This document shows, piece after piece, positions 1 to 64,000 of a stretch of 64,000 bases of DNA. Position numbers and translations under genes: made by a program. The notes under the pieces are model-generated. The model did not search any database and was not told the origin of the DNA. It saw only the letters and a list, made by a program, of their open reading frames with translations. Origin of the DNA: Cocleimonas flava (lineage in GTDB: Bacteria; Pseudomonadota; Gammaproteobacteria; Thiotrichales; Thiotrichaceae); contig NZ_SMFQ01000004.1 in NCBI RefSeq assembly GCF_004339015.1, positions 743,901 through 807,900 on the forward strand, in the 5' to 3' direction. The number at the start of each line of letters is the position of its first letter. Position 1 is the first letter of the stretch.

Positions 1-1
1 G

Positions 2-340
2 CTTGCACATGCCGAGTTCAACAAACGCTTAGGCAAATCTCACTGGAATAAAGTACCGATGTGGTTTGATGAAGGTTTAGCCGTATTGATTTGCAAAAAC
101 CCGAAATACGCTAAAACAGTCCCGACAATGCCTTTGAATAAACTAAAAACTCACGACCAATGGCTAGATGCAGTTCGCGATGAGAAACCCGTTTATAATA
201 TCGCCAGACAGGCAATGGAAAACTGGTATAAAGGAGTTGGTGCCAAGGGTTTACATGACTTGATCGCACGCCTTAAAAAAGGCGAAGACGTTGCATTTGC
301 TAAAACAGTCAGTTCGGTCCAGCAATACACCAAGCTTTAA
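2..340 (+). CDS. Putative zinc metallopeptidase, C-terminal part (5' end outside window)
   Basis: The reading frame is open from the first complete codon at base 2, so the gene begins before the window; the ATG at 59 is internal. The visible frame starts LAHAEF and 20 residues on has WFDEGLA. In gluzincin peptidases an HExxH helix is followed by a glutamate ligand in a W-x-x-EGLA motif, so LAH at the edge may be the end of an HELAH motif whose HE lies just outside; that part is inference. The remaining 70 or so residues are helical and carry no signal or membrane segment. Repeat copy R1 lies 27 bases after the stop. The family cannot be settled without the missing N-terminus. Confidence 0.55.
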   Translation, partial: LAHAEFNKRLGKSHWNKVPMWFDEGLAVLICKNPKYAKTVPTMPLNKLKTHDQWLDAVRDEKPVYNIARQAMENWYKGVGAKGLHDLIARLKKGEDVAFAKTVSSVQQYTKL

Positions 341-367
341 TACTTTTAGTTCTTTTAATACCAAAGC

Positions 368-395
368 CACCCCCCTACTTTGGAGCGCTTTTTTT
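368..395 (+). repeat. Dispersed element copy R1
   Basis: Left core CACCCCCCTACTT, then TGGAGCGC and seven T. It lies between converging genes, 27 bases after the rightward peptidase stop and 85 from the leftward EamA stop. CCAAAG at 361-366 can pair with CTTTGG inside the element, giving a terminator-like fold for rightward transcripts. Confidence 0.85.
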
Positions 396-480
396 CAAAC
401 GTTTTATTAGCTATTAATATATTAATGGATATGTCAGATTAAGATACTTCATCCTGATCTGCTCAATATCTTGAGTAGAT

Positions 481-1344
481 CTAATCAATGTTCTTACCAA
501 TCCTCTTGCCAATATTCTTACCAAGAATAACCACCAAAATCCCACCCAGTACCAGCAATGATGAAACTATCAATATAGTAGTGATCTCTTCGCTAACGAA
601 AATGACACCACCTATCGCCGCGATTATGGGCACTGACAACTGAATAATCGCAGCCTTTGTAATGGCTAACCCTGAAAGAGCAGAATACCAAATGGCATAG
701 CCTAATCCAGACGTTACACTGCCAGAAAGTATTGCCAACAACACACCTTGGCTGGATAGCTGGGCTTTATCAACAGTGAAAAGGATCAGCAGTAATATAA
801 AGGGCAAGGTTCTTAAAAAGTTATTCGTCGTATCTAACAAGGGATTCTGGGATCCTCTGCCGGCTAGTGTATAAAACGCCCAGGCGATGCCTGACAATGT
901 CATCAACCCAAAACCACTTAAGGATGGCGCTGAGGCTCCTGGAACCAAAAACAAAACCAATCCGGAAAACGCCAAACATAGACCTATCCACTCTATCGGA
1001 ATCAGGCTCTTACCCTGCAATAAACCTGTCAAAATCATAGTGACCTGAACCACGCCGAATAAAATCAACGCACCTGTTCCCGTATCTAATGAAATGTAGG
1101 CATACGAGAAAGTGATTCCATATAAAAACAAAAGAAAAGCAGATAACCAACTGCCCTTTTTAAGGTTCACTTTTCCTTTTGTCTGGATGGCGACTAAAAG
1201 CATTAGAAATACGATTCCGGAGAACAGTCTTATCGCAGTGAAACTGGCCGCATCAATGACATCACCTTTCAAAGCGAGTCTGCACAAAACAGAGTTTCCG
1301 GCAAAGGCTAAAAGCGCTAAGACCGTAAAAAGAATCGTTTTAAT
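481..1344 (-). CDS. EamA/DMT-family membrane transporter, apparent ATT start
   Basis: A 288-codon hydrophobic protein with about ten predicted membrane segments arranged as two EamA halves; such proteins export amino acids or other small metabolites, substrate unknown here. The N-terminus expected for the family (IKTILFTVLALLAFAGNS, then VLCRLALKGD) is in frame upstream of the first conventional start, a TTG at 1287 that would remove the first helix. The frame is closed by a TAA six codons before position 1344, with no ATG, GTG or TTG between. The only sensible start is ATT at 1344, with AAGGGAG placed five bases before it. An ATG-to-ATT substitution or a sequencing error would look the same. 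A 10-base inverted repeat lies about 50 bases upstream. Confidence 0.8.
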   Translation of the reverse strand: MKTILFTVLALLAFAGNSVLCRLALKGDVIDAASFTAIRLFSGIVFLMLLVAIQTKGKVNLKKGSWLSAFLLFLYGITFSYAYISLDTGTGALILFGVVQVTMILTGLLQGKSLIPIEWIGLCLAFSGLVLFLVPGASAPSLSGFGLMTLSGIAWAFYTLAGRGSQNPLLDTTNNFLRTLPFILLLILFTVDKAQLSSQGVLLAILSGSVTSGLGYAIWYSALSGLAITKAAIIQLSVPIIAAIGGVIFVSEEITTILIVSSLLVLGGILVVILGKNIGKRIGKNID

Positions 1345-1391
1345 GGTAGCTCCCTTTTATATACATACGAAATAAATACGAATTGAATCTG

Positions 1392-1428
1392 CGTGTAAAC
1401 ATTGTGTAGATAGGCACTTGTTTACACG
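1392..1428. promoter_or_regulatory. 10-bp perfect inverted repeat, candidate operator
   Basis: CGTGTAAACA (1392-1401) and TGTTTACACG (1419-1428) are exact reverse complements separated by 17 bases. The site is about 50 bases upstream of the ATT start of the leftward EamA gene, where a regulator site or promoter would be expected. No T run follows, so it is not a terminator. The regulator is unknown. Confidence 0.45.
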
Positions 1429-1629
1429 TGATTTTAAAACACGATGAATTTATGCTTATACGAGATCCACATCAAATCCGATGCCTCACGAACAACTACT
1501 ATAGCAATAGAAATCATGCAAAAGCTATCAGCTTAAGAGGTGCGTTTTCAAGAAAGCGCTACGATCAAAATGATGAATTGAACGCTGATCGTTTTGCCTC
1601 TCGCTCATTCATTTTTCACTAATATCTGT

Positions 1630-1656
1630 AAAAAGTGCCCCAAAGGTGGGGGGTGG
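1630..1656 (-). repeat. Dispersed element copy R2 (minus orientation)
   Basis: Read on the minus strand: CACCCCCCACC, TTTGGGGCAC, five T. TAC of the usual core is ACC here. It lies between two divergently transcribed genes, where neither neighbour would need a terminator. The CCCC/GGGG pair can form a short hairpin. Confidence 0.8.
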
Positions 1657-1794
1657 CATAAGCAATAACGATTACAAAGTAATCACCAAATAGTTATCCA
1701 CTTTATGTTGATAAAAACTCAGCCTTAATTCACTATTCAACATTACAACGATTGCCAAAAACACACGCTTTATGGCGCAGATATTAGGAATTCT

Positions 1795-2796
1795 ATGGAT
1801 CCAATTACTCAAGGCGCCTTTGGAGCAGTCTTTGCACAAACTCAGGGCAATGTTAAACACATCGCCAAAGCCGCTATTATTGGCGGACTTGCTGGCATGG
1901 CGCCTGATTTAGATATTCTGATTCGCTCATCCGAAGATTCACTGTTAGCCATAGAATACCATCGTCATTTCACCCATTCTTTACTCTTTATTCCCATCGG
2001 CGGATTAATTTGTAGCTTATTTCTCCATCCCTTATTAGGGCGTCGTTTTGGCATCACTTTTTGGCAAACCCTTATCTGGTGCATCATTGGCTATGCAACA
2101 CATGGCTTATTAGATGGCTGTACCAGTTACGGCACACAATTACTCTGGCCTTTGACGGACAAGCGTTTTTCCTGGGATGTAATTTCCGTAATCGACCCAT
2201 TGGTTACTTTGCCCCTATTGGCCATGGTAATCATTGCAGCGAGAAGAAAAGCGCGTCGTTATGTCCTTTTCGGCCTCATCTGGATAGGTCTTTATTTTGG
2301 TATATCGACTTATCAACACGCACGTGCGTTAGAAGAAGGCAAAAAACTCGCTGCAACTCGTGGACTAGATACGTTGAGTATTGAAGCAAAACCCAGCTTT
2401 GCCAATATACTCATCTGGAAAATCATCACTGAAACAAACGACAGCTATCATGTGGATGCGATTAAAATAGGTCTCACAAAAGTAAAAATCTGGGAAGGAG
2501 ATACAGTAGAAAAGCTGGATATCGATAGAGATTTACCATGGTTAGACAAATCATCGCAACAACGAAAAGATATCGAGCGATTTCGTTGGTTCTCAAATGG
2601 ATATATAGCTTTAGATAAACAAAATCCTCATCGTGTTGTCGACATACGTTACTCACTATTACCGCATCAAATCATTCCTTTATGGGGGATCGAACTATCA
2701 CCCAATGCCAAACCTACTCAACATGTCGAGTTCTATAACGAACGTGGTGATAGTGGTGCTGCACTGAAGGTGCTATGGGGCATGATTAAGGAGTAG
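1795..2796 (+). CDS. YdjM-like membrane-bound metal-dependent hydrolase
   Basis: The 333-residue protein opens with MDPITQGAFGA and carries APDLD (about residue 37), HRHFTHS (about 56) and HGLLDGCTSYGT (about 102). This histidine/aspartate set is typical of the YdjM/DUF457 family of inner-membrane predicted metal-dependent hydrolases. Several hydrophobic segments occupy roughly residues 20-170; the C-terminal half is soluble and basic. The ATG has AGGA five bases upstream. In E. coli ydjM is SOS-regulated, but no LexA box was seen here. The substrate of the family is not known. It stands alone, 77 bases before ecotin on the same strand. Confidence 0.8.
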   Translation: MDPITQGAFGAVFAQTQGNVKHIAKAAIIGGLAGMAPDLDILIRSSEDSLLAIEYHRHFTHSLLFIPIGGLICSLFLHPLLGRRFGITFWQTLIWCIIGYATHGLLDGCTSYGTQLLWPLTDKRFSWDVISVIDPLVTLPLLAMVIIAARRKARRYVLFGLIWIGLYFGISTYQHARALEEGKKLAATRGLDTLSIEAKPSFANILIWKIITETNDSYHVDAIKIGLTKVKIWEGDTVEKLDIDRDLPWLDKSSQQRKDIERFRWFSNGYIALDKQNPHRVVDIRYSLLPHQIIPLWGIELSPNAKPTQHVEFYNERGDSGAALKVLWGMIKE

Positions 2797-2873
2797 ATTT
2801 TTAGCCTGATAATTTTGACTTAGCGTCGTAAAGACACGTTGAACTTATTTTATAAAATACAGCCAAAACTACC

Positions 2874-3383
2874 ATGAAAAACAGTCTGATTTTAAGTGCT
2901 CTGATATTTATTAGTCTAATGCTTACGGTTTCGCCAGCAATGTCTCAAGACTCATCACAAAACAATACCCACAAAGAACTCAAGGCATTTCCTGCTGCAG
3001 CCGCCGGTATGGAACGATTTGTGATTTCCTTACCGCATAAAGAACGTGGCGAAGAAAACGCATTCAAAGTTGAGTTACTGCCAGGAAAAATGATGATGAC
3101 AGATGGCGTGAACCGAGTTCGCCTTGGAACTCGTATCGAATCTCGCCCATTAAAAGGCTGGGGTTATACGTATTACGAAGTAACAGGTAAAGATGTGGGT
3201 ATGAGCACTATGATGGGGGTTCCCGCAGGTACGCAATCGTTACAGACTTTCGTATCGGGCCAACCATTAACCATCGATTACAATAGCCGCTTGCCGATTG
3301 TGATTTATGTGCCGAAAGGGCAGTTAGTCAAATATCGTATCTGGAAGGCGGATGAAACATTCAGCCCGGCCAATCAGGGCTGA
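2874..3383 (+). CDS. eco: Ecotin, periplasmic serine protease inhibitor
   Basis: A 169-residue secreted protein with a signal peptide (cleavage probably after AMS at residue 24). The mature part matches ecotin: GWGYTYYEV, the reactive loop STMMG (P1 methionine at 113), YNSRLPIVIYVP and KYRIWKA. Ecotin dimers bind and inhibit chymotrypsin-fold serine proteases in the periplasm, protecting against foreign proteases. Both cysteines that form the disulfide next to the reactive loop in E. coli ecotin are absent: the equivalents lie in TDGVN (76-80) and MMGVP (113-117). The shine-dalgarno sequence is weak. Confidence 0.92.
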   Translation: MKNSLILSALIFISLMLTVSPAMSQDSSQNNTHKELKAFPAAAAGMERFVISLPHKERGEENAFKVELLPGKMMMTDGVNRVRLGTRIESRPLKGWGYTYYEVTGKDVGMSTMMGVPAGTQSLQTFVSGQPLTIDYNSRLPIVIYVPKGQLVKYRIWKADETFSPANQG

Positions 3384-3400
3384 AAACACAACACATTAAC

Positions 3401-4183
3401 TTATTCGACCAATTTTCCATAAAACGTCATTCGTGCAGATTCTGACAAGGCAATATTAGGCTGCGAGTTATACGCCAAAACAACCAACATTCGAGTGCGC
3501 TCACCTTCATTGGGTGTCACACGATGTATTGCATTACGCCCTCTGAATAAAACTAGAGCGCCAGCATCCATCGATAATTGTTTCGGTGTTACTTTCCCAT
3601 CAAGCACATCATTCACTGCATCGAAATTCATCTCGCCCGCGTCCGCGTCTCGCACTTCTTTGATGTATTCAAACTGCCCACCTTTTTCAGTGGGCTGAAT
3701 CATGAGGGTAATGGCAAATGACGAATTATCGAAATGCCACCCCAATTCCTGACCAGTCTTTGCGTAATGTAAATTAATCGAAGAGAGAGGATCGGCGTAA
3801 GGGTAAAGGGCATCTTCGCCAAACACATAACTCAAAAAATCTTTGAAGAGCGTCGAGTTATACAACACACGAAGTTTAGACTCTTTACCCACAATATCAT
3901 CCGTAATACAGCCTTTAGAAGATTCTACCTGACGATTAAATGCGTGATCATCAGGATACTCAGGATTCTTCTCGGTCAGATAAACATTGTGCAACTGACG
4001 ACTGAAAAAAGCCTGATCTTGTTTCTGCTCACCTTCTTCACGGATTGCGTTTAATGCCGCTTCAGTTAAAAAGCCAGGCATCGCTAAGGCACCTTTATTA
4101 GCCACCCTTTGACGCGATTGCTCTTTGAAGGCGTCGTCCATAATCAGATAACGATTTAAATCGATGATTTCTTCAAGTTTCAA
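3401..4183 (-). CDS. 2OG-Fe(II) dioxygenase of the BesD/HalD-like family, HxD type
   Basis: A 260-residue cytosolic enzyme whose layout follows the BesD/HalD-related group of Fe(II)/2-oxoglutarate enzymes: WHFDNSSF (H150, D152), GGQFEY, LFRGRNAIHRVTP (H220) and a downstream arginine near 229-231 for 2-oxoglutarate. True halogenases of this group replace the metal-binding aspartate by glycine to make room for chloride. Here D152 is present, so hydroxylation of a free amino acid or similar small substrate is more likely than chlorination; this is inference. It is flanked by ecotin (converging) and a DUF3144 gene upstream on the same strand, 94 bases away with R3 between. Confidence 0.75.
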   Translation of the reverse strand: MKLEEIIDLNRYLIMDDAFKEQSRQRVANKGALAMPGFLTEAALNAIREEGEQKQDQAFFSRQLHNVYLTEKNPEYPDDHAFNRQVESSKGCITDDIVGKESKLRVLYNSTLFKDFLSYVFGEDALYPYADPLSSINLHYAKTGQELGWHFDNSSFAITLMIQPTEKGGQFEYIKEVRDADAGEMNFDAVNDVLDGKVTPKQLSMDAGALVLFRGRNAIHRVTPNEGERTRMLVVLAYNSQPNIALSESARMTFYGKLVE

Positions 4184-4221
4184 TCTATTACATCGTCCTG
4201 CTTAAATTAACGGTTTAAACA

Positions 4222-4248
4222 CACCTCCCTACTTTGGGGCAGTTTTTT
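4222..4248 (+). repeat. Dispersed element copy R3
   Basis: CACCTCCCTACTT, TGGGGCAG, six T. One C of the core is T. It lies between two leftward genes and points against both; its T run ends 29 bases from the stop codon of the DUF3144 gene. Confidence 0.85.
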
Positions 4249-4277
4249 AGACTGTTTGTTTTACCTTGTTACCTTTT

Positions 4278-4607
4278 TTAATCTTTTTTCATTAGGTGCT
4301 CATAACGAGCTTCATCTTCCTGCGCTTTAAATGCGGTTTTATAATCTTCAAGATTCTGAGTCAGCATGCGTTTAAATTCGTTGCTGAAAAATTCCGTAGC
4401 ATTTTCTATTTCTGCTTCGTACGCATCTTTGTCTGGTGATTGTGATGCAACCACAAAGGAGCTGAATCTAGCAGTCGCAAAAAGCATTGCTGAACCTACA
4501 TGATTGGTTTCTTTTTTATCACAATGTCCATTCGCCACATCGATAAATGTATCTGCCATTGCGTAGAATTCTTTGCTTTCTTGTTCGTTTAATTGATCGT
4601 CTGCCAT
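4278..4607 (-). CDS. DUF3144 family protein
   Basis: A 109-residue acidic, helical cytosolic protein. FYAMADTFIDVANGH near the N-terminus followed by SAMLFATARFSSFVVA (about 41-56) is the pattern I associate with DUF3144, a short uncharacterised family widespread in gammaproteobacteria. No catalytic motif, signal peptide or membrane segment is present. The ATG at 4607 is the first start in frame. It is probably a single-gene transcript. Function is unknown. Confidence 0.7.
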   Translation of the reverse strand: MADDQLNEQESKEFYAMADTFIDVANGHCDKKETNHVGSAMLFATARFSSFVVASQSPDKDAYEAEIENATEFFSNEFKRMLTQNLEDYKTAFKAQEDEARYEHLMKKD

Positions 4608-4860
4608 GTGTTTTGCCGTGTAATAGTAAATAAAAAAGAAAATATAACCGCGCAGAGTGTGTAAACCAAATACTTTATTTATTTTTAACCTTAAAAAGCC
4701 CTTAATTTTATCACTTTAATAATGGACAGCACCCTTTACTGATACCCATCACAACAGTACAATAGCGCGGTTTTGACCCTCATCTCTGGAATATCCGTGG
4801 TGAGTCTTATTTTAATGATATTCGCATACTCGCGAATACACGTTTTTGGAGTATACTATC

Positions 4861-5292
4861 GTGGCTATTGAACGCACTATTTCTATCATCAAACCTGATG
4901 CAGTCGGTAAAGACGTTATCGGTGAAATCTATTCTCGCTTTGAAAAAGGCGGACTTAAAATCATTGCAGCTAAAATGAAGCACCTTTCTAAAGCTGACGC
5001 AGAAGGTTTTTACGCAGTACACAAAGAGCGTCCTTTCTTTGGTGATCTAGTTGAGTTCATGACTTCAGGTCCTGTAATGATTCAGGTTCTTGAAGGCGAA
5101 GATGCAGTGAGCAAAAACCGTGAGCTTATGGGTGCTACTAACCCTGCTGAAGCAGACGCTGGAACTATCCGTGCTGATTTCGCTCAAAGCATTGACGAGA
5201 ATGCAGTACATGGTTCAGACAGCTTAGAGAATGCACAGATCGAAACTGATTACTTCTTCTCAGCAGATGAAATCTGCCCACGTACTCGTTAA
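4861..5292 (+). CDS. ndk: Nucleoside diphosphate kinase
   Basis: The enzyme transfers the gamma phosphate of ATP to nucleoside diphosphates through a phosphohistidine. The GTG at 4861 gives a 143-residue protein starting [15 protein letters not shown], the same length and start as E. coli Ndk. The catalytic histidine is H117 in [12 protein letters not shown] at 4846 would add five residues without family support. GGAG lies about nine bases before the GTG. rlmN follows after 48 bases, the order seen in many gammaproteobacteria; a weak AT-rich hairpin (AAAATTG, TTAACG, CAATTTT) lies in the gap. Confidence 0.96.
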
Positions 5293-5340
5293 TAATTTAA
5301 TCTTAAAATTGTTAACGCAATTTTAGAGTAAAAACATAAA

Positions 5341-6438
5341 ATGACTACAACAAAGAAAATCAACCTTCTGGATTATAATACAGAAGACTTAAAAGCCTTT
5401 TTCCTCGAGCGAGGAGAAAAGCCTTTTCGTGCCACGCAGATAATCAAATGGATTCATCAGCATGGCGTTGATAACTTTGATGACATGAGCAATGTGAGCA
5501 AAGCACTTCGCGAAGAATTACAGAATATTTCTGAAATTCGCGCACCTGAAGTAGCCATCGATGACAAATCAGAAGATGGTACACACAAGTGGTTGCTTAG
5601 ACTTGAAGACGGTAACTGTATAGAAACCGTTTTCATTCCTGAAGATGGACGCGGAACGCTGTGTATTTCTTCACAGGTCGGCTGTGCACTTGACTGCACA
5701 TTTTGTTCGACTGCTCGACAAGGCTTTAACCGTAATTTGACCGTTGGTGAAATCATCGGTCAATTATGGATAGCCAAGAAAATTCTACAACCTGATCCTG
5801 AATCTGACCGCGTTATTAGTAATGTGGTGATGATGGGAATGGGTGAACCATTGCTTAACTTTGAAAAAGTCGTTAAAGCGATGGAATTAATGCTTGATGA
5901 CAATGCCTACGGACTAAGTAAACGTCGTGTTACTTTGAGTACGTCTGGTGTTGTGCCCGCTCTTGATCGCCTGCGCGACCGCGTTGATGTGAGTCTGGCA
6001 ATTTCATTACATGCACCAAATGATGCATTGCGTGATCAGCTAGTCCCTGTAAACCGTAAATACCCTATCAAACAATTGCTCGATTCCTGTTTACGTTTTA
6101 TGGACGGTAAAGCAGCTAGAGAAAAAATCACTATCGAATATGTGATGCTAGATAAGGTCAATGACAGCGACGAAAACGCACGAGAGTTGATAAAATTATT
6201 AAAGGATGTACCTGTAAAGGTGAATTTGATACCATTTAACCCGTTCCCCGAAACGCGTTATAAGCGATCTTCTAATAATAGAATTTATAGATTCAGGGAA
6301 ATACTGGAAAGCGGTGGGCTAATCGTGATGACCAGGAAAACAAGAGGCGAAGATATCGACGCCGCTTGCGGGCAGTTAGCTGGAAAAGTTAATGACAAAA
6401 GTCGTAGAGAAGTACATTTTGCGCGGATAGAATCTTAA
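5341..6438 (+). CDS. rlmN: Dual-specificity RNA methyltransferase RlmN
   Basis: A radical SAM enzyme that methylates C2 of A2503 in 23S rRNA and A37 in certain tRNAs. The 365-residue protein has the CxxxCxxC cluster at C115, C119 and C122, the resolving cysteine C108 in TLCISSQVG, and the methyl-carrying cysteine C343 in DIDAACGQ near the C-terminus. GMGEPLLN and the SLHAPND motif are also present. It heads the conserved run leading to pilF, rodZ, hisS, yfgM and bamB, with a 144-base gap before pilF that may contain a separate promoter. Confidence 0.96.
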
Positions 6439-6582
6439 TTCTGAACCTTCTATCGAAACTATGATCCTAATTTATAATGTAGCTTTTGGCTTTTTATAGC
6501 TTAAGATTTAAAAAAATAAGAATAGTTTGCTGATTACTTGCTAATCATCAATGCTTACGATGCTTACTAAAGGGGATTTTCA

Positions 6583-7389
6583 ATGAGCACCATATATAGC
6601 TCCGGGATTACTGACATAAAAGCTTCGGTTAACAATGTTAACTCTTTTAACCTTATAAAAACCAAGACACTATTAACTTCTGCATTTATTGCAAGCGCTT
6701 TATTTCTGAGTGCATGTTCTTCTATTACCGTTAAATCTAGCGAAGCTTCAAATTATAATTCTGATTTAGGTATCCGTTATTTACAAAAAGGTCGTTTGAA
6801 CCTTGCCAATGAAAAGTTATTAAAAGCCCTTGAGCAAAACCCAAATTCAGCACAATCGAATCATTACTATGCGATTTTGCAGCAGAAATTAGGCAACACA
6901 AAAAAAGCAGAAACGTATTTTCTGAAAGCAGTAAATATTAGTCCTAAAAACCCTGAAATCAGGAACAACTACGGTTCTTTTTTATGCGACTCAGGACGCC
7001 CACAGGCAGCGATTAAACAGTTTAACGTTGCAATTAACGACCCACTATATCGCACTCCTGAATTTGCCTATACTAATGCTGGAATTTGCTTAAGAAAAAC
7101 CAACAACGATGCTAAAGCCGAAACTTATTTTCGTCAGGCGCTAAAGAAAAAATCAGCTTTCCCTTCCGCATTACTAGAAATGGCGAAGCTATATAGTGAT
7201 CGCGGGAATTATCCAAGAGCACAAGCATTCATGTTACGCTATGAGAGTGTGGGACATTCATCTCCAGAAGCATTAGAGCTCTGTAGTAAAATCAACACTA
7301 AAATGGGTGACCACGCAAAAGCTGGAAAATGTAAAGCCGCATTATTAAGACTTTTCCCAGCCAGCAAAGAAGCACAACAGGCTAACTAA
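6583..7389 (+). CDS. pilF: Type IV pilus biogenesis lipoprotein PilF/PilW
   Basis: An outer-membrane lipoprotein that helps the PilQ secretin assemble and stabilises pili. The lipobox is FLSAC with C45. About five TPR units follow, from NSDLGIRYLQKG through the C-terminus. The N-region before the hydrophobic segment (about 25 residues) is unusually long for a lipoprotein signal; no ATG, GTG or TTG closer to the helix is evident, and AAAGGGG stands nine bases before the ATG at 6583. Position between rlmN and rodZ is the standard one. Other type IV pilus genes are not in the window. Confidence 0.88.
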   Translation: MSTIYSSGITDIKASVNNVNSFNLIKTKTLLTSAFIASALFLSACSSITVKSSEASNYNSDLGIRYLQKGRLNLANEKLLKALEQNPNSAQSNHYYAILQQKLGNTKKAETYFLKAVNISPKNPEIRNNYGSFLCDSGRPQAAIKQFNVAINDPLYRTPEFAYTNAGICLRKTNNDAKAETYFRQALKKKSAFPSALLEMAKLYSDRGNYPRAQAFMLRYESVGHSSPEALELCSKINTKMGDHAKAGKCKAALLRLFPASKEAQQAN

Positions 7390-7444
7390 CATCTCAGCAT
7401 CACTGACCCATACAACTGCACAACTAACCAGACACGAAGATTCA

Positions 7445-8509
7445 ATGGCCAAAGAAAAAAATAAAACGGAACAACCAGTCGTCCTCGAAGGCGAATTACA
7501 GGCTCGCCTGATTCAACTTCGAGAGGATGCTGGTTATTCGACATCGCAACTCGCTGATGCGATGTGCTTATCTGAAGAAGTAATTCTTCACCTCGAAAAT
7601 GAAGACTTCGACCAGTTAGCCGAACCACCGTATGTACGCGGATATTTACGCAACTATGCGAAACTTGGTGACACGGATCCTAACGAGCTGATTAATCGCT
7701 ATGAATCATTACGTGGTGCCGATGCAAATGAACTCAATTATCAGATAAAGACATCAGCTAATATCGATATCAGCAAACGTAAAAGCATGTCCCCTATCTG
7801 GGCACAGCTCATTTTACTGGCCTTTTTAATAGGTGGTATTAGCCTGTTAGCCATGATTCCTGGTGTTAACCAATGGTTTAAAACCACGTGGAGTAGCTTA
7901 TCGACACAGTTGCAATCACCTAACGGTGAATCTGGTAGCAATCCTTTGCTAACTGGATCTTTACCTGTACCCGTCCCGTTACCTGATAGCGATCTTCCTG
8001 ATAACAATAACACCACTAATCTTCCATTGAATATTGGAAATAACCAGACAAACACGACTGCAAACAATCAAAACAATGCTACAAGCACTGATACACCAAA
8101 CACTCAAACAGAAACTGCCGCGGATACCTCAAACACCGCTGAAGCGGCAACAGAAGATACTCAACAAGCAACTAACACAGAAACAAGCACAACAAATGAC
8201 GCTAACACTTCAGACGAGAACACAGAACAAGCTTCCGCTGACGAAGAAACACCTTCAACAGGATCAAGTGATCAGCTAAAGATTAAATTAGTGTTCAATA
8301 AAGATGTCTGGTTAAGAATCAGAAACAAAGATAACAAAACCGTATTTGAAGGCTTGAACAAAGTAGGCACCAATAAAGACCTAACCATCGAAAAACCTTT
8401 AACTTTTAGAGTAGGAAATGCTCAGGGTTTATCACTATTTGTTGATGACAAAGCGGTTGATATCAGCCAGTATATCAATGGCAGTATTGCCAATTTCACC
8501 TTAGAATAA
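7445..8509 (+). CDS. rodZ: Cytoskeletal protein RodZ
   Basis: A bitopic inner-membrane protein that links MreB to the cell-wall elongation machinery. Residues about 15-85 form the Cro-like helix-turn-helix domain ([32 protein letters not shown]). A membrane helix lies near 118-138 ([19 protein letters not shown]). Then comes a long periplasmic linker (about 155-275) extremely rich in Asn, Thr, Gln, Ala and Glu, and a C-terminal DUF4115 beta domain (about 278-354). The linker also leaves a long open shadow frame. It is 56 bases after pilF and 37 before hisS. ispG, usual between rodZ and hisS, is absent. Confidence 0.9.
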
Positions 8510-8546
8510 ACGTTTAATAGTTTCAGGAACAAGTTCGGTATACATA

Positions 8547-9839
8547 ATGGCAAAAAATCTGCAATCAGTTCGCGGAATGCGAGACATTCTCCCTGAACAA
8601 TCCTCCTCCTGGCAATATATCGAAAACACCGCACGCCTGCTTTTTAACAGTTATGGCTATAGCGAGTTACGCACTCCAATTATTGAGTCTACTGACCTTT
8701 TCAAACGCTCAATTGGTGATGCCACCGATATCGTTGAAAAAGAGATGTACACCTTCGAAGATAGAAATGGTGATAGCCTCACATTACGCCCTGAAGGCAC
8801 AGCTGGCTGTGTAAGAGCTGGAATCCAGCACGGTATATTTCACAACCAACAACAACGCATCTGGTATATCGGCCCCATGTTCCGTCATGAACGCCCTCAA
8901 AAAGGACGTTACAGAGGATTTTATCAGGCAGGCATTGAAACCTATGGCATTGATGGCCCTGAAATAGACGCAGAAGTAATAGCAATTGCTGCTCGCTTCT
9001 GGAAGAAACTTGGTTTTAAAAACGTAAGGCTTGAAATCAACTCACTTGGCAGTAATGAAGCACGCCAACAATATCGAGATGTGTTAATCGAATATTTTAG
9101 CGCTCATCAAGACCAACTCGATGAAGATTCTCAACGACGTTTACACAAAAATCCACTTAGAATTCTGGATACCAAAAACCCATCGATGAAAGAGCTGGTT
9201 GAGAATGCCCCCAACCTACTCGACTATTTAGATGAAGAATCTAAAATACACTTTGAAGGATTGAAACAACGTTTAGACCAAATCGGCATTAGCTATGAGG
9301 TTAACTCGCGTCTGGTTCGTGGCATCGATTACTATAACCGAACTGTATTTGAATGGATTACTGAAGACCTCGGATCGCAAGGCACTATTTGCGCAGGCGG
9401 CAGGTACGATGGCTTAGTAAAACAATTAGGCGGAAGAGAAACCTCAGCCTGCGGTTTTGGCATTGGCCTAGATCGACTTCAACTTCTGGTTGAAGAGCAA
9501 GGCCTTAATAAGAATGAAACACTCCCACACGCTTACTTTGTGATGGCTGGAGATGAGGCTGAATTAGCAGGTACTGCTTTAGCTGAGTCATTACGCGACT
9601 CAACCCCTGAGCTACGCTTAATGTGTAATGCAGGTTCAGGCAGTTTTAAATCTCAGCTCAAACGCGCCGATAAATCTGGGGCGGCTTTTGCCTTCATACT
9701 AGGAGAGAGTGAGTTAAATAATAACGAAATCACAGTGAAACCTTTATTGAAAAGCTTACAAGACGATTTCCAACAACAAACCTTAGCGCAAGATGCGCTA
9801 AGCGAATTCATAGCAGAACATATTATCAACATGGTATAG
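8547..9839 (+). CDS. hisS: Histidine-tRNA ligase
   Basis: A class II aminoacyl-tRNA synthetase that charges tRNA-His. The 430-residue protein carries class II motif 2 ([17 protein letters not shown]), the histidine-binding [15 protein letters not shown] and CAGGRYDGL, and the GFGIGLDRL motif 3, followed by an anticodon-binding domain. Length is normal for a bacterial HisRS. It is in the middle of the rlmN-bamB run and 62 bases ahead of yfgM, consistent with one transcript. Confidence 0.97.
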
Positions 9840-9901
9840 TCGCTCCACCTTAAGAAATACCGTATTGAAAGACACAATTTATTTATAGGACAGTAACAGA
9901 A

Positions 9902-10531
9902 ATGGCAGATTACGATCTTAAATCAGATGAAGAAAAAGCAGAAGAACTGAAAGCCTGGTGGCGTTCAAACGGAACCTCTGTAATTGCAGGCGTTGCACTT
10001 ACCGTTGGCGGCATGTTTGGCTGGAATTACTGGAAAGAACACAAAGTAACTCAGTCTGAAGGCGCTTCAAAACTATATGCTCAGCTTGGCCAGGAAGGCA
10101 CTGACTCTGCAGAAATATTGAAAAAACTCAATGATGAATACAGTGGCACGTCGTATTCATATCTAGCCGCTTTAGAATCTGCAAAAACCAGCTGTGAAGC
10201 AGGTAAAACAGATGACTGTATAGCGCAATTAAAAAAAGCTGCTGAGAGCCCACAAGATAGTCTCGCAAATCTGGCTAAACTTCGTCTCGCTAGAGCGCTA
10301 GTGAGTACCGGCAAATTAGATGAAGCTAAATCAATTCTTGCTGAAAAAATGCCAGCGTCATACCAATCACTGGTTAGTGAGTTAAATGGCGATATCCATT
10401 TTGCCAAGAAAGAGTTGAAACAGGCATACGAAGCATACGATAAAGCTATTTTGAGCGCAGGTGATCAAAATACACAGTTGTTAAAAATGAAGCGCGATGA
10501 TCTGGGTAACCAACTAAAAAGCGGAGCTTAA
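9902..10531 (+). CDS. yfgM: YfgM-like membrane-anchored TPR protein (SecYEG ancillary)
   Basis: A 209-residue protein with a short cytosolic N-terminus rich in charged residues (DLKSDEEKAEELKAWW), one membrane helix at about 27-45 and a periplasmic TPR-like helical domain. This is the YfgM layout; in E. coli YfgM associates with the SecYEG translocon and periplasmic chaperones. It is preceded by GGACAG and separated from bamB by only three bases, so the two are almost certainly translated from one mRNA. Confidence 0.9.
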   Translation: MADYDLKSDEEKAEELKAWWRSNGTSVIAGVALTVGGMFGWNYWKEHKVTQSEGASKLYAQLGQEGTDSAEILKKLNDEYSGTSYSYLAALESAKTSCEAGKTDDCIAQLKKAAESPQDSLANLAKLRLARALVSTGKLDEAKSILAEKMPASYQSLVSELNGDIHFAKKELKQAYEAYDKAILSAGDQNTQLLKMKRDDLGNQLKSGA

Positions 10532-10534
10532 ATA

Positions 10535-11707
10535 GTGACTTTAAAACCTTACGTACTGCTTTTAATCGGGCTATTCGCTCTACAAAGTGGATGCAGCCAA
10601 ATTACTGGCAAAAAATCTGCTCCAGCACCACTTAAAGCATTAAAAGCCGTCACTCCTACCATAAAAGCTAGCACTGATTGGCAAATTGCTACAGGAAGTG
10701 CAATGGGGGAGAACAAGGTTCACCCATTTATCGACAAACAATATGTCTTTGTTGCTGGCGGCACTTCTGCCAGCGCATGGCAAAAAAGCAACGGCAAAAT
10801 GTTGTGGAGAAGCGCTATTGGCGAAACCATTAGCGCAGGCGTTAATGGTAATTTCAGCAATTCAAATACTGTTAATACCAATCAGGTATTTATAGGTACC
10901 ACAAATGGCAATGCGATTTCACTGGATGCCAAAACGGGTAAAATTCTCTGGATTGAAAGACTCAGTAGCGAAATACTTTCAGTGTCTGCCAGCGCCAACA
11001 ATAGAGTCATATTCAGAACGGTTGATGGCAAACTTCATGCACTACAAGTCACTACCGGAGAGCTAGTCTGGCAACGTTCTCAACGCCCCCCTGCCCTTAG
11101 TCAATTAGGCGCGGGTGTACCAATATTAGTACCACCATTAGTTATCGCAGGGTTTGATAACGGCAAGGTAGCTGCATACAACATTGAAAATGGTCAGGGA
11201 ATTTGGGAAGCAATTCTAGCCTTGCCTCGTGCCAGCACTGAGCCAGAACAAATCACAGACGTCGATGGAAAAATCAAACAACTCGGTAACGCTTTATTTG
11301 CCGCATCAATGAATGGTAGTTCTACTGGAATTAATATCGAGAATGGCAAAAAAGCCTGGTCTCGCGCTTATTCAACACCCACAGGTGTTAACGCAAACCA
11401 ATTGGGACTTTACAGCAGCGATGACAAAGGCAACGTCTGGAAATATGATCCACAAACTGGAGAACCAGTATGGAGCATGGACGACCTTCAAAGACGATTA
11501 CCTTCAGTGCCAGCTATTGTTGGAAGCTCAGATATTGTCATTACTGACAAACAAGGCAATATCCACTGGATAAACGCAACGAACGGAAAGTTCAGCGCGA
11601 GAAGCAAAGGTGATCCACGTGGTTATTCAATCGAGCCTGAAGTAGATGGAAACAGTATCTTTGCTTTAGGTAAAGGCGGGATTTTAACCAAAGTGACTAA
11701 ACGTTAA
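10535..11707 (+). CDS. bamB: Outer membrane assembly lipoprotein BamB
   Basis: BamB is a lipoprotein subunit of the BAM complex that inserts beta-barrel proteins into the outer membrane. The GTG start at 10535 gives a signal peptide with lipobox LQSGC (C20). The rest is an eight-bladed beta-propeller built of PQQ-like repeats, each with an AxDxxTGxxxW pattern (for instance ISLDAKTGKILW). Normal length. der, which usually follows bamB, is absent: the operon stops here at R4, which makes a strong hairpin. Confidence 0.95.
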   Translation: MTLKPYVLLLIGLFALQSGCSQITGKKSAPAPLKALKAVTPTIKASTDWQIATGSAMGENKVHPFIDKQYVFVAGGTSASAWQKSNGKMLWRSAIGETISAGVNGNFSNSNTVNTNQVFIGTTNGNAISLDAKTGKILWIERLSSEILSVSASANNRVIFRTVDGKLHALQVTTGELVWQRSQRPPALSQLGAGVPILVPPLVIAGFDNGKVAAYNIENGQGIWEAILALPRASTEPEQITDVDGKIKQLGNALFAASMNGSSTGINIENGKKAWSRAYSTPTGVNANQLGLYSSDDKGNVWKYDPQTGEPVWSMDDLQRRLPSVPAIVGSSDIVITDKQGNIHWINATNGKFSARSKGDPRGYSIEPEVDGNSIFALGKGGILTKVTKR

Positions 11708-11753
11708 ATTTGTTGTTAATCAGCAAAAACACACATCTATAAAAATCAAAACA

Positions 11754-11780
11754 CACCCCCCTACTTATAGGGGGTTTTTT
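11754..11780 (+). repeat. Dispersed element copy R4, also a good intrinsic terminator
   Basis: CACCCCCCTACTT, ATAGGGGG, six T. Here the fold is strong: CCCCCTA pairs with TAGGGGG around a CTTA loop and is followed directly by T6, a credible terminator for the rlmN-bamB transcript. It ends six bases from the stop codon of leftward pgi. Confidence 0.9.
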
Positions 11781-11786
11781 GTGCAT

Positions 11787-13469
11787 TTAATCTGCACTAT
11801 TCTTTCTAAACCAATCGAGCAGACCAAGCGTAGAACTATCATGTTCATACAGGTTTTCACCGTCTTCGAGCTCTTCAAGAATATTTTTCGCTAACTTCTT
11901 GCCTAGCTCAACACCCCACTGATCATAAGAATTTAGATTCCAGACGATGCCCTGTACAAAAATCTTGTGCTCGTACATAGCCAACAAAGAACCTAAAGCT
12001 TTTGGCGTCAATTTCTTGATAACGATTGAATTACTAGGCTGATTTCCACTAAAAATCATATGAGGCAAACGTTTCTCTGCCTTATGAAGTTCGATATCAG
12101 CTTCCTTTAACTGTTCTCGCGTCTTTTCCATCGTCCTTCCCTTCATCAACGCTTCTGTTTGCGCGAGGAAGTTAGAAGCAAGGATGTCACAATGTTCTTT
12201 ATGATTGCCGTGAGATTGAATCGACGCAATAAAATCCGTCGGGATTAAACGCGTACCTTGGTGCAATAACTGGTAGAAAGCGTGCTGACCATTAATACCC
12301 TCAGCTCCCCAAATAATTTTTCCTGTTGAGTAAGTTGCCTGCCTACCTTCTCGATCGACAGATTTTCCATTGCTCTCCATATCTGCCTGCTCAAGATAAG
12401 CGGGTAGCATACGCAAGTTATGATCATAAGGAAGAACAGCGCTGGATTCCGCATGGAAGAAGTTACCATACCAGATTCCTAGCATTGCCAGAATCACCGG
12501 AATATTCTGATCAAGTGGTTGCTCTTGAAAATGATTATCCATTTCATGAGCGCCTTCCAGCATTTCGATGAAGTTATCCATGCCAACATAAATCGCACTA
12601 GCCAGACCTACGGCAGACCATAATGAATAACGTCCGCCCACCCAATCCCAGAAACGGAACATATTGACCGGGTCTATTCCAAATTTTTCTACTTCTTTCT
12701 CATTTGTTGACACTGCGACAAAGTGTTTTGCGATATCGCCTTCAGTAACACGCCCAGCGCCTTCTAAAAACCACTTTTTCGCAGTATTGGCATTAGTGAG
12801 TGTTTCCTGTGTGGTGAAGGTTTTAGACGCCACAATGAACAACGTAGTTTCAGGACGAAGATAACTAAGCATCTGGCCGATGTGCGAACCATCTACATTC
12901 GATACAAAATGTACACGAAGGCTTTTGTGCGAATAAGGCTCTAATGCCCGACAAACCATATTAGGGCCTAAATCAGAACCACCAATACCAATGTTAACTA
13001 CATTAGTGATGGGTAGGCCGGCATAGCCAATCCATTGTCCATTACGCACCTTGTCCGAGAAATCCCGCATTTTCTCTAGCTCGGCATCGACCAGCGGCAT
13101 GACGTTTTCATCATCCACAAAAACAGGTTTGCCCGATCTGTTTCTAAGCGCCGTATGTAATACTGCTCTACCTTCAGTATTATTGATTTTCTCACCAGAA
13201 AACATTTTATCGCGCCACTTTTCCACACCCGCTTGTTCAGCCAGTGAAAACAGCAATTTCATCGTCACGTCGGTAACGCGGTTTTTGGAATAGTCCAACA
13301 ACATATCATTGAACTGAATAGAATATTTCTTGAATCTTTCAGGATCTTGATCGAAGAGCTCGACCATGTGGACTTTTTCTATACGCTCAAAATGCTCAAG
13401 CAGTGCAACCCAGGCGGGTGTATTGATTAGAGGTGACTTAGCGTTCAGAATGACTCTTGCAGGTCTCAT
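11787..13469 (-). CDS. pgi: Glucose-6-phosphate isomerase
   Basis: It interconverts glucose 6-phosphate and fructose 6-phosphate in glycolysis and gluconeogenesis. The 560-residue protein shows the PGI signatures [29 protein letters not shown] and the C-terminal [26 protein letters not shown]-like sequence ([12 protein letters not shown]) around residue 365 covers the catalytic region. Length is typical. Start ATG at 13469 aligns with the family. It is transcribed alone; a 7-bp inverted repeat (CTTATAG, CTGGT, CTATAAG; 13521-13539) sits about 55 bases upstream. Confidence 0.97.
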
Positions 13470-13701
13470 ATTTATTCTCTGATAACTTTTTAGTAATTAT
13501 ATTTGACTAACTTGAGGAGCCTTATAGCTGGTCTATAAGATTCCGGATACATCAACTACAACTCGCACTGTTACAGCCCAGTAAAGCGCGTTTATAGTGC
13601 GTAATTATAACGTATGTAGATAAATTTTTCTTTACCGTTCATTCTTAAAAGCTATTGGCTAAAATATAAGCTTCTTGTTTTTACGACATTTTACGGTTTA
13701 A

Positions 13702-14550
13702 TTATCTACATTCCCACAGTAACAATCTTTGCCCTCTTTTCAATCTTGCATTGGATCGTAAGTTATTCATTAGTTTAATTTTGCTTTTATTAACACCTGT
13801 TTTACGCATCACTTTCATCAAGGTATCGCCTTTTTTGGCAAAATAAAGCCTTTGTTTTATCCTGCCCCTTTTGACGTAACGAGTTGCCCTTTTAAGACGA
13901 GATGTTGTTTTATAACAGCTACTACGTGCATAATTTCGTTTGCCGTTTTTATAAGGACTTAGGCGAGATTTCGTCGTTTTAAAAGGACGATAGGATCGAG
14001 ATTTACCTTGTCGAAACACCGCATGAACCTTGACCCCTTTAGAATAGATCTTATGTAACTGAGAGACCTTCGAAACATAGTTAATCGTTTCTTTGTATGG
14101 AGGAATACCCTGATACTTATCTACAGCACCCTCTCCTGCATTGTAGGCAGCAACCGCTTTCTGGATATATTGATCATAATAAGACAGTAGAAACTTCAGG
14201 TATTTGGTTCCACCCTGAATATTTTGTTCTGGATCAAAACTGTCGAGAACACCAAAACGTGCCGCTGTGGCAGGCATCAACTGCATTAAACCTTGCGCAC
14301 CTACCGGAGAAACTGCCGATGAATTAAAGCAACTTTCAGCAGTTATTACCGCTTTAATCAGGGATTCTGACACCCCATATTTTTGACTGTATTTTGAAAT
14401 TAACTGATTATAAGTCTTCAACTTTTTCTTAAAGCTTTCCATCTTCCCTACACTACAGTACTTTTCCGGATGAGACTCTGTGTCTATGGCGCTCGCAGTT
14501 ACTGCATAGCCAAACAAGACAATCAAAAGACATGACTTTAAAAGAGCCAT
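13702..14550 (-). CDS. Lytic transglycosylase (SLT domain) with C-terminal LysM
   Basis: A secreted murein-cleaving enzyme. Residues 1-21 (from the ATG at 14550) are a signal peptide ending TASA. The SLT domain spans about 50-165, with catalytic E72 in ITAESCFNS, then GAQGLMQLMPATA and AYNAGEGAVDKY. A basic linker (about 180-228) rich in Lys, Arg and Ser may bind the wall or anionic polymer, and a LysM-like unit (AKKGDTLMKVMRKTGV) ends the protein. I chose the start at 14550 because AGGAA lies six bases upstream and it gives a clean signal peptide; the ATG at 14601 would add 17 residues. Confidence 0.88.
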   Translation of the reverse strand: MALLKSCLLIVLFGYAVTASAIDTESHPEKYCSVGKMESFKKKLKTYNQLISKYSQKYGVSESLIKAVITAESCFNSSAVSPVGAQGLMQLMPATAARFGVLDSFDPEQNIQGGTKYLKFLLSYYDQYIQKAVAAYNAGEGAVDKYQGIPPYKETINYVSKVSQLHKIYSKGVKVHAVFRQGKSRSYRPFKTTKSRLSPYKNGKRNYARSSCYKTTSRLKRATRYVKRGRIKQRLYFAKKGDTLMKVMRKTGVNKSKIKLMNNLRSNARLKRGQRLLLWECR

Positions 14551-14686
14551 ACCAGTTCCTGGGAAAAACAAGCGAATTGGAAACAATCGTAGGGAATACA
14601 TAGATAGCTTAAAGGATTTCAGAAAACATATTTAAACGACAACTTCTTATGGCCTAACAAGTTAAAGTGGATAATAGCCTATAAAA

Positions 14687-15481
14687 TTAGACCATTTTGA
14701 CTAAATCATCGATTTCTTCCTGACTGAACCCCGCTTGCAGGCGAGCCTCTTCATGAAACGGACCGCTTAAGCCCTTCCCCATATATTCGATGAGGAGATT
14801 ACGGAAGGTTTCTTCCGGATTCAGTTCTTTATTTGCACAACAATACTTAAACCAGCGAGATCCAATCGCTACGTGGCCAATTTCATCGTTAAGAATGATG
14901 CGTAGAATGTCTACCGTTTCATTGTCTCCCGCTTTCAATAAACGTTCGATCATACCCGGTGTTACATCCAAACCACGAGCCTCTAAAACACGGGGCACCA
15001 ATGCCATTCTTATCAACACATCATGGTCTGTTTTCAAAACCATTTCCCACAAGCCATTATGCGCAGGAAAGTCCCCATACGCATATCCTAAATCGGCTAA
15101 GCGCTTTTCCAGTAAAGAAAAATGATATGCTTCTTCTGCAGCTACTTTTAACCAATCAGAATAATACGCTTCTGGCATATCGCGAAAACGATAAACCGCA
15201 TCAAGCGCCAAATTAATCGCATTGAATTCAATATGCAAAATAGCGTGGACAAGCGTTGCACGACCTAACTCAGAACCCAACTTTCGTTGCTTCAGTAACC
15301 CAGGGTTTAATAAATCTGGACGATCAGGACGACCAGGAACAGGAATTTCTATCAACGCAGAATCCTTTCTATCCAGTTCCCCTTTTTCCCAAGCCTCTCT
15401 TAATTGAGCAACCATGCTTTGTTTTTCGCTAGTATCCCTATGCATCAAACATAAGAACGCCTGTTCATATAAATTCATCAC
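14687..15481 (-). CDS. DUF455 ferritin-like protein
   Basis: A 264-residue soluble helical protein of the DUF455 group. Carboxylate and histidine motifs expected for a ferritin-like di-iron fold are present: HIEFNAINLALDA (about 85-97), EEAYHFSLLE (about 118-127) and NDEIGHVAIGSRW (about 199-211). The reaction is unknown; some family members occur beside tRNA-modification or stress genes, which is not the case here. It is leftward and divergent from trpF, with R5 in the 183-base gap. Two adjacent ATG codons (15481, 15478) could start translation. Confidence 0.82.
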   Translation of the reverse strand: MMNLYEQAFLCLMHRDTSEKQSMVAQLREAWEKGELDRKDSALIEIPVPGRPDRPDLLNPGLLKQRKLGSELGRATLVHAILHIEFNAINLALDAVYRFRDMPEAYYSDWLKVAAEEAYHFSLLEKRLADLGYAYGDFPAHNGLWEMVLKTDHDVLIRMALVPRVLEARGLDVTPGMIERLLKAGDNETVDILRIILNDEIGHVAIGSRWFKYCCANKELNPEETFRNLLIEYMGKGLSGPFHEEARLQAGFSQEEIDDLVKMV

Positions 15482-15528
15482 AAAAACCGTTATCTATATC
15501 GCAATCGATAAAAGCGTATATTTAAACA

Positions 15529-15555
15529 CACCCCCCTACTTTGGAAGGCTTTTTT
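15529..15555 (+). repeat. Dispersed element copy R5
   Basis: CACCCCCCTACTT, TGGAAGGC, six T. It sits 47 bases upstream of the DUF455 start, in a divergent gap, pointing toward trpF. Neither neighbour ends here, so it is not the terminator of an annotated gene. Confidence 0.85.
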
Positions 15556-15622
15556 ATCAGAAATTAAAATAAGCTTAGCAATACCCTCTAAACATTATTT
15601 TTTATAATCATTAACTTTATAA

Positions 15623-15642
15623 CTGTAACTTCATTGTTACAG
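15623..15642. promoter_or_regulatory. 7-bp inverted repeat upstream of trpF
   Basis: CTGTAAC (15623-15629) and GTTACAG (15636-15642) flank TTCATT. The centre is about 32 bases before the trpF ATG, a possible operator position. It does not resemble the E. coli TrpR box. A function is only suggested by place and symmetry. Confidence 0.3.
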
Positions 15643-15664
15643 CCGCTTATGCTAACTTCCGCTA

Positions 15665-16327
15665 ATGGCAAATCGAAACGAAAAATATTCAAGAACACGG
15701 GTGAAAATCTGTGGCATTACTTCCGTTGAAGCGGCTCAACATGTCTGTGCATCTGGTGCTGATTCTATTGGACTTGTTTTTTATGAAAAAAGCCCAAGAA
15801 ATGTAAGTATAGAAACGGCAACTGAAATCTATGCTTCATTACCGCCCTTTGTCACTTGCGTTGGTTTGTTTCTGGATCCAGATATTGAATTTGTAGAAAC
15901 TGTACTAGCTAATGTGGGTTTAGACTTGTTACAATTTCACGGCTCTGAAACACCTGACTTTTGCCAATCATTTCCACGCCCTTACATCAAAGCGATAGGT
16001 ATGGAATCTGTAGAGACAGAAGATGATTTTAAAAAGCTTGCAGATCAATACACAACAGCCAAAGGTTTTTTAGTTGATAGCCATGCAACCGGAAAAGCAG
16101 GCGGCACGGGAAAGACATTCGACTGGAGTCATGTTCCACAAAATTACGCTAAACCCATCATTTTAGCAGGTGGATTAAACCCCAATAATGTTGCTGATGC
16201 TATGCAAGCCTGTAATGTGTATGGTATTGATCTCAGTAGTGGCGTAGAAAGCCAGCCAGGAATTAAAGACAAACAAAAAATTACACAGTTAATGAAAGAG
16301 GTACAACGTGTCCACTGTAAGAACTGA
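15665..16327 (+). CDS. trpF: Phosphoribosylanthranilate isomerase
   Basis: It isomerises phosphoribosylanthranilate in tryptophan synthesis. The 220-residue monofunctional TIM-barrel enzyme has TRVKICGIT (C16 the catalytic base), the [10 protein letters not shown] motif, [17 protein letters not shown] and [10 protein letters not shown] (catalytic aspartate). In E. coli TrpF is fused to TrpC; here it stands alone, as in pseudomonads. Its end overlaps the trpB start by 20 bases, which implies coupled translation. Confidence 0.96.
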
Positions 16328-17606
16328 AACAGTAAATGGCCGTAAAAACAGCCAAATAAAGAATGACCTAAACGATCACGATTTAAGCAATGTTGACTTA
16401 AGCACGATTGATTGGGACAACTTAGCAGATGAAAATGGACACTTTGGAATCTATGGTGGTTGCTTTGCTTCTGAAACATTAATGGAAGCCATACAAGAGC
16501 TCGACGAAGCCTACAATTCATTAAAAGATGACCCTGAGTTTCAGGCGAATTACGATAATGATTTAAGAAACTATGTCGGTCGCCCTAGCCCACTCTATCA
16601 TGCAGAAAGATGGTCTAAACAGCTTGGTGGTGCGCAAATCTACCTTAAAAGAGAAGATTTAAATCACACTGGCGCACATAAAATCAACAACACCATTGGT
16701 CAGGCTCTATTAGCTAAACACATGGGCAAACCACGCATCATCGCTGAAACTGGCGCAGGTCAGCACGGCGTTGCAACAGCTACAATCGCTGCTCGTTTAG
16801 GTCTTGAGTGTGTGGTTTACATGGGCGAAGTCGATGTTGAAAGACAAGCACCTAATGTGTACAGAATGAAACTCTTAGGCGCAGAAGTTAGACCTGTTTC
16901 TTCAGGTTCTAAAACCCTGAAAGATGCTTTGAATGAAGCGATGCGTGACTGGGTAACCAATGTAGATAATACTTTTTACTGCATAGGTACTGTTGCTGGC
17001 CCACATCCTTATCCAAGCATGGTACGTAATTTCCAAACCATTATTGGTCGCGAAGCGAAAGAGCAATGTCTTGAACAAACTGGTCGCCTACCTGATGCAC
17101 TAATCGCTTGTATTGGCGGTGGATCAAACGCCATCGGATTGTTCCACGAGTTTTTACCTGATCTGGATGTTGCCATCTACGGTGTTGAAGCTGCAGGCCA
17201 CGGTCTGGAAACTGGTGAACATGCTGCTCCATTGAGTATGGCAAAACCTGGGGTATTGCACGGTAACCGCATGTACTTAATGGCAGATAAAGATGGCCAA
17301 GTCGTTGAACCACATTCAATTTCTGCAGGTTTGGATTACCCAGGTGTTGGGCCAGAACATTGCTTGCTCAAAGATCTGGGTAGAACTCACGCAGTTGCAG
17401 TAACTGACGATGAAGCGATGGAAGCTTTCCATTCATTAACCCGTATTGAAGGCATCATTCCAGCACTGGAAAGCAGTCACGCGCTTGCGTATGCAATGAA
17501 GCTTGCACCAACTATGGATAAAGATAAAACCATTATCATCAACCTGTCAGGCCGCGGTGATAAAGACATTAATACAGTAGCAGCATTAGAAGGGATCAAG
17601 TTATGA
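16308..17606 (+). CDS. trpB: Tryptophan synthase beta chain
   Basis: A PLP enzyme joining indole and serine to make tryptophan. HTGAHKIN holds the PLP lysine K125; GGGSNAIG binds the phosphate. The GTG start at 16308 lies inside trpF and yields a protein with about 40 residues before the conserved [10 protein letters not shown], roughly 35 more than E. coli TrpB. The extension is polar ([17 protein letters not shown]) and no better start lies between. The last four bases overlap trpA, the usual arrangement for the alpha-2-beta-2 complex. Confidence 0.96.
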
Positions 17607-18409
17607 GCGGCAGATTAACCGAGTGCTTTGCCACTCTTAAAGAAAATAATCGCAAAGCCTTAATTCCATACATTACTGCAGGTGATTCTAACCCTACAAT
17701 CACCGTACCATTAATGCATCGCATGGTTGAATCGGGCGTAGATATCATCGAATTGGGCATTCCATTTTCGGATCCTATGGCTGATGGCCCGACAATTCAG
17801 CTTGCTTGTGAAAGAGCGTTAGAGCACCACACGAGTTTGCACGATGTTATCGACATGGTATCAGAGTTCCGTAAAACCAATACAACAACACCTATCGTAC
17901 TAATGGGGTATTTAAACCCCGTTGAAGCGTTTGGCTATGAAGAATTTGCCAAAGCCGCCAAAGAGTGCGGTATCGATGGTTTACTCACGGTAGATTTACC
18001 ACCAGAAGAGAGCACACAACTTGTTGATGTGTTGAAAAAGTACGAGATTGACCCTATTTTCTTACTTTCTCCGACAACGACCGAAGAACGTATTGATAAA
18101 ATCGTTCATGCTGGCTCGGGTTATCTGTATTACGTTTCGCTTAAAGGTGTTACTGGTTCGAGCGCATTAAATGTCGACGAAGTAGCTTCTAATGTCGCAA
18201 AAATCAACAAACATACGACGCTTCCTGTCGGAGTTGGATTTGGTATAAAAGATGCGGAAAGTGCCTCAGCGGTTGCAGCAGTTTCTGATGGCGTAATTGT
18301 TGGTAGCGCAATTGTAAAAATTATTGAAAACAATCCAGATGATACTGATACAATATTGGATCAAATCGGTGCATTGTTAAGTTCTATGCGTGAAGCAATG
18401 GACAAATAA
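17603..18409 (+). CDS. trpA: Tryptophan synthase alpha chain
   Basis: It cleaves indole-3-glycerol phosphate to indole, which is channelled to TrpB. The 268-residue TIM barrel has catalytic E50 ([12 protein letters not shown]) and D61 (MADGPTIQ) and the phosphate-binding GVGFGIK and GVIVGSAIV motifs. The ATG overlaps the trpB stop (ATGA). accD begins 91 bases downstream on the same strand. Confidence 0.97.
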
Positions 18410-18500
18410 CAGTTACTGGAAATTTACACATCAATTAAACAACAGTGTATTTTCAATAACTTGAGATAGATTTAGCACAAAGTAACACTGAGACAAACAA

Positions 18501-19475
18501 ATGAGAGACGCCCTCAATATGAGCTGGTTCGAAAAACTATTACCTTCACGAATTCGTACTGATGCTACTACAGCAAAAAAGAAAACCATACCTGAGGGGC
18601 TTTGGCATAAGTGCCCTGCATGTAAAGCAGTGCTTTATCGTGCAGATTTAGAGCGTAATCTGGAAGTTTGCCCAAAGTGTAATCATCACGAAAGACTTAG
18701 CGGACGCAAACGCCTCGAAATGTTTCTGGATGAAAGTAATCGCGAAGAGATTGCGGCCAATATAGAGCCTATTGATTTCTTAAAATTCAAAGACAGCAAA
18801 AAATATAAAGATCGCTTAACTGCAGCTCAAAAAGAAACCGATGAGAAAGATGCATTGATCGTGATCAAAGGTCAAGTTCATGGTGTGCCTTTAGTCGCTG
18901 CTGCTTTTGATTTTCGTTTCCTTGGAGGCTCTATGGGGTCTGTCGTTGGCGAACGATTTGTTCAAGGTGCCAACGAAGCGCTTCGTCAAAACATTCCTTA
19001 CATCGTATTTTCTGCCAGTGGCGGAGCACGCATGCAAGAAGCACTCTCTTCATTAATGCAGATGGCGAAAACAAGTGCTGTTCTTACCAAGCTGGCTGAA
19101 GCTGACATCCCCTATGTTTCTGTTCTTACCGACCCTACCATGGGTGGTGTTTCGGCGAGTTTCGCCATGTTAGGTGACATTATCGTTGCAGAGCCGCGCG
19201 CGTTAATCGGTTTTGCAGGCCCTCGAGTTATCGAACAAACAGTGGGTGAGAAACTTCCAGAAGGGTTCCAGCGAAGCGAGTTTCTGATTGAAAAAGGTGC
19301 GATTGATAGAATCATCACCCGCCACAAACTTCGTGCTGATATTATCGATATGCTGTGTATGTTGACGCACAAACCACAACCAGCAAACATGGAAGAGATC
19401 GACGCCATTGCAAAGCCAGAAGTCATTAAGCCAGTTGAAGATGATGAAACTGAAGAAAAGCCAGCAGAGCAATAA
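18501..19475 (+). CDS. accD: Acetyl-CoA carboxylase carboxyltransferase subunit beta
   Basis: With AccA it moves the carboxyl group from biotin to acetyl-CoA to form malonyl-CoA. The N-terminal zinc ribbon is clear (CPAC then CPKC, about residues 32-54 of the long form), followed by the crotonase-like domain with [22 protein letters not shown] and [10 protein letters not shown]. An acidic tail follows residue 300. Family starts read MSW, so the ATG at 18519 is probably the true start; the ATG at 18501 adds six residues. Neither has a strong ribosome binding site. Confidence 0.96.
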
Positions 19476-19510
19476 CTGCTAGTATCATTCATGATACGGA
19501 CAATAATACC

Positions 19511-19583
19511 TTTGTGTGAAAGTACGATGATTATAAGCTTCTGATTTTTAATTCAGTTTCAGCAATCATTTCTTTCACACAAA
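19511..19583. repeat. Long inverted repeat after accD
   Basis: TTTGTGTGAAAG (19511-19522) and CTTTCACACAAA (19572-19583) are perfect 12-base reverse complements, and the inner flanks continue to match imperfectly (ATGATT against AATCAT). A smaller palindrome, GTATCAT TC ATGATAC (19482-19497), precedes it. The transcript could fold into a long hairpin between accD and folC. No T run follows directly; R6 lies 52 bases on. Confidence 0.55.
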
Positions 19584-19634
19584 TGTCTCACTTTAAATAA
19601 ATACAGGAAATTAACTTTATTCATTCAATAAAGT

Positions 19635-19661
19635 CACCCCCCTACTTTGGGGCACTTTTTT
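19635..19661 (+). repeat. Dispersed element copy R6 (closest to consensus)
   Basis: CACCCCCCTACTT, TGGGGCAC, six T. It lies between two rightward genes, 159 bases after accD and 106 before folC, in the sense orientation for both. CCCC can pair with GGGG. Confidence 0.88.
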
Positions 19662-19767
19662 ACACTGTTTGATTTAATTGATTAATACTTATATTTTGAT
19701 TCTTCACTATTTATTTGAACGCAACATTAAATTTGAACTCTCTTCTCGCGTTCCATACTAACCACTA

Positions 19768-21084
19768 ATGAAAAAAACTTTACAAGACTGGTTGAGCTGG
19801 CAGGAAACACTACATCTTTCTGAGATAGATCTCGGGCTAGAAAGAATTGGTCGTGTAGCGGAACAACTTGGACTTCTCACCCCATCTTTTCCTATCATTA
19901 CTGTTGCAGGCACAAACGGCAAAGGCTCTACTGTCGCTTTTCTAAATGAAATGTTACAGGCTGAGGGCTATAAAACCGGGGCTTATACTTCTCCACACCT
20001 CATTAATTACAACGAACGCATCACCATCAATAGTAACGAAGCCAGTGATGCGCTAATTATTGAAGCCTTTGATGCAATCAACCAAGCTAGATTCATCACT
20101 AACAAAAACAATGAGATAGAAGAAGTAAGCTTAACCTATTTCGAATTTTCAACACTCGCGGCAATGTGGTGCTTTCAACAGCAAGACATTGATGTCGCAG
20201 TTCTGGAAGTAGGCCTTGGTGGCAGGCTAGACGCTGCAAATCTTTGGGACACCAATCTGGCAATTATTACCAGTATCGATGTCGATCATATCGATTGGTT
20301 AGGCGACGATCGCGAGCTAATCGCCAAAGAAAAAGCCGGAATTATGCGAGCTACCGCTCCTGCAATTTGCGGTGACCCTACCCCACCTGAAATGATTAAA
20401 ACCGAGGCCGAACGCCTAGGTATAAAATTGATTCAGTTAAACGAAGACTTTAGCTTTTCGATAGATAAGAATGATCCTGAGCATTGGATCTGGCGCGATG
20501 AAAAAATAGAACTCTCCTTACCAAAACCCAGGTTACAGGGAGACTTTCAAATCAATAACGCTTCAACTGCCATAGCTGGTTTAATGGCCATTCAAGATCG
20601 TTTACCTACAAGCCCAGAATCAATCTCTGCAGGCTTACAAAAAGCCAGCATCACAGGAAGATTACAGATTATCAATGAATCTCCCGAATGGTTATTAGAT
20701 GTCGCACACAACCCTCATTCAGCCAAAGAATTAGCAAAATACATCGATACGCACAAGGTATCAGGAAAGACATTTGCGCTTTTCTCCATGCTGAAAGACA
20801 AAGATATCGATGAAGTATTAAAACTCATGGATCCAGTCATAGACGAATGGCATATAGTGCCGTTAGAAGGATCACGAGGCACAAGCTTAACCGATTTAAA
20901 ACAACAGTTTACAGACAGTTTTATAGATTCAAATTTAGTCACACACGAGCGCTTTTCTGATGCCTGCCAACTACTTAAAAACATCACTAAAGATGAAGAT
21001 AGAGTAGTTGCCTTTGGCTCTTTTCTGGTAGTATCAGAAGTATTAGATAATAGTAATTTTAGGAGATTTTTTAATCATGGATAA
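19768..21084 (+). CDS. folC: Bifunctional dihydrofolate/tetrahydrofolate synthase
   Basis: It adds glutamate to dihydropteroate and extends the polyglutamate tail of folates. The 438-residue Mur-ligase-fold protein has the P-loop VAGTNGKGSTV (about 48-58), YTSPHLINYNERI, the VLEVGLGGRLDAANLWD motif and the C-terminal DVAHNPHSAKELA. Start and length agree with the family. Its last codons overlap the following SPOR-protein gene by eight bases, so the two are coupled. Confidence 0.96.
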   Translation: MKKTLQDWLSWQETLHLSEIDLGLERIGRVAEQLGLLTPSFPIITVAGTNGKGSTVAFLNEMLQAEGYKTGAYTSPHLINYNERITINSNEASDALIIEAFDAINQARFITNKNNEIEEVSLTYFEFSTLAAMWCFQQQDIDVAVLEVGLGGRLDAANLWDTNLAIITSIDVDHIDWLGDDRELIAKEKAGIMRATAPAICGDPTPPEMIKTEAERLGIKLIQLNEDFSFSIDKNDPEHWIWRDEKIELSLPKPRLQGDFQINNASTAIAGLMAIQDRLPTSPESISAGLQKASITGRLQIINESPEWLLDVAHNPHSAKELAKYIDTHKVSGKTFALFSMLKDKDIDEVLKLMDPVIDEWHIVPLEGSRGTSLTDLKQQFTDSFIDSNLVTHERFSDACQLLKNITKDEDRVVAFGSFLVVSEVLDNSNFRRFFNHG

Positions 21085-22000
21085 TGCAATGGTAAAACGT
21101 GGAATTGGGGCAATTGTTTTAGCAATAATTGCAGCGTTACTATTAGGGTACTTGCTAAAAGACAAGAGTCGCGAGCGTCAGGAAGTGGTTGACATGAAAC
21201 TCCCTGGAGCACCTGAAATTAATATACCAAGCCTATCCGAAGCGACGAGCAAAGTAACAGATTCGGCTGCCAGCTTAGTTGGCGAAGCGAAAGACACAGT
21301 AACAAATGCAGGAAGTGCGGTTGTCGCATCTGCTACTGGCACCTTAAAAACAGCAACTGATAGTGTAAAATCTGTTACCGATTCAGCTAAAACAGCGGTT
21401 GAAAATGTAACCTCTGCAAACACTGACTCTGCTACTAATGACGGCACTAAACCTGGCTTTTCATTCAGACCTCCTAATCTTAATGAACAAAAAGAAATTG
21501 TTGATAATGTTGGCACATCGGACCAAGGCGCGACCGAAGCTACCACGGCGGCTGTTACAGCAGCTCCAGTAAAAAAAGACACTGTAGTCGCAAGCAGTAA
21601 CCCTAAGCCTGCTAAAAAAGTATTTAAACCAACTATCGAAGAAGAACCTAAAGCAAAACCACCTGCCAAGAAAAAAGTGGTCGCAAAAAAGAAAGTGGAA
21701 CAGAAGCCTGCACCAAAGAAAGCAGCACCTGCAGCTAACACTAACCCTACTGGCGGGAAATACTCTATCCAGTTATTAGCGACATCAAGCCAATCACGCG
21801 CTAATAAACTAGCTAGCACTATGAATAGCGAAGGTTATGTAGCATTCATCACACAAACAACAAGCAACAACAAAATACTTTACCGTGTTCGTGTTGGTGG
21901 TCATAACGATCGTAATAGCGCAATCAAAGCTCAAGACTCAATGAAAAGACGCTATAAGAAAAATTTCTTTGTACAAAATAGCTTAGTGGTTTCAAAATAG
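21077..22000 (+). CDS. SPOR-domain cell division protein, DedD-like
   Basis: A 307-residue bitopic protein. A membrane helix lies at about 9-27 (GIGAIVLAIIAALLLGYLL). A long low-complexity region rich in Ala, Thr, Ser and Val, then in Lys and Pro, follows, and a SPOR domain ends the protein (about 231-307, KYSIQLLATSS onward), which binds denuded septal peptidoglycan. Position between folC and cvpA is the dedD locus of E. coli, but the middle is too variable to name it firmly. The start could be either methionine 1 or 5. Confidence 0.87.
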   Translation: MDNAMVKRGIGAIVLAIIAALLLGYLLKDKSRERQEVVDMKLPGAPEINIPSLSEATSKVTDSAASLVGEAKDTVTNAGSAVVASATGTLKTATDSVKSVTDSAKTAVENVTSANTDSATNDGTKPGFSFRPPNLNEQKEIVDNVGTSDQGATEATTAAVTAAPVKKDTVVASSNPKPAKKVFKPTIEEEPKAKPPAKKKVVAKKKVEQKPAPKKAAPAANTNPTGGKYSIQLLATSSQSRANKLASTMNSEGYVAFITQTTSNNKILYRVRVGGHNDRNSAIKAQDSMKRRYKKNFFVQNSLVVSK

Positions 22001-22104
22001 TCTTTCTAAATTAGTTTTATACTTTCTTTCATGACTCATACTCTTTAGAAACTATAATCATGAAAAACTTTTTAGACACTTATTTGAAAACACAGGATAT
22101 TTAA

Positions 22105-22713
22105 ATGGACTTAAACTATTTTGATATAGCGATAGTTGTCATTATATTAATTACTGCCTTGATTGGTTTTATGCGCGGTATAGTATGGATGGGAATTTTC
22201 CTTGCCACATGGGCAGCCGCAATTTTATTAGCGATTAAGTACAAAGATGCAGTCGCTGCAGCGTTACCTATCAAACTTAGTAGTGAAATTGCACAGACTG
22301 GTTTAGCAGCACTTCTGATTTTTCTTGGCGTACTGATATTAGGGGCAATAATTAACTTCCTCTTTAGTAAAGCTGTAGATGCCGTAGGCTTAGGTGCATT
22401 TGATCGAATTTTAGGTGCTGGTCTCGGCGTAGCACTGGGTGCGTTGGCCATTACGTTATTGACTATGCTATTGGGCTTGACAGAGTTACCCAATCAAAAA
22501 TCGTGGAGCGAGTCTGCCTTAATACCTAAGTTTCAGGAAGCTTCAGCATGGTTACAGACGCTAATTCCTGATAATCTAAATCAGTACATTAATGATAACA
22601 ACGGTGGGAGTGGCACAACGACACTCACGCCATCTGATGGTTCTAATTCTGGAGACTCTGCCATAGATGACACAGAAACCCCCATCAATACAATCGTCCC
22701 TTCTAGTAATTAA
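22105..22713 (+). CDS. cvpA: CvpA family membrane protein
   Basis: A 202-residue inner-membrane protein with four hydrophobic segments (about residues 3-25, 27-45, 65-87 and 101-123), in the conserved DIAIVVIILITALIGFMRG opening of CvpA. E. coli CvpA is needed for colicin V production and bile tolerance; its molecular role is not established. A polar Ser/Thr/Asp-rich tail extends beyond the E. coli length. It lies 18 bases before purF, as in E. coli. Confidence 0.9.
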   Translation: MDLNYFDIAIVVIILITALIGFMRGIVWMGIFLATWAAAILLAIKYKDAVAAALPIKLSSEIAQTGLAALLIFLGVLILGAIINFLFSKAVDAVGLGAFDRILGAGLGVALGALAITLLTMLLGLTELPNQKSWSESALIPKFQEASAWLQTLIPDNLNQYINDNNGGSGTTTLTPSDGSNSGDSAIDDTETPINTIVPSSN

Positions 22714-22731
22714 TTTTTCAGGTCATCTTCC

Positions 22732-24234
22732 ATGTGTGGAATAATTGGTATTTTAAGTAATACACCCGTCAATCAAGAAATTTACGACGGCTTGCTCGTC
22801 CTACAACACCGAGGCCAGGATTCTGCTGGAATGGCCACCAGCGATGGCAAACGACTCTATATTCGTCGTAAAAACGGCTTAGTAACCGATGTATTCCGTA
22901 AAGAACACATGAAACGCCTGGTAGGTAATATGGGCGTTGGTCATCTGCGCTACCCAACAGCAGGTGGTTCTTCAAACTCTGAAGCCCAGCCTTTTTATGT
23001 TAACTCTCCTTACGGTATTTCTTTGGCGCACAATGGGAATTTGACCAATGCCCACGAATTAAAGAAAGAACTTTATAAACAGGATAGAAGACATATAAAC
23101 ACATCGTCTGATTCTGAAATTCTTCTTAATATATTTGCTCAGGAATTACAGAAATACAAAGCTTACAGTGTTCACCCAGAAGAAGTCTTTGCTGCAGTTG
23201 AAGGCGTACACAAACGCTGTGTCGGAGCTTATGCGGTTATTGCCATGATAACTCGTGATGGCATTGTAGGTTTCCGCGACCCTAATGGTATTCGCCCGTT
23301 AGTGCTTGGAAAACGCGAATCTGAGCAAGGCACTGATTACATGCTAGCCTCTGAAAGTGTTGCTCTGGTAACTCAGGGATACGCAATTGTTCGTGATATC
23401 GAACCTGGCGAAGCTATTTTCATCACCAAAGATGGCGAAGTGCATACCAAACAATGTTCTGACAAAGCGACTTACAATAGCTGTATCTTCGAATATGTTT
23501 ATTTCGCTCGCCCTGACTCTGTTATTGACAAGGTATATGTGCACAAAGCCCGTATGAGAATGGGGCACAACCTTGCTGAAAAAGTCATGAAGGTATGGCC
23601 TGATCACGACATTGATGTGGTCATCCCTATTCCCGACACCAGCCGAACATCCGCACTTGAAATGGCCATTACCCTGGGCGTGCCATATCGCGAAGGTTAT
23701 ATTAAAAATCGTTACATCGGTCGTACCTTCATTATGCCAGGACAAAAGCAACGCAAGAAATCTGTCCGTCGTAAATTGAATCCACTCGACATTGAATTCA
23801 AAGGCAAGAACGTCATGCTTGTTGATGATTCTATTGTTCGCGGAACAACCTCAAAAGAGATTGTTCAAATGGCAAGAGACTCTGGCGCGAAGAATGTTTA
23901 TTTCGCTTCTGCATCACCTGCGATTCGTTATCCTAATATCTATGGTATCGATATGCCTGCCGCAAAAGAACTTATTGCGCATGGCAGAACAGAAGCAGAA
24001 GTAGCTAAAGAAATCGGCGCTGATCGACTTGTTTATCAAGAACTGGATGACCTTATTGACGCAATTACCAAAGGTAATTCTAAACTCACACAGTTTGATT
24101 GCTCGGTATTTACAGGAAAATATATCACTGGTGAATCAGAAAGCTACTTTACTGACTTGGAAGCACGTCGTAATGACGGCAAAAAGAAAGATAAAGCCAA
24201 TATGGTTGCTATAGATATGTCAGATACCGATTAA
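22732..24234 (+). CDS. purF: Amidophosphoribosyltransferase
   Basis: It catalyses the first committed step of purine synthesis, forming phosphoribosylamine from PRPP and glutamine. The nucleophile is C2 of MCGIIGIL, exposed once Met1 is removed. The N-terminal glutaminase domain shows [11 protein letters not shown] and LAHNGNLTN; the C-terminal domain has the PRPP loop [13 protein letters not shown] (about 363-375). The 500-residue length is normal. AGG stands upstream of the ATG. No PurR-like palindrome was recognised. Confidence 0.97.
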
Positions 24235-24276
24235 TAGACACATAATAATCTAATGACGTTACATACCATTTAAACG

Positions 24277-24840
24277 ATGAGCGCTGTTAAGCCCGATAGT
24301 CTAGCTTTGTTACCAATGCTTGATGAGCTGAAGCAGCGCTTTCCTGACTCCCCTCACGACCTTCTAATCGTTGTTTCTGCAACGCGTCAGCAATTAATTC
24401 TAATTAAAAACCACAAAGTTATTTCCAGCTATTCCATATCTACCGCAGAAGCAGGTCTAGGTAATTTATCAGGCAGCTTTAAAACACCATTAGGCGTGCA
24501 CAAAATTGATGAAAAAATTGGTGAAGGCGCTGAGTTAGGTACAATATTCAAAGCACGTAAAAACACCCAAAAGATCGTAAAAATTCTCAAAAAACCGGAT
24601 GAGAAAAGTGATGGTGATTATATCACTTCACGTATTCTCCGGCTTTCAGGGATGGAACAAGGCGTTAACGCAGGTGGAAACGTTGATAGTCACGATCGAT
24701 ATATTTATATTCACGGCACAGACGAAGAAGGCCGCTTAGGTACACCGGCATCTCATGGCTGTGTTCGCATGGGAAATCAAGAAATCATAGACCTTTTCGA
24801 TCAAGTAGAAGTAGGTACTCTGGTGAATATCGTTGAATGA
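24277..24840 (+). CDS. L,D-transpeptidase (YkuD) family protein
   Basis: A 187-residue YkuD-domain protein with IHGTDEEGRLGTPASHGCVRM: H146, H160 and catalytic C162. YkuD enzymes make 3-3 peptidoglycan cross-links or attach proteins to the wall, and are normally exported. No signal peptide or membrane helix is visible here (MSAVKPDSLALLPMLDEL), so it may be cytoplasmic, use another route, or have a different substrate. It follows purF by 42 bases and ends at R7, facing pgsA. Confidence 0.85.
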   Translation: MSAVKPDSLALLPMLDELKQRFPDSPHDLLIVVSATRQQLILIKNHKVISSYSISTAEAGLGNLSGSFKTPLGVHKIDEKIGEGAELGTIFKARKNTQKIVKILKKPDEKSDGDYITSRILRLSGMEQGVNAGGNVDSHDRYIYIHGTDEEGRLGTPASHGCVRMGNQEIIDLFDQVEVGTLVNIVE

Positions 24841-24862
24841 AGGGTAATTTAAACATTTAATA

Positions 24863-24890
24863 CACCCCTCTACTTTCAGGCACTTTTTTT
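24863..24890 (+). repeat. Dispersed element copy R7
   Basis: CACCCCTCTACTT, TCAGGCAC, seven T. It lies in a 53-base gap between converging genes, 22 bases after the L,D-transpeptidase and three bases from the stop codon of leftward pgsA. One C of the core is T. Confidence 0.85.
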
Positions 24891-24893
24891 AAT

Positions 24894-25445
24894 TTATTTC
24901 TCTGTGTTTCCTGATGAAAATGCCGATTGTAAATATTGCACCATCGAAACAACAGTCAATACCGTCGCGATCACAAGGAAAACCAGTCCGACTTCTCTAA
25001 GTGGGAGTCCCCACAAGTCCTGGTTATACAACAAAAAGATTAACGATAATATTTGGGTAACGGCTTTAACCTTGCCAATATAAGCCACTGCAACTTTACT
25101 TCGCTGGCCTGTTTCTGCCATCCACTCTCTAAGCGCTGATATTGTAATCTCACGAGAGATAATCAGAACGGAAGCCATGGTTATCCACATCGTGCCTTCG
25201 CGTTCTACAATCAACAGTAAGGCTACAGCGACGAGGAGTTTGTCCGCTACTGGATCAAGAAAAGCACCAAACCGTGATTCCTGATTATATTTTCGAGCCA
25301 AATAGCCATCAATAAAATCTGTCAGGCCTGCCAAACCAAATATGGTAGATGCAGTAAGTGGCATATCCAGATAGAAAAACAAAACCACCAAAGGAATCGC
25401 AAGTATTCTCAGTATTGTAAGAAAAATAGGTAGATTAAAAGTCAC
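24894..25445 (-). CDS. pgsA: Phosphatidylglycerophosphate synthase
   Basis: It makes phosphatidylglycerophosphate from CDP-diacylglycerol and glycerol 3-phosphate, the route to phosphatidylglycerol and cardiolipin. The CDP-alcohol phosphotransferase signature is complete: D46-G-x2-A-R, then G60, D64 and D68. About five membrane helices surround it. The 183-residue length matches E. coli PgsA. It follows uvrC on the minus strand (42 bases), the same pairing as in E. coli. Confidence 0.94.
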   Translation of the reverse strand: MTFNLPIFLTILRILAIPLVVLFFYLDMPLTASTIFGLAGLTDFIDGYLARKYNQESRFGAFLDPVADKLLVAVALLLIVEREGTMWITMASVLIISREITISALREWMAETGQRSKVAVAYIGKVKAVTQILSLIFLLYNQDLWGLPLREVGLVFLVIATVLTVVSMVQYLQSAFSSGNTEK

Positions 25446-25487
25446 GGTTACCTTTATAAATTGGGTGTTTGTTGGGTTTCATATAAA

Positions 25488-27428
25488 TCATTCAGAATGA
25501 AATACATCATAAATCTTTTGAGCCAGTTTCGCACTAATTCCATTGACCTTACTTAACTCTTCCACACTTGCTCTGGTGATCGCTCTAATTCCACCAAAAC
25601 GTTTTAATAAATCCTGGCGCCGCTTTGGGCCCAAGCCTTCAATACCTTCCAGAGGAGAAGTATTTCTCGTCTTTTTACGTCTTTGTCGATGCCCACTTAT
25701 GGCAAATCGATGCGCTTCATCTCGTACCTGCTGTATTAAATGCAGCGCACTTGAATGTGCAGGCAACATTATTTTCTCTTTCACCGATGAAACGCCGTCC
25801 TCCTGCGAAAGTACCGTTAATGTATCCATATCCTGACGACGCCCTTCACCTTTGGTCACGCCAATTATCTCAACACCGCTTATTTGCAATTTATTGAGTA
25901 CGTCAACGGCTTGTGTAACCTGACCTTTACCCCCATCAATAAAGAGTATATCAGGTAGCTTGCTGTCTTTTTCTATGGCCTTCTTATAACGTCTTTCTAA
26001 AGCCTGATGCATCGCGGCATAATCATCGCCACCTACAATTCCACTGATATTATATCGTCGGTATTCGGACTTGATTGCACCTTCCAGACCAAACACTACG
26101 CAAGAAGCCACCGTTGCTTCACCCATCATGTGACTGATATCAAAACACTCCATGCGTGCAGGTATATAATCCAGACCCAGCTCTTCCTGAAGCGCCAATA
26201 CACGTTTTTGAACACCTGCTTTAGATGCCAAATGCGTAGACAAGGCATGCTGAGCATTTCTTGCTGCCATGTCTACCCAGCGTTGTCGATCTCCTCGGAG
26301 CTTATAAGCCAAAGTCACTTTCTTTTCAGCTTTCAGTGACAGCATCTCTTCCAGTGGTTCATTATCTTCAGGTTTGTGACTCAATAAGATCTCAGAGGGA
26401 ATTTCACGCGAGATGTAATACTGGGAAAGAAATGAAGAAAGAATTCTTTTTTCAGGGCTGATAATATCCGATTCTTTCTTATCCTCTCCCTTGCCTTTCT
26501 CTCCCTTAGCTTCTTTAAAAAAAGTAGGCAACTTAGGAAAAAAATTCTTATTACCCAAATTGTGCCCATTTCTAATCGTTAACACTTGAACACTGGCAAT
26601 ATTAGAAGCGAACTGCAATGCAATCACATCCACACTAGACTGACCGACACTAATACTTTGCTGTTGAGACACCTGTCGCAATTGTTCTATCTGATCACGG
26701 TAGTTAGCAGCCTGTTCAAAATTTAATTCATTCGAAGCCTTATCCATCAATTCTACTAATTCTTCAATAACCTGCTGGCTCTTACCTTGAAGAAACTTAA
26801 TGGTATGACTAACTCCCTGCTTTTTATATTCTTCTTCGGATATTTCATTTGTACAGGGTGCTGTGCAACGTTTGATTTGATATTGCAGACAAGGCCGCGA
26901 ACGATTACTGAAATAACTATTTTCACATTGTCGCACCTGAAACAGTTTCTGCAACAAAGCGAGGGTTTCACGCACTGCACCTGCGCTTGGATAAGGTCCA
27001 AAGTACTGTCCTTTCCCTTTTTTAGCACCACGGTGAAATGTTAAACGCGGGTATTTATGCTTAGACAGATAAATATACGGATAACTTTTATCATCTCGAA
27101 GCAAGATGTTATAACGAGGCTGATGTTTTTTGATTAAATTACTTTCGAGCAATAGGGCTTCAGCTTCCGTCGCAGTAATCGTTACCTGTACGTCTCGAAT
27201 CTGCTTGACCATTGAATAGGTCCGAGAGTTTACGATGTTTCCACGAAAATAACTGGATACTCGATTTTTGAGATCTTTTGCTTTTCCCACATAGAGGATT
27301 TTTTCATCCTCCGAAATCATGCGATATACGCCGGGTTTATGTGGAACTGTTTTTAAGAAAGACTTACTGTCAAAGGTTTGACTACCTTCTTCGTGATTTT
27401 CAGCATCTTGATTAGGATCGTTCGTCAT
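25488..27428 (-). CDS. uvrC: Excinuclease ABC subunit C
   Basis: The UvrC subunit makes both incisions around DNA lesions. Order of domains: N-terminal GIY-YIG nuclease (KPGVYRMISEDEKILYVG, near residues 31-48), cysteine-rich segment (CENSYFSNRSRPCLQYQIKR), UVR motif (about 215-250), RNase H-like C-terminal nuclease (ECFDISHMMGE, LPDILFIDGGKGQV) and tandem HhH. At 646 residues it is longer than the E. coli protein, partly from a Lys/Glu-rich insertion (KEAKGEKGKGEDKKES) around residue 310. uvrA lies 23 kb away. Confidence 0.96.
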   Translation of the reverse strand: MTNDPNQDAENHEEGSQTFDSKSFLKTVPHKPGVYRMISEDEKILYVGKAKDLKNRVSSYFRGNIVNSRTYSMVKQIRDVQVTITATEAEALLLESNLIKKHQPRYNILLRDDKSYPYIYLSKHKYPRLTFHRGAKKGKGQYFGPYPSAGAVRETLALLQKLFQVRQCENSYFSNRSRPCLQYQIKRCTAPCTNEISEEEYKKQGVSHTIKFLQGKSQQVIEELVELMDKASNELNFEQAANYRDQIEQLRQVSQQQSISVGQSSVDVIALQFASNIASVQVLTIRNGHNLGNKNFFPKLPTFFKEAKGEKGKGEDKKESDIISPEKRILSSFLSQYYISREIPSEILLSHKPEDNEPLEEMLSLKAEKKVTLAYKLRGDRQRWVDMAARNAQHALSTHLASKAGVQKRVLALQEELGLDYIPARMECFDISHMMGEATVASCVVFGLEGAIKSEYRRYNISGIVGGDDYAAMHQALERRYKKAIEKDSKLPDILFIDGGKGQVTQAVDVLNKLQISGVEIIGVTKGEGRRQDMDTLTVLSQEDGVSSVKEKIMLPAHSSALHLIQQVRDEAHRFAISGHRQRRKKTRNTSPLEGIEGLGPKRRQDLLKRFGGIRAITRASVEELSKVNGISAKLAQKIYDVFHSE

Positions 27429-27643
27429 ATAATTTATAAGAAGATATTAATAACTAGCGGTGAAACAACAAAAAACCAAGAAGAGTCGTGAGTGTTACAA
27501 CAATGGAAAAATCATAATAACTTACTAAACAGAAGCATCATAATAGCAAACGAAGAGCACTCAATAAGAAACAACTCGCGAAGCACAAATACCAATTCCG
27601 TTTATCGCAGATCGAGCTATCATTAATTAGCTGGAATAACCTT

Positions 27644-28612
27644 TTAAAACTTAATGAGCGCAGAACCCCAGGTGAAACCACCACCAAAGGCCTCTAGCAG
27701 AATAACCTCACCGCGCTTGATGCGTCCATCACGAACTGCCACATCTAAGGCTAGCGGAACAGACGCTGCAGAGGTATTACCATGCTCATGCACAGTAACA
27801 ACAACTCGATCCATTGGCATCTTAAGCTTTTTAGCTGTCGCTTTTATAATGCGAATATTAGCCTGATGTGGCACTAACCAATCGATATCAGACTTTTCCA
27901 TATTATTGTATTCAAGTGTTTCGTCAACAATACGGCCAAGCGTATTCACCGCCACACGAAAAACTTCATTACCTTTCATTTGCACAAAAGCCCCACCAGA
28001 ATCCATCAAGGCTTTGTTTTTAGAGACACCAGCTGTGGTATTGAGTAAGTTCTCATACTTACCATCAGCATGTAGATGAGTAGAAAGAATACCATCCTCT
28101 TCCTCAGTTGCTTCTAAAACCACAGCTCCAGCGCCATCTGCAAATAAAATACAGGTTCCTCTGTCGGTCCAGTCGATAATATTGGAGAATTTTTCCGCAC
28201 CGATAACCAACGCACATTTATGAGAGCCACTTTTAATAAACTTATCAGCAACGCCTAATGCATAAACGAAGCCTGTACAAACAGCCTGTATATCAAAAGC
28301 CGCACAGCCGCTAATACCTAATTTTTTTTGTAATAGGCACGCAGTACTTGGGAAAATGAGATCAGGAGTGGTTGTAGCAAATACAATAAGATCAATATCA
28401 TCAACCGTTTTACCCGCCATTTCCATGGCTTTTAAGACGGCTTTTTCAGCAAGATCACAAGTCGTTTCATCCGCTGCTGCAATATGACGTTTTTCGATAC
28501 CTGTGCGCTCTACAATCCAGTCATGCGTGGTATCAACCATCTTTTCAAGATCATGGTTGGTTAATACCTTTTCAGGTAAGTAACTACCTGTGCCTGTGAT
28601 TTTAGAATTCAT
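27644..28612 (-). CDS. fabH: Beta-ketoacyl-ACP synthase III
   Basis: It condenses acetyl-CoA with malonyl-ACP to start fatty acid synthesis. The triad is visible: C112 in [11 protein letters not shown], histidine in [11 protein letters not shown] and asparagine in [10 protein letters not shown]. The 322-residue length is typical. It follows plsX by 63 bases on the minus strand. fabD, fabG and acpP, which often come next, are not here; uvrC follows after about 215 bases with no recognisable gene in the gap. Confidence 0.96.
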
Positions 28613-28675
28613 CCTGTATCCTATTATTTTCTCTATTTTATTTGGTTACTATATTACTACAGACATATTAAAGAA

Positions 28676-29692
28676 CTAATCGACTAAATGTTTTTGCAGT
28701 TGCTCTTCTATTTTATCAGGTACTTTTTCGATAACCGCTTTTCGCGCAATCCCTATCGCGTTAGCAAAAGCGACATCATCCGCCCCACCATGACTTTTTA
28801 TCACAATACCTTTCAAGCCCAGAAAGCTGGCACCATTATAGCGCCTGTGATCAAAACGTTGACGGAACGATTTAAGAACCGGATAAGACACCAAAGCTGC
28901 AATTTTGGTAAATATAGATTTGGTATAGCCTGCTTTAATTTCTTGTGAAAGCATTTTTGCCAGGCCTTCAGAGGTTTTCAGTGCAACATTACCCACGAAA
29001 CCATCACAAACGATGACATCAACTTCGCCATGAAAGATATCATTACCTTCCACAAAGCCAATATAATTAAAACCACCATCTTGTAATTGTTTATGTGCAG
29101 CTTTTACCTGCTCATTACCCTTCATATCTTCAGAGCCGATATTGAGCAAACCCACACGCGGTTTTTCAACACCATCAATAGCCGTTGCTAGCTCTGAACC
29201 CATAATAGCAAACTGATATAAATGTTCTGAAGTTGAGTCAATATTAGCACCAAGATCCAACACATAAGTGTGACCCGATGCGGCAGGTATTGGCGCACAA
29301 ATAGCTGGACGATCGATGCCTTTCAATGTTCGCAGAACAAAACGGCCAGTGGCCATTAAAGCACCAGTATTACCAGCACTTACAGCAGCATCAGCAGACT
29401 CATCTTTAACAAGATTAATCGCTACGCGCATTGATGAGTCTTTTTTACCGCGTAAGGCCAAAGCGGGTGACTCATTCATCAACACGACTTCAGATGCGTG
29501 TTGAACCTTTATTCTTTCGTTAGGTTCCTGATTATGCTTTCTTAACTCATCTAATATTTTAGATTCATCGCCAACCAGGATTAGAGCGGTATCATTGTAT
29601 TCTTTTAAAAATAACAATGCTGCAGGTATTGCAGCTGATAAGCCGTTGTCTCCGCTCATTGTATCTATTGCAATACGATGTAACTCTGTCAT
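28676..29692 (-). CDS. plsX: Phosphate acyltransferase PlsX
   Basis: It converts acyl-ACP to acyl-phosphate for phospholipid synthesis. The 338-residue protein has VSAGNTGALMA, LDLGANID and VCDGFVGNVALKTSEG. The N-terminal motif reads AIDTMSGDNGLS instead of the common AMGGDxGP; the aspartates are kept. It lies between rpmF and fabH on the minus strand. The hairpin at 29723-29752 separates it from rpmF and could reduce read-through. Confidence 0.95.
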   Translation of the reverse strand: MTELHRIAIDTMSGDNGLSAAIPAALLFLKEYNDTALILVGDESKILDELRKHNQEPNERIKVQHASEVVLMNESPALALRGKKDSSMRVAINLVKDESADAAVSAGNTGALMATGRFVLRTLKGIDRPAICAPIPAASGHTYVLDLGANIDSTSEHLYQFAIMGSELATAIDGVEKPRVGLLNIGSEDMKGNEQVKAAHKQLQDGGFNYIGFVEGNDIFHGEVDVIVCDGFVGNVALKTSEGLAKMLSQEIKAGYTKSIFTKIAALVSYPVLKSFRQRFDHRRYNGASFLGLKGIVIKSHGGADDVAFANAIGIARKAVIEKVPDKIEEQLQKHLVD

Positions 29693-29722
29693 TAACGTGC
29701 AAACCTTTTATGTTTTATATAC

Positions 29723-29752
29723 AAAAAATCGCGAGTCTATGCCCGCGATTTT
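29723..29752 (-). terminator. Intrinsic terminator or attenuator after rpmF
   Basis: AAAATCGCG (29725-29733) and CGCGATTTT (29744-29752) pair over a 10-base loop; read on the minus strand the stem is followed by T. It lies between the rpmF stop and the plsX start, so it could set the ratio of ribosomal protein to lipid enzyme by partial termination. Confidence 0.7.
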
Positions 29753-29779
29753 AATGTTCAATATGGTAAAACACAATTT

Positions 29780-29983
29780 TTACTCGTCATCATCCTCGTC
29801 TTCTACTTCTACTGCAGAAGCGATAACTTGACGACCACGGTAAAATCCGTCTGGTGTCATATGATGACGCAAATGAGTCTCACCAGAAACTGGATCAACA
29901 GATAATGTAGGATTCGATAAAGAATCGTGAGAGCGACGCTGTCCTCTTCTTGAACGCGTTACTTTACTTTTTTGAACTGCCAT
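29780..29983 (-). CDS. rpmF: 50S ribosomal protein L32
   Basis: The 67-residue protein opens [20 protein letters not shown] and has [18 protein letters not shown], the L32 pattern without zinc cysteines. After the usual end it carries about ten extra residues, nearly all acidic (EVEDEDDDE), unlike the 57-residue E. coli protein. GGAG lies just upstream of the ATG. It follows yceD by 58 bases, the standard arrangement. Confidence 0.97.
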
Positions 29984-30041
29984 GAGTTACTCCAATACGT
30001 AAAAAAAATTAATAAATACAATATTTATCAACTCTAGTTTC

Positions 30042-30593
30042 TTAATTAAGTTTTATATCTTTTAAAGCAGCAAAAGGGTTATCTTTCTCTTTCTGCTCAT
30101 CATTATATTCATCTTCAGGTAAAGCTTCGATCAATCTTCTTGCTGGTTCACATTCATCGTGTGCTATCACTAAAGGCATTGCCAGTAATAATTCATCTTC
30201 GATGAAGTCTTTTAAAACCAGTGTTTGGTCTTCTACCAACCAAATATCAAAACTATCCTGCAATCTTTCTGCCTGCGCATCGCTTCCAACCAGCACTACT
30301 TCAGTCTGAGTTTCAACGGTTAACGCTGTAGCATCAAGACATCGATTACATATCATTTGCATTTCTGCTGTAATCTGTCCTTTGATAACAGGTAAACCTG
30401 TTTCGTTTCGGGCGAACTCTAAATCCACCTTAACGAGTTTTTCGTTAGTCTCAGATTCACTCTTATAAAGTAAATCTTTAAGGCGAGGAAAATCACTTAA
30501 AGGCATTCTGCCTTCGAACTGACGACCCTGTTCTACTAGTTTGAATGGGTCTACCTCAACCGGTAAACGTTGTATTTGACTGTTATCCGACAT
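30042..30593 (-). CDS. yceD: YceD/DUF177 family protein
   Basis: A 183-residue protein with the DUF177 cysteine motif MICNRCLDA (about 106-114) and a later DECEPARR. Members of the family are linked to 23S rRNA accumulation and are nearly always encoded just before rpmF, as here. No signal or membrane segment. It is divergent from the yceF gene, with a 155-base gap between the two. Confidence 0.9.
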   Translation of the reverse strand: MSDNSQIQRLPVEVDPFKLVEQGRQFEGRMPLSDFPRLKDLLYKSESETNEKLVKVDLEFARNETGLPVIKGQITAEMQMICNRCLDATALTVETQTEVVLVGSDAQAERLQDSFDIWLVEDQTLVLKDFIEDELLLAMPLVIAHDECEPARRLIEALPEDEYNDEQKEKDNPFAALKDIKLN

Positions 30594-30748
30594 AAGAGCG
30601 GAATTATATTAAGCATATACCCCTGCTGTAAAGTATTATTAATACTATTACGATGTTTTTATTTACTTCTTTATTTTATACGCTAACGCTAAAATACGAT
30701 TCCAACCGTAATTATCATAAATTTTACACCAGAGTCTTTTAAAAAATC

Positions 30749-31342
30749 ATGCCAGATAAGCAACAAAAACCCCTCATTTTAGGTTCTACCTCACCCTTCC
30801 GCAAAGAACTACTGGAAAGGTTAAGGCTCGATTTCAGCACTGACTCACCTGATATCGATGAGACCCCATTACAAGACGAGACTCCGGAAGACTATGTGAT
30901 TCGCCTGTCTCTGGAAAAAGCAAAAGCAGTTGCAACAAGGCATGACGATGCCTTGATCATTGCATCAGACCAGTGTTCAGTTTTAAATGGCGAAATTAGA
31001 GGCAAGCCAGGCAATCATCAGAACGCAGTCACACAATTAACAGAAAGCTCCGGCAACCGGGTGAGCTTCCTCACTGGTCTTTGCCTTTATGATTGCAGCG
31101 ACCAGAGCTATCAACTAGAAATGGTACCTTTTCATGTTGATTTTCGTGATCTGTCTGCAAGAGAAATAGAATCATACCTTCAGGCAGAGCAACCCTATGG
31201 CTGCGCTGGCAGTTTTAAATCTGAAGGATTAGGGGTAACCTTATTCAAACGATTAGAAGGTGAAGACCCATCATCCTTGATAGGCCTACCTTTAATTAAA
31301 CTTTCTGAAATGCTGCGAATTAAAGGGTTTCTTTTACCCTGA
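30749..31342 (+). CDS. yceF: Maf-family nucleotide pyrophosphatase, YceF type
   Basis: A 197-residue Maf-fold enzyme: LGSTSPFRKELLERL at the N-terminus, the SDQCSVLNGEIRGKP region, and AGSFKSEGLG near the C-terminus. The last motif and the SDQ (not SDT) triplet fit the YceF subgroup, which hydrolyses m7GTP and related nucleotides in E. coli. It is divergent from yceD-rpmF-plsX-fabH, exactly the E. coli arrangement. Confidence 0.9.
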   Translation: MPDKQQKPLILGSTSPFRKELLERLRLDFSTDSPDIDETPLQDETPEDYVIRLSLEKAKAVATRHDDALIIASDQCSVLNGEIRGKPGNHQNAVTQLTESSGNRVSFLTGLCLYDCSDQSYQLEMVPFHVDFRDLSAREIESYLQAEQPYGCAGSFKSEGLGVTLFKRLEGEDPSSLIGLPLIKLSEMLRIKGFLLP

Positions 31343-31478
31343 AATAACAATCTGGAATTGCAATAGGTTCACGCCATTCCGACAAACTGAACGGTGTATT
31401 CAGGTAAGGTTCAGTTAAAATCAGATATTGTTGATGCATACAAATTTGGCAACCCACCAAATAATACTAATAATGATA

Positions 31479-31985
31479 ATGAAATTAAACAAACCCTTAA
31501 ATACAGCAATAGCTTTACTATTAACTGTATCTGCATTTTCTACAGCTCACGCAGCGTCGGATAATACAGAAATAACACTATCTCATACTTACGCCCCTTA
31601 TGTGAATTTCACAGGGACAGCACCTGGTGCGTCACGTTTTTACGACAATGGCGATGTATTGAATTTTATCTTTCCAGTTCAAGTAAATCTGGGAACGATG
31701 GGACTTGCATCAAATGTATCGGGAGATTGTGATTTAGACTTTTCTACACAGAATAATTTCAAACTTCGTCACACAGTGAACAATGATGATTTAGCGAATT
31801 ATAGAATCATTTATAGAACGGTGACTTTTGAAGAGACAAGCAATCCTCAGCTAAGCATTCCATGTAATACAAATCCAACTGATTTAGATTTTATTCTTGT
31901 TGGATGGTCTTTGGCTGGGTTTGATGCGTTTATTCCGGCTGGTATCTACAGAGATGTCGTGACCGTAACCGTAACCACACAATAA
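31479..31985 (+). CDS. Small exported protein of unknown function
   Basis: From the ATG at 31479 the protein is 168 residues with a clean signal peptide (MKLNKPLNTAIALLL, then AFSTAHA). Upstream methionines at 31428, 31434 and 31473 would add up to 17 residues and spoil the signal. The mature part is beta-rich with two cysteines and ends AGIYRDVVTVTVTTQ, which recalls the last strand of spore-coat-U or DUF4402-type pilin-like domains. That resemblance is weak and I do not name the family. It stands alone between the yceF gene and R8. Confidence 0.6.
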   Translation: MKLNKPLNTAIALLLTVSAFSTAHAASDNTEITLSHTYAPYVNFTGTAPGASRFYDNGDVLNFIFPVQVNLGTMGLASNVSGDCDLDFSTQNNFKLRHTVNNDDLANYRIIYRTVTFEETSNPQLSIPCNTNPTDLDFILVGWSLAGFDAFIPAGIYRDVVTVTVTTQ

Positions 31986-32080
31986 ATCTCTTTTTAAACA
32001 TATCAGAACGTAATAAATAGAACTAAACAGGACTATTTAAAGTTACTTAGATAGTACTTCTAACTCATTACTCTATAAGT

Positions 32081-32107
32081 CACCCCCCTACTTTGAGGCG
32101 TTTTTTT
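32081..32107 (+). repeat. Dispersed element copy R8
   Basis: CACCCCCCTACTT, TGAGGCG, seven T. Its T run overlaps the stop codon (32106-32108) of the leftward Nif3-like gene. It is 95 bases after the rightward exported-protein gene. Confidence 0.87.
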
Positions 32108-32855
32108 AAGCAGGGTTATCGATATCCACAAATTCATAGAGTAAGCCAAATTTAGCAGCAACATGCTCTCCCAATGCCTGCACACCATAACGTTCGGTCG
32201 CATGATGACCCGCCGCTATATAATGAACACCATTTTCACGCGCTGTATGCGTGGTATGTTCTGAAATCTCACCGCTGATATAAGCATCGACCCCTGCCTT
32301 GGCGGCTTTATCAATATATCCCTGCGCACCACCAGTACACCAGGCAACTCTTCTGATAGCATGGTCACCTGCATTTATCAGCATCGGCTTACGCCCCAGT
32401 TTCTTTTCGATACTTTGTCCCAGCTCTTCAAGACTCATATATTCTTCTAAACGACCATAATTACCAACGCCTTGTCCATCCATCACATCTTCCATGTGAA
32501 TATCCAATACTTTGGCTAGCTGAGCATTATTACCAAGTTCAGGATGAGCATCTAAAGGCAAATGATACGCGAGTAGATTTATATCATGTTCCATCAATAA
32601 CTTGAGTCGTTTATGCTTCATGCCGATTATTCTTGGGTCTTCTTTATCCCAGAACCAACCATGATGAACGAGTATGGCATCGGCTTCTTTTTCAATGGCA
32701 GCTTCAATGAATGCCTGAGTCGCAGAAACACCCATGACTATTTTCTTCAGCTTTTCTTTACCCTGAACTTGCAGGCCATTTGGTGCGTAATCCTTGAATG
32801 CATCAACGTCGAGTAATTCATGAATATATTGAGCAACATTCTTTATCGTAGCCAT
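32106..32855 (-). CDS. Nif3-like dinuclear metal centre protein (YbgI type)
   Basis: A 249-residue member of the NIF3/GTP cyclohydrolase 1 type 2 family. Metal-binding histidines are in LVHHGWFWDKE, NLLAYHLPLDAHPE and the C-terminal AAGHHATERYGVQAL. Members form toroidal hexamers with two metals per subunit; the true substrate is unresolved. It lies directly after lnt (three bases), so it is the last gene of the miaB-side cluster. Its stop codon lies within the T run of R8. Confidence 0.9.
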   Translation of the reverse strand: MATIKNVAQYIHELLDVDAFKDYAPNGLQVQGKEKLKKIVMGVSATQAFIEAAIEKEADAILVHHGWFWDKEDPRIIGMKHKRLKLLMEHDINLLAYHLPLDAHPELGNNAQLAKVLDIHMEDVMDGQGVGNYGRLEEYMSLEELGQSIEKKLGRKPMLINAGDHAIRRVAWCTGGAQGYIDKAAKAGVDAYISGEISEHTTHTARENGVHYIAAGHHATERYGVQALGEHVAAKFGLLYEFVDIDNPA

Positions 32856-32858
32856 TGT

Positions 32859-34451
32859 TTAAATTTCCCTTTTCCAGCTTATGCCTAGTAGTAAAATGAC
32901 ACTTAAGATGCCAATAATCAACCAATTTCCCCAACGCACATAAGGCGTCATACCAACAAATGGCTGAACTTTGCCTGTAATGATACTTTTAGTATTTAAT
33001 GGCGCAGTTTCAATTAACTCGCCTTTTTCATTAATTATTCCCGATGGTCCCGTGGTTGTAGAACGCACCATATAGCGCCCTGTTTCCAACGCTCTCATTC
33101 TGGCTATTTGCATGTGTTGTTGCGGCTCTAAAGACCCCGTAAACCAGCCATCATGCGTTACATTTATTAACATAGTTGCCAGCGGCAAGGATTGAATAAT
33201 CTCAGAACCAAATGCATCTTCGTAGCAAATTGTCATTTGGGCAATCTGGTCACCAATATTCAGTGTGCCGTTATTCACGCCCGGGGTTATATTGTCGTAA
33301 GGCAATTGAATCCATTTACTCAACCAGCGAATGTACTCTAATAAAGGCGTATATTCTCCAAAGGGCACCAGATGTCGTTTGGAATATATTTCCCGATTAT
33401 CCGCAGAGACTGCCAATACGCTATTCTCTACTCCCTGATTTTCATTGATATAAAAGCCACCAATCAGTATGGTTTTATTAGTATTAGCAATTGATTTTTG
33501 TAATGGCTGAATGAGTGATTCCATGTGCCGATCAAATGAGTCGAATAAGCCCGTTTCCGGCCAAACGATCAAATCACTGCCCATGCTTTTCAACGTCATA
33601 CTGCGATAAAGATCTATCGAGGGTATCAAGTTATCGCGATTCAATTTTTCAAGCTGAGAAATATTCGACTGAAGCACACTCACTTTCAATGGCTTATCAA
33701 CTTTCTCTGTCCAGTTTATGTTTTGTAACGCAAACGCACTACTCACCAACAGCACAATAATTAGCGCCGATAAAATTCGAATAGATGAACCAAAACGTTC
33801 TTCCACCAAGGCATTATCACTGACAGATTGATGCACAGGGTCAGATTTTATATACACCTGTCGTTGCACTGAATTACCCAGGACGAAACTCAGTAAGGCA
33901 CCAGCAATAATGACACTCGATAGGCTCACCGCAAATACACCCGCCACTGGAGCAAAAGCTGCAAAAAAAGTATCAATTTGACTATTGCCTAAATAGAGCC
34001 AGGGGAATCCCGTGAGAAACCATGAACGAAACCATTCAGCGATCACCCATGACGCCGGATAGAAAATCAGCAATTTTAAGAATAACGGTCTGTACCTAAA
34101 TAAAGAGGCGAGCAAACCAAAGGAGCCGAGACTCAATAAAGAAACGATCAAGACAAATGCCACTGTAGCCGGTATTGCAACAAACAAAGGAGCATGCGCA
34201 AAAAAGTACAAACTATAGAAAGGCCAGGATGCACCTGCACCAAACATGCCTATTCCGTAAAACCAGGACAGCATAAAATACTGCTTTTTGGTTTGCGCTT
34301 TGCTTAAGGAATAAAACAAGATGGCAGGACTAAACCACGCCAACGGATAAATATTAAAAGGGGAAAATGCAAAAACCAGCATCGCGCCTGCAAGCAATAC
34401 GAGCAAGTAATTCCATTTAGATAAATGTGATTGAATCCCAGGCAGCTTCAT
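32859..34451 (-). CDS. lnt: Apolipoprotein N-acyltransferase
   Basis: It adds the third acyl chain to the N-terminal cysteine of lipoproteins in the inner membrane. About six membrane helices cover residues 1-190, followed by the periplasmic nitrilase domain with the Glu-Lys-Cys triad: VWPETGLFDSF, SKRHLVPFGEY and ICYEDAFGSE. A last helix is at the C-terminus. The 530-residue length is normal. It follows corC by ten bases, as in E. coli. Confidence 0.95.
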   Translation of the reverse strand: MKLPGIQSHLSKWNYLLVLLAGAMLVFAFSPFNIYPLAWFSPAILFYSLSKAQTKKQYFMLSWFYGIGMFGAGASWPFYSLYFFAHAPLFVAIPATVAFVLIVSLLSLGSFGLLASLFRYRPLFLKLLIFYPASWVIAEWFRSWFLTGFPWLYLGNSQIDTFFAAFAPVAGVFAVSLSSVIIAGALLSFVLGNSVQRQVYIKSDPVHQSVSDNALVEERFGSSIRILSALIIVLLVSSAFALQNINWTEKVDKPLKVSVLQSNISQLEKLNRDNLIPSIDLYRSMTLKSMGSDLIVWPETGLFDSFDRHMESLIQPLQKSIANTNKTILIGGFYINENQGVENSVLAVSADNREIYSKRHLVPFGEYTPLLEYIRWLSKWIQLPYDNITPGVNNGTLNIGDQIAQMTICYEDAFGSEIIQSLPLATMLINVTHDGWFTGSLEPQQHMQIARMRALETGRYMVRSTTTGPSGIINEKGELIETAPLNTKSIITGKVQPFVGMTPYVRWGNWLIIGILSVILLLGISWKREI

Positions 34452-34461
34452 ACTTTTATTC

Positions 34462-35304
34462 TTATAACTTCTCTAATCTTCGTACTTCTACCAATTGTAT
34501 TCTGCGGCCATCACTGCGTAATATTTTGAAGGAAAACTTATTCAGCTTCACTTCCTCGCCCTGCCTTGGTATCTTGCCCGCTTTTTGTGAAATCAAGCCG
34601 CCCAAGGTGTCATATTGATCCAATGGCATATCACAATTAAAATATTCATTGAATTCTTCTAGCTCAGTGCTCGCCTGAATCGTATATCTGCCATCACTTT
34701 GCGCCAGAATATTCTTCTTTTCGTCGACATCATCATGTTCGTCATCGATATCACCGACGATCTGTTCCAGAACATCCTCGATGGTTACCAATCCTGAAGT
34801 TCCTGAATATTCATCGACTACCATCGCCATGTGGTTGCGACTATTTCTAAACTGGCTTAGCAGTGTATTGAGTTTTTGGCTTTCAGGCACAAACGAAGGC
34901 GGCCTGATAATGTCATCAATATCGAAACTTTCCTCATCGCCGACATATTTCAGCAGGTCTTTGGCGAGCAAAATGCCTTCAACATCATCTTTGTTTTCAT
35001 CAATGACCGGAAAACGTGAGTGCCCTGCCTTCATCACCGTTTTTAAAATATCGTGATAGCTGTCATTCAGGTGTAAAAAACCAATATTGGCACGCGGAAT
35101 CATAATATCGCGCACTTGAAGATTATCCACCTGCAGAACACCTTCAAGCATTCCCAAAGATTCAGATGAAATAATATTATTTTTTTGTGATTGTCTTAGC
35201 TCAGCAACTAACTCCTCCTGATCTATGACACTGGTATCTATCGTGCTTCTCAACCATTTATGAAGCCACGGTCGCGCTTTAATTTTTTTATCTTCTTGAT
35301 TCAT
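34462..35304 (-). CDS. corC: CorC/YbeX CBS-domain transporter-associated protein
   Basis: A 280-residue soluble protein with a CBS pair (about 68-190, RDIMIPRANIGFL and VVDEYSGTSGLVTIEDVLEQIVGDI) and a C-terminal CorC_HlyC domain (about 200-278). The family is tied to magnesium and cobalt homeostasis and, in E. coli YbeX, to ribosome maturation. Its start overlaps the ybeY stop by four bases, so translation is coupled in the ybeY-corC-lnt set. Confidence 0.93.
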   Translation of the reverse strand: MNQEDKKIKARPWLHKWLRSTIDTSVIDQEELVAELRQSQKNNIISSESLGMLEGVLQVDNLQVRDIMIPRANIGFLHLNDSYHDILKTVMKAGHSRFPVIDENKDDVEGILLAKDLLKYVGDEESFDIDDIIRPPSFVPESQKLNTLLSQFRNSRNHMAMVVDEYSGTSGLVTIEDVLEQIVGDIDDEHDDVDEKKNILAQSDGRYTIQASTELEEFNEYFNCDMPLDQYDTLGGLISQKAGKIPRQGEEVKLNKFSFKILRSDGRRIQLVEVRRLEKL

Positions 35305-35846
35305 GAGTAAGGGTTCTTAAATCCCAATTTATCTAACGTTTTTATTTCCAAAGCTTCCATTAATTCAGCTTCATCATCTTCTATATGATCATAGCCTTGC
35401 AGGTGCAACACACCATGTACAATCAAATGTGCCCAATGTTGCTTTGCTGTTTTATTTTGCTCTTTCGCTTCTCTATTCACAACACTTTCGCAAACCACCA
35501 GATCTCCTAAATGAACAGGTTGATCTTGGAGCTCTGGAATCGCCAAGAGTTCCTCTGGAAACTCATAAGGAAATGAAAGAATATTAGTGGTACTAGGTTT
35601 TTCTCGATAGGTCTGATTTAACGCTAACCCCTCTTCATCATCAACCACACGAACAACTAAAGTCACCCCCCCACTTTCAAGCAGTTTTTTTTGTTCGGCA
35701 ACTCCTGATTGCAAGGCACTGGCACTCCAGGATTCCAACTCTTCTATCGAAGGAATCGATGAGTAATTGCAGGGATTTTGCAGCTCCACCTCGACATTTA
35801 TGCTGGGCATATCATCAACAGACGGTAATTTTTCAGAAATCTTCAT
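35301..35846 (-). CDS. ybeY: Endoribonuclease/rRNA maturation factor YbeY
   Basis: A zinc-dependent RNase needed for 16S rRNA 3' end maturation. The H3xH5xH site is complete in HLIVHGVLHLQGYDH. The protein has 181 residues against 155 in E. coli. Part of the surplus is an N-terminal extension; by eye another eight to ten residues sit between the first helix and the VVRVVDDEE strand, in EQKKLLESGGVT (residues about 52-63). That segment is encoded by repeat copy R9. Catalytic motifs lie well downstream, so the enzyme is probably active. Confidence 0.93.
   Translation of the reverse strand: MKISEKLPSVDDMPSINVEVELQNPCNYSSIPSIEELESWSASALQSGVAEQKKLLESGGVTLVVRVVDDEEGLALNQTYREKPSTTNILSFPYEFPEELLAIPELQDQPVHLGDLVVCESVVNREAKEQNKTAKQHWAHLIVHGVLHLQGYDHIEDDEAELMEALEIKTLDKLGFKNPYS
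35664..35692 (+). repeat. Dispersed element copy R9, inside ybeY
   Basis: CACCCCCCCACTT, TCAAGCAG, eight T. The only copy within a coding sequence: the antisense strand of the element is translated in frame as part of YbeY. It has seven C and lacks the T of TACTT, as R15 and R18 do. Confidence 0.83.
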
Positions 35847-35905
35847 GACTCAATTTAACTATTTTTTAAGATTGCTTTAACTGTCGCACTATCAGCAACG
35901 GTTTA

Positions 35906-36940
35906 TTAAGCCTCATACTTTTCATATAGATCAACAATGCGCTGAACCAGACTGTGCCTGACAACATCTTTAGATTCAAAAAAGGAAAATCGTATTTCTT
36001 TAACCCCTTGAAGAATGTCAATTACATGCTTTAAACCAGAACGTTGATTATTCGGCAAATCAATTTGAGTGATATCACCCGTAACAACAACGGTTGAACC
36101 AAAGCCAATACGGGTTAAAAACATTTTCATTTGTTCAGCGGTGGTGTTCTGTGCTTCATCCATGATGATAAAAGAATCATTCAACGTACGGCCACGCATA
36201 TAAGCCAATGGTGCAACTTCAATGACGTTCTTTTCTATCAGTTTATCGACTTTTTCAAAGCCCAGCATCTCGTAAAGTGCGTCATACATCGGACGTAAAT
36301 AAGGGTCAACTTTTTGTGATAAATCACCCGGTAAAAATCCGAGCTTTTCACCCGCTTCAACAGCAGGTCTTACCAGCACGATGCGTCTTACTTCATCTCG
36401 CTCCAAAGCTTCTACGGCACAAGCAACAGCAAGGTAGGTCTTACCCGTCCCTGCAGGGCCGATACCAAATGTTAAATCGTGTGTTTGAATACTGCGGATA
36501 TAAAAGTTCTGATTCGGACCACGACCACGCAATAAACCACGCTTGGTTCTGATTGTAGCTGTGACACTCGCGTCTTTATTAGGATCGACCTTGCCGTCGC
36601 CATCTAGCACCGCTTCTGAGTGATTTGATTCCTGCAAAAACAAATGAATTTTTTCAGGAGCCAATTGCTCCGTAGCCGTTAAATCGTAAAGCTCTTGTAA
36701 CAGATTAATCGTTTTCTGAATTTGTAACGGCAACCCTGAAATAGTGAAATCGAAGGCGCGATTACTCACGATCACATCAAAATGTTTTTCTATTTGATGC
36801 AAGTGCTGATCAAACTGACCACACAAATTTGTCAGTCGTTGATTGTCTTCTGGTTCAAGGTGTAAAGAAAGGGAGTGACGATTAGAGTCAGTGACGTGCT
36901 TAGAGCCGTCTGCAGGTGAAGCTGCTTTTGTTATGTTCAA
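35906..36940 (-). CDS. ybeZ: PhoH-like ATPase YbeZ
   Basis: A 344-residue P-loop protein: an N-terminal KH-like region, Walker A GPAGTGKTYLA (about 160-170) and Walker B FIIMDEAQN (about 253-261), with VVTGDITQIDLP as a sensor motif. It works with YbeY in rRNA processing. It precedes ybeY by 59 bases on the minus strand. In E. coli miaB is the next gene upstream; here a YpfJ-type peptidase gene intervenes. Confidence 0.94.
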   Translation of the reverse strand: MNITKAASPADGSKHVTDSNRHSLSLHLEPEDNQRLTNLCGQFDQHLHQIEKHFDVIVSNRAFDFTISGLPLQIQKTINLLQELYDLTATEQLAPEKIHLFLQESNHSEAVLDGDGKVDPNKDASVTATIRTKRGLLRGRGPNQNFYIRSIQTHDLTFGIGPAGTGKTYLAVACAVEALERDEVRRIVLVRPAVEAGEKLGFLPGDLSQKVDPYLRPMYDALYEMLGFEKVDKLIEKNVIEVAPLAYMRGRTLNDSFIIMDEAQNTTAEQMKMFLTRIGFGSTVVVTGDITQIDLPNNQRSGLKHVIDILQGVKEIRFSFFESKDVVRHSLVQRIVDLYEKYEA

Positions 36941-37044
36941 ATGAGGTTATTTTTCCGTTTCATAGTTTTATTCAAAAATTTATTCTAGCATGAATAAACC
37001 AAGTCAGAGAAACTATACAGGGGGATTTATACGAAATTCTTATG

Positions 37045-37069
37045 AAAAAGGGCTGTAAGTAGGGGGGTG
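37045..37069 (-). repeat. Dispersed element copy R10 (minus orientation)
   Basis: On the minus strand: CACCCCCCTACTT, ACAGCCC, five T. It lies downstream of the YpfJ-type gene, sense to it, 133 bases after its stop. Next to it GCCATT ATCAT AATGGC forms a hairpin on bases 37069-37085, followed on the + strand by CTCAAGCAC and T6, which resembles the tail of a plus-oriented copy. Confidence 0.82.
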
Positions 37070-37202
37070 CCATTATCATAATGGCTCTCAAGCACTTTTT
37101 TAGAAAGGCAAATACAGACTGAATAATGCATAAAGACCAGACTCTAACAATCAGAGCCTTGTCTTTATGATTAATAAATTTGAGCTTTGAGAACTTTTAG
37201 CT

Positions 37203-38078
37203 TTAACCACCAAAGGTTTGACAATCTTGAACCCGACCGTTTTTCACACCTCGAGCAAACCATTCAACGCGTTGTTTTGAACTACCGTGAGTAAACGTAT
37301 GCGGAATTGCAAACCCTTGAGCCTGCTTTTGCAATCGGTCATCACCAATGGAGGCAGCAGCGGTAAGCGCTTCTTCCAGATCACCTGGTTCTAACGCTTT
37401 AAATTGCTTTTGCACGTGATTCGCCCAAACACCTGCATAACAGTCAGCTTGAAGTTCAACACGAACCTGCAATTGATTCTTGTCATTTCCGGTAACGCGA
37501 TGTTTAGCCGTTTCAACTTTATCCAGCGTACCTTCAAGATTTTGAATGTGATGCCCTACTTCATGCGCAAGCACATAAGCACGAGCAAAATCACCACCTG
37601 CTCCATGCTTGTTCTTCAAATCATCAAAAAAACCCATGTCGACATAAATCTTTGTATCGGCAGGACAATAGAATGGCCCCATACGCGAACTTGCAGGACC
37701 ACAACCACTGCTGGTTGAGCCTGTATATAAAACCAATTCCGGCACTGGGTAACGTTGCCCTGCCTGAGCAAAAATCTTAGCCCATACTGTTTCTATATCA
37801 CCATGAACGGTTTTGATAAATGCCGCATCTTCACTATTAGGATCAATATCACTTGAGCTAGAACTGCCACCCATGCCTAATAATGATGGACCGATAAAGT
37901 AGGCTGCAGCGCCAATGCCTACTACTGCGATTCCAAGTTTCGAGCGTAATAATGGCTTAACTATCGGCCATAAAAACATTAATGTACCGATTGAAGGCAA
38001 TCCTCTTCCGCCTCCACCACCGCTGCGACCACGTCTATCATCAACATGTGTGCTTTGTTTTCTATCACGCCATTTCAT
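37203..38078 (-). CDS. YpfJ-type neutral zinc metallopeptidase
   Basis: A 291-residue membrane-anchored protein. The N-terminus is basic with a glycine run (RRGRSGGGGGRG), then one hydrophobic segment near 47-66. The catalytic helix is YVLAHEVGHHIQ (about 166-177), with QADCYAGVWANH further on, as in the YpfJ/zinc metallopeptidase family. Substrate unknown. It sits between miaB and ybeZ, splitting a pair that is adjacent in E. coli. Confidence 0.87.
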   Translation of the reverse strand: MKWRDRKQSTHVDDRRGRSGGGGGRGLPSIGTLMFLWPIVKPLLRSKLGIAVVGIGAAAYFIGPSLLGMGGSSSSSDIDPNSEDAAFIKTVHGDIETVWAKIFAQAGQRYPVPELVLYTGSTSSGCGPASSRMGPFYCPADTKIYVDMGFFDDLKNKHGAGGDFARAYVLAHEVGHHIQNLEGTLDKVETAKHRVTGNDKNQLQVRVELQADCYAGVWANHVQKQFKALEPGDLEEALTAAASIGDDRLQKQAQGFAIPHTFTHGSSKQRVEWFARGVKNGRVQDCQTFGG

Positions 38079-38154
38079 ACCTGGAACCTTTGTTTATTAC
38101 TTGTAAAGATATTGTAAAGTCATACAAATATACTACTTTTTCTCATTTAGAATT

Positions 38155-39618
38155 CTAAATCAACGTGCCACGCAAAGAATTTGGTTGTGCTTCAGTTATT
38201 TCAACTTCAGCAAAATTCCCGATTAATGACGCATCGCCATCAAAATTCACAATGCGGTTATTTTCAGTTCGACCAGCAACCTGATTTTCACCACGTTTAG
38301 AAGCGCGTTCTACCAATACTTTCTGTACAGTGCCAACCATCTTCTGGCTGATTTCCTGTTCCATCTCAGTAATGCGTTGTTGTAAACGGTATAAACGCGT
38401 TTTCTTAACCGCATCTGGTACATTATCTTCAAACGATGCCGCAGGTGTTCCCGGACGTGCACTGTAGATAAAGCTAAAGCTTTTATCAAAGCCCACATCT
38501 TCGATCAGTTTCATCGTATCTTCGTAGTCTTTATCGGTTTCACCCGGAAAGCCAATAATGAAATCAGACGATAAACTGATATTCGGACGAACCTCTCTAA
38601 GCTTACGAATTTTCTGTTTATATTCGATTGCCATGTGCCCGCGCTTCATCGCTGCCAGAATTCTATCTGAGCCACTTTGGATGGGTAGGTGTAAATGGTC
38701 AACAAGTTCAGGAACTTCTGCATATGCTTGAATCAGACTATCGCTGAACTCAACCGGATGTGATGTGGTGTAACGAATTCGATCAATACCTTCAACCGCA
38801 GCAACGTAATGAATAAGCATTGCCAGATCAGCAATTTCACCATCGTGCATGGTTCCGCGGTAGGCATTTACATTCTGACCGAGTAAATTAATCTCACGAA
38901 CGCCCTGATTCGCAAGCTCTGCGACTTCAACAATGATGTCATCAAAAGGTCGAGAAATTTCAGTACCGCGTGTGTAAGGCACAACACAAAACGTACAGTA
39001 TTTACTGCAACCTTCCATGATCGATACAAACGCGCTTACCCCATCTGCCCTTGGTTCTGGCAAGCGATCGAATTTCTCAATTTCAGGGAATGTGGTATCA
39101 ATAACGAACGACTTATCTCTTTTCGCTTCGGCAACCATTTCAGGCAAACGATGTAAGGTTTGAGGACCAAAAACCACATCCACAACCGGCGCACGATCAT
39201 GCAAGGCTTTGCCTTCCTGACTCGCCACACAACCACCTACCCCGATAATCACATTAGGGTTTTTCTCTTTGAGTTTTCGCCAGCGACCTAGTTGATGGAA
39301 TACTTTCTCTTGCGCTTTTTCACGAATCGAACAGGTATTCAATAACAACACATCCGCTTCTTCAGCGTTATCTGTCAATTCCATGCCATTAGCATCATTG
39401 AGTACATCAGCCATTTTCGCTGAATCATACTCATTCATCTGACAACCATGTGTCTGGATAAATATCTTTCCGGCTTTCTTGCCTGAAGTATTACTGGTGT
39501 CTATGGCTTGTGAATCGACTTGTGTCTCGACTTTTCTACCGACGTCTTTACCTAGGTTTACACCAGCATTTTCATTGATGTTTGTATCTGCCATTTCATT
39601 TGGCTCTTTAACGGACAT
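38155..39618 (-). CDS. miaB: tRNA-2-methylthio-N6-dimethylallyladenosine synthase
   Basis: A radical SAM methylthiotransferase acting on i6A37 of tRNA. Order: N-terminal cluster domain ([35 protein letters not shown]), radical SAM CxxxCxxC in [18 protein letters not shown]-terminal TRAM domain. About 47 polar residues precede the conserved part, far more than in E. coli; no nearer start codon exists. The ATG at 39594, preceded by AAAGAG, may be the real start and would still leave an extension of about 40 residues. Confidence 0.95.
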
Positions 39619-39833
39619 AACTAATTACTATTTAACAAATTGGACGCCCATTATCCGCGATGTTAGCGTTATTGTCATCAAAACCCTAAAAAGCTAATTT
39701 TACTATATTTAGCAACAGTTTAGGCCTTATCACTTAAAGTAAACTGTTTGATATATCCTATAGTTTGCGCTAATATGTCCACGGGCTGTATAAATCTTAA
39801 GTAGATGTGTACATAAAAAAAGGGGAATTAGCT

Positions 39834-40688
39834 ATGAAGCGCGTATCAATATCGACGCTCATTGTGTTTGCATTAATCACTGTTGATGCGTCCATCACAA
39901 TGGCTTATGCAAAAACGACAGATAAAAAAATTACAATATTTAAAGTAAACAAAGTCTCACCAAATAACACACTTAAACTTCGTGCGTGGCCGAGCACTAA
40001 ATCTCGAATCAAACAAAGACTACCTTACAACGCCATAGACCTGACTGAAACAGGCAAGCAACGTGTTGTAAACGGCACTAAGTGGGTGGAAGTTAACTGG
40101 AGAAAAGATAAAGGCTGGGTCAATTCTAATTACCTCGTAAAAACGGGGGTGTTGTTAAGACCTAATCCAGCAAACAGTAATGTTGCTGCCGCTTCTAGAA
40201 ATAATAAATCCATCAACGCACCACAACGCACTGCAAAAGTATTAGCTGCTCCTGTTGAATCACTCAATGATAGACCAGCAGAATATGGTGGAGATCGTTA
40301 TGATCAACCTGTCGAAGGCGCAGCTACTGAAATGAAGACGGCTTTCGACATAAACGAATCAAACCAGCCTAATGCGAAAATGCTGCTTTGTAATGGTAAA
40401 AGCCCTAAGTTGTGGAACATTAAAATGAATGTTGCTAATCGCAATATGAATATCAAATTCGGCAAAAACAAAGCCTTTAATGTACCCATTAACTATCACG
40501 CCTGGGCAACACCTAATCAGGTGCGTATGAATATTGGAGGCAACCAGGGACGTAACAATGTAGAAGTTAACCTGGAAAAAACCAATGCTTGTTACAACGG
40601 TTTATCAAAAACCCGATTCACCTACGAAGTAAATGCTACGGTAAATCGTGAGTTCTATACGGGATGTTGTGAGGTTGTTGGACAGTAG
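39834..40688 (+). CDS. Secreted SH3b-domain protein
   Basis: A 284-residue exported protein: signal peptide to about residue 26 (ending AYA), a bacterial SH3 domain at about 30-105 (LKLRAWPSTKSRI, GTKWVEVNW, GWVNSNYLV), a polar linker and a C-terminal domain (about 170-284) with four cysteines (LLCNGKSP, NACYNGLS, YTGCCEVV). The start at 39834 has AAGGGGA eight bases upstream; a GTG at 39807 would add nine residues. Wall or ligand binding is likely from the SH3 part. The C-terminal domain is not recognised. Confidence 0.75.
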   Translation: MKRVSISTLIVFALITVDASITMAYAKTTDKKITIFKVNKVSPNNTLKLRAWPSTKSRIKQRLPYNAIDLTETGKQRVVNGTKWVEVNWRKDKGWVNSNYLVKTGVLLRPNPANSNVAAASRNNKSINAPQRTAKVLAAPVESLNDRPAEYGGDRYDQPVEGAATEMKTAFDINESNQPNAKMLLCNGKSPKLWNIKMNVANRNMNIKFGKNKAFNVPINYHAWATPNQVRMNIGGNQGRNNVEVNLEKTNACYNGLSKTRFTYEVNATVNREFYTGCCEVVGQ

Positions 40689-40737
40689 TTAATAACTCTA
40701 CAGATCTAAATTCTCTGGATATACTTTAAAAACAATT

Positions 40738-40780
40738 CAGACAATAAAAAACCCGCTTAAAGCGGGTTTTTTATTGTCTG
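40738..40780. terminator. Bidirectional intrinsic terminator between the SH3 gene and ssb
   Basis: A perfect 21-bp inverted repeat around one central base: AAAAAACCCGCTT on the left, AAGCGGGTTTTTT on the right, extended outward by CAGACAAT/ATTGTCTG. GC stem plus T run on both strands serves both converging genes. Confidence 0.93.
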
Positions 40781-40837
40781 TTTATATGTACTGGAGAAAT
40801 GCTATTCAATCTCTACAATCACACCATGAGGTGTTCC

Positions 40838-41344
40838 CTAGAACGGAATATCATCATCAAAGTTATCAAAATTCTGTGGTGGTGGGGGCGTATTATCACG
40901 TGAAGGGGCTTTTTGTGGCGCTCTTTGTGCACCTCTTTCTCCACCGCCGCTACCTTGCTGAGGACGAGACTCTCTTTGTGGAGCTTGATTAAACTCACTG
41001 CTTCCACCTGTTCTGCCACCTAGCATTTGCATTTCACGTGCAACGATCTCAGTCGTGTACTTATCAACACCGTTTTGATCTTGCCATTTACGTGTTCTTA
41101 AGTTACCTTCGATATAAACCTGAGAACCTTTGCGTAAATATTCGCCAACAATTTCCGCAAGACGATTGAAGAATACCACTCGGTGCCACTCTGTATTTTC
41201 TTTCTTCTCGCCACTCGCTTTATCTTTCCACGAATCTGTCGTTGCAATACTTATATTGGTTACTGCACCGCCACTAGGCATGTATTTTACTTCTGGGTCT
41301 TGACCCAAATTTCCGACAAGAATGACTTTATTAATGCTGGCCAT
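40838..41344 (-). CDS. ssb: Single-stranded DNA-binding protein
   Basis: The OB-fold domain (about 1-110) begins [19 protein letters not shown] and includes [14 protein letters not shown] and [12 protein letters not shown] Gly/Gln/Pro-rich linker follows, and the protein ends with the acidic tip DDDIPF that docks RecQ, Exo I and other partners. Length 168 residues. In many gammaproteobacteria ssb neighbours uvrA; here about 9 kb (tpx and a giant secreted protein) lies between them. Confidence 0.97.
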
Positions 41345-41500
41345 ATTATTACTTTCCTTTTCTAATTAATTTCTAAGAATCCAAAATCTGGATAGTTCTT
41401 GGTACATCTCAAACTTCGCATAAAGTATCTTAATATTCACTTTTTAGCTATTTTATTCTTAATACTTTAATGATTTTTTGAAGCAAGGGAATGTTAAATA

Positions 41501-41528
41501 CACCCCCCTACTTTGGGGCAGTTTTTTT
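41501..41528 (+). repeat. Dispersed element copy R11
   Basis: CACCCCCCTACTT, TGGGGCAG, seven T. Between two leftward genes and antisense to both; it ends 34 bases from the tpx stop codon. Confidence 0.88.
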
Positions 41529-41562
41529 AAAATATTTAAAAAAATAAGGCCCTTAAAAAAAT

Positions 41563-42060
41563 TTAAAGTGCAGCTAAAGCTTTGTCATAGTCAGGCTCGT
41601 CACCGATTTCAGGAACCATTTCGTTATAGACAACATTATTGTTCTCATCCATAACAACAATCGCTCTGCTAGTAATCCCTGCAAGTGGACCATCAACAAT
41701 TTTAACGCCGTAATCTTCAGAGAAAGCTTGTGAACGCATGATAGATAATGGCTTGATCACGTTTAAGCTTTCAGCCTCACAAAAACGACCTTGAGCAAAT
41801 GGCAAATCTGCAGAAACGGTTAAGAAAACAGTATCATCGTGTTGTGCGGCAGACTCGTTAAATTTCTTGGTAGACAGCGCACACGTTGGCGTATCAAGAC
41901 TCGGAACGATATTCAGTAATTTCTTCTTGCCGGCAAAATCAGCCAATGACACATCAGAAAGATCACCTGCTGTTAAAACGAAATCAGGTGCCTGACTTCC
42001 AACAGATGGTAGCTCTCCATTAGTGTGAATGGCATTTCCATGTAATGTAATAGCGGTCAT
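41563..42060 (-). CDS. tpx: Thiol peroxidase (atypical 2-Cys peroxiredoxin)
   Basis: It reduces hydrogen and alkyl peroxides with electrons from thioredoxin in the E. coli system. The 165-residue protein has peroxidatic C60 in SLDTPTCALST and resolving C94 in GRFCEAES, both as in E. coli Tpx. Length and start agree with the family. It is flanked on both sides by same-orientation copies R11 and R12. No OxyR-like site was recognised. Confidence 0.96.
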   Translation of the reverse strand: MTAITLHGNAIHTNGELPSVGSQAPDFVLTAGDLSDVSLADFAGKKKLLNIVPSLDTPTCALSTKKFNESAAQHDDTVFLTVSADLPFAQGRFCEAESLNVIKPLSIMRSQAFSEDYGVKIVDGPLAGITSRAIVVMDENNNVVYNEMVPEIGDEPDYDKALAAL

Positions 42061-42179
42061 TTTAAAACTCCTTTATTAAGTGATTATGTTTGGATATATG
42101 ATTTGTTGTTAATCGCTAACTAAACGTAGTCCTAATTATGCGAATAGGCAAATTAAGCACATAAATAAAAGTGTAATGT

Positions 42180-42206
42180 CACCCCCCTACTTTGAAGCAC
42201 TTTTTT
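42180..42206 (+). repeat. Dispersed element copy R12
   Basis: CACCCCCCTACTT, TGAAGCAC, six T. It is 119 bases upstream of tpx and 221 bases from the stop of the giant gene, antisense to both. Confidence 0.87.
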
Positions 42207-42367
42207 AGATGCATCATAGTATGGGCTTATTCCTGATTATCCGTAAATGACCCTTGATCCTAACCAAGTCTTCTAGTCTTCGCATGATAATGATTTCACC
42301 AACTTCCCCTCACCTTTGAGTCTAGGCTAAAGCCATATAAGACAGTGGTTTACTTAATATTGCGAAC

Positions 42368-42400
42368 AAAAAAAAAGGCGAACTTCAGTTCGCCTTTTTC
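42368..42400. terminator. Bidirectional intrinsic terminator after the giant gene
   Basis: AGGCGAACT and AGTTCGCCT pair over a two-base loop (TC), flanked by a run of A on the left and T on the right. It is 28 bases after the stop codon of the leftward 2492-codon gene, so this gene has its own conventional terminator distinct from R12. Confidence 0.92.
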
Positions 42401-42427
42401 ATTTTTCGTTAAACGTATTAGTTAAGC

Positions 42428-45400
42428 TTAGTAACGCCTTCTCCTCGCTAATGCTTCGCGTTGAGAGATCAAACCAAGCATCATCACCAAGAAGATCATT
42501 GCCCACTCACTGAGTGTCGGAATGTTCGCAGGGTTCACCACTCTCTCAACAAAGTCATTCGACACTGCCGTTTCTCCGCCATTAACATTGATAGCGCTAA
42601 TCAGATCATCCGGCTGACCTTCGCCTGTGGTTGATTGATAACCAACCGGTTGAGATTGAGCGACTTGATAATCACCCGGTATGATATTGGCAAAACTGTA
42701 ATTACCAAGCTCGTCCGTCAGTGCGGTAATTGGATTACCTTCACTGTCCATTACCGGATTACCTTCATTGTCTAATAATCTCATCAGTACGCCAGACATT
42801 GGCTCATCACCGATATTGTCACCGTCGGTATCTATAGAGACATTACCTGTGATGACACCTAAATCAGCATAAGCAAAGTCCTGATCGATATTATCTTCAC
42901 CTTCGCCCAGCTCGATGGTTGAGATTGAGTTTAGGTCACCATCAGGATCAACCGTATTGGTTAAACCAGTTGGTAAGGTATCGGTATTGACACTCACTTC
43001 ATACTCACCTGCAGGCAACTCAGTAAAGACATAACTACCATCAGCTAAGGTGACTGTTTCTATCGCTACGCCAGGACCATTACCTAAGTCGATATCAGCA
43101 GGAGGAAGCAACGTAACAGTGATTCCTGGCAGACCTTCATCAGTATCGGCTATACCGTCATAGTTGATATCCTGCCAAATGGTGTCTCCGATTGAACCCA
43201 GGTTTACATAAGCAAAGTCTTGATCGAGGTTACTTTCTTCACCGTTAAGGGTGACTGCAGAGATGGAGTCACTGCCACCGTCTGGATCTACACTGATGTT
43301 GCCTTGTAGGTCAGCAGGTAGTGTGGTTTCATCAACCGTAACAACATAGTCACCTGCGGGCAGTTCTTCAAACAGGTAGTTACCATTTTCATCTGTCTCT
43401 GTTGTCAGAGTGCTGTCATCAGGCAGTGTTAAGGTAACCGTTATGCCTTCTAACGCTTCTTCCGGGTCTACGACACCATTGTTGTTCTTATCGTGCCAGA
43501 TGGTGTCACCGATTGAGCTTGGGATGTAATAAGCAAAGTCTTGAGCCGTATTGTCTTCACCTGAACCTAAAGAAACAGTCGATTTAGCGTCGTTGTCTTC
43601 ATCAGGGTCAATGATGTTATTACCTTGAAGTGCATCAGGCAGGGTTGAATCAACCACTTCTACCGTATAGTCCCCTTCTGGTAAATCGCTGAACAGGTAT
43701 TTACCATCAACATCTGTTACCGCTGTGATCTTGCTACCGTCTGGCTGAGTCAATTCTACGGTTACATCTGCCAAGGCTTCACCAGGATCGACTATGCCGT
43801 CATCATTGATGTCATGCCAGATGGTATCTCCGATTGAACCAGGCGCATAGTAACCAAAGTCTTGGTCCAGATTATTTTCACCTTCACCCAGTACCAGTGT
43901 TGATGTCGAGTCGCTTTCAGAACCTGGCTCTACGGTGTTGTTACCTTGTAAAGCGGCTGGTAGTGTCGATTCGATGACTTCTACCGTGTATGCTCCACCA
44001 ATAAGGTCTTCGAATAGATAGTTACCATTACTGTCAGTTTCCAGCGTCACTTTGGTGCCGTCTGGTTTGGTTAGTTCAACGGTTACGCCTGATAAGCCTT
44101 CTCCAGCATCTATGATGCCATCGTTGTTTTTATCATAGAATACGGTATCACCGATTGAAGCGGGTTTGAAAATACCGGCATCAAGGGTGTCGTTGTTTTC
44201 ACCTGCGGTGAGTGTTACTGCCGCTGTCTTGCCATCTGTGCCCGCATCACTATCAACGCCATCATCTGTTTCGATGTTGGCCTTGGTGAAGCCGTAATCT
44301 TCTGGCAGGTCACTAAATGCGACTGAATAGCTTCCCGGTATTAAACCACCGAATAAGTAGCTACCATCTGAACCTGTCACGACGGTGATTTCCTGACCTG
44401 AAGTATCCAGTATCGGGTTACCTGAGCCATCTAATAAGGTGACTGTTACGCCAGCAATACCCGGTTCACCAGCATCTTGAATACCGTCGTTATTGAGATC
44501 ATTCCAGACTTTATTCCCTAAAGAGGCTGGCTGGTATATACCCGCATCGAGTGTGTCGTTATTATCTCCGGGTTCGAGTATTACGGGCGCTGTTTTACCG
44601 TTAGCACCAACATCACTGTCCAGAGCATCGTCACCGATATCATTGAGTGTTAAGCCAAACCCTGCCGGGAAGTTGCTGAACCCTACTGAGTAGGTTCCAG
44701 GCGCTAAACCTGTAAATAAATAGCTGCCGTCTAGTGCGGTAGTGGTGGTGATTGGATTGTTTGCATCATCCAGTATGGGATCACCTGCACCGTCGAGTAA
44801 GGTTACTAACACATTCGCTACACCCGCTTCGCCGGCATCTTGTACGCCGTCTCTGTCGAGATCATTCCAGACTCTGTTGCCAAGCGATGCAGGTAGATAG
44901 AGACCCGCATCAAGTGTGTCGTTATTATCTCCGGGTTCGAGTGTTACAGCAGCTGTTTTGCCGTCTGTTCCGGCATCACTATCCAAACCAATATCGGCAC
45001 CCGCATTAACTGTGGTCTGCTCAAAATCGGTGGGGTAGTCACTAAATTGAACGGCATAGTCACCTGGTGCTAAACCGGTAAAGCTATATGCCCCGTTTTC
45101 ATCGGTTGTTGTCGTGATTGGGTCATTATTCTCATCGAGAATTGGATCACCCGAACCATCGAGTAATGTTACCGTAACGTTCTCTATACCCTCCTCTGTT
45201 GGGTCTTGAATTCCATCGTTATTGAGATCGTTCCAAACATAGTTACCTAAGGTAGCGGGTAAGAAGATACCTGCATCTAGCGTATCGTTTGTTTCTCCTG
45301 CCGCTAAGGTGACTGAGGTTGTTTTACCATCTGTACCCACATTACTGTCGACAGCATCATCTGAACCAACCCCAGACTTTGTGGTTTCAAAACCTGCAGG

Positions 45401-48400
45401 GAGATTAGAGAACGCAACGGAATAGTCACCGGCAACCAAGCCAGTAAACTCATAGTTACCAAATTCATCGGTGGTGGTTGTGATCGGATTATTAGAAGCA
45501 TCCAGTATCGGATTACCAGAACCATCTAATAAGGTCACTGTGACGCCTTCAACATCGGCTTCACCCGAATCTTGAATACCGTCGTTATTTTCATCGTTCC
45601 ACAGTCTGCCACTCAATGTTGCAGGTAGATATAAACCCAGGTCTAAAGTGTTATTGGTTTCACCGGCTACCAAAGTTACAGGTGATGTCGCTTGATCGGC
45701 AGCACTGGCATCACTGTCTGTTGTATCATCACCGACATTGGCCAGTGTCGGTATGAAATCTTCGGGGAATGTACTAAAGCTGACAGAGTATGTTCCTGGT
45801 TCTAAATCTGTAAATGAATAACTACCATCAGAGGCTGTCATTGTGGTTATTGGTGCAGAATTCGGATCTGCTGGGTCACTCAATACCGGATCACCGCTGG
45901 TATCTAACAAGGTGACTGTCACATCAGCAATACCGATTTCTCCACTATCCTGAATACCGTCGTGATTCACATCATCCCACACATAATTACCTAGCGCAGA
46001 TAGTTGCCTGTAACCAAAGCTCTGATCCATATCACTGGACACATTGGTTAATTCACCTGTAATTGGATCTACTTCAGCACCTAGAGTAACGTCTGAAATA
46101 CTGTCCGTACCTGTGCCATTGGTGTCGTAGGTCTGAGAAGCATTGGGAGGAAAATCAGGATCGTTCGTATCCACCTGCACCTGATAATCGCCAGCGGGTA
46201 GATTATCAAACGAGTAAGAACCATCAGTACCTGTGACAACGGTATAAGGAATTGCATCAGGTGTTCCTGCTGGAACAACTAAGCCCGTTACTGGGTCGAT
46301 CAAGATTGGATCGCCATTACCATCTAATAAATTAACGGTTACATTCGGGATAATGTCTTCAATGCCTTCTTGCGTCTGACTTCCATCCTGATCTATCCAC
46401 AACACACTGCCGATTGAACCTGAAACAACAGTGACACTAACATCATTAGAGATCACGTTTAATGAGATTTCTGGAATACGTCCACCAAAAGTATTGGTGT
46501 AAATATCACCGGTAGATGCATCCGTTACATTCCCTTCTGCATCTAAGCTTGGTGTTCCACCCTTGTTACCGCTAGGTGTGATTTCAATCGTTACTGTTTG
46601 GCCTCCATCTGTGGCCGCTAAGGTAGGCACCGTAAATTTTATTGCAGTAATATCTGCATTAGATAGAGCACCACAACTTAAAGGGCTTAAAGCGCTACAC
46701 TGAACCCACCCTGTCGAATTTGTACCAACACTACCACCACCTGGCAAACTACCATTATTATCAAAGTAACGGTTACACACACCACCATCTACATCAGGGT
46801 TATAACCATTCGGTAAATTACTCGCATGACAAGGGTCTTCTTCAATATTTGAGGGCGCTGTTACCGTGGCATAAAAGGTTTCTCCGTTACTTCCTGATAC
46901 TGAAGTTACCTCATAAGTGCCATTAAATAGTGATTCGGGATCACGTGTACTGCTTATTCCACCTGTAGTTGTAGCCGCATCACCGTTATACGGTAAAATA
47001 TCAATGAATTCAGCACCCGAATAATCCTCACCACCAAGGTTTTTATAGACTAAATTAAAACTAAACGGAGTATTCGTTTGGTAGACAGCTTCATCGACAC
47101 TTTTCAAAACATCTAACCCAAATTCAGGCAGTATGGTTAACTGATATCTCGCTTCTTTAGCATCACCACCAATTACGCCTGAGTTAATATTAGCGATATT
47201 AACAAAAGTACCCGAAACTCTAGCAGGATCAACATAAACCGAATATTTTATTAACGGCAGCTGATCACTATTTCCTCCTGAAGAATTCAGTGAACCAAAC
47301 ACCCAGCTAAGAGGATCTGCACCACCCGCATGTGCCGCACTTGTTACAGATACATCCTCCATACCACCATTAAATCGGGCATCCCATTCCGCACGGGTAT
47401 ACCAGGTTGTTCCACCATCAGAACTAAACATTTCTGAATTAGCGATATAGTCCGTGCCATTGGGCAAGTTATCACCGATTGTTGCAGTGTTTACAGAGGT
47501 GTCATCCCACAAACCAAATACAGCAGGTTCTATAATAAAATCGACAGTATCACCACCGCGTACTACTTTAATTCCACGAGGTTCAGTGTATTTTTCTATG
47601 GAATGAGAAGAAGGGACTAAAGTCATTCTATCAACTGTTCCTGACTGAATAGCAAACGTGGCGTCAGCGGAAGGATCTACAGTATTCGCTCCAACATGTG
47701 TCCAGCCCGTGTAAGTTCCGTCAGCTTCTTGACGGTTGTATGAAGCAAAGTTAGGTAAGCGGTTATTTGTACCGTAGGGACTTTCTGTAATAAGTTTTGC
47801 AGTGATTAAATGATTTACGGTAACTGCAAACTTTTTATGCGTTGAATCCTGTGCAGTAGCAAGGGCAGCATCATAAATTGAGTTTTGTCTAACACGGGTA
47901 ACATTTTCATCTGCACCAGCACCACCTGCTACAGGAGGTACGTCATCAGCATTTCGCCACCAATCAATATTAGTACCTGTGGCAGTATCACCATTTTCAT
48001 CAACTAATGATCCATCTTCGTTTTGTATAACAACAAAACCATCATTGTTAATATCATCATTACAACTAGCAGTTCTCAATTCTTCCAAATAACCGGCCTG
48101 GTTAGTTATGGGGTCAGCGGCGTATGGATGATTACTAAATAGAAAATTTACTAAACTCGAACCATCGGCTAGTGTCGTTCCAACAGCTCCATCCCATGTA
48201 GAAACAACTGGATTCCAAGGTTGGTTTTGATTCCAACCATATAGAGCAGGACTCCCTATTTGATTTGGTGGCGCAACGCCTGCGTATTCAAACACTTGCG
48301 TATCGATTTTATCGCACACTTGGGTTTCCGCCTGATCAATCAAACGATAATCATAGACATTCATTAAGAATGGGCGCGTCTCACCAGCAGCCATGTTCTG

Positions 48401-49906
48401 ATCAGGAAACTTCCTATCAGCAAAAGGAAAAAGATTAGTAAATGCTTTATGAACCACAAAAGAACCGGGTGAAGACGTCGTCAACGGGTATGAAACCTCA
48501 TTTGGAAATGGCTCTTCACCATCATTATAATTGTCAACATGATTGCCCGCTGAATCTTCTGTAGAAACGATACCAGGGTTATTTCCTGTAGGAGCATTAT
48601 CATTAGTCTCATCGAATGAGTCTAAAATCGTACTTGACCCATCCCAAAAACCTACACGATTAGTTGTTGTATTAATACACTCTGGCTGGTTTAACTCATT
48701 ACAGGTTTGATGGTTATCAATATCATTTACTTTATCAAACCAAACATTTAATCGAACCTCGAATAAATTCGCATCATTGTCTGGATCCGATACATCAATA
48801 TTGTCTAGATCAATCTGAATCACTAAATCATTCAAACCATCTGGAACTGATGCACCTGGGCCTATATCATCTATAGCAGCTGAAAGCTGAGTACAGGTAA
48901 CAGAAGCTGCTGCTCCATGGTCTCCTAATAACTCACAGGCAGGAGTCAGTGAATCCCACGTATACAATTGAGCACCGGTTGAAAGAGTTGCCGTATTGTT
49001 ATGCTCATTGTCATCTGTCAAAACATCAATAATTCTATAGCTTGCAATTCCAGGACTTCCTCCTGATGTTGTATCATTATCACCATCAGCGAGAAGTGAC
49101 CCTTTAACATATTCAGCCAAGACTGTGTATTCGATAATAGAGCCCGCTCTACCGGTAGGACCTTTTTTTAGAGGAGCGCTATAAAGCGAAGCACCTGTAT
49201 CAGGATCAACAGCTGTACTTTTAAGCTCTTTTTGCAAATCAACTCGGAAAAAACCGGTAACAACAACGGAAGTAGGACCATCAGACGCAGGAGCAGAATT
49301 TCCATTTTCTACAGAAACTGCCTCGGCAACTACGCCAGCAGTAACGATATCGTCGTTTCGAGTCACATCGCCAGTTAAAGGATCAAGACCTACGGCTCTG
49401 GCAGCAGGGAAAAACACACGTGTTGTCCCCTCGATAGCTGGCCCCATATTACAAAATAACTCAGTATCACTATTACGAATTTCAGAAATACCCTCTGACC
49501 CGACCTCACTAGGATCTGTTTTACAGCCCGTAGGAATGGTGATCCATTTTTGTTTTTCATTTAATGTAACAGTAGCTGTCAAATCTTCGACGTCACTATC
49601 ATTCACTGATACTTCTACACGATAAGTAATAGAATCCTGTAAACGGACGATATTATTATTTTCGTCAGCATCTAAACCTGCATTAACTCCACCATCGACG
49701 CCACCTGGGCCATCACCAGTCCAGCTGACACCTGTATCAAAAGGTTCTGAACCCGTTTTTTCTAACGTTATTGTCGTGTTTACCACTGGTGTAGCAGCAT
49801 GAATAACTGTTGTGGATACTATGAATAAACTCGCCAAAACAAATTTGAAAAAACTATCAAATTTATGGAGCAGTAAACTAAATATCGTAAGTGTATTTAT
49901 AATCAT
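42428..49906 (-). CDS. Giant secreted SdrD_B-repeat protein with IPTL-CTERM sorting tail
   Basis: A 2492-residue surface or exported protein. Signal peptide to about residue 37 (ending VIHA). Residues about 40-1160 are beta-rich, Asp/Asn/Gly/Thr-rich and not assigned, with isopeptide- or DUF11-like stretches. Residues about 1163-2440 contain about eleven SdrD B-type repeats, each opening like LGNYVWNDLNNDGIQD, then GVTVTLLD and GxYxFxxLxxGxYxV; the D-x-N-x-D-G-x-x-D segments should bind calcium. The last 31 residues (IPTLSEWAMIFLVMMLG then RRRR) are an IPTL-CTERM signal, a proposed exosortase-type target. No sorting enzyme is encoded nearby. It probably acts as an adhesin or matrix protein. 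Confidence 0.9.
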   Translation of the reverse strand: MIINTLTIFSLLLHKFDSFFKFVLASLFIVSTTVIHAATPVVNTTITLEKTGSEPFDTGVSWTGDGPGGVDGGVNAGLDADENNNIVRLQDSITYRVEVSVNDSDVEDLTATVTLNEKQKWITIPTGCKTDPSEVGSEGISEIRNSDTELFCNMGPAIEGTTRVFFPAARAVGLDPLTGDVTRNDDIVTAGVVAEAVSVENGNSAPASDGPTSVVVTGFFRVDLQKELKSTAVDPDTGASLYSAPLKKGPTGRAGSIIEYTVLAEYVKGSLLADGDNDTTSGGSPGIASYRIIDVLTDDNEHNNTATLSTGAQLYTWDSLTPACELLGDHGAAASVTCTQLSAAIDDIGPGASVPDGLNDLVIQIDLDNIDVSDPDNDANLFEVRLNVWFDKVNDIDNHQTCNELNQPECINTTTNRVGFWDGSSTILDSFDETNDNAPTGNNPGIVSTEDSAGNHVDNYNDGEEPFPNEVSYPLTTSSPGSFVVHKAFTNLFPFADRKFPDQNMAAGETRPFLMNVYDYRLIDQAETQVCDKIDTQVFEYAGVAPPNQIGSPALYGWNQNQPWNPVVSTWDGAVGTTLADGSSLVNFLFSNHPYAADPITNQAGYLEELRTASCNDDINNDGFVVIQNEDGSLVDENGDTATGTNIDWWRNADDVPPVAGGAGADENVTRVRQNSIYDAALATAQDSTHKKFAVTVNHLITAKLITESPYGTNNRLPNFASYNRQEADGTYTGWTHVGANTVDPSADATFAIQSGTVDRMTLVPSSHSIEKYTEPRGIKVVRGGDTVDFIIEPAVFGLWDDTSVNTATIGDNLPNGTDYIANSEMFSSDGGTTWYTRAEWDARFNGGMEDVSVTSAAHAGGADPLSWVFGSLNSSGGNSDQLPLIKYSVYVDPARVSGTFVNIANINSGVIGGDAKEARYQLTILPEFGLDVLKSVDEAVYQTNTPFSFNLVYKNLGGEDYSGAEFIDILPYNGDAATTTGGISSTRDPESLFNGTYEVTSVSGSNGETFYATVTAPSNIEEDPCHASNLPNGYNPDVDGGVCNRYFDNNGSLPGGGSVGTNSTGWVQCSALSPLSCGALSNADITAIKFTVPTLAATDGGQTVTIEITPSGNKGGTPSLDAEGNVTDASTGDIYTNTFGGRIPEISLNVISNDVSVTVVSGSIGSVLWIDQDGSQTQEGIEDIIPNVTVNLLDGNGDPILIDPVTGLVVPAGTPDAIPYTVVTGTDGSYSFDNLPAGDYQVQVDTNDPDFPPNASQTYDTNGTGTDSISDVTLGAEVDPITGELTNVSSDMDQSFGYRQLSALGNYVWDDVNHDGIQDSGEIGIADVTVTLLDTSGDPVLSDPADPNSAPITTMTASDGSYSFTDLEPGTYSVSFSTFPEDFIPTLANVGDDTTDSDASAADQATSPVTLVAGETNNTLDLGLYLPATLSGRLWNDENNDGIQDSGEADVEGVTVTLLDGSGNPILDASNNPITTTTDEFGNYEFTGLVAGDYSVAFSNLPAGFETTKSGVGSDDAVDSNVGTDGKTTSVTLAAGETNDTLDAGIFLPATLGNYVWNDLNNDGIQDPTEEGIENVTVTLLDGSGDPILDENNDPITTTTDENGAYSFTGLAPGDYAVQFSDYPTDFEQTTVNAGADIGLDSDAGTDGKTAAVTLEPGDNNDTLDAGLYLPASLGNRVWNDLDRDGVQDAGEAGVANVLVTLLDGAGDPILDDANNPITTTTALDGSYLFTGLAPGTYSVGFSNFPAGFGLTLNDIGDDALDSDVGANGKTAPVILEPGDNNDTLDAGIYQPASLGNKVWNDLNNDGIQDAGEPGIAGVTVTLLDGSGNPILDTSGQEITVVTGSDGSYLFGGLIPGSYSVAFSDLPEDYGFTKANIETDDGVDSDAGTDGKTAAVTLTAGENNDTLDAGIFKPASIGDTVFYDKNNDGIIDAGEGLSGVTVELTKPDGTKVTLETDSNGNYLFEDLIGGAYTVEVIESTLPAALQGNNTVEPGSESDSTSTLVLGEGENNLDQDFGYYAPGSIGDTIWHDINDDGIVDPGEALADVTVELTQPDGSKITAVTDVDGKYLFSDLPEGDYTVEVVDSTLPDALQGNNIIDPDEDNDAKSTVSLGSGEDNTAQDFAYYIPSSIGDTIWHDKNNNGVVDPEEALEGITVTLTLPDDSTLTTETDENGNYLFEELPAGDYVVTVDETTLPADLQGNISVDPDGGSDSISAVTLNGEESNLDQDFAYVNLGSIGDTIWQDINYDGIADTDEGLPGITVTLLPPADIDLGNGPGVAIETVTLADGSYVFTELPAGEYEVSVNTDTLPTGLTNTVDPDGDLNSISTIELGEGEDNIDQDFAYADLGVITGNVSIDTDGDNIGDEPMSGVLMRLLDNEGNPVMDSEGNPITALTDELGNYSFANIIPGDYQVAQSQPVGYQSTTGEGQPDDLISAINVNGGETAVSNDFVERVVNPANIPTLSEWAMIFLVMMLGLISQREALARRRRY
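42846..46420 (-). repeat. Tandem DNA repeats encoding SdrD_B-like modules
   Basis: Repeat starts fall near 46410, 45995, 45620, 45255, 44890, 44528, 44162, 43840, 43520, 43200 and 42865 (minus-strand order). Central units are about 363-366 bases long, while the next group toward the C-terminus is about 320 bases, giving two subfamilies (LGNxVWNDLNxDGIQD and IGDTIWHDxNxDGxxD). High identity between neighbours points to expansion by recombination. Confidence 0.85.
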
Positions 49907-50185
49907 TTTTCCCCAGCTCTTTGAGAGAGTGTGTTTAGCTTGAAAGTAAATTCATATTTGGAATCGACATTCCTAAAGAAAACATTGAAATGGAATTAAT
50001 TCAGCTATTGTTAAAATTATGTGATTAATATCAGTAAATCGGCTGCAATATATCAAAGACAACCTTAACGAATTATTAATATGCAAAGCATTTTTTAGAT
50101 TAGTCTAAGTTATTGTTTAATAATTTATTTTAGTTTTTATTAAAAGACTACCATATTAAAAACACACAGAGCTATAGAGCGAGGT

Positions 50186-50211
50186 CGCCCCCCCCCTACT
50201 TTGAGAAGGTT
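50186..50211 (+). repeat. Dispersed element copy R13, degenerate
   Basis: CG then nine C, TACTT, TGAGAAGGTT. The leading A is G, the C tract is expanded and the T run is lost. Probably a decaying copy. Confidence 0.7.
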
Positions 50212-50416
50212 GATTTCAATCTGAAATAGGGTTAATTAGCTTAAAGCGAATGAACCTTAAGTTGTTGCCAAAGAAATGACAGCACTTTTTTTTTGATTTT
50301 TATATGAGTATTGAAACTGTAATGAAAGCAAAACAGCATGTGGTTGATGTACTGGCAGGAATCAAGCTTAGTGAAAGCTGCTTTTAATCTTTAGATTAAA
50401 AAGCAAAAACACTTAT

Positions 50417-50443
50417 CACCCCCCTACTTATAGGCACTTTTTT
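50417..50443 (+). repeat. Dispersed element copy R14
   Basis: CACCCCCCTACTT, ATAGGCAC, six T. CCTA can pair with TAGG around CTTA. It ends eight bases from the uvrA stop codon and is antisense to uvrA. Confidence 0.88.
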
Positions 50444-50451
50444 AGATGCCT

Positions 50452-53280
50452 CTACAACATCGGTTTTAAATATTCACCCGTAAACGAACCTTTAACTTTA
50501 ACCACATCTTCTGGTGTACCTGTGGCGATTATCTGTCCACCTCGGCTTCCACCTTCAGGACCTAAATCGATAATCCAGTCTGCGGTTTTTATAACATCGA
50601 GATTATGTTCGATAACGATGATGGTGTTACCTTCGTCACGTAGGCGGTGTAATACCGATAACAATACTTTCACATCGTGGAAATGTAATCCAGTTGTTGG
50701 CTCATCCAGAATATAGATAGTCTTACCAGTACTGCGTTTAGATAACTCTTTTGCGAGTTTGACGCGTTGTGCTTCACCGCCTGAAATGGTTGTCGCATTT
50801 TGTCCCAGAGTGATATACGACAAACCAACATCTAATAAGGTTTGCAGTTTAGTTTTGATGCCTGGTATCGCATCGAAAAAGACTCGGGCTTCTTCGACTG
50901 TCATTTCCAAAACCTCGTAGATGTTTTTCCCTTTGTAATGAACGTTTAAGGTTTCACGGTTATAACGTTTGCCGTGACAGACATCGCACTGAACATAAAC
51001 ATCAGGCAGAAAGTGCATCTCTACTTTCGTTACACCATCTCCACGACAGGCTTCACAGCGACCGCCTTTAACATTAAAACTGAAACGTCCCGGCAAATAA
51101 CCACGAGATCGTGCTTCGGCAGTTGCCGCAAACAACTCTCTAATTGGCGTGAATACGCCCGTATACGTTGCTGGATTTGAGCGTGGAGTTCTACCTATTG
51201 GGCTTTGATTAACATCCACAACCTTGTCGAAAAAGTCTAAACCTTCGATTTTTTCAACGGGTGCGCGACGTAGCGAGCTGTTATTTAAAAAGTGAGCGAT
51301 ATTTGGATATAAAGTCGCATTGATTAAGGTCGATTTACCCGAACCAGAAACACCTGTAATACACGTCATAAGGCCAACGGGAATAGCCGCAGAAACTGAT
51401 TGCAAGTTATTACCCGTTGCACCAATCACCTTAAGCATTTTCTTTTTATCAGCTTTTACGCGTTTTTTCGGTACATCTATTTTCTGCACACCGGATAAAA
51501 ACTGACCAGTGACAGAATCTTTATTCTGCTCGATTTCTTCTGGCTTACCTTGCGCAACAATATAGCCGCCATGAGCGCCTGCACCAGGACCAATATCGAC
51601 GACATAATCAGCGAGTCGGATTGCGTCTTCATCATGCTCAACCACTATCACGGTATTGCCAAGATCACGCAGATGCCTGAGTGTTTTCAGCAGACGATCA
51701 TTATCGCGTTGATGCAAGCCTATCGATGGCTCATCTAACACATACATGACGCCAACAAGGCCAGCTCCTATTTGAGAAGCCAGACGTATACGTTGCGCTT
51801 CTCCACCCGAGAGTGTTTCTGAGCTACGACTTAAGGTTAGGTAATCAAGACCCACATTCACTAAAAATTCTAAACGCAGTTTGATTTCACGAATAATTTT
51901 ATCCGCAATTTTTCCCTGCTTTCCAGGTAGATTCAGCGTTTCGAAAAATTCAAAACATTCTCCAATCGCTTTATCCGTTATTGTTGGTAAATTTAAATCA
52001 GTGATAAATACATTGCGTGCCGCTTCGTTCAAACGCAAACCATGACAACTCGAACAGGCATGTACCGACATGTACTTTACTAACTCTTCACGCACGCCAT
52101 TTGAATCGGTTTCTTTGTAACGGCGCTCTAGATTATGGATGATTCCTTCGAAAGGATGGGTGCGAATAAAGCGCTGCCCTTTCTTACCTTCATAAGTAAA
52201 ATCTACTTTGGTTCTACCGCTACCATAAAGCACGATTTTCTGAATCTTTTTAGGCAGATCCTGAAACGGTGTTTCAATATCGAAATCGTAGTGTTCCGCT
52301 AACGATGTAATCATTTGATAGTAATAATTATTGCGCTTGTCCCAGCTTCGGATCGCGCCTTCTGCAAGACTCAGTTGCGGTTTACTGACCACTTGCTCTT
52401 CGTCAAAAACCTGTTCTACACCTAAACCATCACAGGTCGGGCATGCACCACTTGGGCTATTGAAAGAAAACAGGCGCGGCTCTAACTCTTGCAGAGAATA
52501 GCCACATAATTTACACGCGTAGTTAGCAGAGAATAGGATCTCTTCGTTGGCTTTGGCATCGTCTTCATCCATCCAAGCGATAACAGCTAAATCATCTGCC
52601 AAACGTAAGGTTGTTTCTAAAGATTCCGCTAAACGCTGTTGCATATCATCTTTGACTTTAAATCGATCAACAACGACTTCAACCGTGTGTTTTGTGCGTA
52701 ACTCAAGTTCCGGCACATCATCTAAATCGTAAACCACGCCATCGATTCGGACACGCAGAAATCCCTGACTCTTAAAGTCTTCAAACAACTGTAAATGCTC
52801 GCCTTTACGATTACGAATCACAGGTGCCAACATCATTAACTTACTGCCTTCAGGTAAAGCCATGATCTGGTCTACCATTTCACTGACTGTTTGCGCATCT
52901 AAGGCATTACCGTGCTCCGGACAACGTGGCTCACCCGCACGCGCGTATAAAAGACGAAGATAATCGTAGATTTCGGTAATCGTTCCTACGGTTGAACGCG
53001 GGTTATGCGAAGTGGTTTTTTGCTCAATGGATATGGCAGGAGATAAACCTTCGATATGATCAAGATCGGGTTTTTCCATCATCGATAAGAATTGACGAGC
53101 GTATGCAGACAGTGATTCCACATAGCGACGCTGCCCTTCAGCGAAAATCGTATCAAATGCTAACGACGACTTACCAGAACCAGAAAGCCCCGTAATGACG
53201 ATGAGTTTATCGCGAGGCAAATCCAGATCAATATTTTTAAGGTTATGTGTTCGCGCGCCGCGTAAAGATATATTATCCAT
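50452..53280 (-). CDS. uvrA: Excinuclease ABC subunit A
   Basis: The damage-recognition ATPase of nucleotide excision repair. Two ABC modules are visible: Walker [13 protein letters not shown] (about 31-42) and [11 protein letters not shown] (about 640), each with a signature [12 protein letters not shown] or [12 protein letters not shown], plus zinc fingers ([30 protein letters not shown]). The 942-residue length is standard. The gene begins 143 bases from a divergent YajR-like exporter gene. No clear SOS box was recognised. Confidence 0.97.
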
Positions 53281-53423
53281 TCTTAATTCAGTATCTGTGT
53301 TTTTAACTTAATCTGTTATTATCGCCGTCTTGATAAAAAGATAGCAACCTTTAAGTTATTAAGAAGTTTTTAACAACATTAAAGCACCCACAAAAGCCCT
53401 GCGAAGGAAAACTGCTCTGATTT

Positions 53424-54776
53424 ATGAATAAGCTCGAAACCCGCACTGCACTATCATTAGCTGCTGTTTTTGCAGCCCGCATGCTCGGCTTATTTATGAT
53501 CTTACCGATCTTGCCGCTGTTTGCCAAAGAGCTACAAAATTCCACACCTTTTCTAATAGGATTATGTATCGGTATTTATGGCCTAACTCAGGCCTCGTTA
53601 CAAATCCCTTTAGGGCTACTTTCCGATAAGATTGGTCGCAAGCCTGTCATTATTGGAGGCTTGCTGGTATTCGCTTTTGGCAGTGTTATTGCAGCGCTCT
53701 CAGATAATATTTATGTCATTATTTTAGCCAGAGCAATTCAAGGCAGTGGTGCTATTGCAGCAACCACAATGGCATTAGCTGCTGATTTAAGCCGAGAAGA
53801 TCACCGTGCAAAAGTCATGGCGTTTATCGGCATGAGTATTGGTATAGCCTTTGCAGTAGCAATGGTCGTGGGACCCTTGATTAGCCAGGTTGCTGGGCTT
53901 TCTGGCGTATTCTGGGTAACTGCCGTGTTAGCGATTATTGGCATACTGTTAATACAGTTTGTAGTACCAACCCCAACACTAACGAAAACACATCGTGATG
54001 CCGGAATTATTGGTGATTATATAAAACCTGTATTGCAGCAAAGCACCCTATTACGTATGAATCTCAGTGTGTTCTTATTACACCTTTTAATGACTGCTAA
54101 TTTCACGGTTTTACCACTAATATTCCGGGACTACTTAAACCTCGAAACGACCCAGCACTGGAAGATTTACCTACCTGTTCTGTTAATTTCAATCATCGTT
54201 TCTTTACCGATGATTATCATCGCGGAGAAATACCGCAAAATTAAAGTCATGTTCGTTATTGCCGTTGTGTTACTGGTGCTTTCTCAAGGCTTATTAGGTA
54301 TTAGTCAGGCCAGTTTTTATCCTTTGATGTTTGCCTTTTTATTATTCTTTATTGGTTTTAACTTTCTGGAAGCCGTACAACCTTCTTTGGTCGCTAAATA
54401 CTCCGATGTGAACACCAAAGGTACAGCTATGGGGGTATATTCCAGCGCCCAGTTTTTAGGTATCTTTTTCGGAGGCACAGTCGGTGGCTTGGTGATGCAA
54501 TCATGGGGCATTTCAGGTGTGTTTATTTTTGGTGCTTTGGTCGCGATTGTCTTTTTAATCGTAGCAGTAAGCTTACCAAAGCCCGACTTTTTCAAGAACC
54601 AGGTTTTTAAATTGAATTTAAACGCTTTACAAAACATTGAAAAAACAAGAAATGAATTGTTAGCGTTAGAAGGCATAAAACAAGTAGCCATCTCCAGCGA
54701 AGAACGTGTCGCCTACTTAAAAATTGACCGGTTAGTTTTTGATGAAAGTAAACTCACCAAGTTTAAAAGCGAGTAG
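53424..54776 (+). CDS. YajR-like MFS transporter
   Basis: A 450-residue major facilitator protein with twelve membrane helices. GLLSDKIGRKPVIIGG is the loop 2-3 motif A and RAIQGSGAIAAT is the motif typical of drug-proton antiporters. After the last helix a soluble domain of about 55 residues (NIEKTRNELLALEGIKQVAIS..) matches the C-terminal YAM domain of E. coli YajR in position and style. The overall sequence also resembles YajR from its opening (LSLAAVFAARMLGLFMILPI). Substrate unknown. It directly abuts the next gene (TAG then ATG). Confidence 0.87.
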   Translation: MNKLETRTALSLAAVFAARMLGLFMILPILPLFAKELQNSTPFLIGLCIGIYGLTQASLQIPLGLLSDKIGRKPVIIGGLLVFAFGSVIAALSDNIYVIILARAIQGSGAIAATTMALAADLSREDHRAKVMAFIGMSIGIAFAVAMVVGPLISQVAGLSGVFWVTAVLAIIGILLIQFVVPTPTLTKTHRDAGIIGDYIKPVLQQSTLLRMNLSVFLLHLLMTANFTVLPLIFRDYLNLETTQHWKIYLPVLLISIIVSLPMIIIAEKYRKIKVMFVIAVVLLVLSQGLLGISQASFYPLMFAFLLFFIGFNFLEAVQPSLVAKYSDVNTKGTAMGVYSSAQFLGIFFGGTVGGLVMQSWGISGVFIFGALVAIVFLIVAVSLPKPDFFKNQVFKLNLNALQNIEKTRNELLALEGIKQVAISSEERVAYLKIDRLVFDESKLTKFKSE

Positions 54777-55769
54777 ATGACCAAGCTAAAAACAATCTTC
54801 GGAATTGCCCAATCCCCAGTCAGCCACATTGAGAAAATAGTATCCGCAACGGGGGGATTTACAGCTATTTTCTTCATTATCATTATTAGCCAACAAATGC
54901 TGAGTGGTGATACTAGCAGTACCGCCTTAATCATCGCTTCTATGGGCGCTTCTGCGGTATTGCTGTTTGCTGTTCCACACGGCCCACTCTCCCAGCCCTG
55001 GCCGGTGATTGGCGGTCATCTGATCTCAGCTTTGATTGGGGTAAGTTGTGCGAAATTGATTCCCAACGAATTGATGGCAGCGAGCCTTGCGGTCGGCATT
55101 GCGATTGGTGCGATGTATTATTTGAAGTGCATCCACCCGCCTGGTGGTGCAACGGCGTTGTCAGCAGTCATCGGGGGAAGTGCCACGCATGAGTTAGGCT
55201 ACCAGTTTATTCTCACCCCTATTCTTCTCAATGTTGTTGTGATTTTGATGGTCGGCATTTTATTTAACTATCCATTTGCCTGGCGTCGTTACCCCTTTTT
55301 ATTGCATCGCTTTTCACAACAAAAGCAAAATCAGATTGAGACACCAAGTCCTGACACTGAAGTGATTCCATCAATCACACACGAAGATTTCGTTTATGCA
55401 CTGAGTGAGATTGATTCTTTTATTGATGTTAGTGAATATGATTTGATTCGAATCTATAACATTGCGACTAAAAAATCGCAGCAGGCATCATTCGATCCGA
55501 AGAAAATGATTGTAGGCAGTTATTACAGCAGCGCCAAACATGGCGAGAACTGGACGGTACGCCAGATTGTCGATGAATCCTCTCCTAATATTGAAGGCAC
55601 TAAAAGTGCAGATCCAGATAAAGATATCGTAATTTATAAAGTCATCGAAGGAAAAAACAAACGCAGCTCTGGCTACTCAACCCGCAAGGAGTTTCTGGAA
55701 TGGGCTAAACATCAGGTTGAACCCGATGGCAAGGCATGGAAAATACTAGAACACACCCCCCCACTTTGA
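54777..55769 (+). CDS. HPP family membrane protein with soluble C-terminal domain
   Basis: A 330-residue protein. The first 180 residues hold about four membrane helices and the HPP signature KCIHPPGGATALSAVIGG; VPHGPLSQPWPVIGGH is the other conserved loop. Some HPP proteins are nitrite transporters in plastids and cyanobacteria; the role here is unknown. Residues about 185-330 are soluble, charged and not recognised. The ATG follows the yajR-like stop with no gap, so the pair is co-translated. The last residues (HTPPL) and the TGA stop are supplied by repeat copy R15. Confidence 0.83.
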   Translation: MTKLKTIFGIAQSPVSHIEKIVSATGGFTAIFFIIIISQQMLSGDTSSTALIIASMGASAVLLFAVPHGPLSQPWPVIGGHLISALIGVSCAKLIPNELMAASLAVGIAIGAMYYLKCIHPPGGATALSAVIGGSATHELGYQFILTPILLNVVVILMVGILFNYPFAWRRYPFLLHRFSQQKQNQIETPSPDTEVIPSITHEDFVYALSEIDSFIDVSEYDLIRIYNIATKKSQQASFDPKKMIVGSYYSSAKHGENWTVRQIVDESSPNIEGTKSADPDKDIVIYKVIEGKNKRSSGYSTRKEFLEWAKHQVEPDGKAWKILEHTPPL

Positions 55770-55780
55770 GGCTGTTTTTT
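55754..55780 (+). repeat. Dispersed element copy R15, supplies a stop codon
   Basis: CACCCCCCCACTT, TGAGGCTG, six T. The TGA at 55767-55769 is the stop of the HPP gene. The copy also ends 26 bases from the stop of the converging lipoprotein gene. Confidence 0.87.
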
Positions 55781-55806
55781 CAAAAATCGATTCGGTCAAC
55801 ACTTGC

Positions 55807-57090
55807 CTAAAACATCGAACATTTACCAAACATCAAACCCATAGATTCATTAAGAATATATTCTTTTAGATTTTTAGCCTTTCTCTTATCTTTAACCAGC
55901 TGTTTAGTTTTGTAATCAATTTTAAGGTCTGGACTGACTTCTTTACTAAACTCCCATTCCTTTGCTTTGTTAAAGAGGTAAGCCTTTCTCGTACACGTCT
56001 TTTCGTTGTTTTCTAATACCGTAATATTGGCTGTGCACAGGCCAATCTCTTTCGTGCTTCTGCAACGTATGCTGGAATCAATATGATTGTTGAGTTTTTT
56101 CTCTTCAAGAAAACGTTCGACTTTCTCATACGTTGCCACTTTCATTTGATCCGTTTCTCGCTTTTTGCCCTTTCTAGAAACCTGGATCAGCTCTGTTGGC
56201 GTCAGTATTCTATCAGCTACCCACCCTTCGGCTTGTTTAAGCATGTGCACGCGTGTGAGTGCCGTTTGATCTTCCGCCGTTTTGTGGCTAAAAACTAGCA
56301 ATCCTGCTACGCCTTCGCTTTTGCCTTTGGCGTTTTTATCACTGCTGAATTGAACGTGCTTCAAAATTAATGCCGAAACACCTGTTTTTTGTTTGAGGTA
56401 ATCTCTTGTAACAAGTTCTAGTGTGCGAAAACTATCGTAATGCCTATCAAGTTTTCCATCCTTAACACGAATATCACCGATGGTTGCGAATGATTTCCCT
56501 TGAACATGATAAATACCGTCCTTTGCATCACCCGTTTTAACATCGACGTTAATAGGCATTCCCAAGTTGGATAACTTGCCTGTGGTTATTACCCCATTGG
56601 TATTCCTTAGAAAAGTTGATTTAGGTAGTTTTTCTCCTGCTGGTGTTATTTGTAGTGTCGTTGTTTGGTTACTTAATCGAATAATAGAATCGGGTTTTAG
56701 GTTTTTAACATCGATATCTAACGCCCAATCAGGAAAAAAGTCCTTACCCTTTCTGAATTCTATTTTTCCATTTTTGGCCAGATAATCGATCAAGGGAATA
56801 GCATCATCCTTTACCATTTTCCCATCAACAAAAGACATAGAAGAAGACGGGTCTGATAGACGTACATCATCAGGGATTCGCTTTTCACCGTTGTTCCATA
56901 TAATCGATAACGGTTGATTGCTTATGGGTTTAGGTGCTGACTTGTGTGTTTCTGCCTTTGATTTTGCAGCCTCGGCTTCAGTTGGCTCAACGTCATTTGG
57001 TGACGTACTCTCATAAGATAATTCGCAAGCATTCAGCAGAATTGCAGATAGCAAAAGAATTGAAAGACGACCTAATCTCTGTTTGTTCAC
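55807..57090 (-). CDS. Lipoprotein of unknown function
   Basis: A 427-residue lipoprotein: signal peptide with lipobox LLNAC (C22) and a GTG start at 57090 with AAGG eight bases upstream. The mature part is soluble, rich in Lys, Asp and Ser, with predicted beta structure, and has four further cysteines near the C-terminus (RCRSTKEIGLC, KTCTRKAY, FGKC). I recognise no domain. Directly upstream of the start (57091-57135) the sequence TTGTTGAATA recurs about three times. It is bracketed by R15 and R16. Confidence 0.7.
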   Translation of the reverse strand: MNKQRLGRLSILLLSAILLNACELSYESTSPNDVEPTEAEAAKSKAETHKSAPKPISNQPLSIIWNNGEKRIPDDVRLSDPSSSMSFVDGKMVKDDAIPLIDYLAKNGKIEFRKGKDFFPDWALDIDVKNLKPDSIIRLSNQTTTLQITPAGEKLPKSTFLRNTNGVITTGKLSNLGMPINVDVKTGDAKDGIYHVQGKSFATIGDIRVKDGKLDRHYDSFRTLELVTRDYLKQKTGVSALILKHVQFSSDKNAKGKSEGVAGLLVFSHKTAEDQTALTRVHMLKQAEGWVADRILTPTELIQVSRKGKKRETDQMKVATYEKVERFLEEKKLNNHIDSSIRCRSTKEIGLCTANITVLENNEKTCTRKAYLFNKAKEWEFSKEVSPDLKIDYKTKQLVKDKRKAKNLKEYILNESMGLMFGKCSMF

Positions 57091-57317
57091 GTTGAATACC
57101 TTGTTGTTGAATACTGTTGTTGAATATTGTTGTTTTTATTTTGCAGCTATTATTTTCCCGGTGTTCTGGATGTATTAATAGTCTGTGTATTCTAAGTGTT
57201 ACTCACTGAACTAGGTCTGAATTCGAGTATTTTGCTCTCTGAAAGCAAAGAAAGGATGTATGAAGGATGAAAACGAGAATAGGAATAAGGGAATGTATTA
57301 TTCGTTTATGAATAATA

Positions 57318-57344
57318 CACCCCCCTACTTTCAGGGCTTTTTTT
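57318..57344 (+). repeat. Dispersed element copy R16
   Basis: CACCCCCCTACTT, TCAGGGC, seven T. Its T run overlaps the TAA stop (57343-57345) of the leftward transhydrogenase-like gene, to which it is antisense. Confidence 0.87.
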
Positions 57345-58647
57345 ACCAATAACTGATTGCGTCACGGTAAATATTTTCAAGATCAACGAGGTTACTTTCT
57401 CTCGGTGCATTTGCGATCGCACGCCCTTGACGAATAGAAGATTCAGCTAATCGTGTCACATCATTTTCAGTAAAACCAACGCCACTCAAACCGTTCGGAA
57501 TATTCGTGCCACGCATCAATTCGATAATACGGTTGGCAACCACTTCACCCGCATCTGCTGTGCTCGCGCCGCGTTGGTCTGCTTGTAAAAATGTCGCTGC
57601 TTCAAGATGTCTTTCAGGTGTTGCTTCCGCGGTATATCTAAATGTGGCGGGTGCAGTCACGACAACGCTGATACCGTGTGGCACAAACGGAGATTTAACA
57701 TCATAACCTTCGGTAGTGATGTCATGCATTAAGTGGGTCACACCATACGATAAGGCATGCGGCAAATGTGTTCCTGAATTACCAAAAGCCATGCCCGCCA
57801 ACGCTGATCCCCACATGAGTTGATCTCTGGCTTCATGGTCACTCGCATCTGTAACACCACGTATTAGGTATTCACCCGCTATTTTTAACGCTTGTGTCGC
57901 CGCTAGATCACTCCAGGGGTTTGCTCCCTGAGTGAGTGGTCGAGCATTCGGGTTTTTAACCTTATCCCATTGCGTATAAGCTCTTGCGGTATAACATTCG
58001 AGTGCATGACTGAGTAAATCAAAGCCTGTGGATGCAACCGCTTTCGGTGTGAGAGACTCACAACAGGTCGGATCAATAACAGCCTGATCGGGCAACATAT
58101 ACGGGCTGGCAAACACAAATTTGGTGTTCAGCTCGCGAATTCGAATCACTGAAATCGAGGTACATTCAGAACCCGTACCCGCAGTTGTTGGGCAGGCAAT
58201 ATGCGGTAATAACGGCCCTGGTATCGGCTTACCTTCACCCACAGGTGGTGCAAAGTAATCACGTACTGGCGCAGGAAACTTCGCGCAAACCATTGCCGCT
58301 TTCGCCACATCAATAACCGAACCGCCACCGACCGAAATCACGCCATCAAAATCATGGCTAGTAAGGAATTTTGCCGCATCGTCAACGCACACATCATCCG
58401 GCTCGATAAGAATATCAGAGAAAACCTGGTAATCAATTCCCGCTTTTTTTAGTGAATTGGTAACCGTCTCTATATAAGGTCCCTCTTTCAAAAAATTATC
58501 AGTAAATAGTGCAACACTCGACATTTTTAGTGATTGAGCACGTTCACCGACTTCAGCCAGTGTGCCTCTGCCAAAGGTTACTTTTGGAATTGCGATAGTA
58601 AAACTATCTGCCCCATGATCGCAGGGTGCGAAATATTGACAAGCCAT
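57343..58647 (-). CDS. Hydroxyacid-oxoacid transhydrogenase-like iron-containing alcohol dehydrogenase
   Basis: A 434-residue group III alcohol dehydrogenase fold: GGGSVIDVAKAAMVCA binds the cofactor, and GFDLLSHALECYTARAY and the later HLPHALSYG and FVPHGISVVV carry the metal histidines. The CPTTAGTGSECTSISV and RPLTQGANPWSDLAATQAL segments follow the ADHFE1-type enzymes, which oxidise 4-hydroxybutyrate while reducing 2-oxoglutarate to D-2-hydroxyglutarate. A plain alcohol dehydrogenase role remains possible. GGGAG precedes the ATG. The stop is inside R16. Confidence 0.8.
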   Translation of the reverse strand: MACQYFAPCDHGADSFTIAIPKVTFGRGTLAEVGERAQSLKMSSVALFTDNFLKEGPYIETVTNSLKKAGIDYQVFSDILIEPDDVCVDDAAKFLTSHDFDGVISVGGGSVIDVAKAAMVCAKFPAPVRDYFAPPVGEGKPIPGPLLPHIACPTTAGTGSECTSISVIRIRELNTKFVFASPYMLPDQAVIDPTCCESLTPKAVASTGFDLLSHALECYTARAYTQWDKVKNPNARPLTQGANPWSDLAATQALKIAGEYLIRGVTDASDHEARDQLMWGSALAGMAFGNSGTHLPHALSYGVTHLMHDITTEGYDVKSPFVPHGISVVVTAPATFRYTAEATPERHLEAATFLQADQRGASTADAGEVVANRIIELMRGTNIPNGLSGVGFTENDVTRLAESSIRQGRAIANAPRESNLVDLENIYRDAISYW

Positions 58648-58743
58648 TTGAATCTCCCATTTTTTGTATTCAAAAGGATAGTTCTAAAACTCGAAGCTTG
58701 CCAAATTAATCGGTGTTTTTGATTTAATGATAACTATTATTGT

Positions 58744-58769
58744 CACCCCCCTACTTAGGAGCCTTTTTT
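58744..58769 (+). repeat. Dispersed element copy R17
   Basis: CACCCCCCTACTT, AGGAGCC, six T. It lies in the 186-base gap between two divergent genes, 96 bases upstream of the leftward gene start and 64 upstream of the rightward one, so it can terminate neither. Confidence 0.86.
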
Positions 58770-58833
58770 ATTCTATTCTTAAATTAAGATTAAAGAATTA
58801 ACACATAGAGTTATCAAACATGAGAGGGAAAGC

Positions 58834-59580
58834 ATGAACAAAGTTGCATTGATCACAGGTTCCAGTCGGGGTATTGGTGCGGCAACCGCTATTCGTTTGG
58901 CAAAGGATGGCTATGATATTTGCGTTAACTATCACAACGATGAAGCATCTGCGAACCTTGTTGTGGATGAGGTCCGAAAACACGGACGCTTAGCGATTGC
59001 TGTAAAAGCTGATGTTTCGATTGAAGCTGACGTGGCACATCTATTCGATATCATCGATCTGGAATTTGGAACACTACACACGCTGATCAATAACGCAGGA
59101 ATCTTAATGCAGCAATGTCGAGTAGAAGAATTAGATGCAGATAGAATCAATAAAATCCTGACCACTAACGTCACCAGCTATTTCATTTGTTCCCGAGAAG
59201 CGATTAAACGTATGTCGCCAAAACATGGAGGGCAAGGCGGAACCATCGTCAACGTCTCTTCAGCGGCTGCGCGTTTAGGTTCTGGCGGTGAATATGTTGA
59301 TTATGCAGCGTCAAAAGGGGCTATTGATTCTCTAACATTAGGTTTAGCAACTGAACTTGCAGAAGAGAACATTCGTGTAAATGGGGTTAGGCCTGGTGTA
59401 ATTTATACCGATATACATAGCGATGGCGGTGAACCAGATCGCGTGGACAGGATAAAAAAGCATATTCCATTGAAACGTGGGGGCAAAGCAGAGGAAGTGG
59501 CGGCTGCTATCGCATGGTTAGTATCGGATGAGTCCAGCTATACAACGGGTACTTTTATTGAGGTAACTGGAGGTAGATAA
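58834..59580 (+). CDS. Short-chain dehydrogenase/reductase
   Basis: A 248-residue classical SDR: NAD(P)-binding TGSSRGIGAAT (8-18), NNAG in TLINNAGIL, and the catalytic Ser, Tyr and Lys in VNVSSAAARLG and YAASKG. It resembles the glucose-1-dehydrogenase / YgfF-like oxidoreductases, but substrate cannot be read from sequence. GAGGGA precedes the ATG. It is divergent from the transhydrogenase-like gene, with R17 in the shared upstream region. Confidence 0.88.
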   Translation: MNKVALITGSSRGIGAATAIRLAKDGYDICVNYHNDEASANLVVDEVRKHGRLAIAVKADVSIEADVAHLFDIIDLEFGTLHTLINNAGILMQQCRVEELDADRINKILTTNVTSYFICSREAIKRMSPKHGGQGGTIVNVSSAAARLGSGGEYVDYAASKGAIDSLTLGLATELAEENIRVNGVRPGVIYTDIHSDGGEPDRVDRIKKHIPLKRGGKAEEVAAAIAWLVSDESSYTTGTFIEVTGGR

Positions 59581-59599
59581 AATGCGGATAGTGACTAAA

Positions 59600-59620
59600 C
59601 GTTAACAGCAAGTGTTAACG
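59600..59620. other. 8-bp hairpin after the SDR gene
   Basis: CGTTAACA and TGTTAACG pair over GCAAG, 19 bases after the SDR stop. Then TCTCATGC and five T follow, so it may be a weak terminator. Further right a second stem, GCACCT with AGGTGC (near 59650-59667), and the direct repeat AATAGGCACGAG (twice) fill the gap. Confidence 0.5.
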
Positions 59621-59772
59621 TCTCATGCTTTTTAAAACGCATTCTTTGAGCACCTTTTTTAGGTGCCTTTAATAGGCACGAGTAATAGGCACGAGTTTCA
59701 AACATTTGTTTCTAGTATTGAGGTATAAACATCGAGGTATAAAAAGCGATGTCTAAAAGTCACACATACTAA

Positions 59773-59794
59773 ACAGGCTCTAGAAAGAGCCTGT
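59773..59794 (-). terminator. 9-bp hairpin downstream of marR
   Basis: ACAGGCTCT and AGAGCCTGT pair over AGAA, 36 bases after the leftward marR stop. Only three T follow on the minus strand, so termination would be weak. Confidence 0.5.
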
Positions 59795-59830
59795 GAATTA
59801 ACAATGATAGTATTTTTTATAGAAAATAAA

Positions 59831-60274
59831 TTAAGATTGTTCCATTAATTTTTTGTGATTTTCTGTAATTTTTCCAACGATTTCTTGAAGTTTATTGATG
59901 TCTTCTTCAGAAATATTTTCATTGATATTGTCTGTTAACGTACCAAAGTTTTCACGTAAGGTGTTTCTAACCGCTTCCCCTTCGCTAGTTAGTTGCACAT
60001 ATACTGTACGTCTGTCTTTTGTTCCATGAGTACGCTTTACCAGTTCTTTCTTTTCCATTCTGGAAATAAGCGTAGAAACGGCAGAACTATCCAAATTCAT
60101 CTTTTTTGATAATTCATTCATGGTCAGTTTTTCTTTGGTATCAAGAATTTCTAACACATAAACTTTTTGAGGAGTTACATCCATACCAAGGGTATCTTTG
60201 TAAAACCCGGTAATCTCTCGCCAGCCGTTATAAAAGTTAAAGCATATAAATTGATTTAGATCAAAGTTCATCAT
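59831..60274 (-). CDS. MarR family transcriptional regulator
   Basis: A 147-residue winged-helix regulator (from the ATG at 60274). The DNA-binding part shows LTMNELSKKMNLDSSAVSTLISRMEKKELVKRT, reading helix-turn-helix then the DRRTVYVQLT wing, broken here by the ORF into GTKDRRTVYV. The start at 60274 (or 60271) gives a normal MarR length; a GTG at 60328 would add 18 unlikely residues. It is divergent from the UbiA-type gene and probably controls it, with palindromic candidates at 60301-60308 and 60346-60360. Confidence 0.87.
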   Translation of the reverse strand: MMNFDLNQFICFNFYNGWREITGFYKDTLGMDVTPQKVYVLEILDTKEKLTMNELSKKMNLDSSAVSTLISRMEKKELVKRTHGTKDRRTVYVQLTSEGEAVRNTLRENFGTLTDNINENISEEDINKLQEIVGKITENHKKLMEQS

Positions 60275-60345
60275 TGTTGTCTCTGTTATAGGTTTATAAA
60301 ACAATTGTAGTTTAAAATACACATGCACGTTGCTTAGAAATTAAT

Positions 60346-60360
60346 CACAAAACTTTTGTG
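60346..60360. promoter_or_regulatory. Palindrome in the marR-prenyltransferase gap, candidate MarR site
   Basis: CACAAAA, C, TTTTGTG: a perfect 7-bp inverted repeat 60 bases before the prenyltransferase ATG. A second palindrome, ACAATTGT, lies at 60301-60308. MarR proteins bind such AT-rich palindromes in divergent gaps; the assignment is inference. Confidence 0.45.
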
Positions 60361-60419
60361 TGCAAATTTTTTCTATTGGTATTCTAACACTATTTCACTA
60401 TAAATATAAAAAACACTGA

Positions 60420-61331
60420 ATGAGGAAGGGGAACATTAAAACTCTATTAAAATCAATGCGTTTGCCATTTTTAACGCTTACTTTCAGCAGTATTTTCCTT
60501 TCCTATTCGGCAGTCTATTACAACCGTTCATCCTTTCAAGTCATTGATTTGTTGCTGATTGCCCTCGGTGCAGTGTCAGCACATATCAGTGTAAATAGCT
60601 TTAACGAGTACTACGACTTCAAAAGTGGATTGGACGCACTCACTGAAAAAACCCGTTTCAGTGGTGGCAGTGGTGCATTAATTATTAACCCCAATTCATC
60701 TCGCAACGTTCTTTCTAGCGCTCTAGTGTTTTTAACCATAACCATATTGGTTGGTCTGTTTTTTATTATAAAGAACGGCCCGAGTATACTACCTTTTGGG
60801 CTTTTCGGCATTATAATAATAATAAGCTATACTAATTGGCTGAACCGTAGCCCCTTCTTTTGCTTAATTGCCCCTGGTTTAGCGTTCGGACCAATAATGA
60901 TAATGGGCACTTATTTAGTGTTAACAAGCAGCCTTTCAATACACACCTTTTTTCTTTCATTGATTCCGTTTTTTCTGGTGAATAATCTGCTGCTATTAAA
61001 TCAACTCCCCGATATTAAGGCAGATAAAACGGTAGGAAGACGTCACTTCCCTATTGTTTATGGCATTGAGAACAGCTTAAAGCTGTATGCAATCAATACT
61101 ATGATTACGGGTCTAATCATTATTATGCTTGTGAGTCTGAAAGTTTTGCCTGCGCTGTCATTGATATCAATACTGCCTTTATTGGCGAGCATCAAAGTCT
61201 TTCGTGGACTTCATACTCATATTGAAGAAATCAGAACCCGGCAGTTTGCCAATATTGAACCTCTATTAGGGTTAAATGTTGGTATGACGCTTGTTACTCC
61301 CGTATTAATAGGTCTCACACTTTTGTTGTAA
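60420..61331 (+). CDS. UbiA family prenyltransferase
   Basis: A 303-residue membrane enzyme with about eight to nine helices. The first aspartate-rich motif is NEYYDFKSGLD (about residues 62-72), followed by TRFSGGSGAL as in MenA-like members; the second is QLPDIKADKTVGRRHFPI (about 197-214). It should attach an isoprenoid chain to an aromatic or polar acceptor in the membrane, acceptor unknown. The ATG at 60420 lacks a good ribosome binding site; an ATG at 60456 is an alternative. It is divergent from marR and ends at R18. Confidence 0.85.
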   Translation: MRKGNIKTLLKSMRLPFLTLTFSSIFLSYSAVYYNRSSFQVIDLLLIALGAVSAHISVNSFNEYYDFKSGLDALTEKTRFSGGSGALIINPNSSRNVLSSALVFLTITILVGLFFIIKNGPSILPFGLFGIIIIISYTNWLNRSPFFCLIAPGLAFGPIMIMGTYLVLTSSLSIHTFFLSLIPFFLVNNLLLLNQLPDIKADKTVGRRHFPIVYGIENSLKLYAINTMITGLIIIMLVSLKVLPALSLISILPLLASIKVFRGLHTHIEEIRTRQFANIEPLLGLNVGMTLVTPVLIGLTLLL

Positions 61332-61398
61332 CTAAAGAAAATAACTAAAGAATATAACTAAACAATATCGCTATAGAATGTAGTTAAAAGAATGATAC

Positions 61399-61427
61399 AA
61401 AAAAACGGCCTATAAGTGGGGGGGGTG
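61399..61427 (-). repeat. Dispersed element copy R18 (minus orientation)
   Basis: On the minus strand: CACCCCCCCCACTT, ATAGGCCG, seven T. It lies between converging genes, in the sense direction for the leftward HAD gene, 84 bases after its stop and 67 bases from the prenyltransferase stop. Eight C in the tract. Confidence 0.84.
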
Positions 61428-61511
61428 TAAAAAACCAATAAATAGAGTCATGAATATCCGCCAGAATGCATTCCAGACCATTGAACGTCAAAATTTACAT
61501 CAAGAACAGCT

Positions 61512-62090
61512 TCAAACTTGATGTAAAACCGATAAGGACTGGATACAGATATCAGCATGATCCTTAAACGGAAACTCACCCTGCTGATCTACATAAAGTG
61601 TGAATGTTTGTGCATTTCTCCCTGCCAGTAAATCATGTAAATGATCTCCGACCATGACAGCATCCTGAGGTTTAGCTTGCCAGCCTGAAAGCAATTTATT
61701 GATTCCGTCTGGAGCAGGTTTCGGGTTAATACAATCTCGACTGAGTAAGTTTTCAACGTCAAAAAATTCGTACAACCCTGCTGCTTTTAATGTCACCTCA
61801 ATATTGATTGCATTATTTCGGGTCAGCAAACCAAGCTTCGATCCCTTCTGCGATAGAGACTCTAATAAATCTGCCGCACCTTCTGCAGGTTTTGATTGAT
61901 GGGCGATATCTAACTCTATCTGATTCAATTTAGTATGTAAGGCGTTGGCTTCTGCCGCAGGCAACTTATCCAGGGATTCTAAAATAGGCAAACCTTCCGG
62001 TAGCCCTAATTCTTCACGAATTGCATCAAAGTCATGCTGCGCTATGGTTAAGGTGCCGTCCATATCAAACACCCAGTAAGGTTTTTTCAT
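61512..62090 (-). CDS. HAD superfamily hydrolase
   Basis: A 192-residue HAD-IA type phosphatase: motif I FDMDGTLT at residues 6-13, LLTRNN as motif II, and KPAPDGI with VMVGDHLHDLLAGRNA as motifs III and IV. A small helical cap lies between. It resembles phosphoglycolate phosphatase-like enzymes, substrate unknown. I chose the ATG at 62090 (CAGG six bases upstream); the ATG at 62156 would add 22 Ser/Gln/Asn-rich residues before the motif. Confidence 0.85.
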   Translation of the reverse strand: MKKPYWVFDMDGTLTIAQHDFDAIREELGLPEGLPILESLDKLPAAEANALHTKLNQIELDIAHQSKPAEGAADLLESLSQKGSKLGLLTRNNAINIEVTLKAAGLYEFFDVENLLSRDCINPKPAPDGINKLLSGWQAKPQDAVMVGDHLHDLLAGRNAQTFTLYVDQQGEFPFKDHADICIQSLSVLHQV

Positions 62091-62296
62091 GATTGCCTGA
62101 TATGACGAACGTGACTTGTTTTGACCAGATGAAGATGAACCGTTTTGATAAGACATAAAAGGCCTGCTTTGATAATATGCCCCCTATATTACAGTTTCTT
62201 AAAGACGATGAGACCTTTTCCTACGAGTAAGCTCAGAAATTAGATAGCTGTCACACGAGAAACGCGTCATAACATGAAAATAAAAGGTTAAGTTGC

Positions 62297-62437
62297 ATGA
62301 ATGAAGAACAACGAAAAATACTGGAAAACGAATTTCGTAAAGATAAAATAAAAAAAGTACTGATAATATCAACCGGTATTATTGTGTTTATTGGCGCAGC
62401 CATTTTAATACTTTACGGTAAAGTGGGCCATTTATAA
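62297..62437 (+). CDS. Small single-pass membrane protein, 46 residues
   Basis: An ATG at 62297 opens a 46-codon frame: a charged N-terminal helix (MNEEQRKILENEFRKDKIKK) followed by a clear membrane helix (about 21-42, rich in Ile, Val, Leu) and a short tail. AAAGGTTAAG lies about ten bases upstream. The charge pattern suggests the N-terminus faces the cytoplasm. Codon use looks coding. It precedes another small membrane protein gene by 45 bases. Function unknown. Confidence 0.55.
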   Translation: MNEEQRKILENEFRKDKIKKVLIISTGIIVFIGAAILILYGKVGHL

Positions 62438-62482
62438 TCATCAATACACGTATAAGCAGCAGAAAAAACAAATAACAGCACC

Positions 62483-62827
62483 ATGGAAATTTTAGGCTCG
62501 GATATACCCTTAAAAGATAACTTATTATTTTCGTTAAAAAGATATCGCGTTTGGTGGGCAATACTCATAGTCACCATCATTTTTGATTATCTCACCACCT
62601 TGTATTTCGTGAGTAAATTAAGCTCAGATGCAGAAGCGAATAACGTAGTCGCATGGTTGATCGATAATCTTGGACTATACATCGGTGTTTTCATTGGTAA
62701 GTTTTTGCAATTAATCGCGGTAGTCCTGATCGTCTCACTGAGTAAAAAAGTAGGTAATTTATTTTTACTGATTATCATTGTCTTAAACTGCTGGGCAGTG
62801 GTTATGAATACCATCCCCAATTATTAA
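62483..62827 (+). CDS. Small multi-pass membrane protein (DUF5658-like)
   Basis: A 114-residue protein with three membrane helices (about 23-44, 63-85, 90-110). WWAILIVTIIFDYLTTLYFV followed by DAEANNVVAWL and GKFLQL recalls the DUF5658 pattern of D-x-x-T-T then E-A-N-P; the match is partial and I am not sure of it. No catalytic motif. It shares orientation with the carbonic anhydrase gene 119 bases downstream. Function unknown. Confidence 0.6.
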   Translation: MEILGSDIPLKDNLLFSLKRYRVWWAILIVTIIFDYLTTLYFVSKLSSDAEANNVVAWLIDNLGLYIGVFIGKFLQLIAVVLIVSLSKKVGNLFLLIIIVLNCWAVVMNTIPNY

Positions 62828-62946
62828 ATTTCACTAAACAATCAATAAAATATAACCCTAAACAATAAAAGTTCAATTCGCTTCAGTGAAAAAAACCACT
62901 ATATTAGGGGCCAATTAAAACCAACTAAAACACGGTAATATTTCAA

Positions 62947-63555
62947 TTGAAAAATCTAGATCACTTATTTGAAAACAACTTGAAATGGGCAAACTCTATC
63001 AAGAGAAAAGACCCTGAATTTTTCTCTTCCCTATCTAAGCAACAAGCACCGGAAATTCTTTGGATAGGTTGTTCAGACAGTCGTGTTCCGGCGAATGAGA
63101 TTATCAATCTTCCTCCCGGAGAAGTTTTTGTTCATCGAAATATTGCCAATGTCGTGGTACATACTGATTTGAATTGTTTATCAGTCATCCAGTTCGCTGT
63201 TGATGTACTCAAGGTAAAGCATATTATTGTGGTGGGCCATTATGGCTGTGGTGGAATTAAAGCAGCGATGGATGATGAGAGCTATGGTCTGATTGATAAC
63301 TGGTTACGTCATATTGAAGACGTGCAGCGATTTCATGAAGGTGAACTAGATCATCTGGATGAGCATGAAAAAGTAGATCGTCTTTGTGAATTAAATGTCA
63401 TTGAGCAAGTAAAGAATGTATCGAACACCACCATTGTTAAAAGAGCATGGAAAAATGGTGCTGATTTAACGGTTCACGGTTGGGTTTATGGTATCGAAGA
63501 CGGTATCGTCAAAGATTTAGACACATCTATTTCTGCCACTGAGGATGCTAAGTAA
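62947..63555 (+). CDS. can: Beta-class carbonic anhydrase, TTG start
   Basis: It interconverts carbon dioxide and bicarbonate. The zinc site is complete and numbered as in E. coli Can: C42 and D44 in CSDSRVP, H98 and C101 in HYGCGG. At 202 residues it is slightly shorter than E. coli Can. The start is TTG at 62947, giving MKNLDHLFENN, which aligns with E. coli Met1; no ATG or GTG lies nearby and the ribosome binding site is weak, suggesting low translation. Two small membrane-protein genes flank it on the same strand. Confidence 0.94.
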   Translation: MKNLDHLFENNLKWANSIKRKDPEFFSSLSKQQAPEILWIGCSDSRVPANEIINLPPGEVFVHRNIANVVVHTDLNCLSVIQFAVDVLKVKHIIVVGHYGCGGIKAAMDDESYGLIDNWLRHIEDVQRFHEGELDHLDEHEKVDRLCELNVIEQVKNVSNTTIVKRAWKNGADLTVHGWVYGIEDGIVKDLDTSISATEDAK

Positions 63556-63563
63556 CAGCCATT

Positions 63564-63809
63564 ATGGACAACCCGGAACAATTAATAGCGTTCTTCGGCT
63601 GGTGCTCAGTGATCAATATGGGTCTTTTGGTTTTTTCCACGATATTACTTATCGTTCTAAAAGACCCTATTAGCACTATACACAGTCGTCTTCTGGGTAT
63701 GGATAAAGAGAAGCTTCAAGGCTTGTATATGCATTACCTCGCCTATTATAAAATTGCGATAATCATGCTAAATATAACACCCTACTTTGCCTTGAAATTA
63801 ATCACATAA
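63564..63809 (+). CDS. Small membrane protein (DUF6868-like)
   Basis: An 81-residue protein with two membrane helices (about 5-32 and 59-78). AFFGWCSVINMGLLVF and the C-terminal NITPYFALKLI match the pattern I recall for DUF6868. It begins eight bases after the carbonic anhydrase stop, so the two are likely co-transcribed. Function unknown. Confidence 0.65.
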   Translation: MDNPEQLIAFFGWCSVINMGLLVFSTILLIVLKDPISTIHSRLLGMDKEKLQGLYMHYLAYYKIAIIMLNITPYFALKLIT

Positions 63810-63873
63810 TATTTATTTAGCAGAGAATTAGAAAGAACTAGAAACAACTAGAAACAGTTAAAGAGAACGAAAT

Positions 63874-64000
63874 ATGATTATCCCCTTTGATACATTACTA
63901 CTTTTCTTTCTCACAACATTTGTTGTCGTACTCTCCCCCGGGCCGGCAGCCATTGCCGTTACTGCCGAAGCGGCATCCAATGGCTTCAAACGTTCACTGT
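63874..64000 (+). CDS. LysE/RhtB family exporter, N-terminal part (cut by window end)
   Basis: The first 42 codons are present: MIIPFDTLLLFFLTTFVVVL, then SPGPAAIAVTAEAASNGFK. SPGP in the first helix followed by a Gly-rich turn is the signature of LysE/RhtB amino acid exporters. AAAGAG lies about nine bases upstream. An imperfect direct repeat (ACTAGAAACA) precedes it. The rest lies outside the window. Confidence 0.83.
   Translation, partial: MIIPFDTLLLFFLTTFVVVLSPGPAAIAVTAEAASNGFKRSL

Follow-up and report, generated by a model that had tools for sequence, protein, structure and literature searches.

A dispersed 31-base element in Cocleimonas as a putative DNA-uptake signal with species dialects and replication-linked orientation

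Some bacteria tell DNA of their own kind from foreign DNA by short sequence tags and take it up accordingly. To our knowledge, such sequence-tagged uptake is firmly established in only two bacterial families, and ideas about the origin and change of uptake tags therefore rest on very few cases. In the parts of the published account that describe them, USS and DUS share a strong consensus very unlike that of regulatory sites, lack a significant orientation bias and occur at a density of roughly one per kb (PMC1626085); excerpts of a second account describe USS with close inverted pairs of both kinds (PMC7811141). A USS control genome contained 50 USS in 80 kb (24 forward, 26 reverse); counted from the start of the core, positions 10-15 and 23-28 are A/T-rich.

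A dispersed element was noticed in a 64-kb stretch (the window) of the genome of Cocleimonas flava (G000), a marine sulfur bacterium, and followed here through 12 genomes of the genus. It is described below as a putative self-recognition DNA-uptake signal convergent with the USS of Pasteurellaceae, a reading held with moderate confidence.

Occurrence, consensus and gene context

All 18 copies listed by the first-pass annotation were found in their places. Scores from a weight matrix of 33 columns are 29.1-52.0 bits for 17 copies (Table 1). The exception is the weak R13, which would be either a decayed copy or a chance match. Fifteen copies, R13 included, lie on the + strand and three (1629, 37043, 61400) on the - strand. 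At the place matching R11, the G011 genome holds two copies of its own dialect in opposite orientations, one oriented like R11. Nothing in Rfam matches within the window, and literature searches returned no name for the element.

Table 1. Copies of the element in the 64-kb window, with weight-matrix scores
Copy	Position	Strand	Score (bits)	Remarks
R1	362..394	+	49.9	
R2	1629..1661	-	41.2	ACCTT core variant
R3	4216..4248	+	42.0	one C to T in core; core of G007 orthologue perfect
R4	11748..11780	+	45.9	G007 orthologue
R5	15523..15555	+	41.7	between divergent ORFs; G007 copy at aligned place
R6	19629..19661	+	52.0	G007 orthologue
R7	24857..24889	+	40.2	G007 orthologue
R8	32075..32107	+	49.7	G007 orthologue
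R9	35658..35690	+	45.2	CACTT variant, likewise at aligned G007 place
R10	37043..37075	-	36.4	minority orientation in G000 and in G007 orthologue
R11	41495..41527	+	48.6	G007 orthologue
R12	42174..42206	+	48.0	left border of 8.2 kb segment missing from G007
R13	50183..50215	+	11.8	weak, without T-tract
R14	50411..50443	+	39.2	right border of same 8.2 kb segment as R12; beside uvrA
R15	55748..55780	+	40.0	CACTT variant; G007 orthologue
R16	57312..57344	+	44.3	G007 orthologue
R17	58738..58770	+	41.9	G007 orthologue
R18	61400..61432	-	29.1	minority orientation, same in G007 orthologue

The repetition seen in the window extends through the genome, in excess over control. The exact 13-base core occurs 721 times in the 4.49 Mb of G000 (529 and 192 by strand) versus 0 and 0 for the reversed control, and a weight-matrix scan of 1.544 Mb (75 stretches, window included, 16,097 bases being N) gave 416 positions at >=14 bits versus none in order-3 Markov sequence of the same length. 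Removal of overlaps and edge sites left 397 sites, about one per 3.9 kb, and extrapolation from this sample gives a whole-genome total of about 1000 31-base sites; on any reading, this many strongly constrained sites need a reader. Of the 397, 241 have a perfect core and 85, 55, 12 and 4 carry one, two, three and four core mismatches, perfect copies thus far outnumbering single-mismatch ones, as expected of USS and DUS. Named stretches with the exact core, among the matches listed, comprised 64 from Cocleimonas and one from Thiotrichaceae, and the exact G000 form was absent from the viral contigs searched. A 77 kb gap in the copy list of contig C1 coincides with a stretch (L035) containing 15,999 bases N and is not taken as biology.

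The motif is wider than the 27 bases first proposed, the full G000 consensus being AAAGN-CACCCCCC-TACTT-WNRGGC-NN-TTTTTT. It consists of the C-rich core CACCCCCC with A-rich DNA on its flank and T-tracts on one side; in G000 only two or three bases of the first tract are left. The view of the first-pass annotation that sequence rather than pairing is conserved was confirmed: at each of the 14 position pairs tested, pairing in the proposed stem differed by no more than 0.02 from what column composition predicts, giving no covariation, and in 39 orthologous G007 copies core mismatch was 2.6% versus 40-45% in the flanks. The 7-8 bases described as varying are indeed more mismatched than the core, but they are partly constrained (21-32% mismatch) and belong to the differences between dialects.

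Orthologous copies in G000 and the closely related species G007 share place, orientation and core. Aligned blocks of the two genomes held 35 shared sites and four listed differing rows: the first is a shared site whose C-run differs in length, two others represent a single site that is displaced or degenerate, and the last is a copy decayed by substitutions and a gap. Decay in these blocks was thus by sequence change, and no clean insertion was found among the four rows, which are too few to show how copies arise. G007 loci retrieved by element match favour presence of the element, and the contiguous G007 stretches are free of such bias. Insertion of a very small REP- or MITE-like mobile element, biased towards one replication strand, would fit the high copy number, the intergenic places and the replication polarity described below, since single-strand transposition is known to have replication polarity. 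However, orthologous copies keep the core while the middle drifts, the few G000/G007 differences include no clean empty site with target duplications, and the Y1 transposase PF01797, matched in 5 of 14 control genomes, had 0 matches in G000. The absence of this transposase and of clean insertions led to rejection of the mobile-element reading, the least credible of those considered.

Gene context was derived from crude longest-ORF calls. A location at operon ends, as first described, is partly borne out: 341 of 388 placed G000 sites (88%) fall between genes, and those in tandem or convergent gaps lie closer to gene 3' ends, on either strand. However, of 285 unpaired intergenic copies 51 are flanked by divergent genes, 88 point against both neighbouring genes, and copy orientation is independent of gene arrangement (chi-square p=0.53). 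These data bear on two readings. The first, that the copies are ordinary intrinsic terminators of adjacent genes, would suit a C-rich sequence with some G and a following T-run. Inverted pairs, less common than single copies (close pairs in G000: 11 '+-', 4 '-+' and one '++'), form strong palindromes, and the folds of single copies are somewhat more stable than those of mononucleotide shuffles (mean z -2.2 for the G strand, -1.3 for the C strand). Against it stand the lack of covariation, the 88 copies directed against both neighbours and, by inspection, a G002 form with almost no G available to pair with its C-run. For single copies the terminator reading was rejected on covariation, folding and gene context and is highly improbable; as far as checked, the first-pass annotation's caution that all copies might prove ordinary terminators is not realised, orientation ignoring the direction of the adjacent gene.

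The second is a site in gene gaps for a nucleoid or boundary protein, oriented in a lineage-specific way; an insulator against head-on transcription would be one example. The proximity to gene 3' ends on either strand and the retention of position and orientation between species are consistent with it, and the C strand, with its T-run downstream, would be the sense of head-on transcription. This reading is nonetheless improbable, given the copies between divergent genes, an orientation that is the same across all gene arrangements, and a consensus stronger than that of usual regulatory sites as characterised in the relevant part of PMC1626085.

Orientation relative to replication and dif

Copy orientation follows the replichore, not gene direction, and the initial framing as an operon-end element is not supported. 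The C strand is on the lagging strand in 224 of 285 unpaired intergenic G000 copies (224:61). Generic G-run polarity cannot explain this ratio, as intergenic G-runs outside elements are weakly polar (GGG 554:399, GGGG 129:91). The orientation switches at dif. On contig C2 of G000 the best orientation cut falls at 116.5-120 kb, with dif at 116.88 kb, and 87 of 110 unpaired copies agree with the switch (left 16-:6+, right 71+:17-; Fisher p=4e-6). In G007, where dif is at 22.0 kb, the orientation changes somewhere from 20.2 to 37.8 kb; copies without close pairs, counted as far as 152 kb, number 6-:0+ on the left and 22+:3- on the right. On C1-left, copies less than 450 kb from dnaA show a slight bias (34:28), which is larger beyond that distance (47:16) and on C2 (106:23; pooled p=2e-4), the C1 figures covering exact cores at 100 forward and 70 of 95 reverse-orientation places, among the matches listed.

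The main rival to the uptake reading is a KOPS- or SRS-like chromosome-polarity signal, an asymmetric site read by a directional DNA translocase or terminus-directed process to find dif. It would account for the switch in both genomes and for the increase of polarity away from dnaA, and the G-rich sense of the element runs from ori to ter, as does that of KOPS. We consider it unlikely all the same. The recognition stretch of the C-terminal FtsK gamma domain, delimited by the residues presumed to touch KOPS, is the same in 12 of 12 genus genomes irrespective of dialect, and re-specification of FtsK gamma was accordingly rejected. Canonical KOPS GGGNAGGG, not contained in the element, is present in G000 and itself polar (37:5), and its 31-base length, T-tracts and dialects set the element apart from the known polarity octamers. 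The ratio for E. coli Chi in G000 was 37:24. No polarity showed in the other dialects, for which numbers are small: neighbouring copies of the G003 type were 8 in the same and 8 in opposite orientation, those of G010, among the matches listed, 2 same and 5 or 6 opposite, and those of G006 11 same and 1 opposite in the exact-core list but 2:3 in the loci examined, its dif contig being mixed. The replication-locked orientation occurs in at least one lineage (G000/G007); the switch at dif is outside uptake-sequence models as set out in the sections of the literature consulted, and is not due to a change in FtsK gamma.

Dialects, uptake genes and a possible mechanism

Within the genus, G000/G007, the G003 type, the G011 type, the G006 type, G010 and G002/G009 each have a form of their own, that of G010 being drawn from 2 sites and that of G009 from 1, plus pattern counts and listed matches. 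The dialects have a common plan of a C-rich core and phased T-tracts. Two phased A/T-tracts after the core are clear in the G002, G006 and G003 types, the first being reduced in G000; they lie about 11-16 and 22-26 after the start of CATCCCCCC in G002 (forward-strand pattern count 349) and at about 11-16 and 21-24 in G006. Matching places hold the local dialect, and one inverted pair is common to G000 and G006. The element is nearly absent from G001, G004 and G005, where pattern counts were small. About six dialects in one genus, with some species nearly element-free, would offer a direct test of receptor-motif co-evolution.

ComEC (PF03772) was found in 11 of 12 genus genomes, among them the nearly element-free G001, G004 and G005; it was not found in G003 (completeness 89%), which has the element. 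G000 encodes a cluster of minor pilins and PilY1, and a pilin motif scan returned three ORFs, two of them pilin-like. A literature search for an uptake signal sequence in Thiotrichales found nothing.

The uptake reading draws on the USS-like layout, the dialects, the strong consensus, the inverted pairs and the intergenic preference, together with the lack of clean G000/G007 insertions, ComEC in 11 of 12 genomes, the pilin cluster and the lack of viral-contig matches. Counted against it are the strong orientation bias, the low density, the reduced first T-tract of G000, and the distribution of ComEC in G001, G004, G005 and G003. In the proposed mechanism, a DNA receptor of the type IV pilus would bind the C-rich core, while the T-tracts, numbering one or two and spaced by roughly a helical turn, would ease kinking of the duplex through the secretin. 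Sign-bearing DNA would enter preferentially and then recombine, and this biased exchange would keep intact copies wherever the DNA can accommodate a sign of 31 bases, chiefly between genes. A change of receptor would let the whole set of sites drift towards another species dialect. The signs of the G000/G007 lineage have in addition become aligned with replication, with the C strand on the lagging strand, perhaps because the sign sets the entering strand and single strands that anneal to the template of the lagging strand have a higher rate of incorporation.

More tentatively, and with less than even confidence, the element may represent a third, independently evolved uptake-sequence family beyond those of Pasteurellaceae and Neisseriaceae, with about six dialects in one genus and replication-locked G000/G007 copies that flip at dif. 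If true, the replication-locked copies would connect the recognition of self DNA during transformation with the incorporation of a specific strand at the fork.

Comparison with known systems

REP elements occur as hundreds of intergenic copies with GTAG on the G strand, and the Cocleimonas element resembles them in both respects; it differs from REP/RAYT systems in the absence of a Y1 transposase from G000 and of observed clean insertions. Chi is G-rich, lies mostly on the leading-sense strand and occurs once per few kb, as does the element, which is however much longer, intergenic, and equipped with T-tracts and dialects. With KOPS (GGGNAGGG) and AIMS octamers it shares replichore polarity, a G-rich sense directed towards dif, the switch at dif and, in G000, a weaker polarity near ori. 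It departs from them in its 31 rather than 8 bases, intergenic placement and dialects, in an unchanged FtsK gamma stretch and in the continued presence of canonical KOPS.

Like the DUS of Neisseriaceae, the element is one motif with species dialects, a strong consensus and inverted pairs; unlike DUS, which are without flanking motifs in the portion of PMC1626085 that treats them, it has T-tracts and polarity. From USS it differs in its unrelated core sequence and family, its 88% intergenic location, the strong replication polarity of G000/G007 and a density about four times below the one per kb given in PMC1626085. The orientation bias (224/285) likewise departs from the lack of bias in USS and DUS, a feature that has been reported for those systems but is not one of their functional components. 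The likeness to USS of the Hin and Apl types, as far as the consulted parts of both accounts describe them, extends to a GC-rich core, two one-sided A/T-tracts at similar spacing, a very strong consensus, many copies, inverted pairs, a non-coding preference and subclade dialects (PMC1626085, PMC7811141).

Abundance and form of the element

All 18 copies that the first-pass annotation had placed in the window are present, 17 of them scoring 29.1-52.0 bits on a 33-column matrix and one, without a T-tract, only 11.8 bits. The exact 13-mer CACCCCCCTACTT occurs 529 + 192 times in the 4.49-Mb genome (10 contigs), its reversed control 0 + 0 times. The predicted genome-wide excess was borne out by 397 sites of at least 14 bits in a 1.544-Mb sample (416 positions minus overlaps and edge sites) against none in a same-length sequence generated by an order-3 Markov model.

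In the first 735 kb, 209 sites give the consensus AAAGN-CACCCCCC-TACTT-WNRGGC-NN-TTTTTT. The earlier proposal that the sequence itself, rather than its pairing, is conserved agrees with a covariation check: in the 185 of these sites with a T-tract, pairing at the proposed stem positions does not exceed what the base composition of the columns would give, as at (-2,20), with 0.57 against an expected 0.56, and at (2,17), with 0.85 for both. The top four correlations join adjacent bases (13/14, 8/9, 19/20, -2/-1) and would fit DNA-step preferences. Among 337 single copies compared with mononucleotide shuffles, the C strand folds weakly (median -2.8, mean z -1.3) and the G strand better (median -6.7, mean z -2.2); the form in the related genome G002 has, by inspection, almost no G available for such a stem.

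Exact matches were found in 9 of 57 genomes searched as relatives, all within one genus (12 genomes), and not in 45 genomes from 28 other genera; viral contigs contained none to the pattern of the C. flava form. A spaced pattern retrieved at least 65 stretches from the GTDB collection, and among the matches listed 64 were titled Cocleimonas and one 'Thiotrichaceae bacterium'.

Coordinates of the element-related features
Feature	Position	Remarks
Window	C. flava C3:743901-807900	
Copy without T-tract	window 50183-50215	
8.2-kb segment	window 42174-50443	between two direct copies; encodes a 2492-aa SdrD_B/IPTL-CTERM repeat protein
dnaA	C. flava C1:968.7-970.1 kb	
dif-like site	C. flava C2:116,878	2 mismatches to a dif consensus
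Best orientation switch	C. flava C2:116.5-120 kb	contains dif; 1-480 kb fully read
Six consecutive minority copies (L148, L216)	C. flava C2:290676-303675	resemble a small inverted block
Pilin genes (L170)	C. flava C3:940274-947709	two Tt1218-like pilins, PilW, PilX, 1264-aa PilY1; places to seek a DNA receptor
Orientation switch	G007 C4, between 20.2 and 37.8 kb	
dif	G007 C4:22.0 kb	
Four - copies in a row (L134)	G007 C4:168641-172498	after 152 kb; look of an inverted block

Orientation and replication

Of the 397 sampled sites, 388 could be placed relative to genes: 47 inside ORFs of at least 300 nt, 56 as members of intergenic close pairs and 285 as unpaired intergenic copies. In 224 of these 285 the C strand lies on the lagging strand, an excess over chance (p=5e-23) and over the 58% polarity of intergenic GGG runs outside elements (p=3e-13). 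Gene arrangement has no effect on the orientation of these copies (chi-square p=0.53), the lagging:other ratio being 67:16 between convergent genes, 41:10 between divergent genes, and 46:18 and 70:17 between tandem genes on the lagging and leading strand, respectively. On C2, 87 of 110 copies agree with the switch at dif (left 16-:6+, right 71+:17-). The ratio is low near dnaA (34:28 within 450 kb on C1-left, 14:8 over 155 kb on C1-right) and higher farther out (47:16 on C1-left, 106:23 on C2); the left-side comparison yields p=2e-4 when pooled and p=0.025 within C1-left alone.

In G007, the closest relative, with the same dialect, C4, counted among the listed copies and without close pairs, has 6-:0+ on the left and 22+:3- on the right up to 152 kb. 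Neighbouring elements are same:opposite 175:81 in C. flava, 85:13 in G007 (where loci may overlap), 8:8 in the G003 type, 2:2 in the G011 type, 2:3 in the G006 type and 4:1 in G002, with 2 same and 5 or 6 opposite among the matches listed for G010; exact cores in G006, pairs left out, gave 11 same and 1 opposite (p=0.006). Polarity is thus clear in C. flava and G007 and possible in G006, and none was seen, on small numbers, in the other dialects where neighbours could be counted.

In the C. flava sample the canonical KOPS GGGNAGGG, the FtsK-read octamer, is polar (37:5) but sparse, and a skew is also present in the octamers GAAGAGGG (40:2) and AGCAGGGC (41:6).

Conservation and dialects

G007 shares 87% identity with C. 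flava across the best block, and 39 of 42 comparable sites are kept with place and orientation unchanged; two of the remaining three are degenerate C-rich sequence and one has nothing recognisable. At the 39 pairs the core mismatches at 2.6% per base, a conservation somewhat favoured by allowing up to 2 core mismatches, against 40-45% in the flanks, 22% in the AAAG stretch, 11.5% in the T-tract and 21-32% at positions 13-20. Two regions were compared within their aligned blocks, where the genomes have 35 sites in common and four rows differ, none by clean insertion; a few cases may reflect decay by point mutation. Where C. flava has the 8.2-kb segment, G007 has one copy, which matches the left copy in its left flank and the right copy in its right flank, so that gain or loss of the segment broke at the element.

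Other species bear dialects: AAAAGA-CACCCCCC-TACTTTT-N5-TTTT (G003 type), AAATGA-CACCCCCC-TACTTTTT (G011 type), AAAGTA-CACCCCCC-CACTTTTT-TGCCC-TTTT (G006 type), AGC-CACCCCCC-YTCTTTTT-CGATG-WTTTGT (G010, two sites read and more among the matches listed) and ACC-CATCCCCCC-YK-TTTTTT-GCATA-TTTTTG (G002/G009, from one site in G009), with 349 forward matches in G002 to a pattern fitting its form. No element was seen in 21, 22 and 5 kb of G001, G004 and G005, respectively (pattern counts 6, 5 and 0). Places matching C. flava, located under loose conditions (60-78% identity in the flanks and gaps of at most 1.9 kb), each bear the local dialect; relative to the first element in the C. flava gap, the G003 type gave 2 same and 2 none, the G011 type 2 same, 1 opposite and 1 none, the G006 type 2 same and 1 opposite, the latter part of an inverted pair found in both genomes, and G002 2 same. 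Close inverted pairs forming perfect or near-perfect palindromes, variable bases included, occur at L025, L034, L049, L136, L137, L131 and L133.

Comparison with uptake signal sequences

The control genome G237, presumably of the Pasteurellaceae, was the only one among 377 with such USS-like matches (394 + 405). In 80 kb, 50 USS were read (24 forward, 26 reverse). Counted from the start of the core, their A/T-rich stretches cover 10-15 and 23-28, and neighbours were 21 same and 17 opposite. Inverted pairs, kinking and A/T-tracts are described for USS in PMC7811141, and in PMC12616744 the minor pilin PpdA/ComN is proposed as USS receptor; the terms 'lagging' and 'replichore' are absent from the text of PMC2397512. 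No literature was found on an uptake signal sequence in Thiotrichales, and a search for uptake sequences with replichore gave only E. coli work.

The surprising part is the replication-locked orientation that switches at dif. FtsK gamma does not stand out as the reader of the element, and the orientation may be secondary to uptake or a sign of a second function. The element is kept apart from the USS proper, since its role in uptake is that of a candidate and since USS reportedly lack the orientation bias that it shows. Among known systems, it would work most like the USS, as a candidate uptake signal with a receptor-type core, T-tracts, dialects and drive-like perfection.
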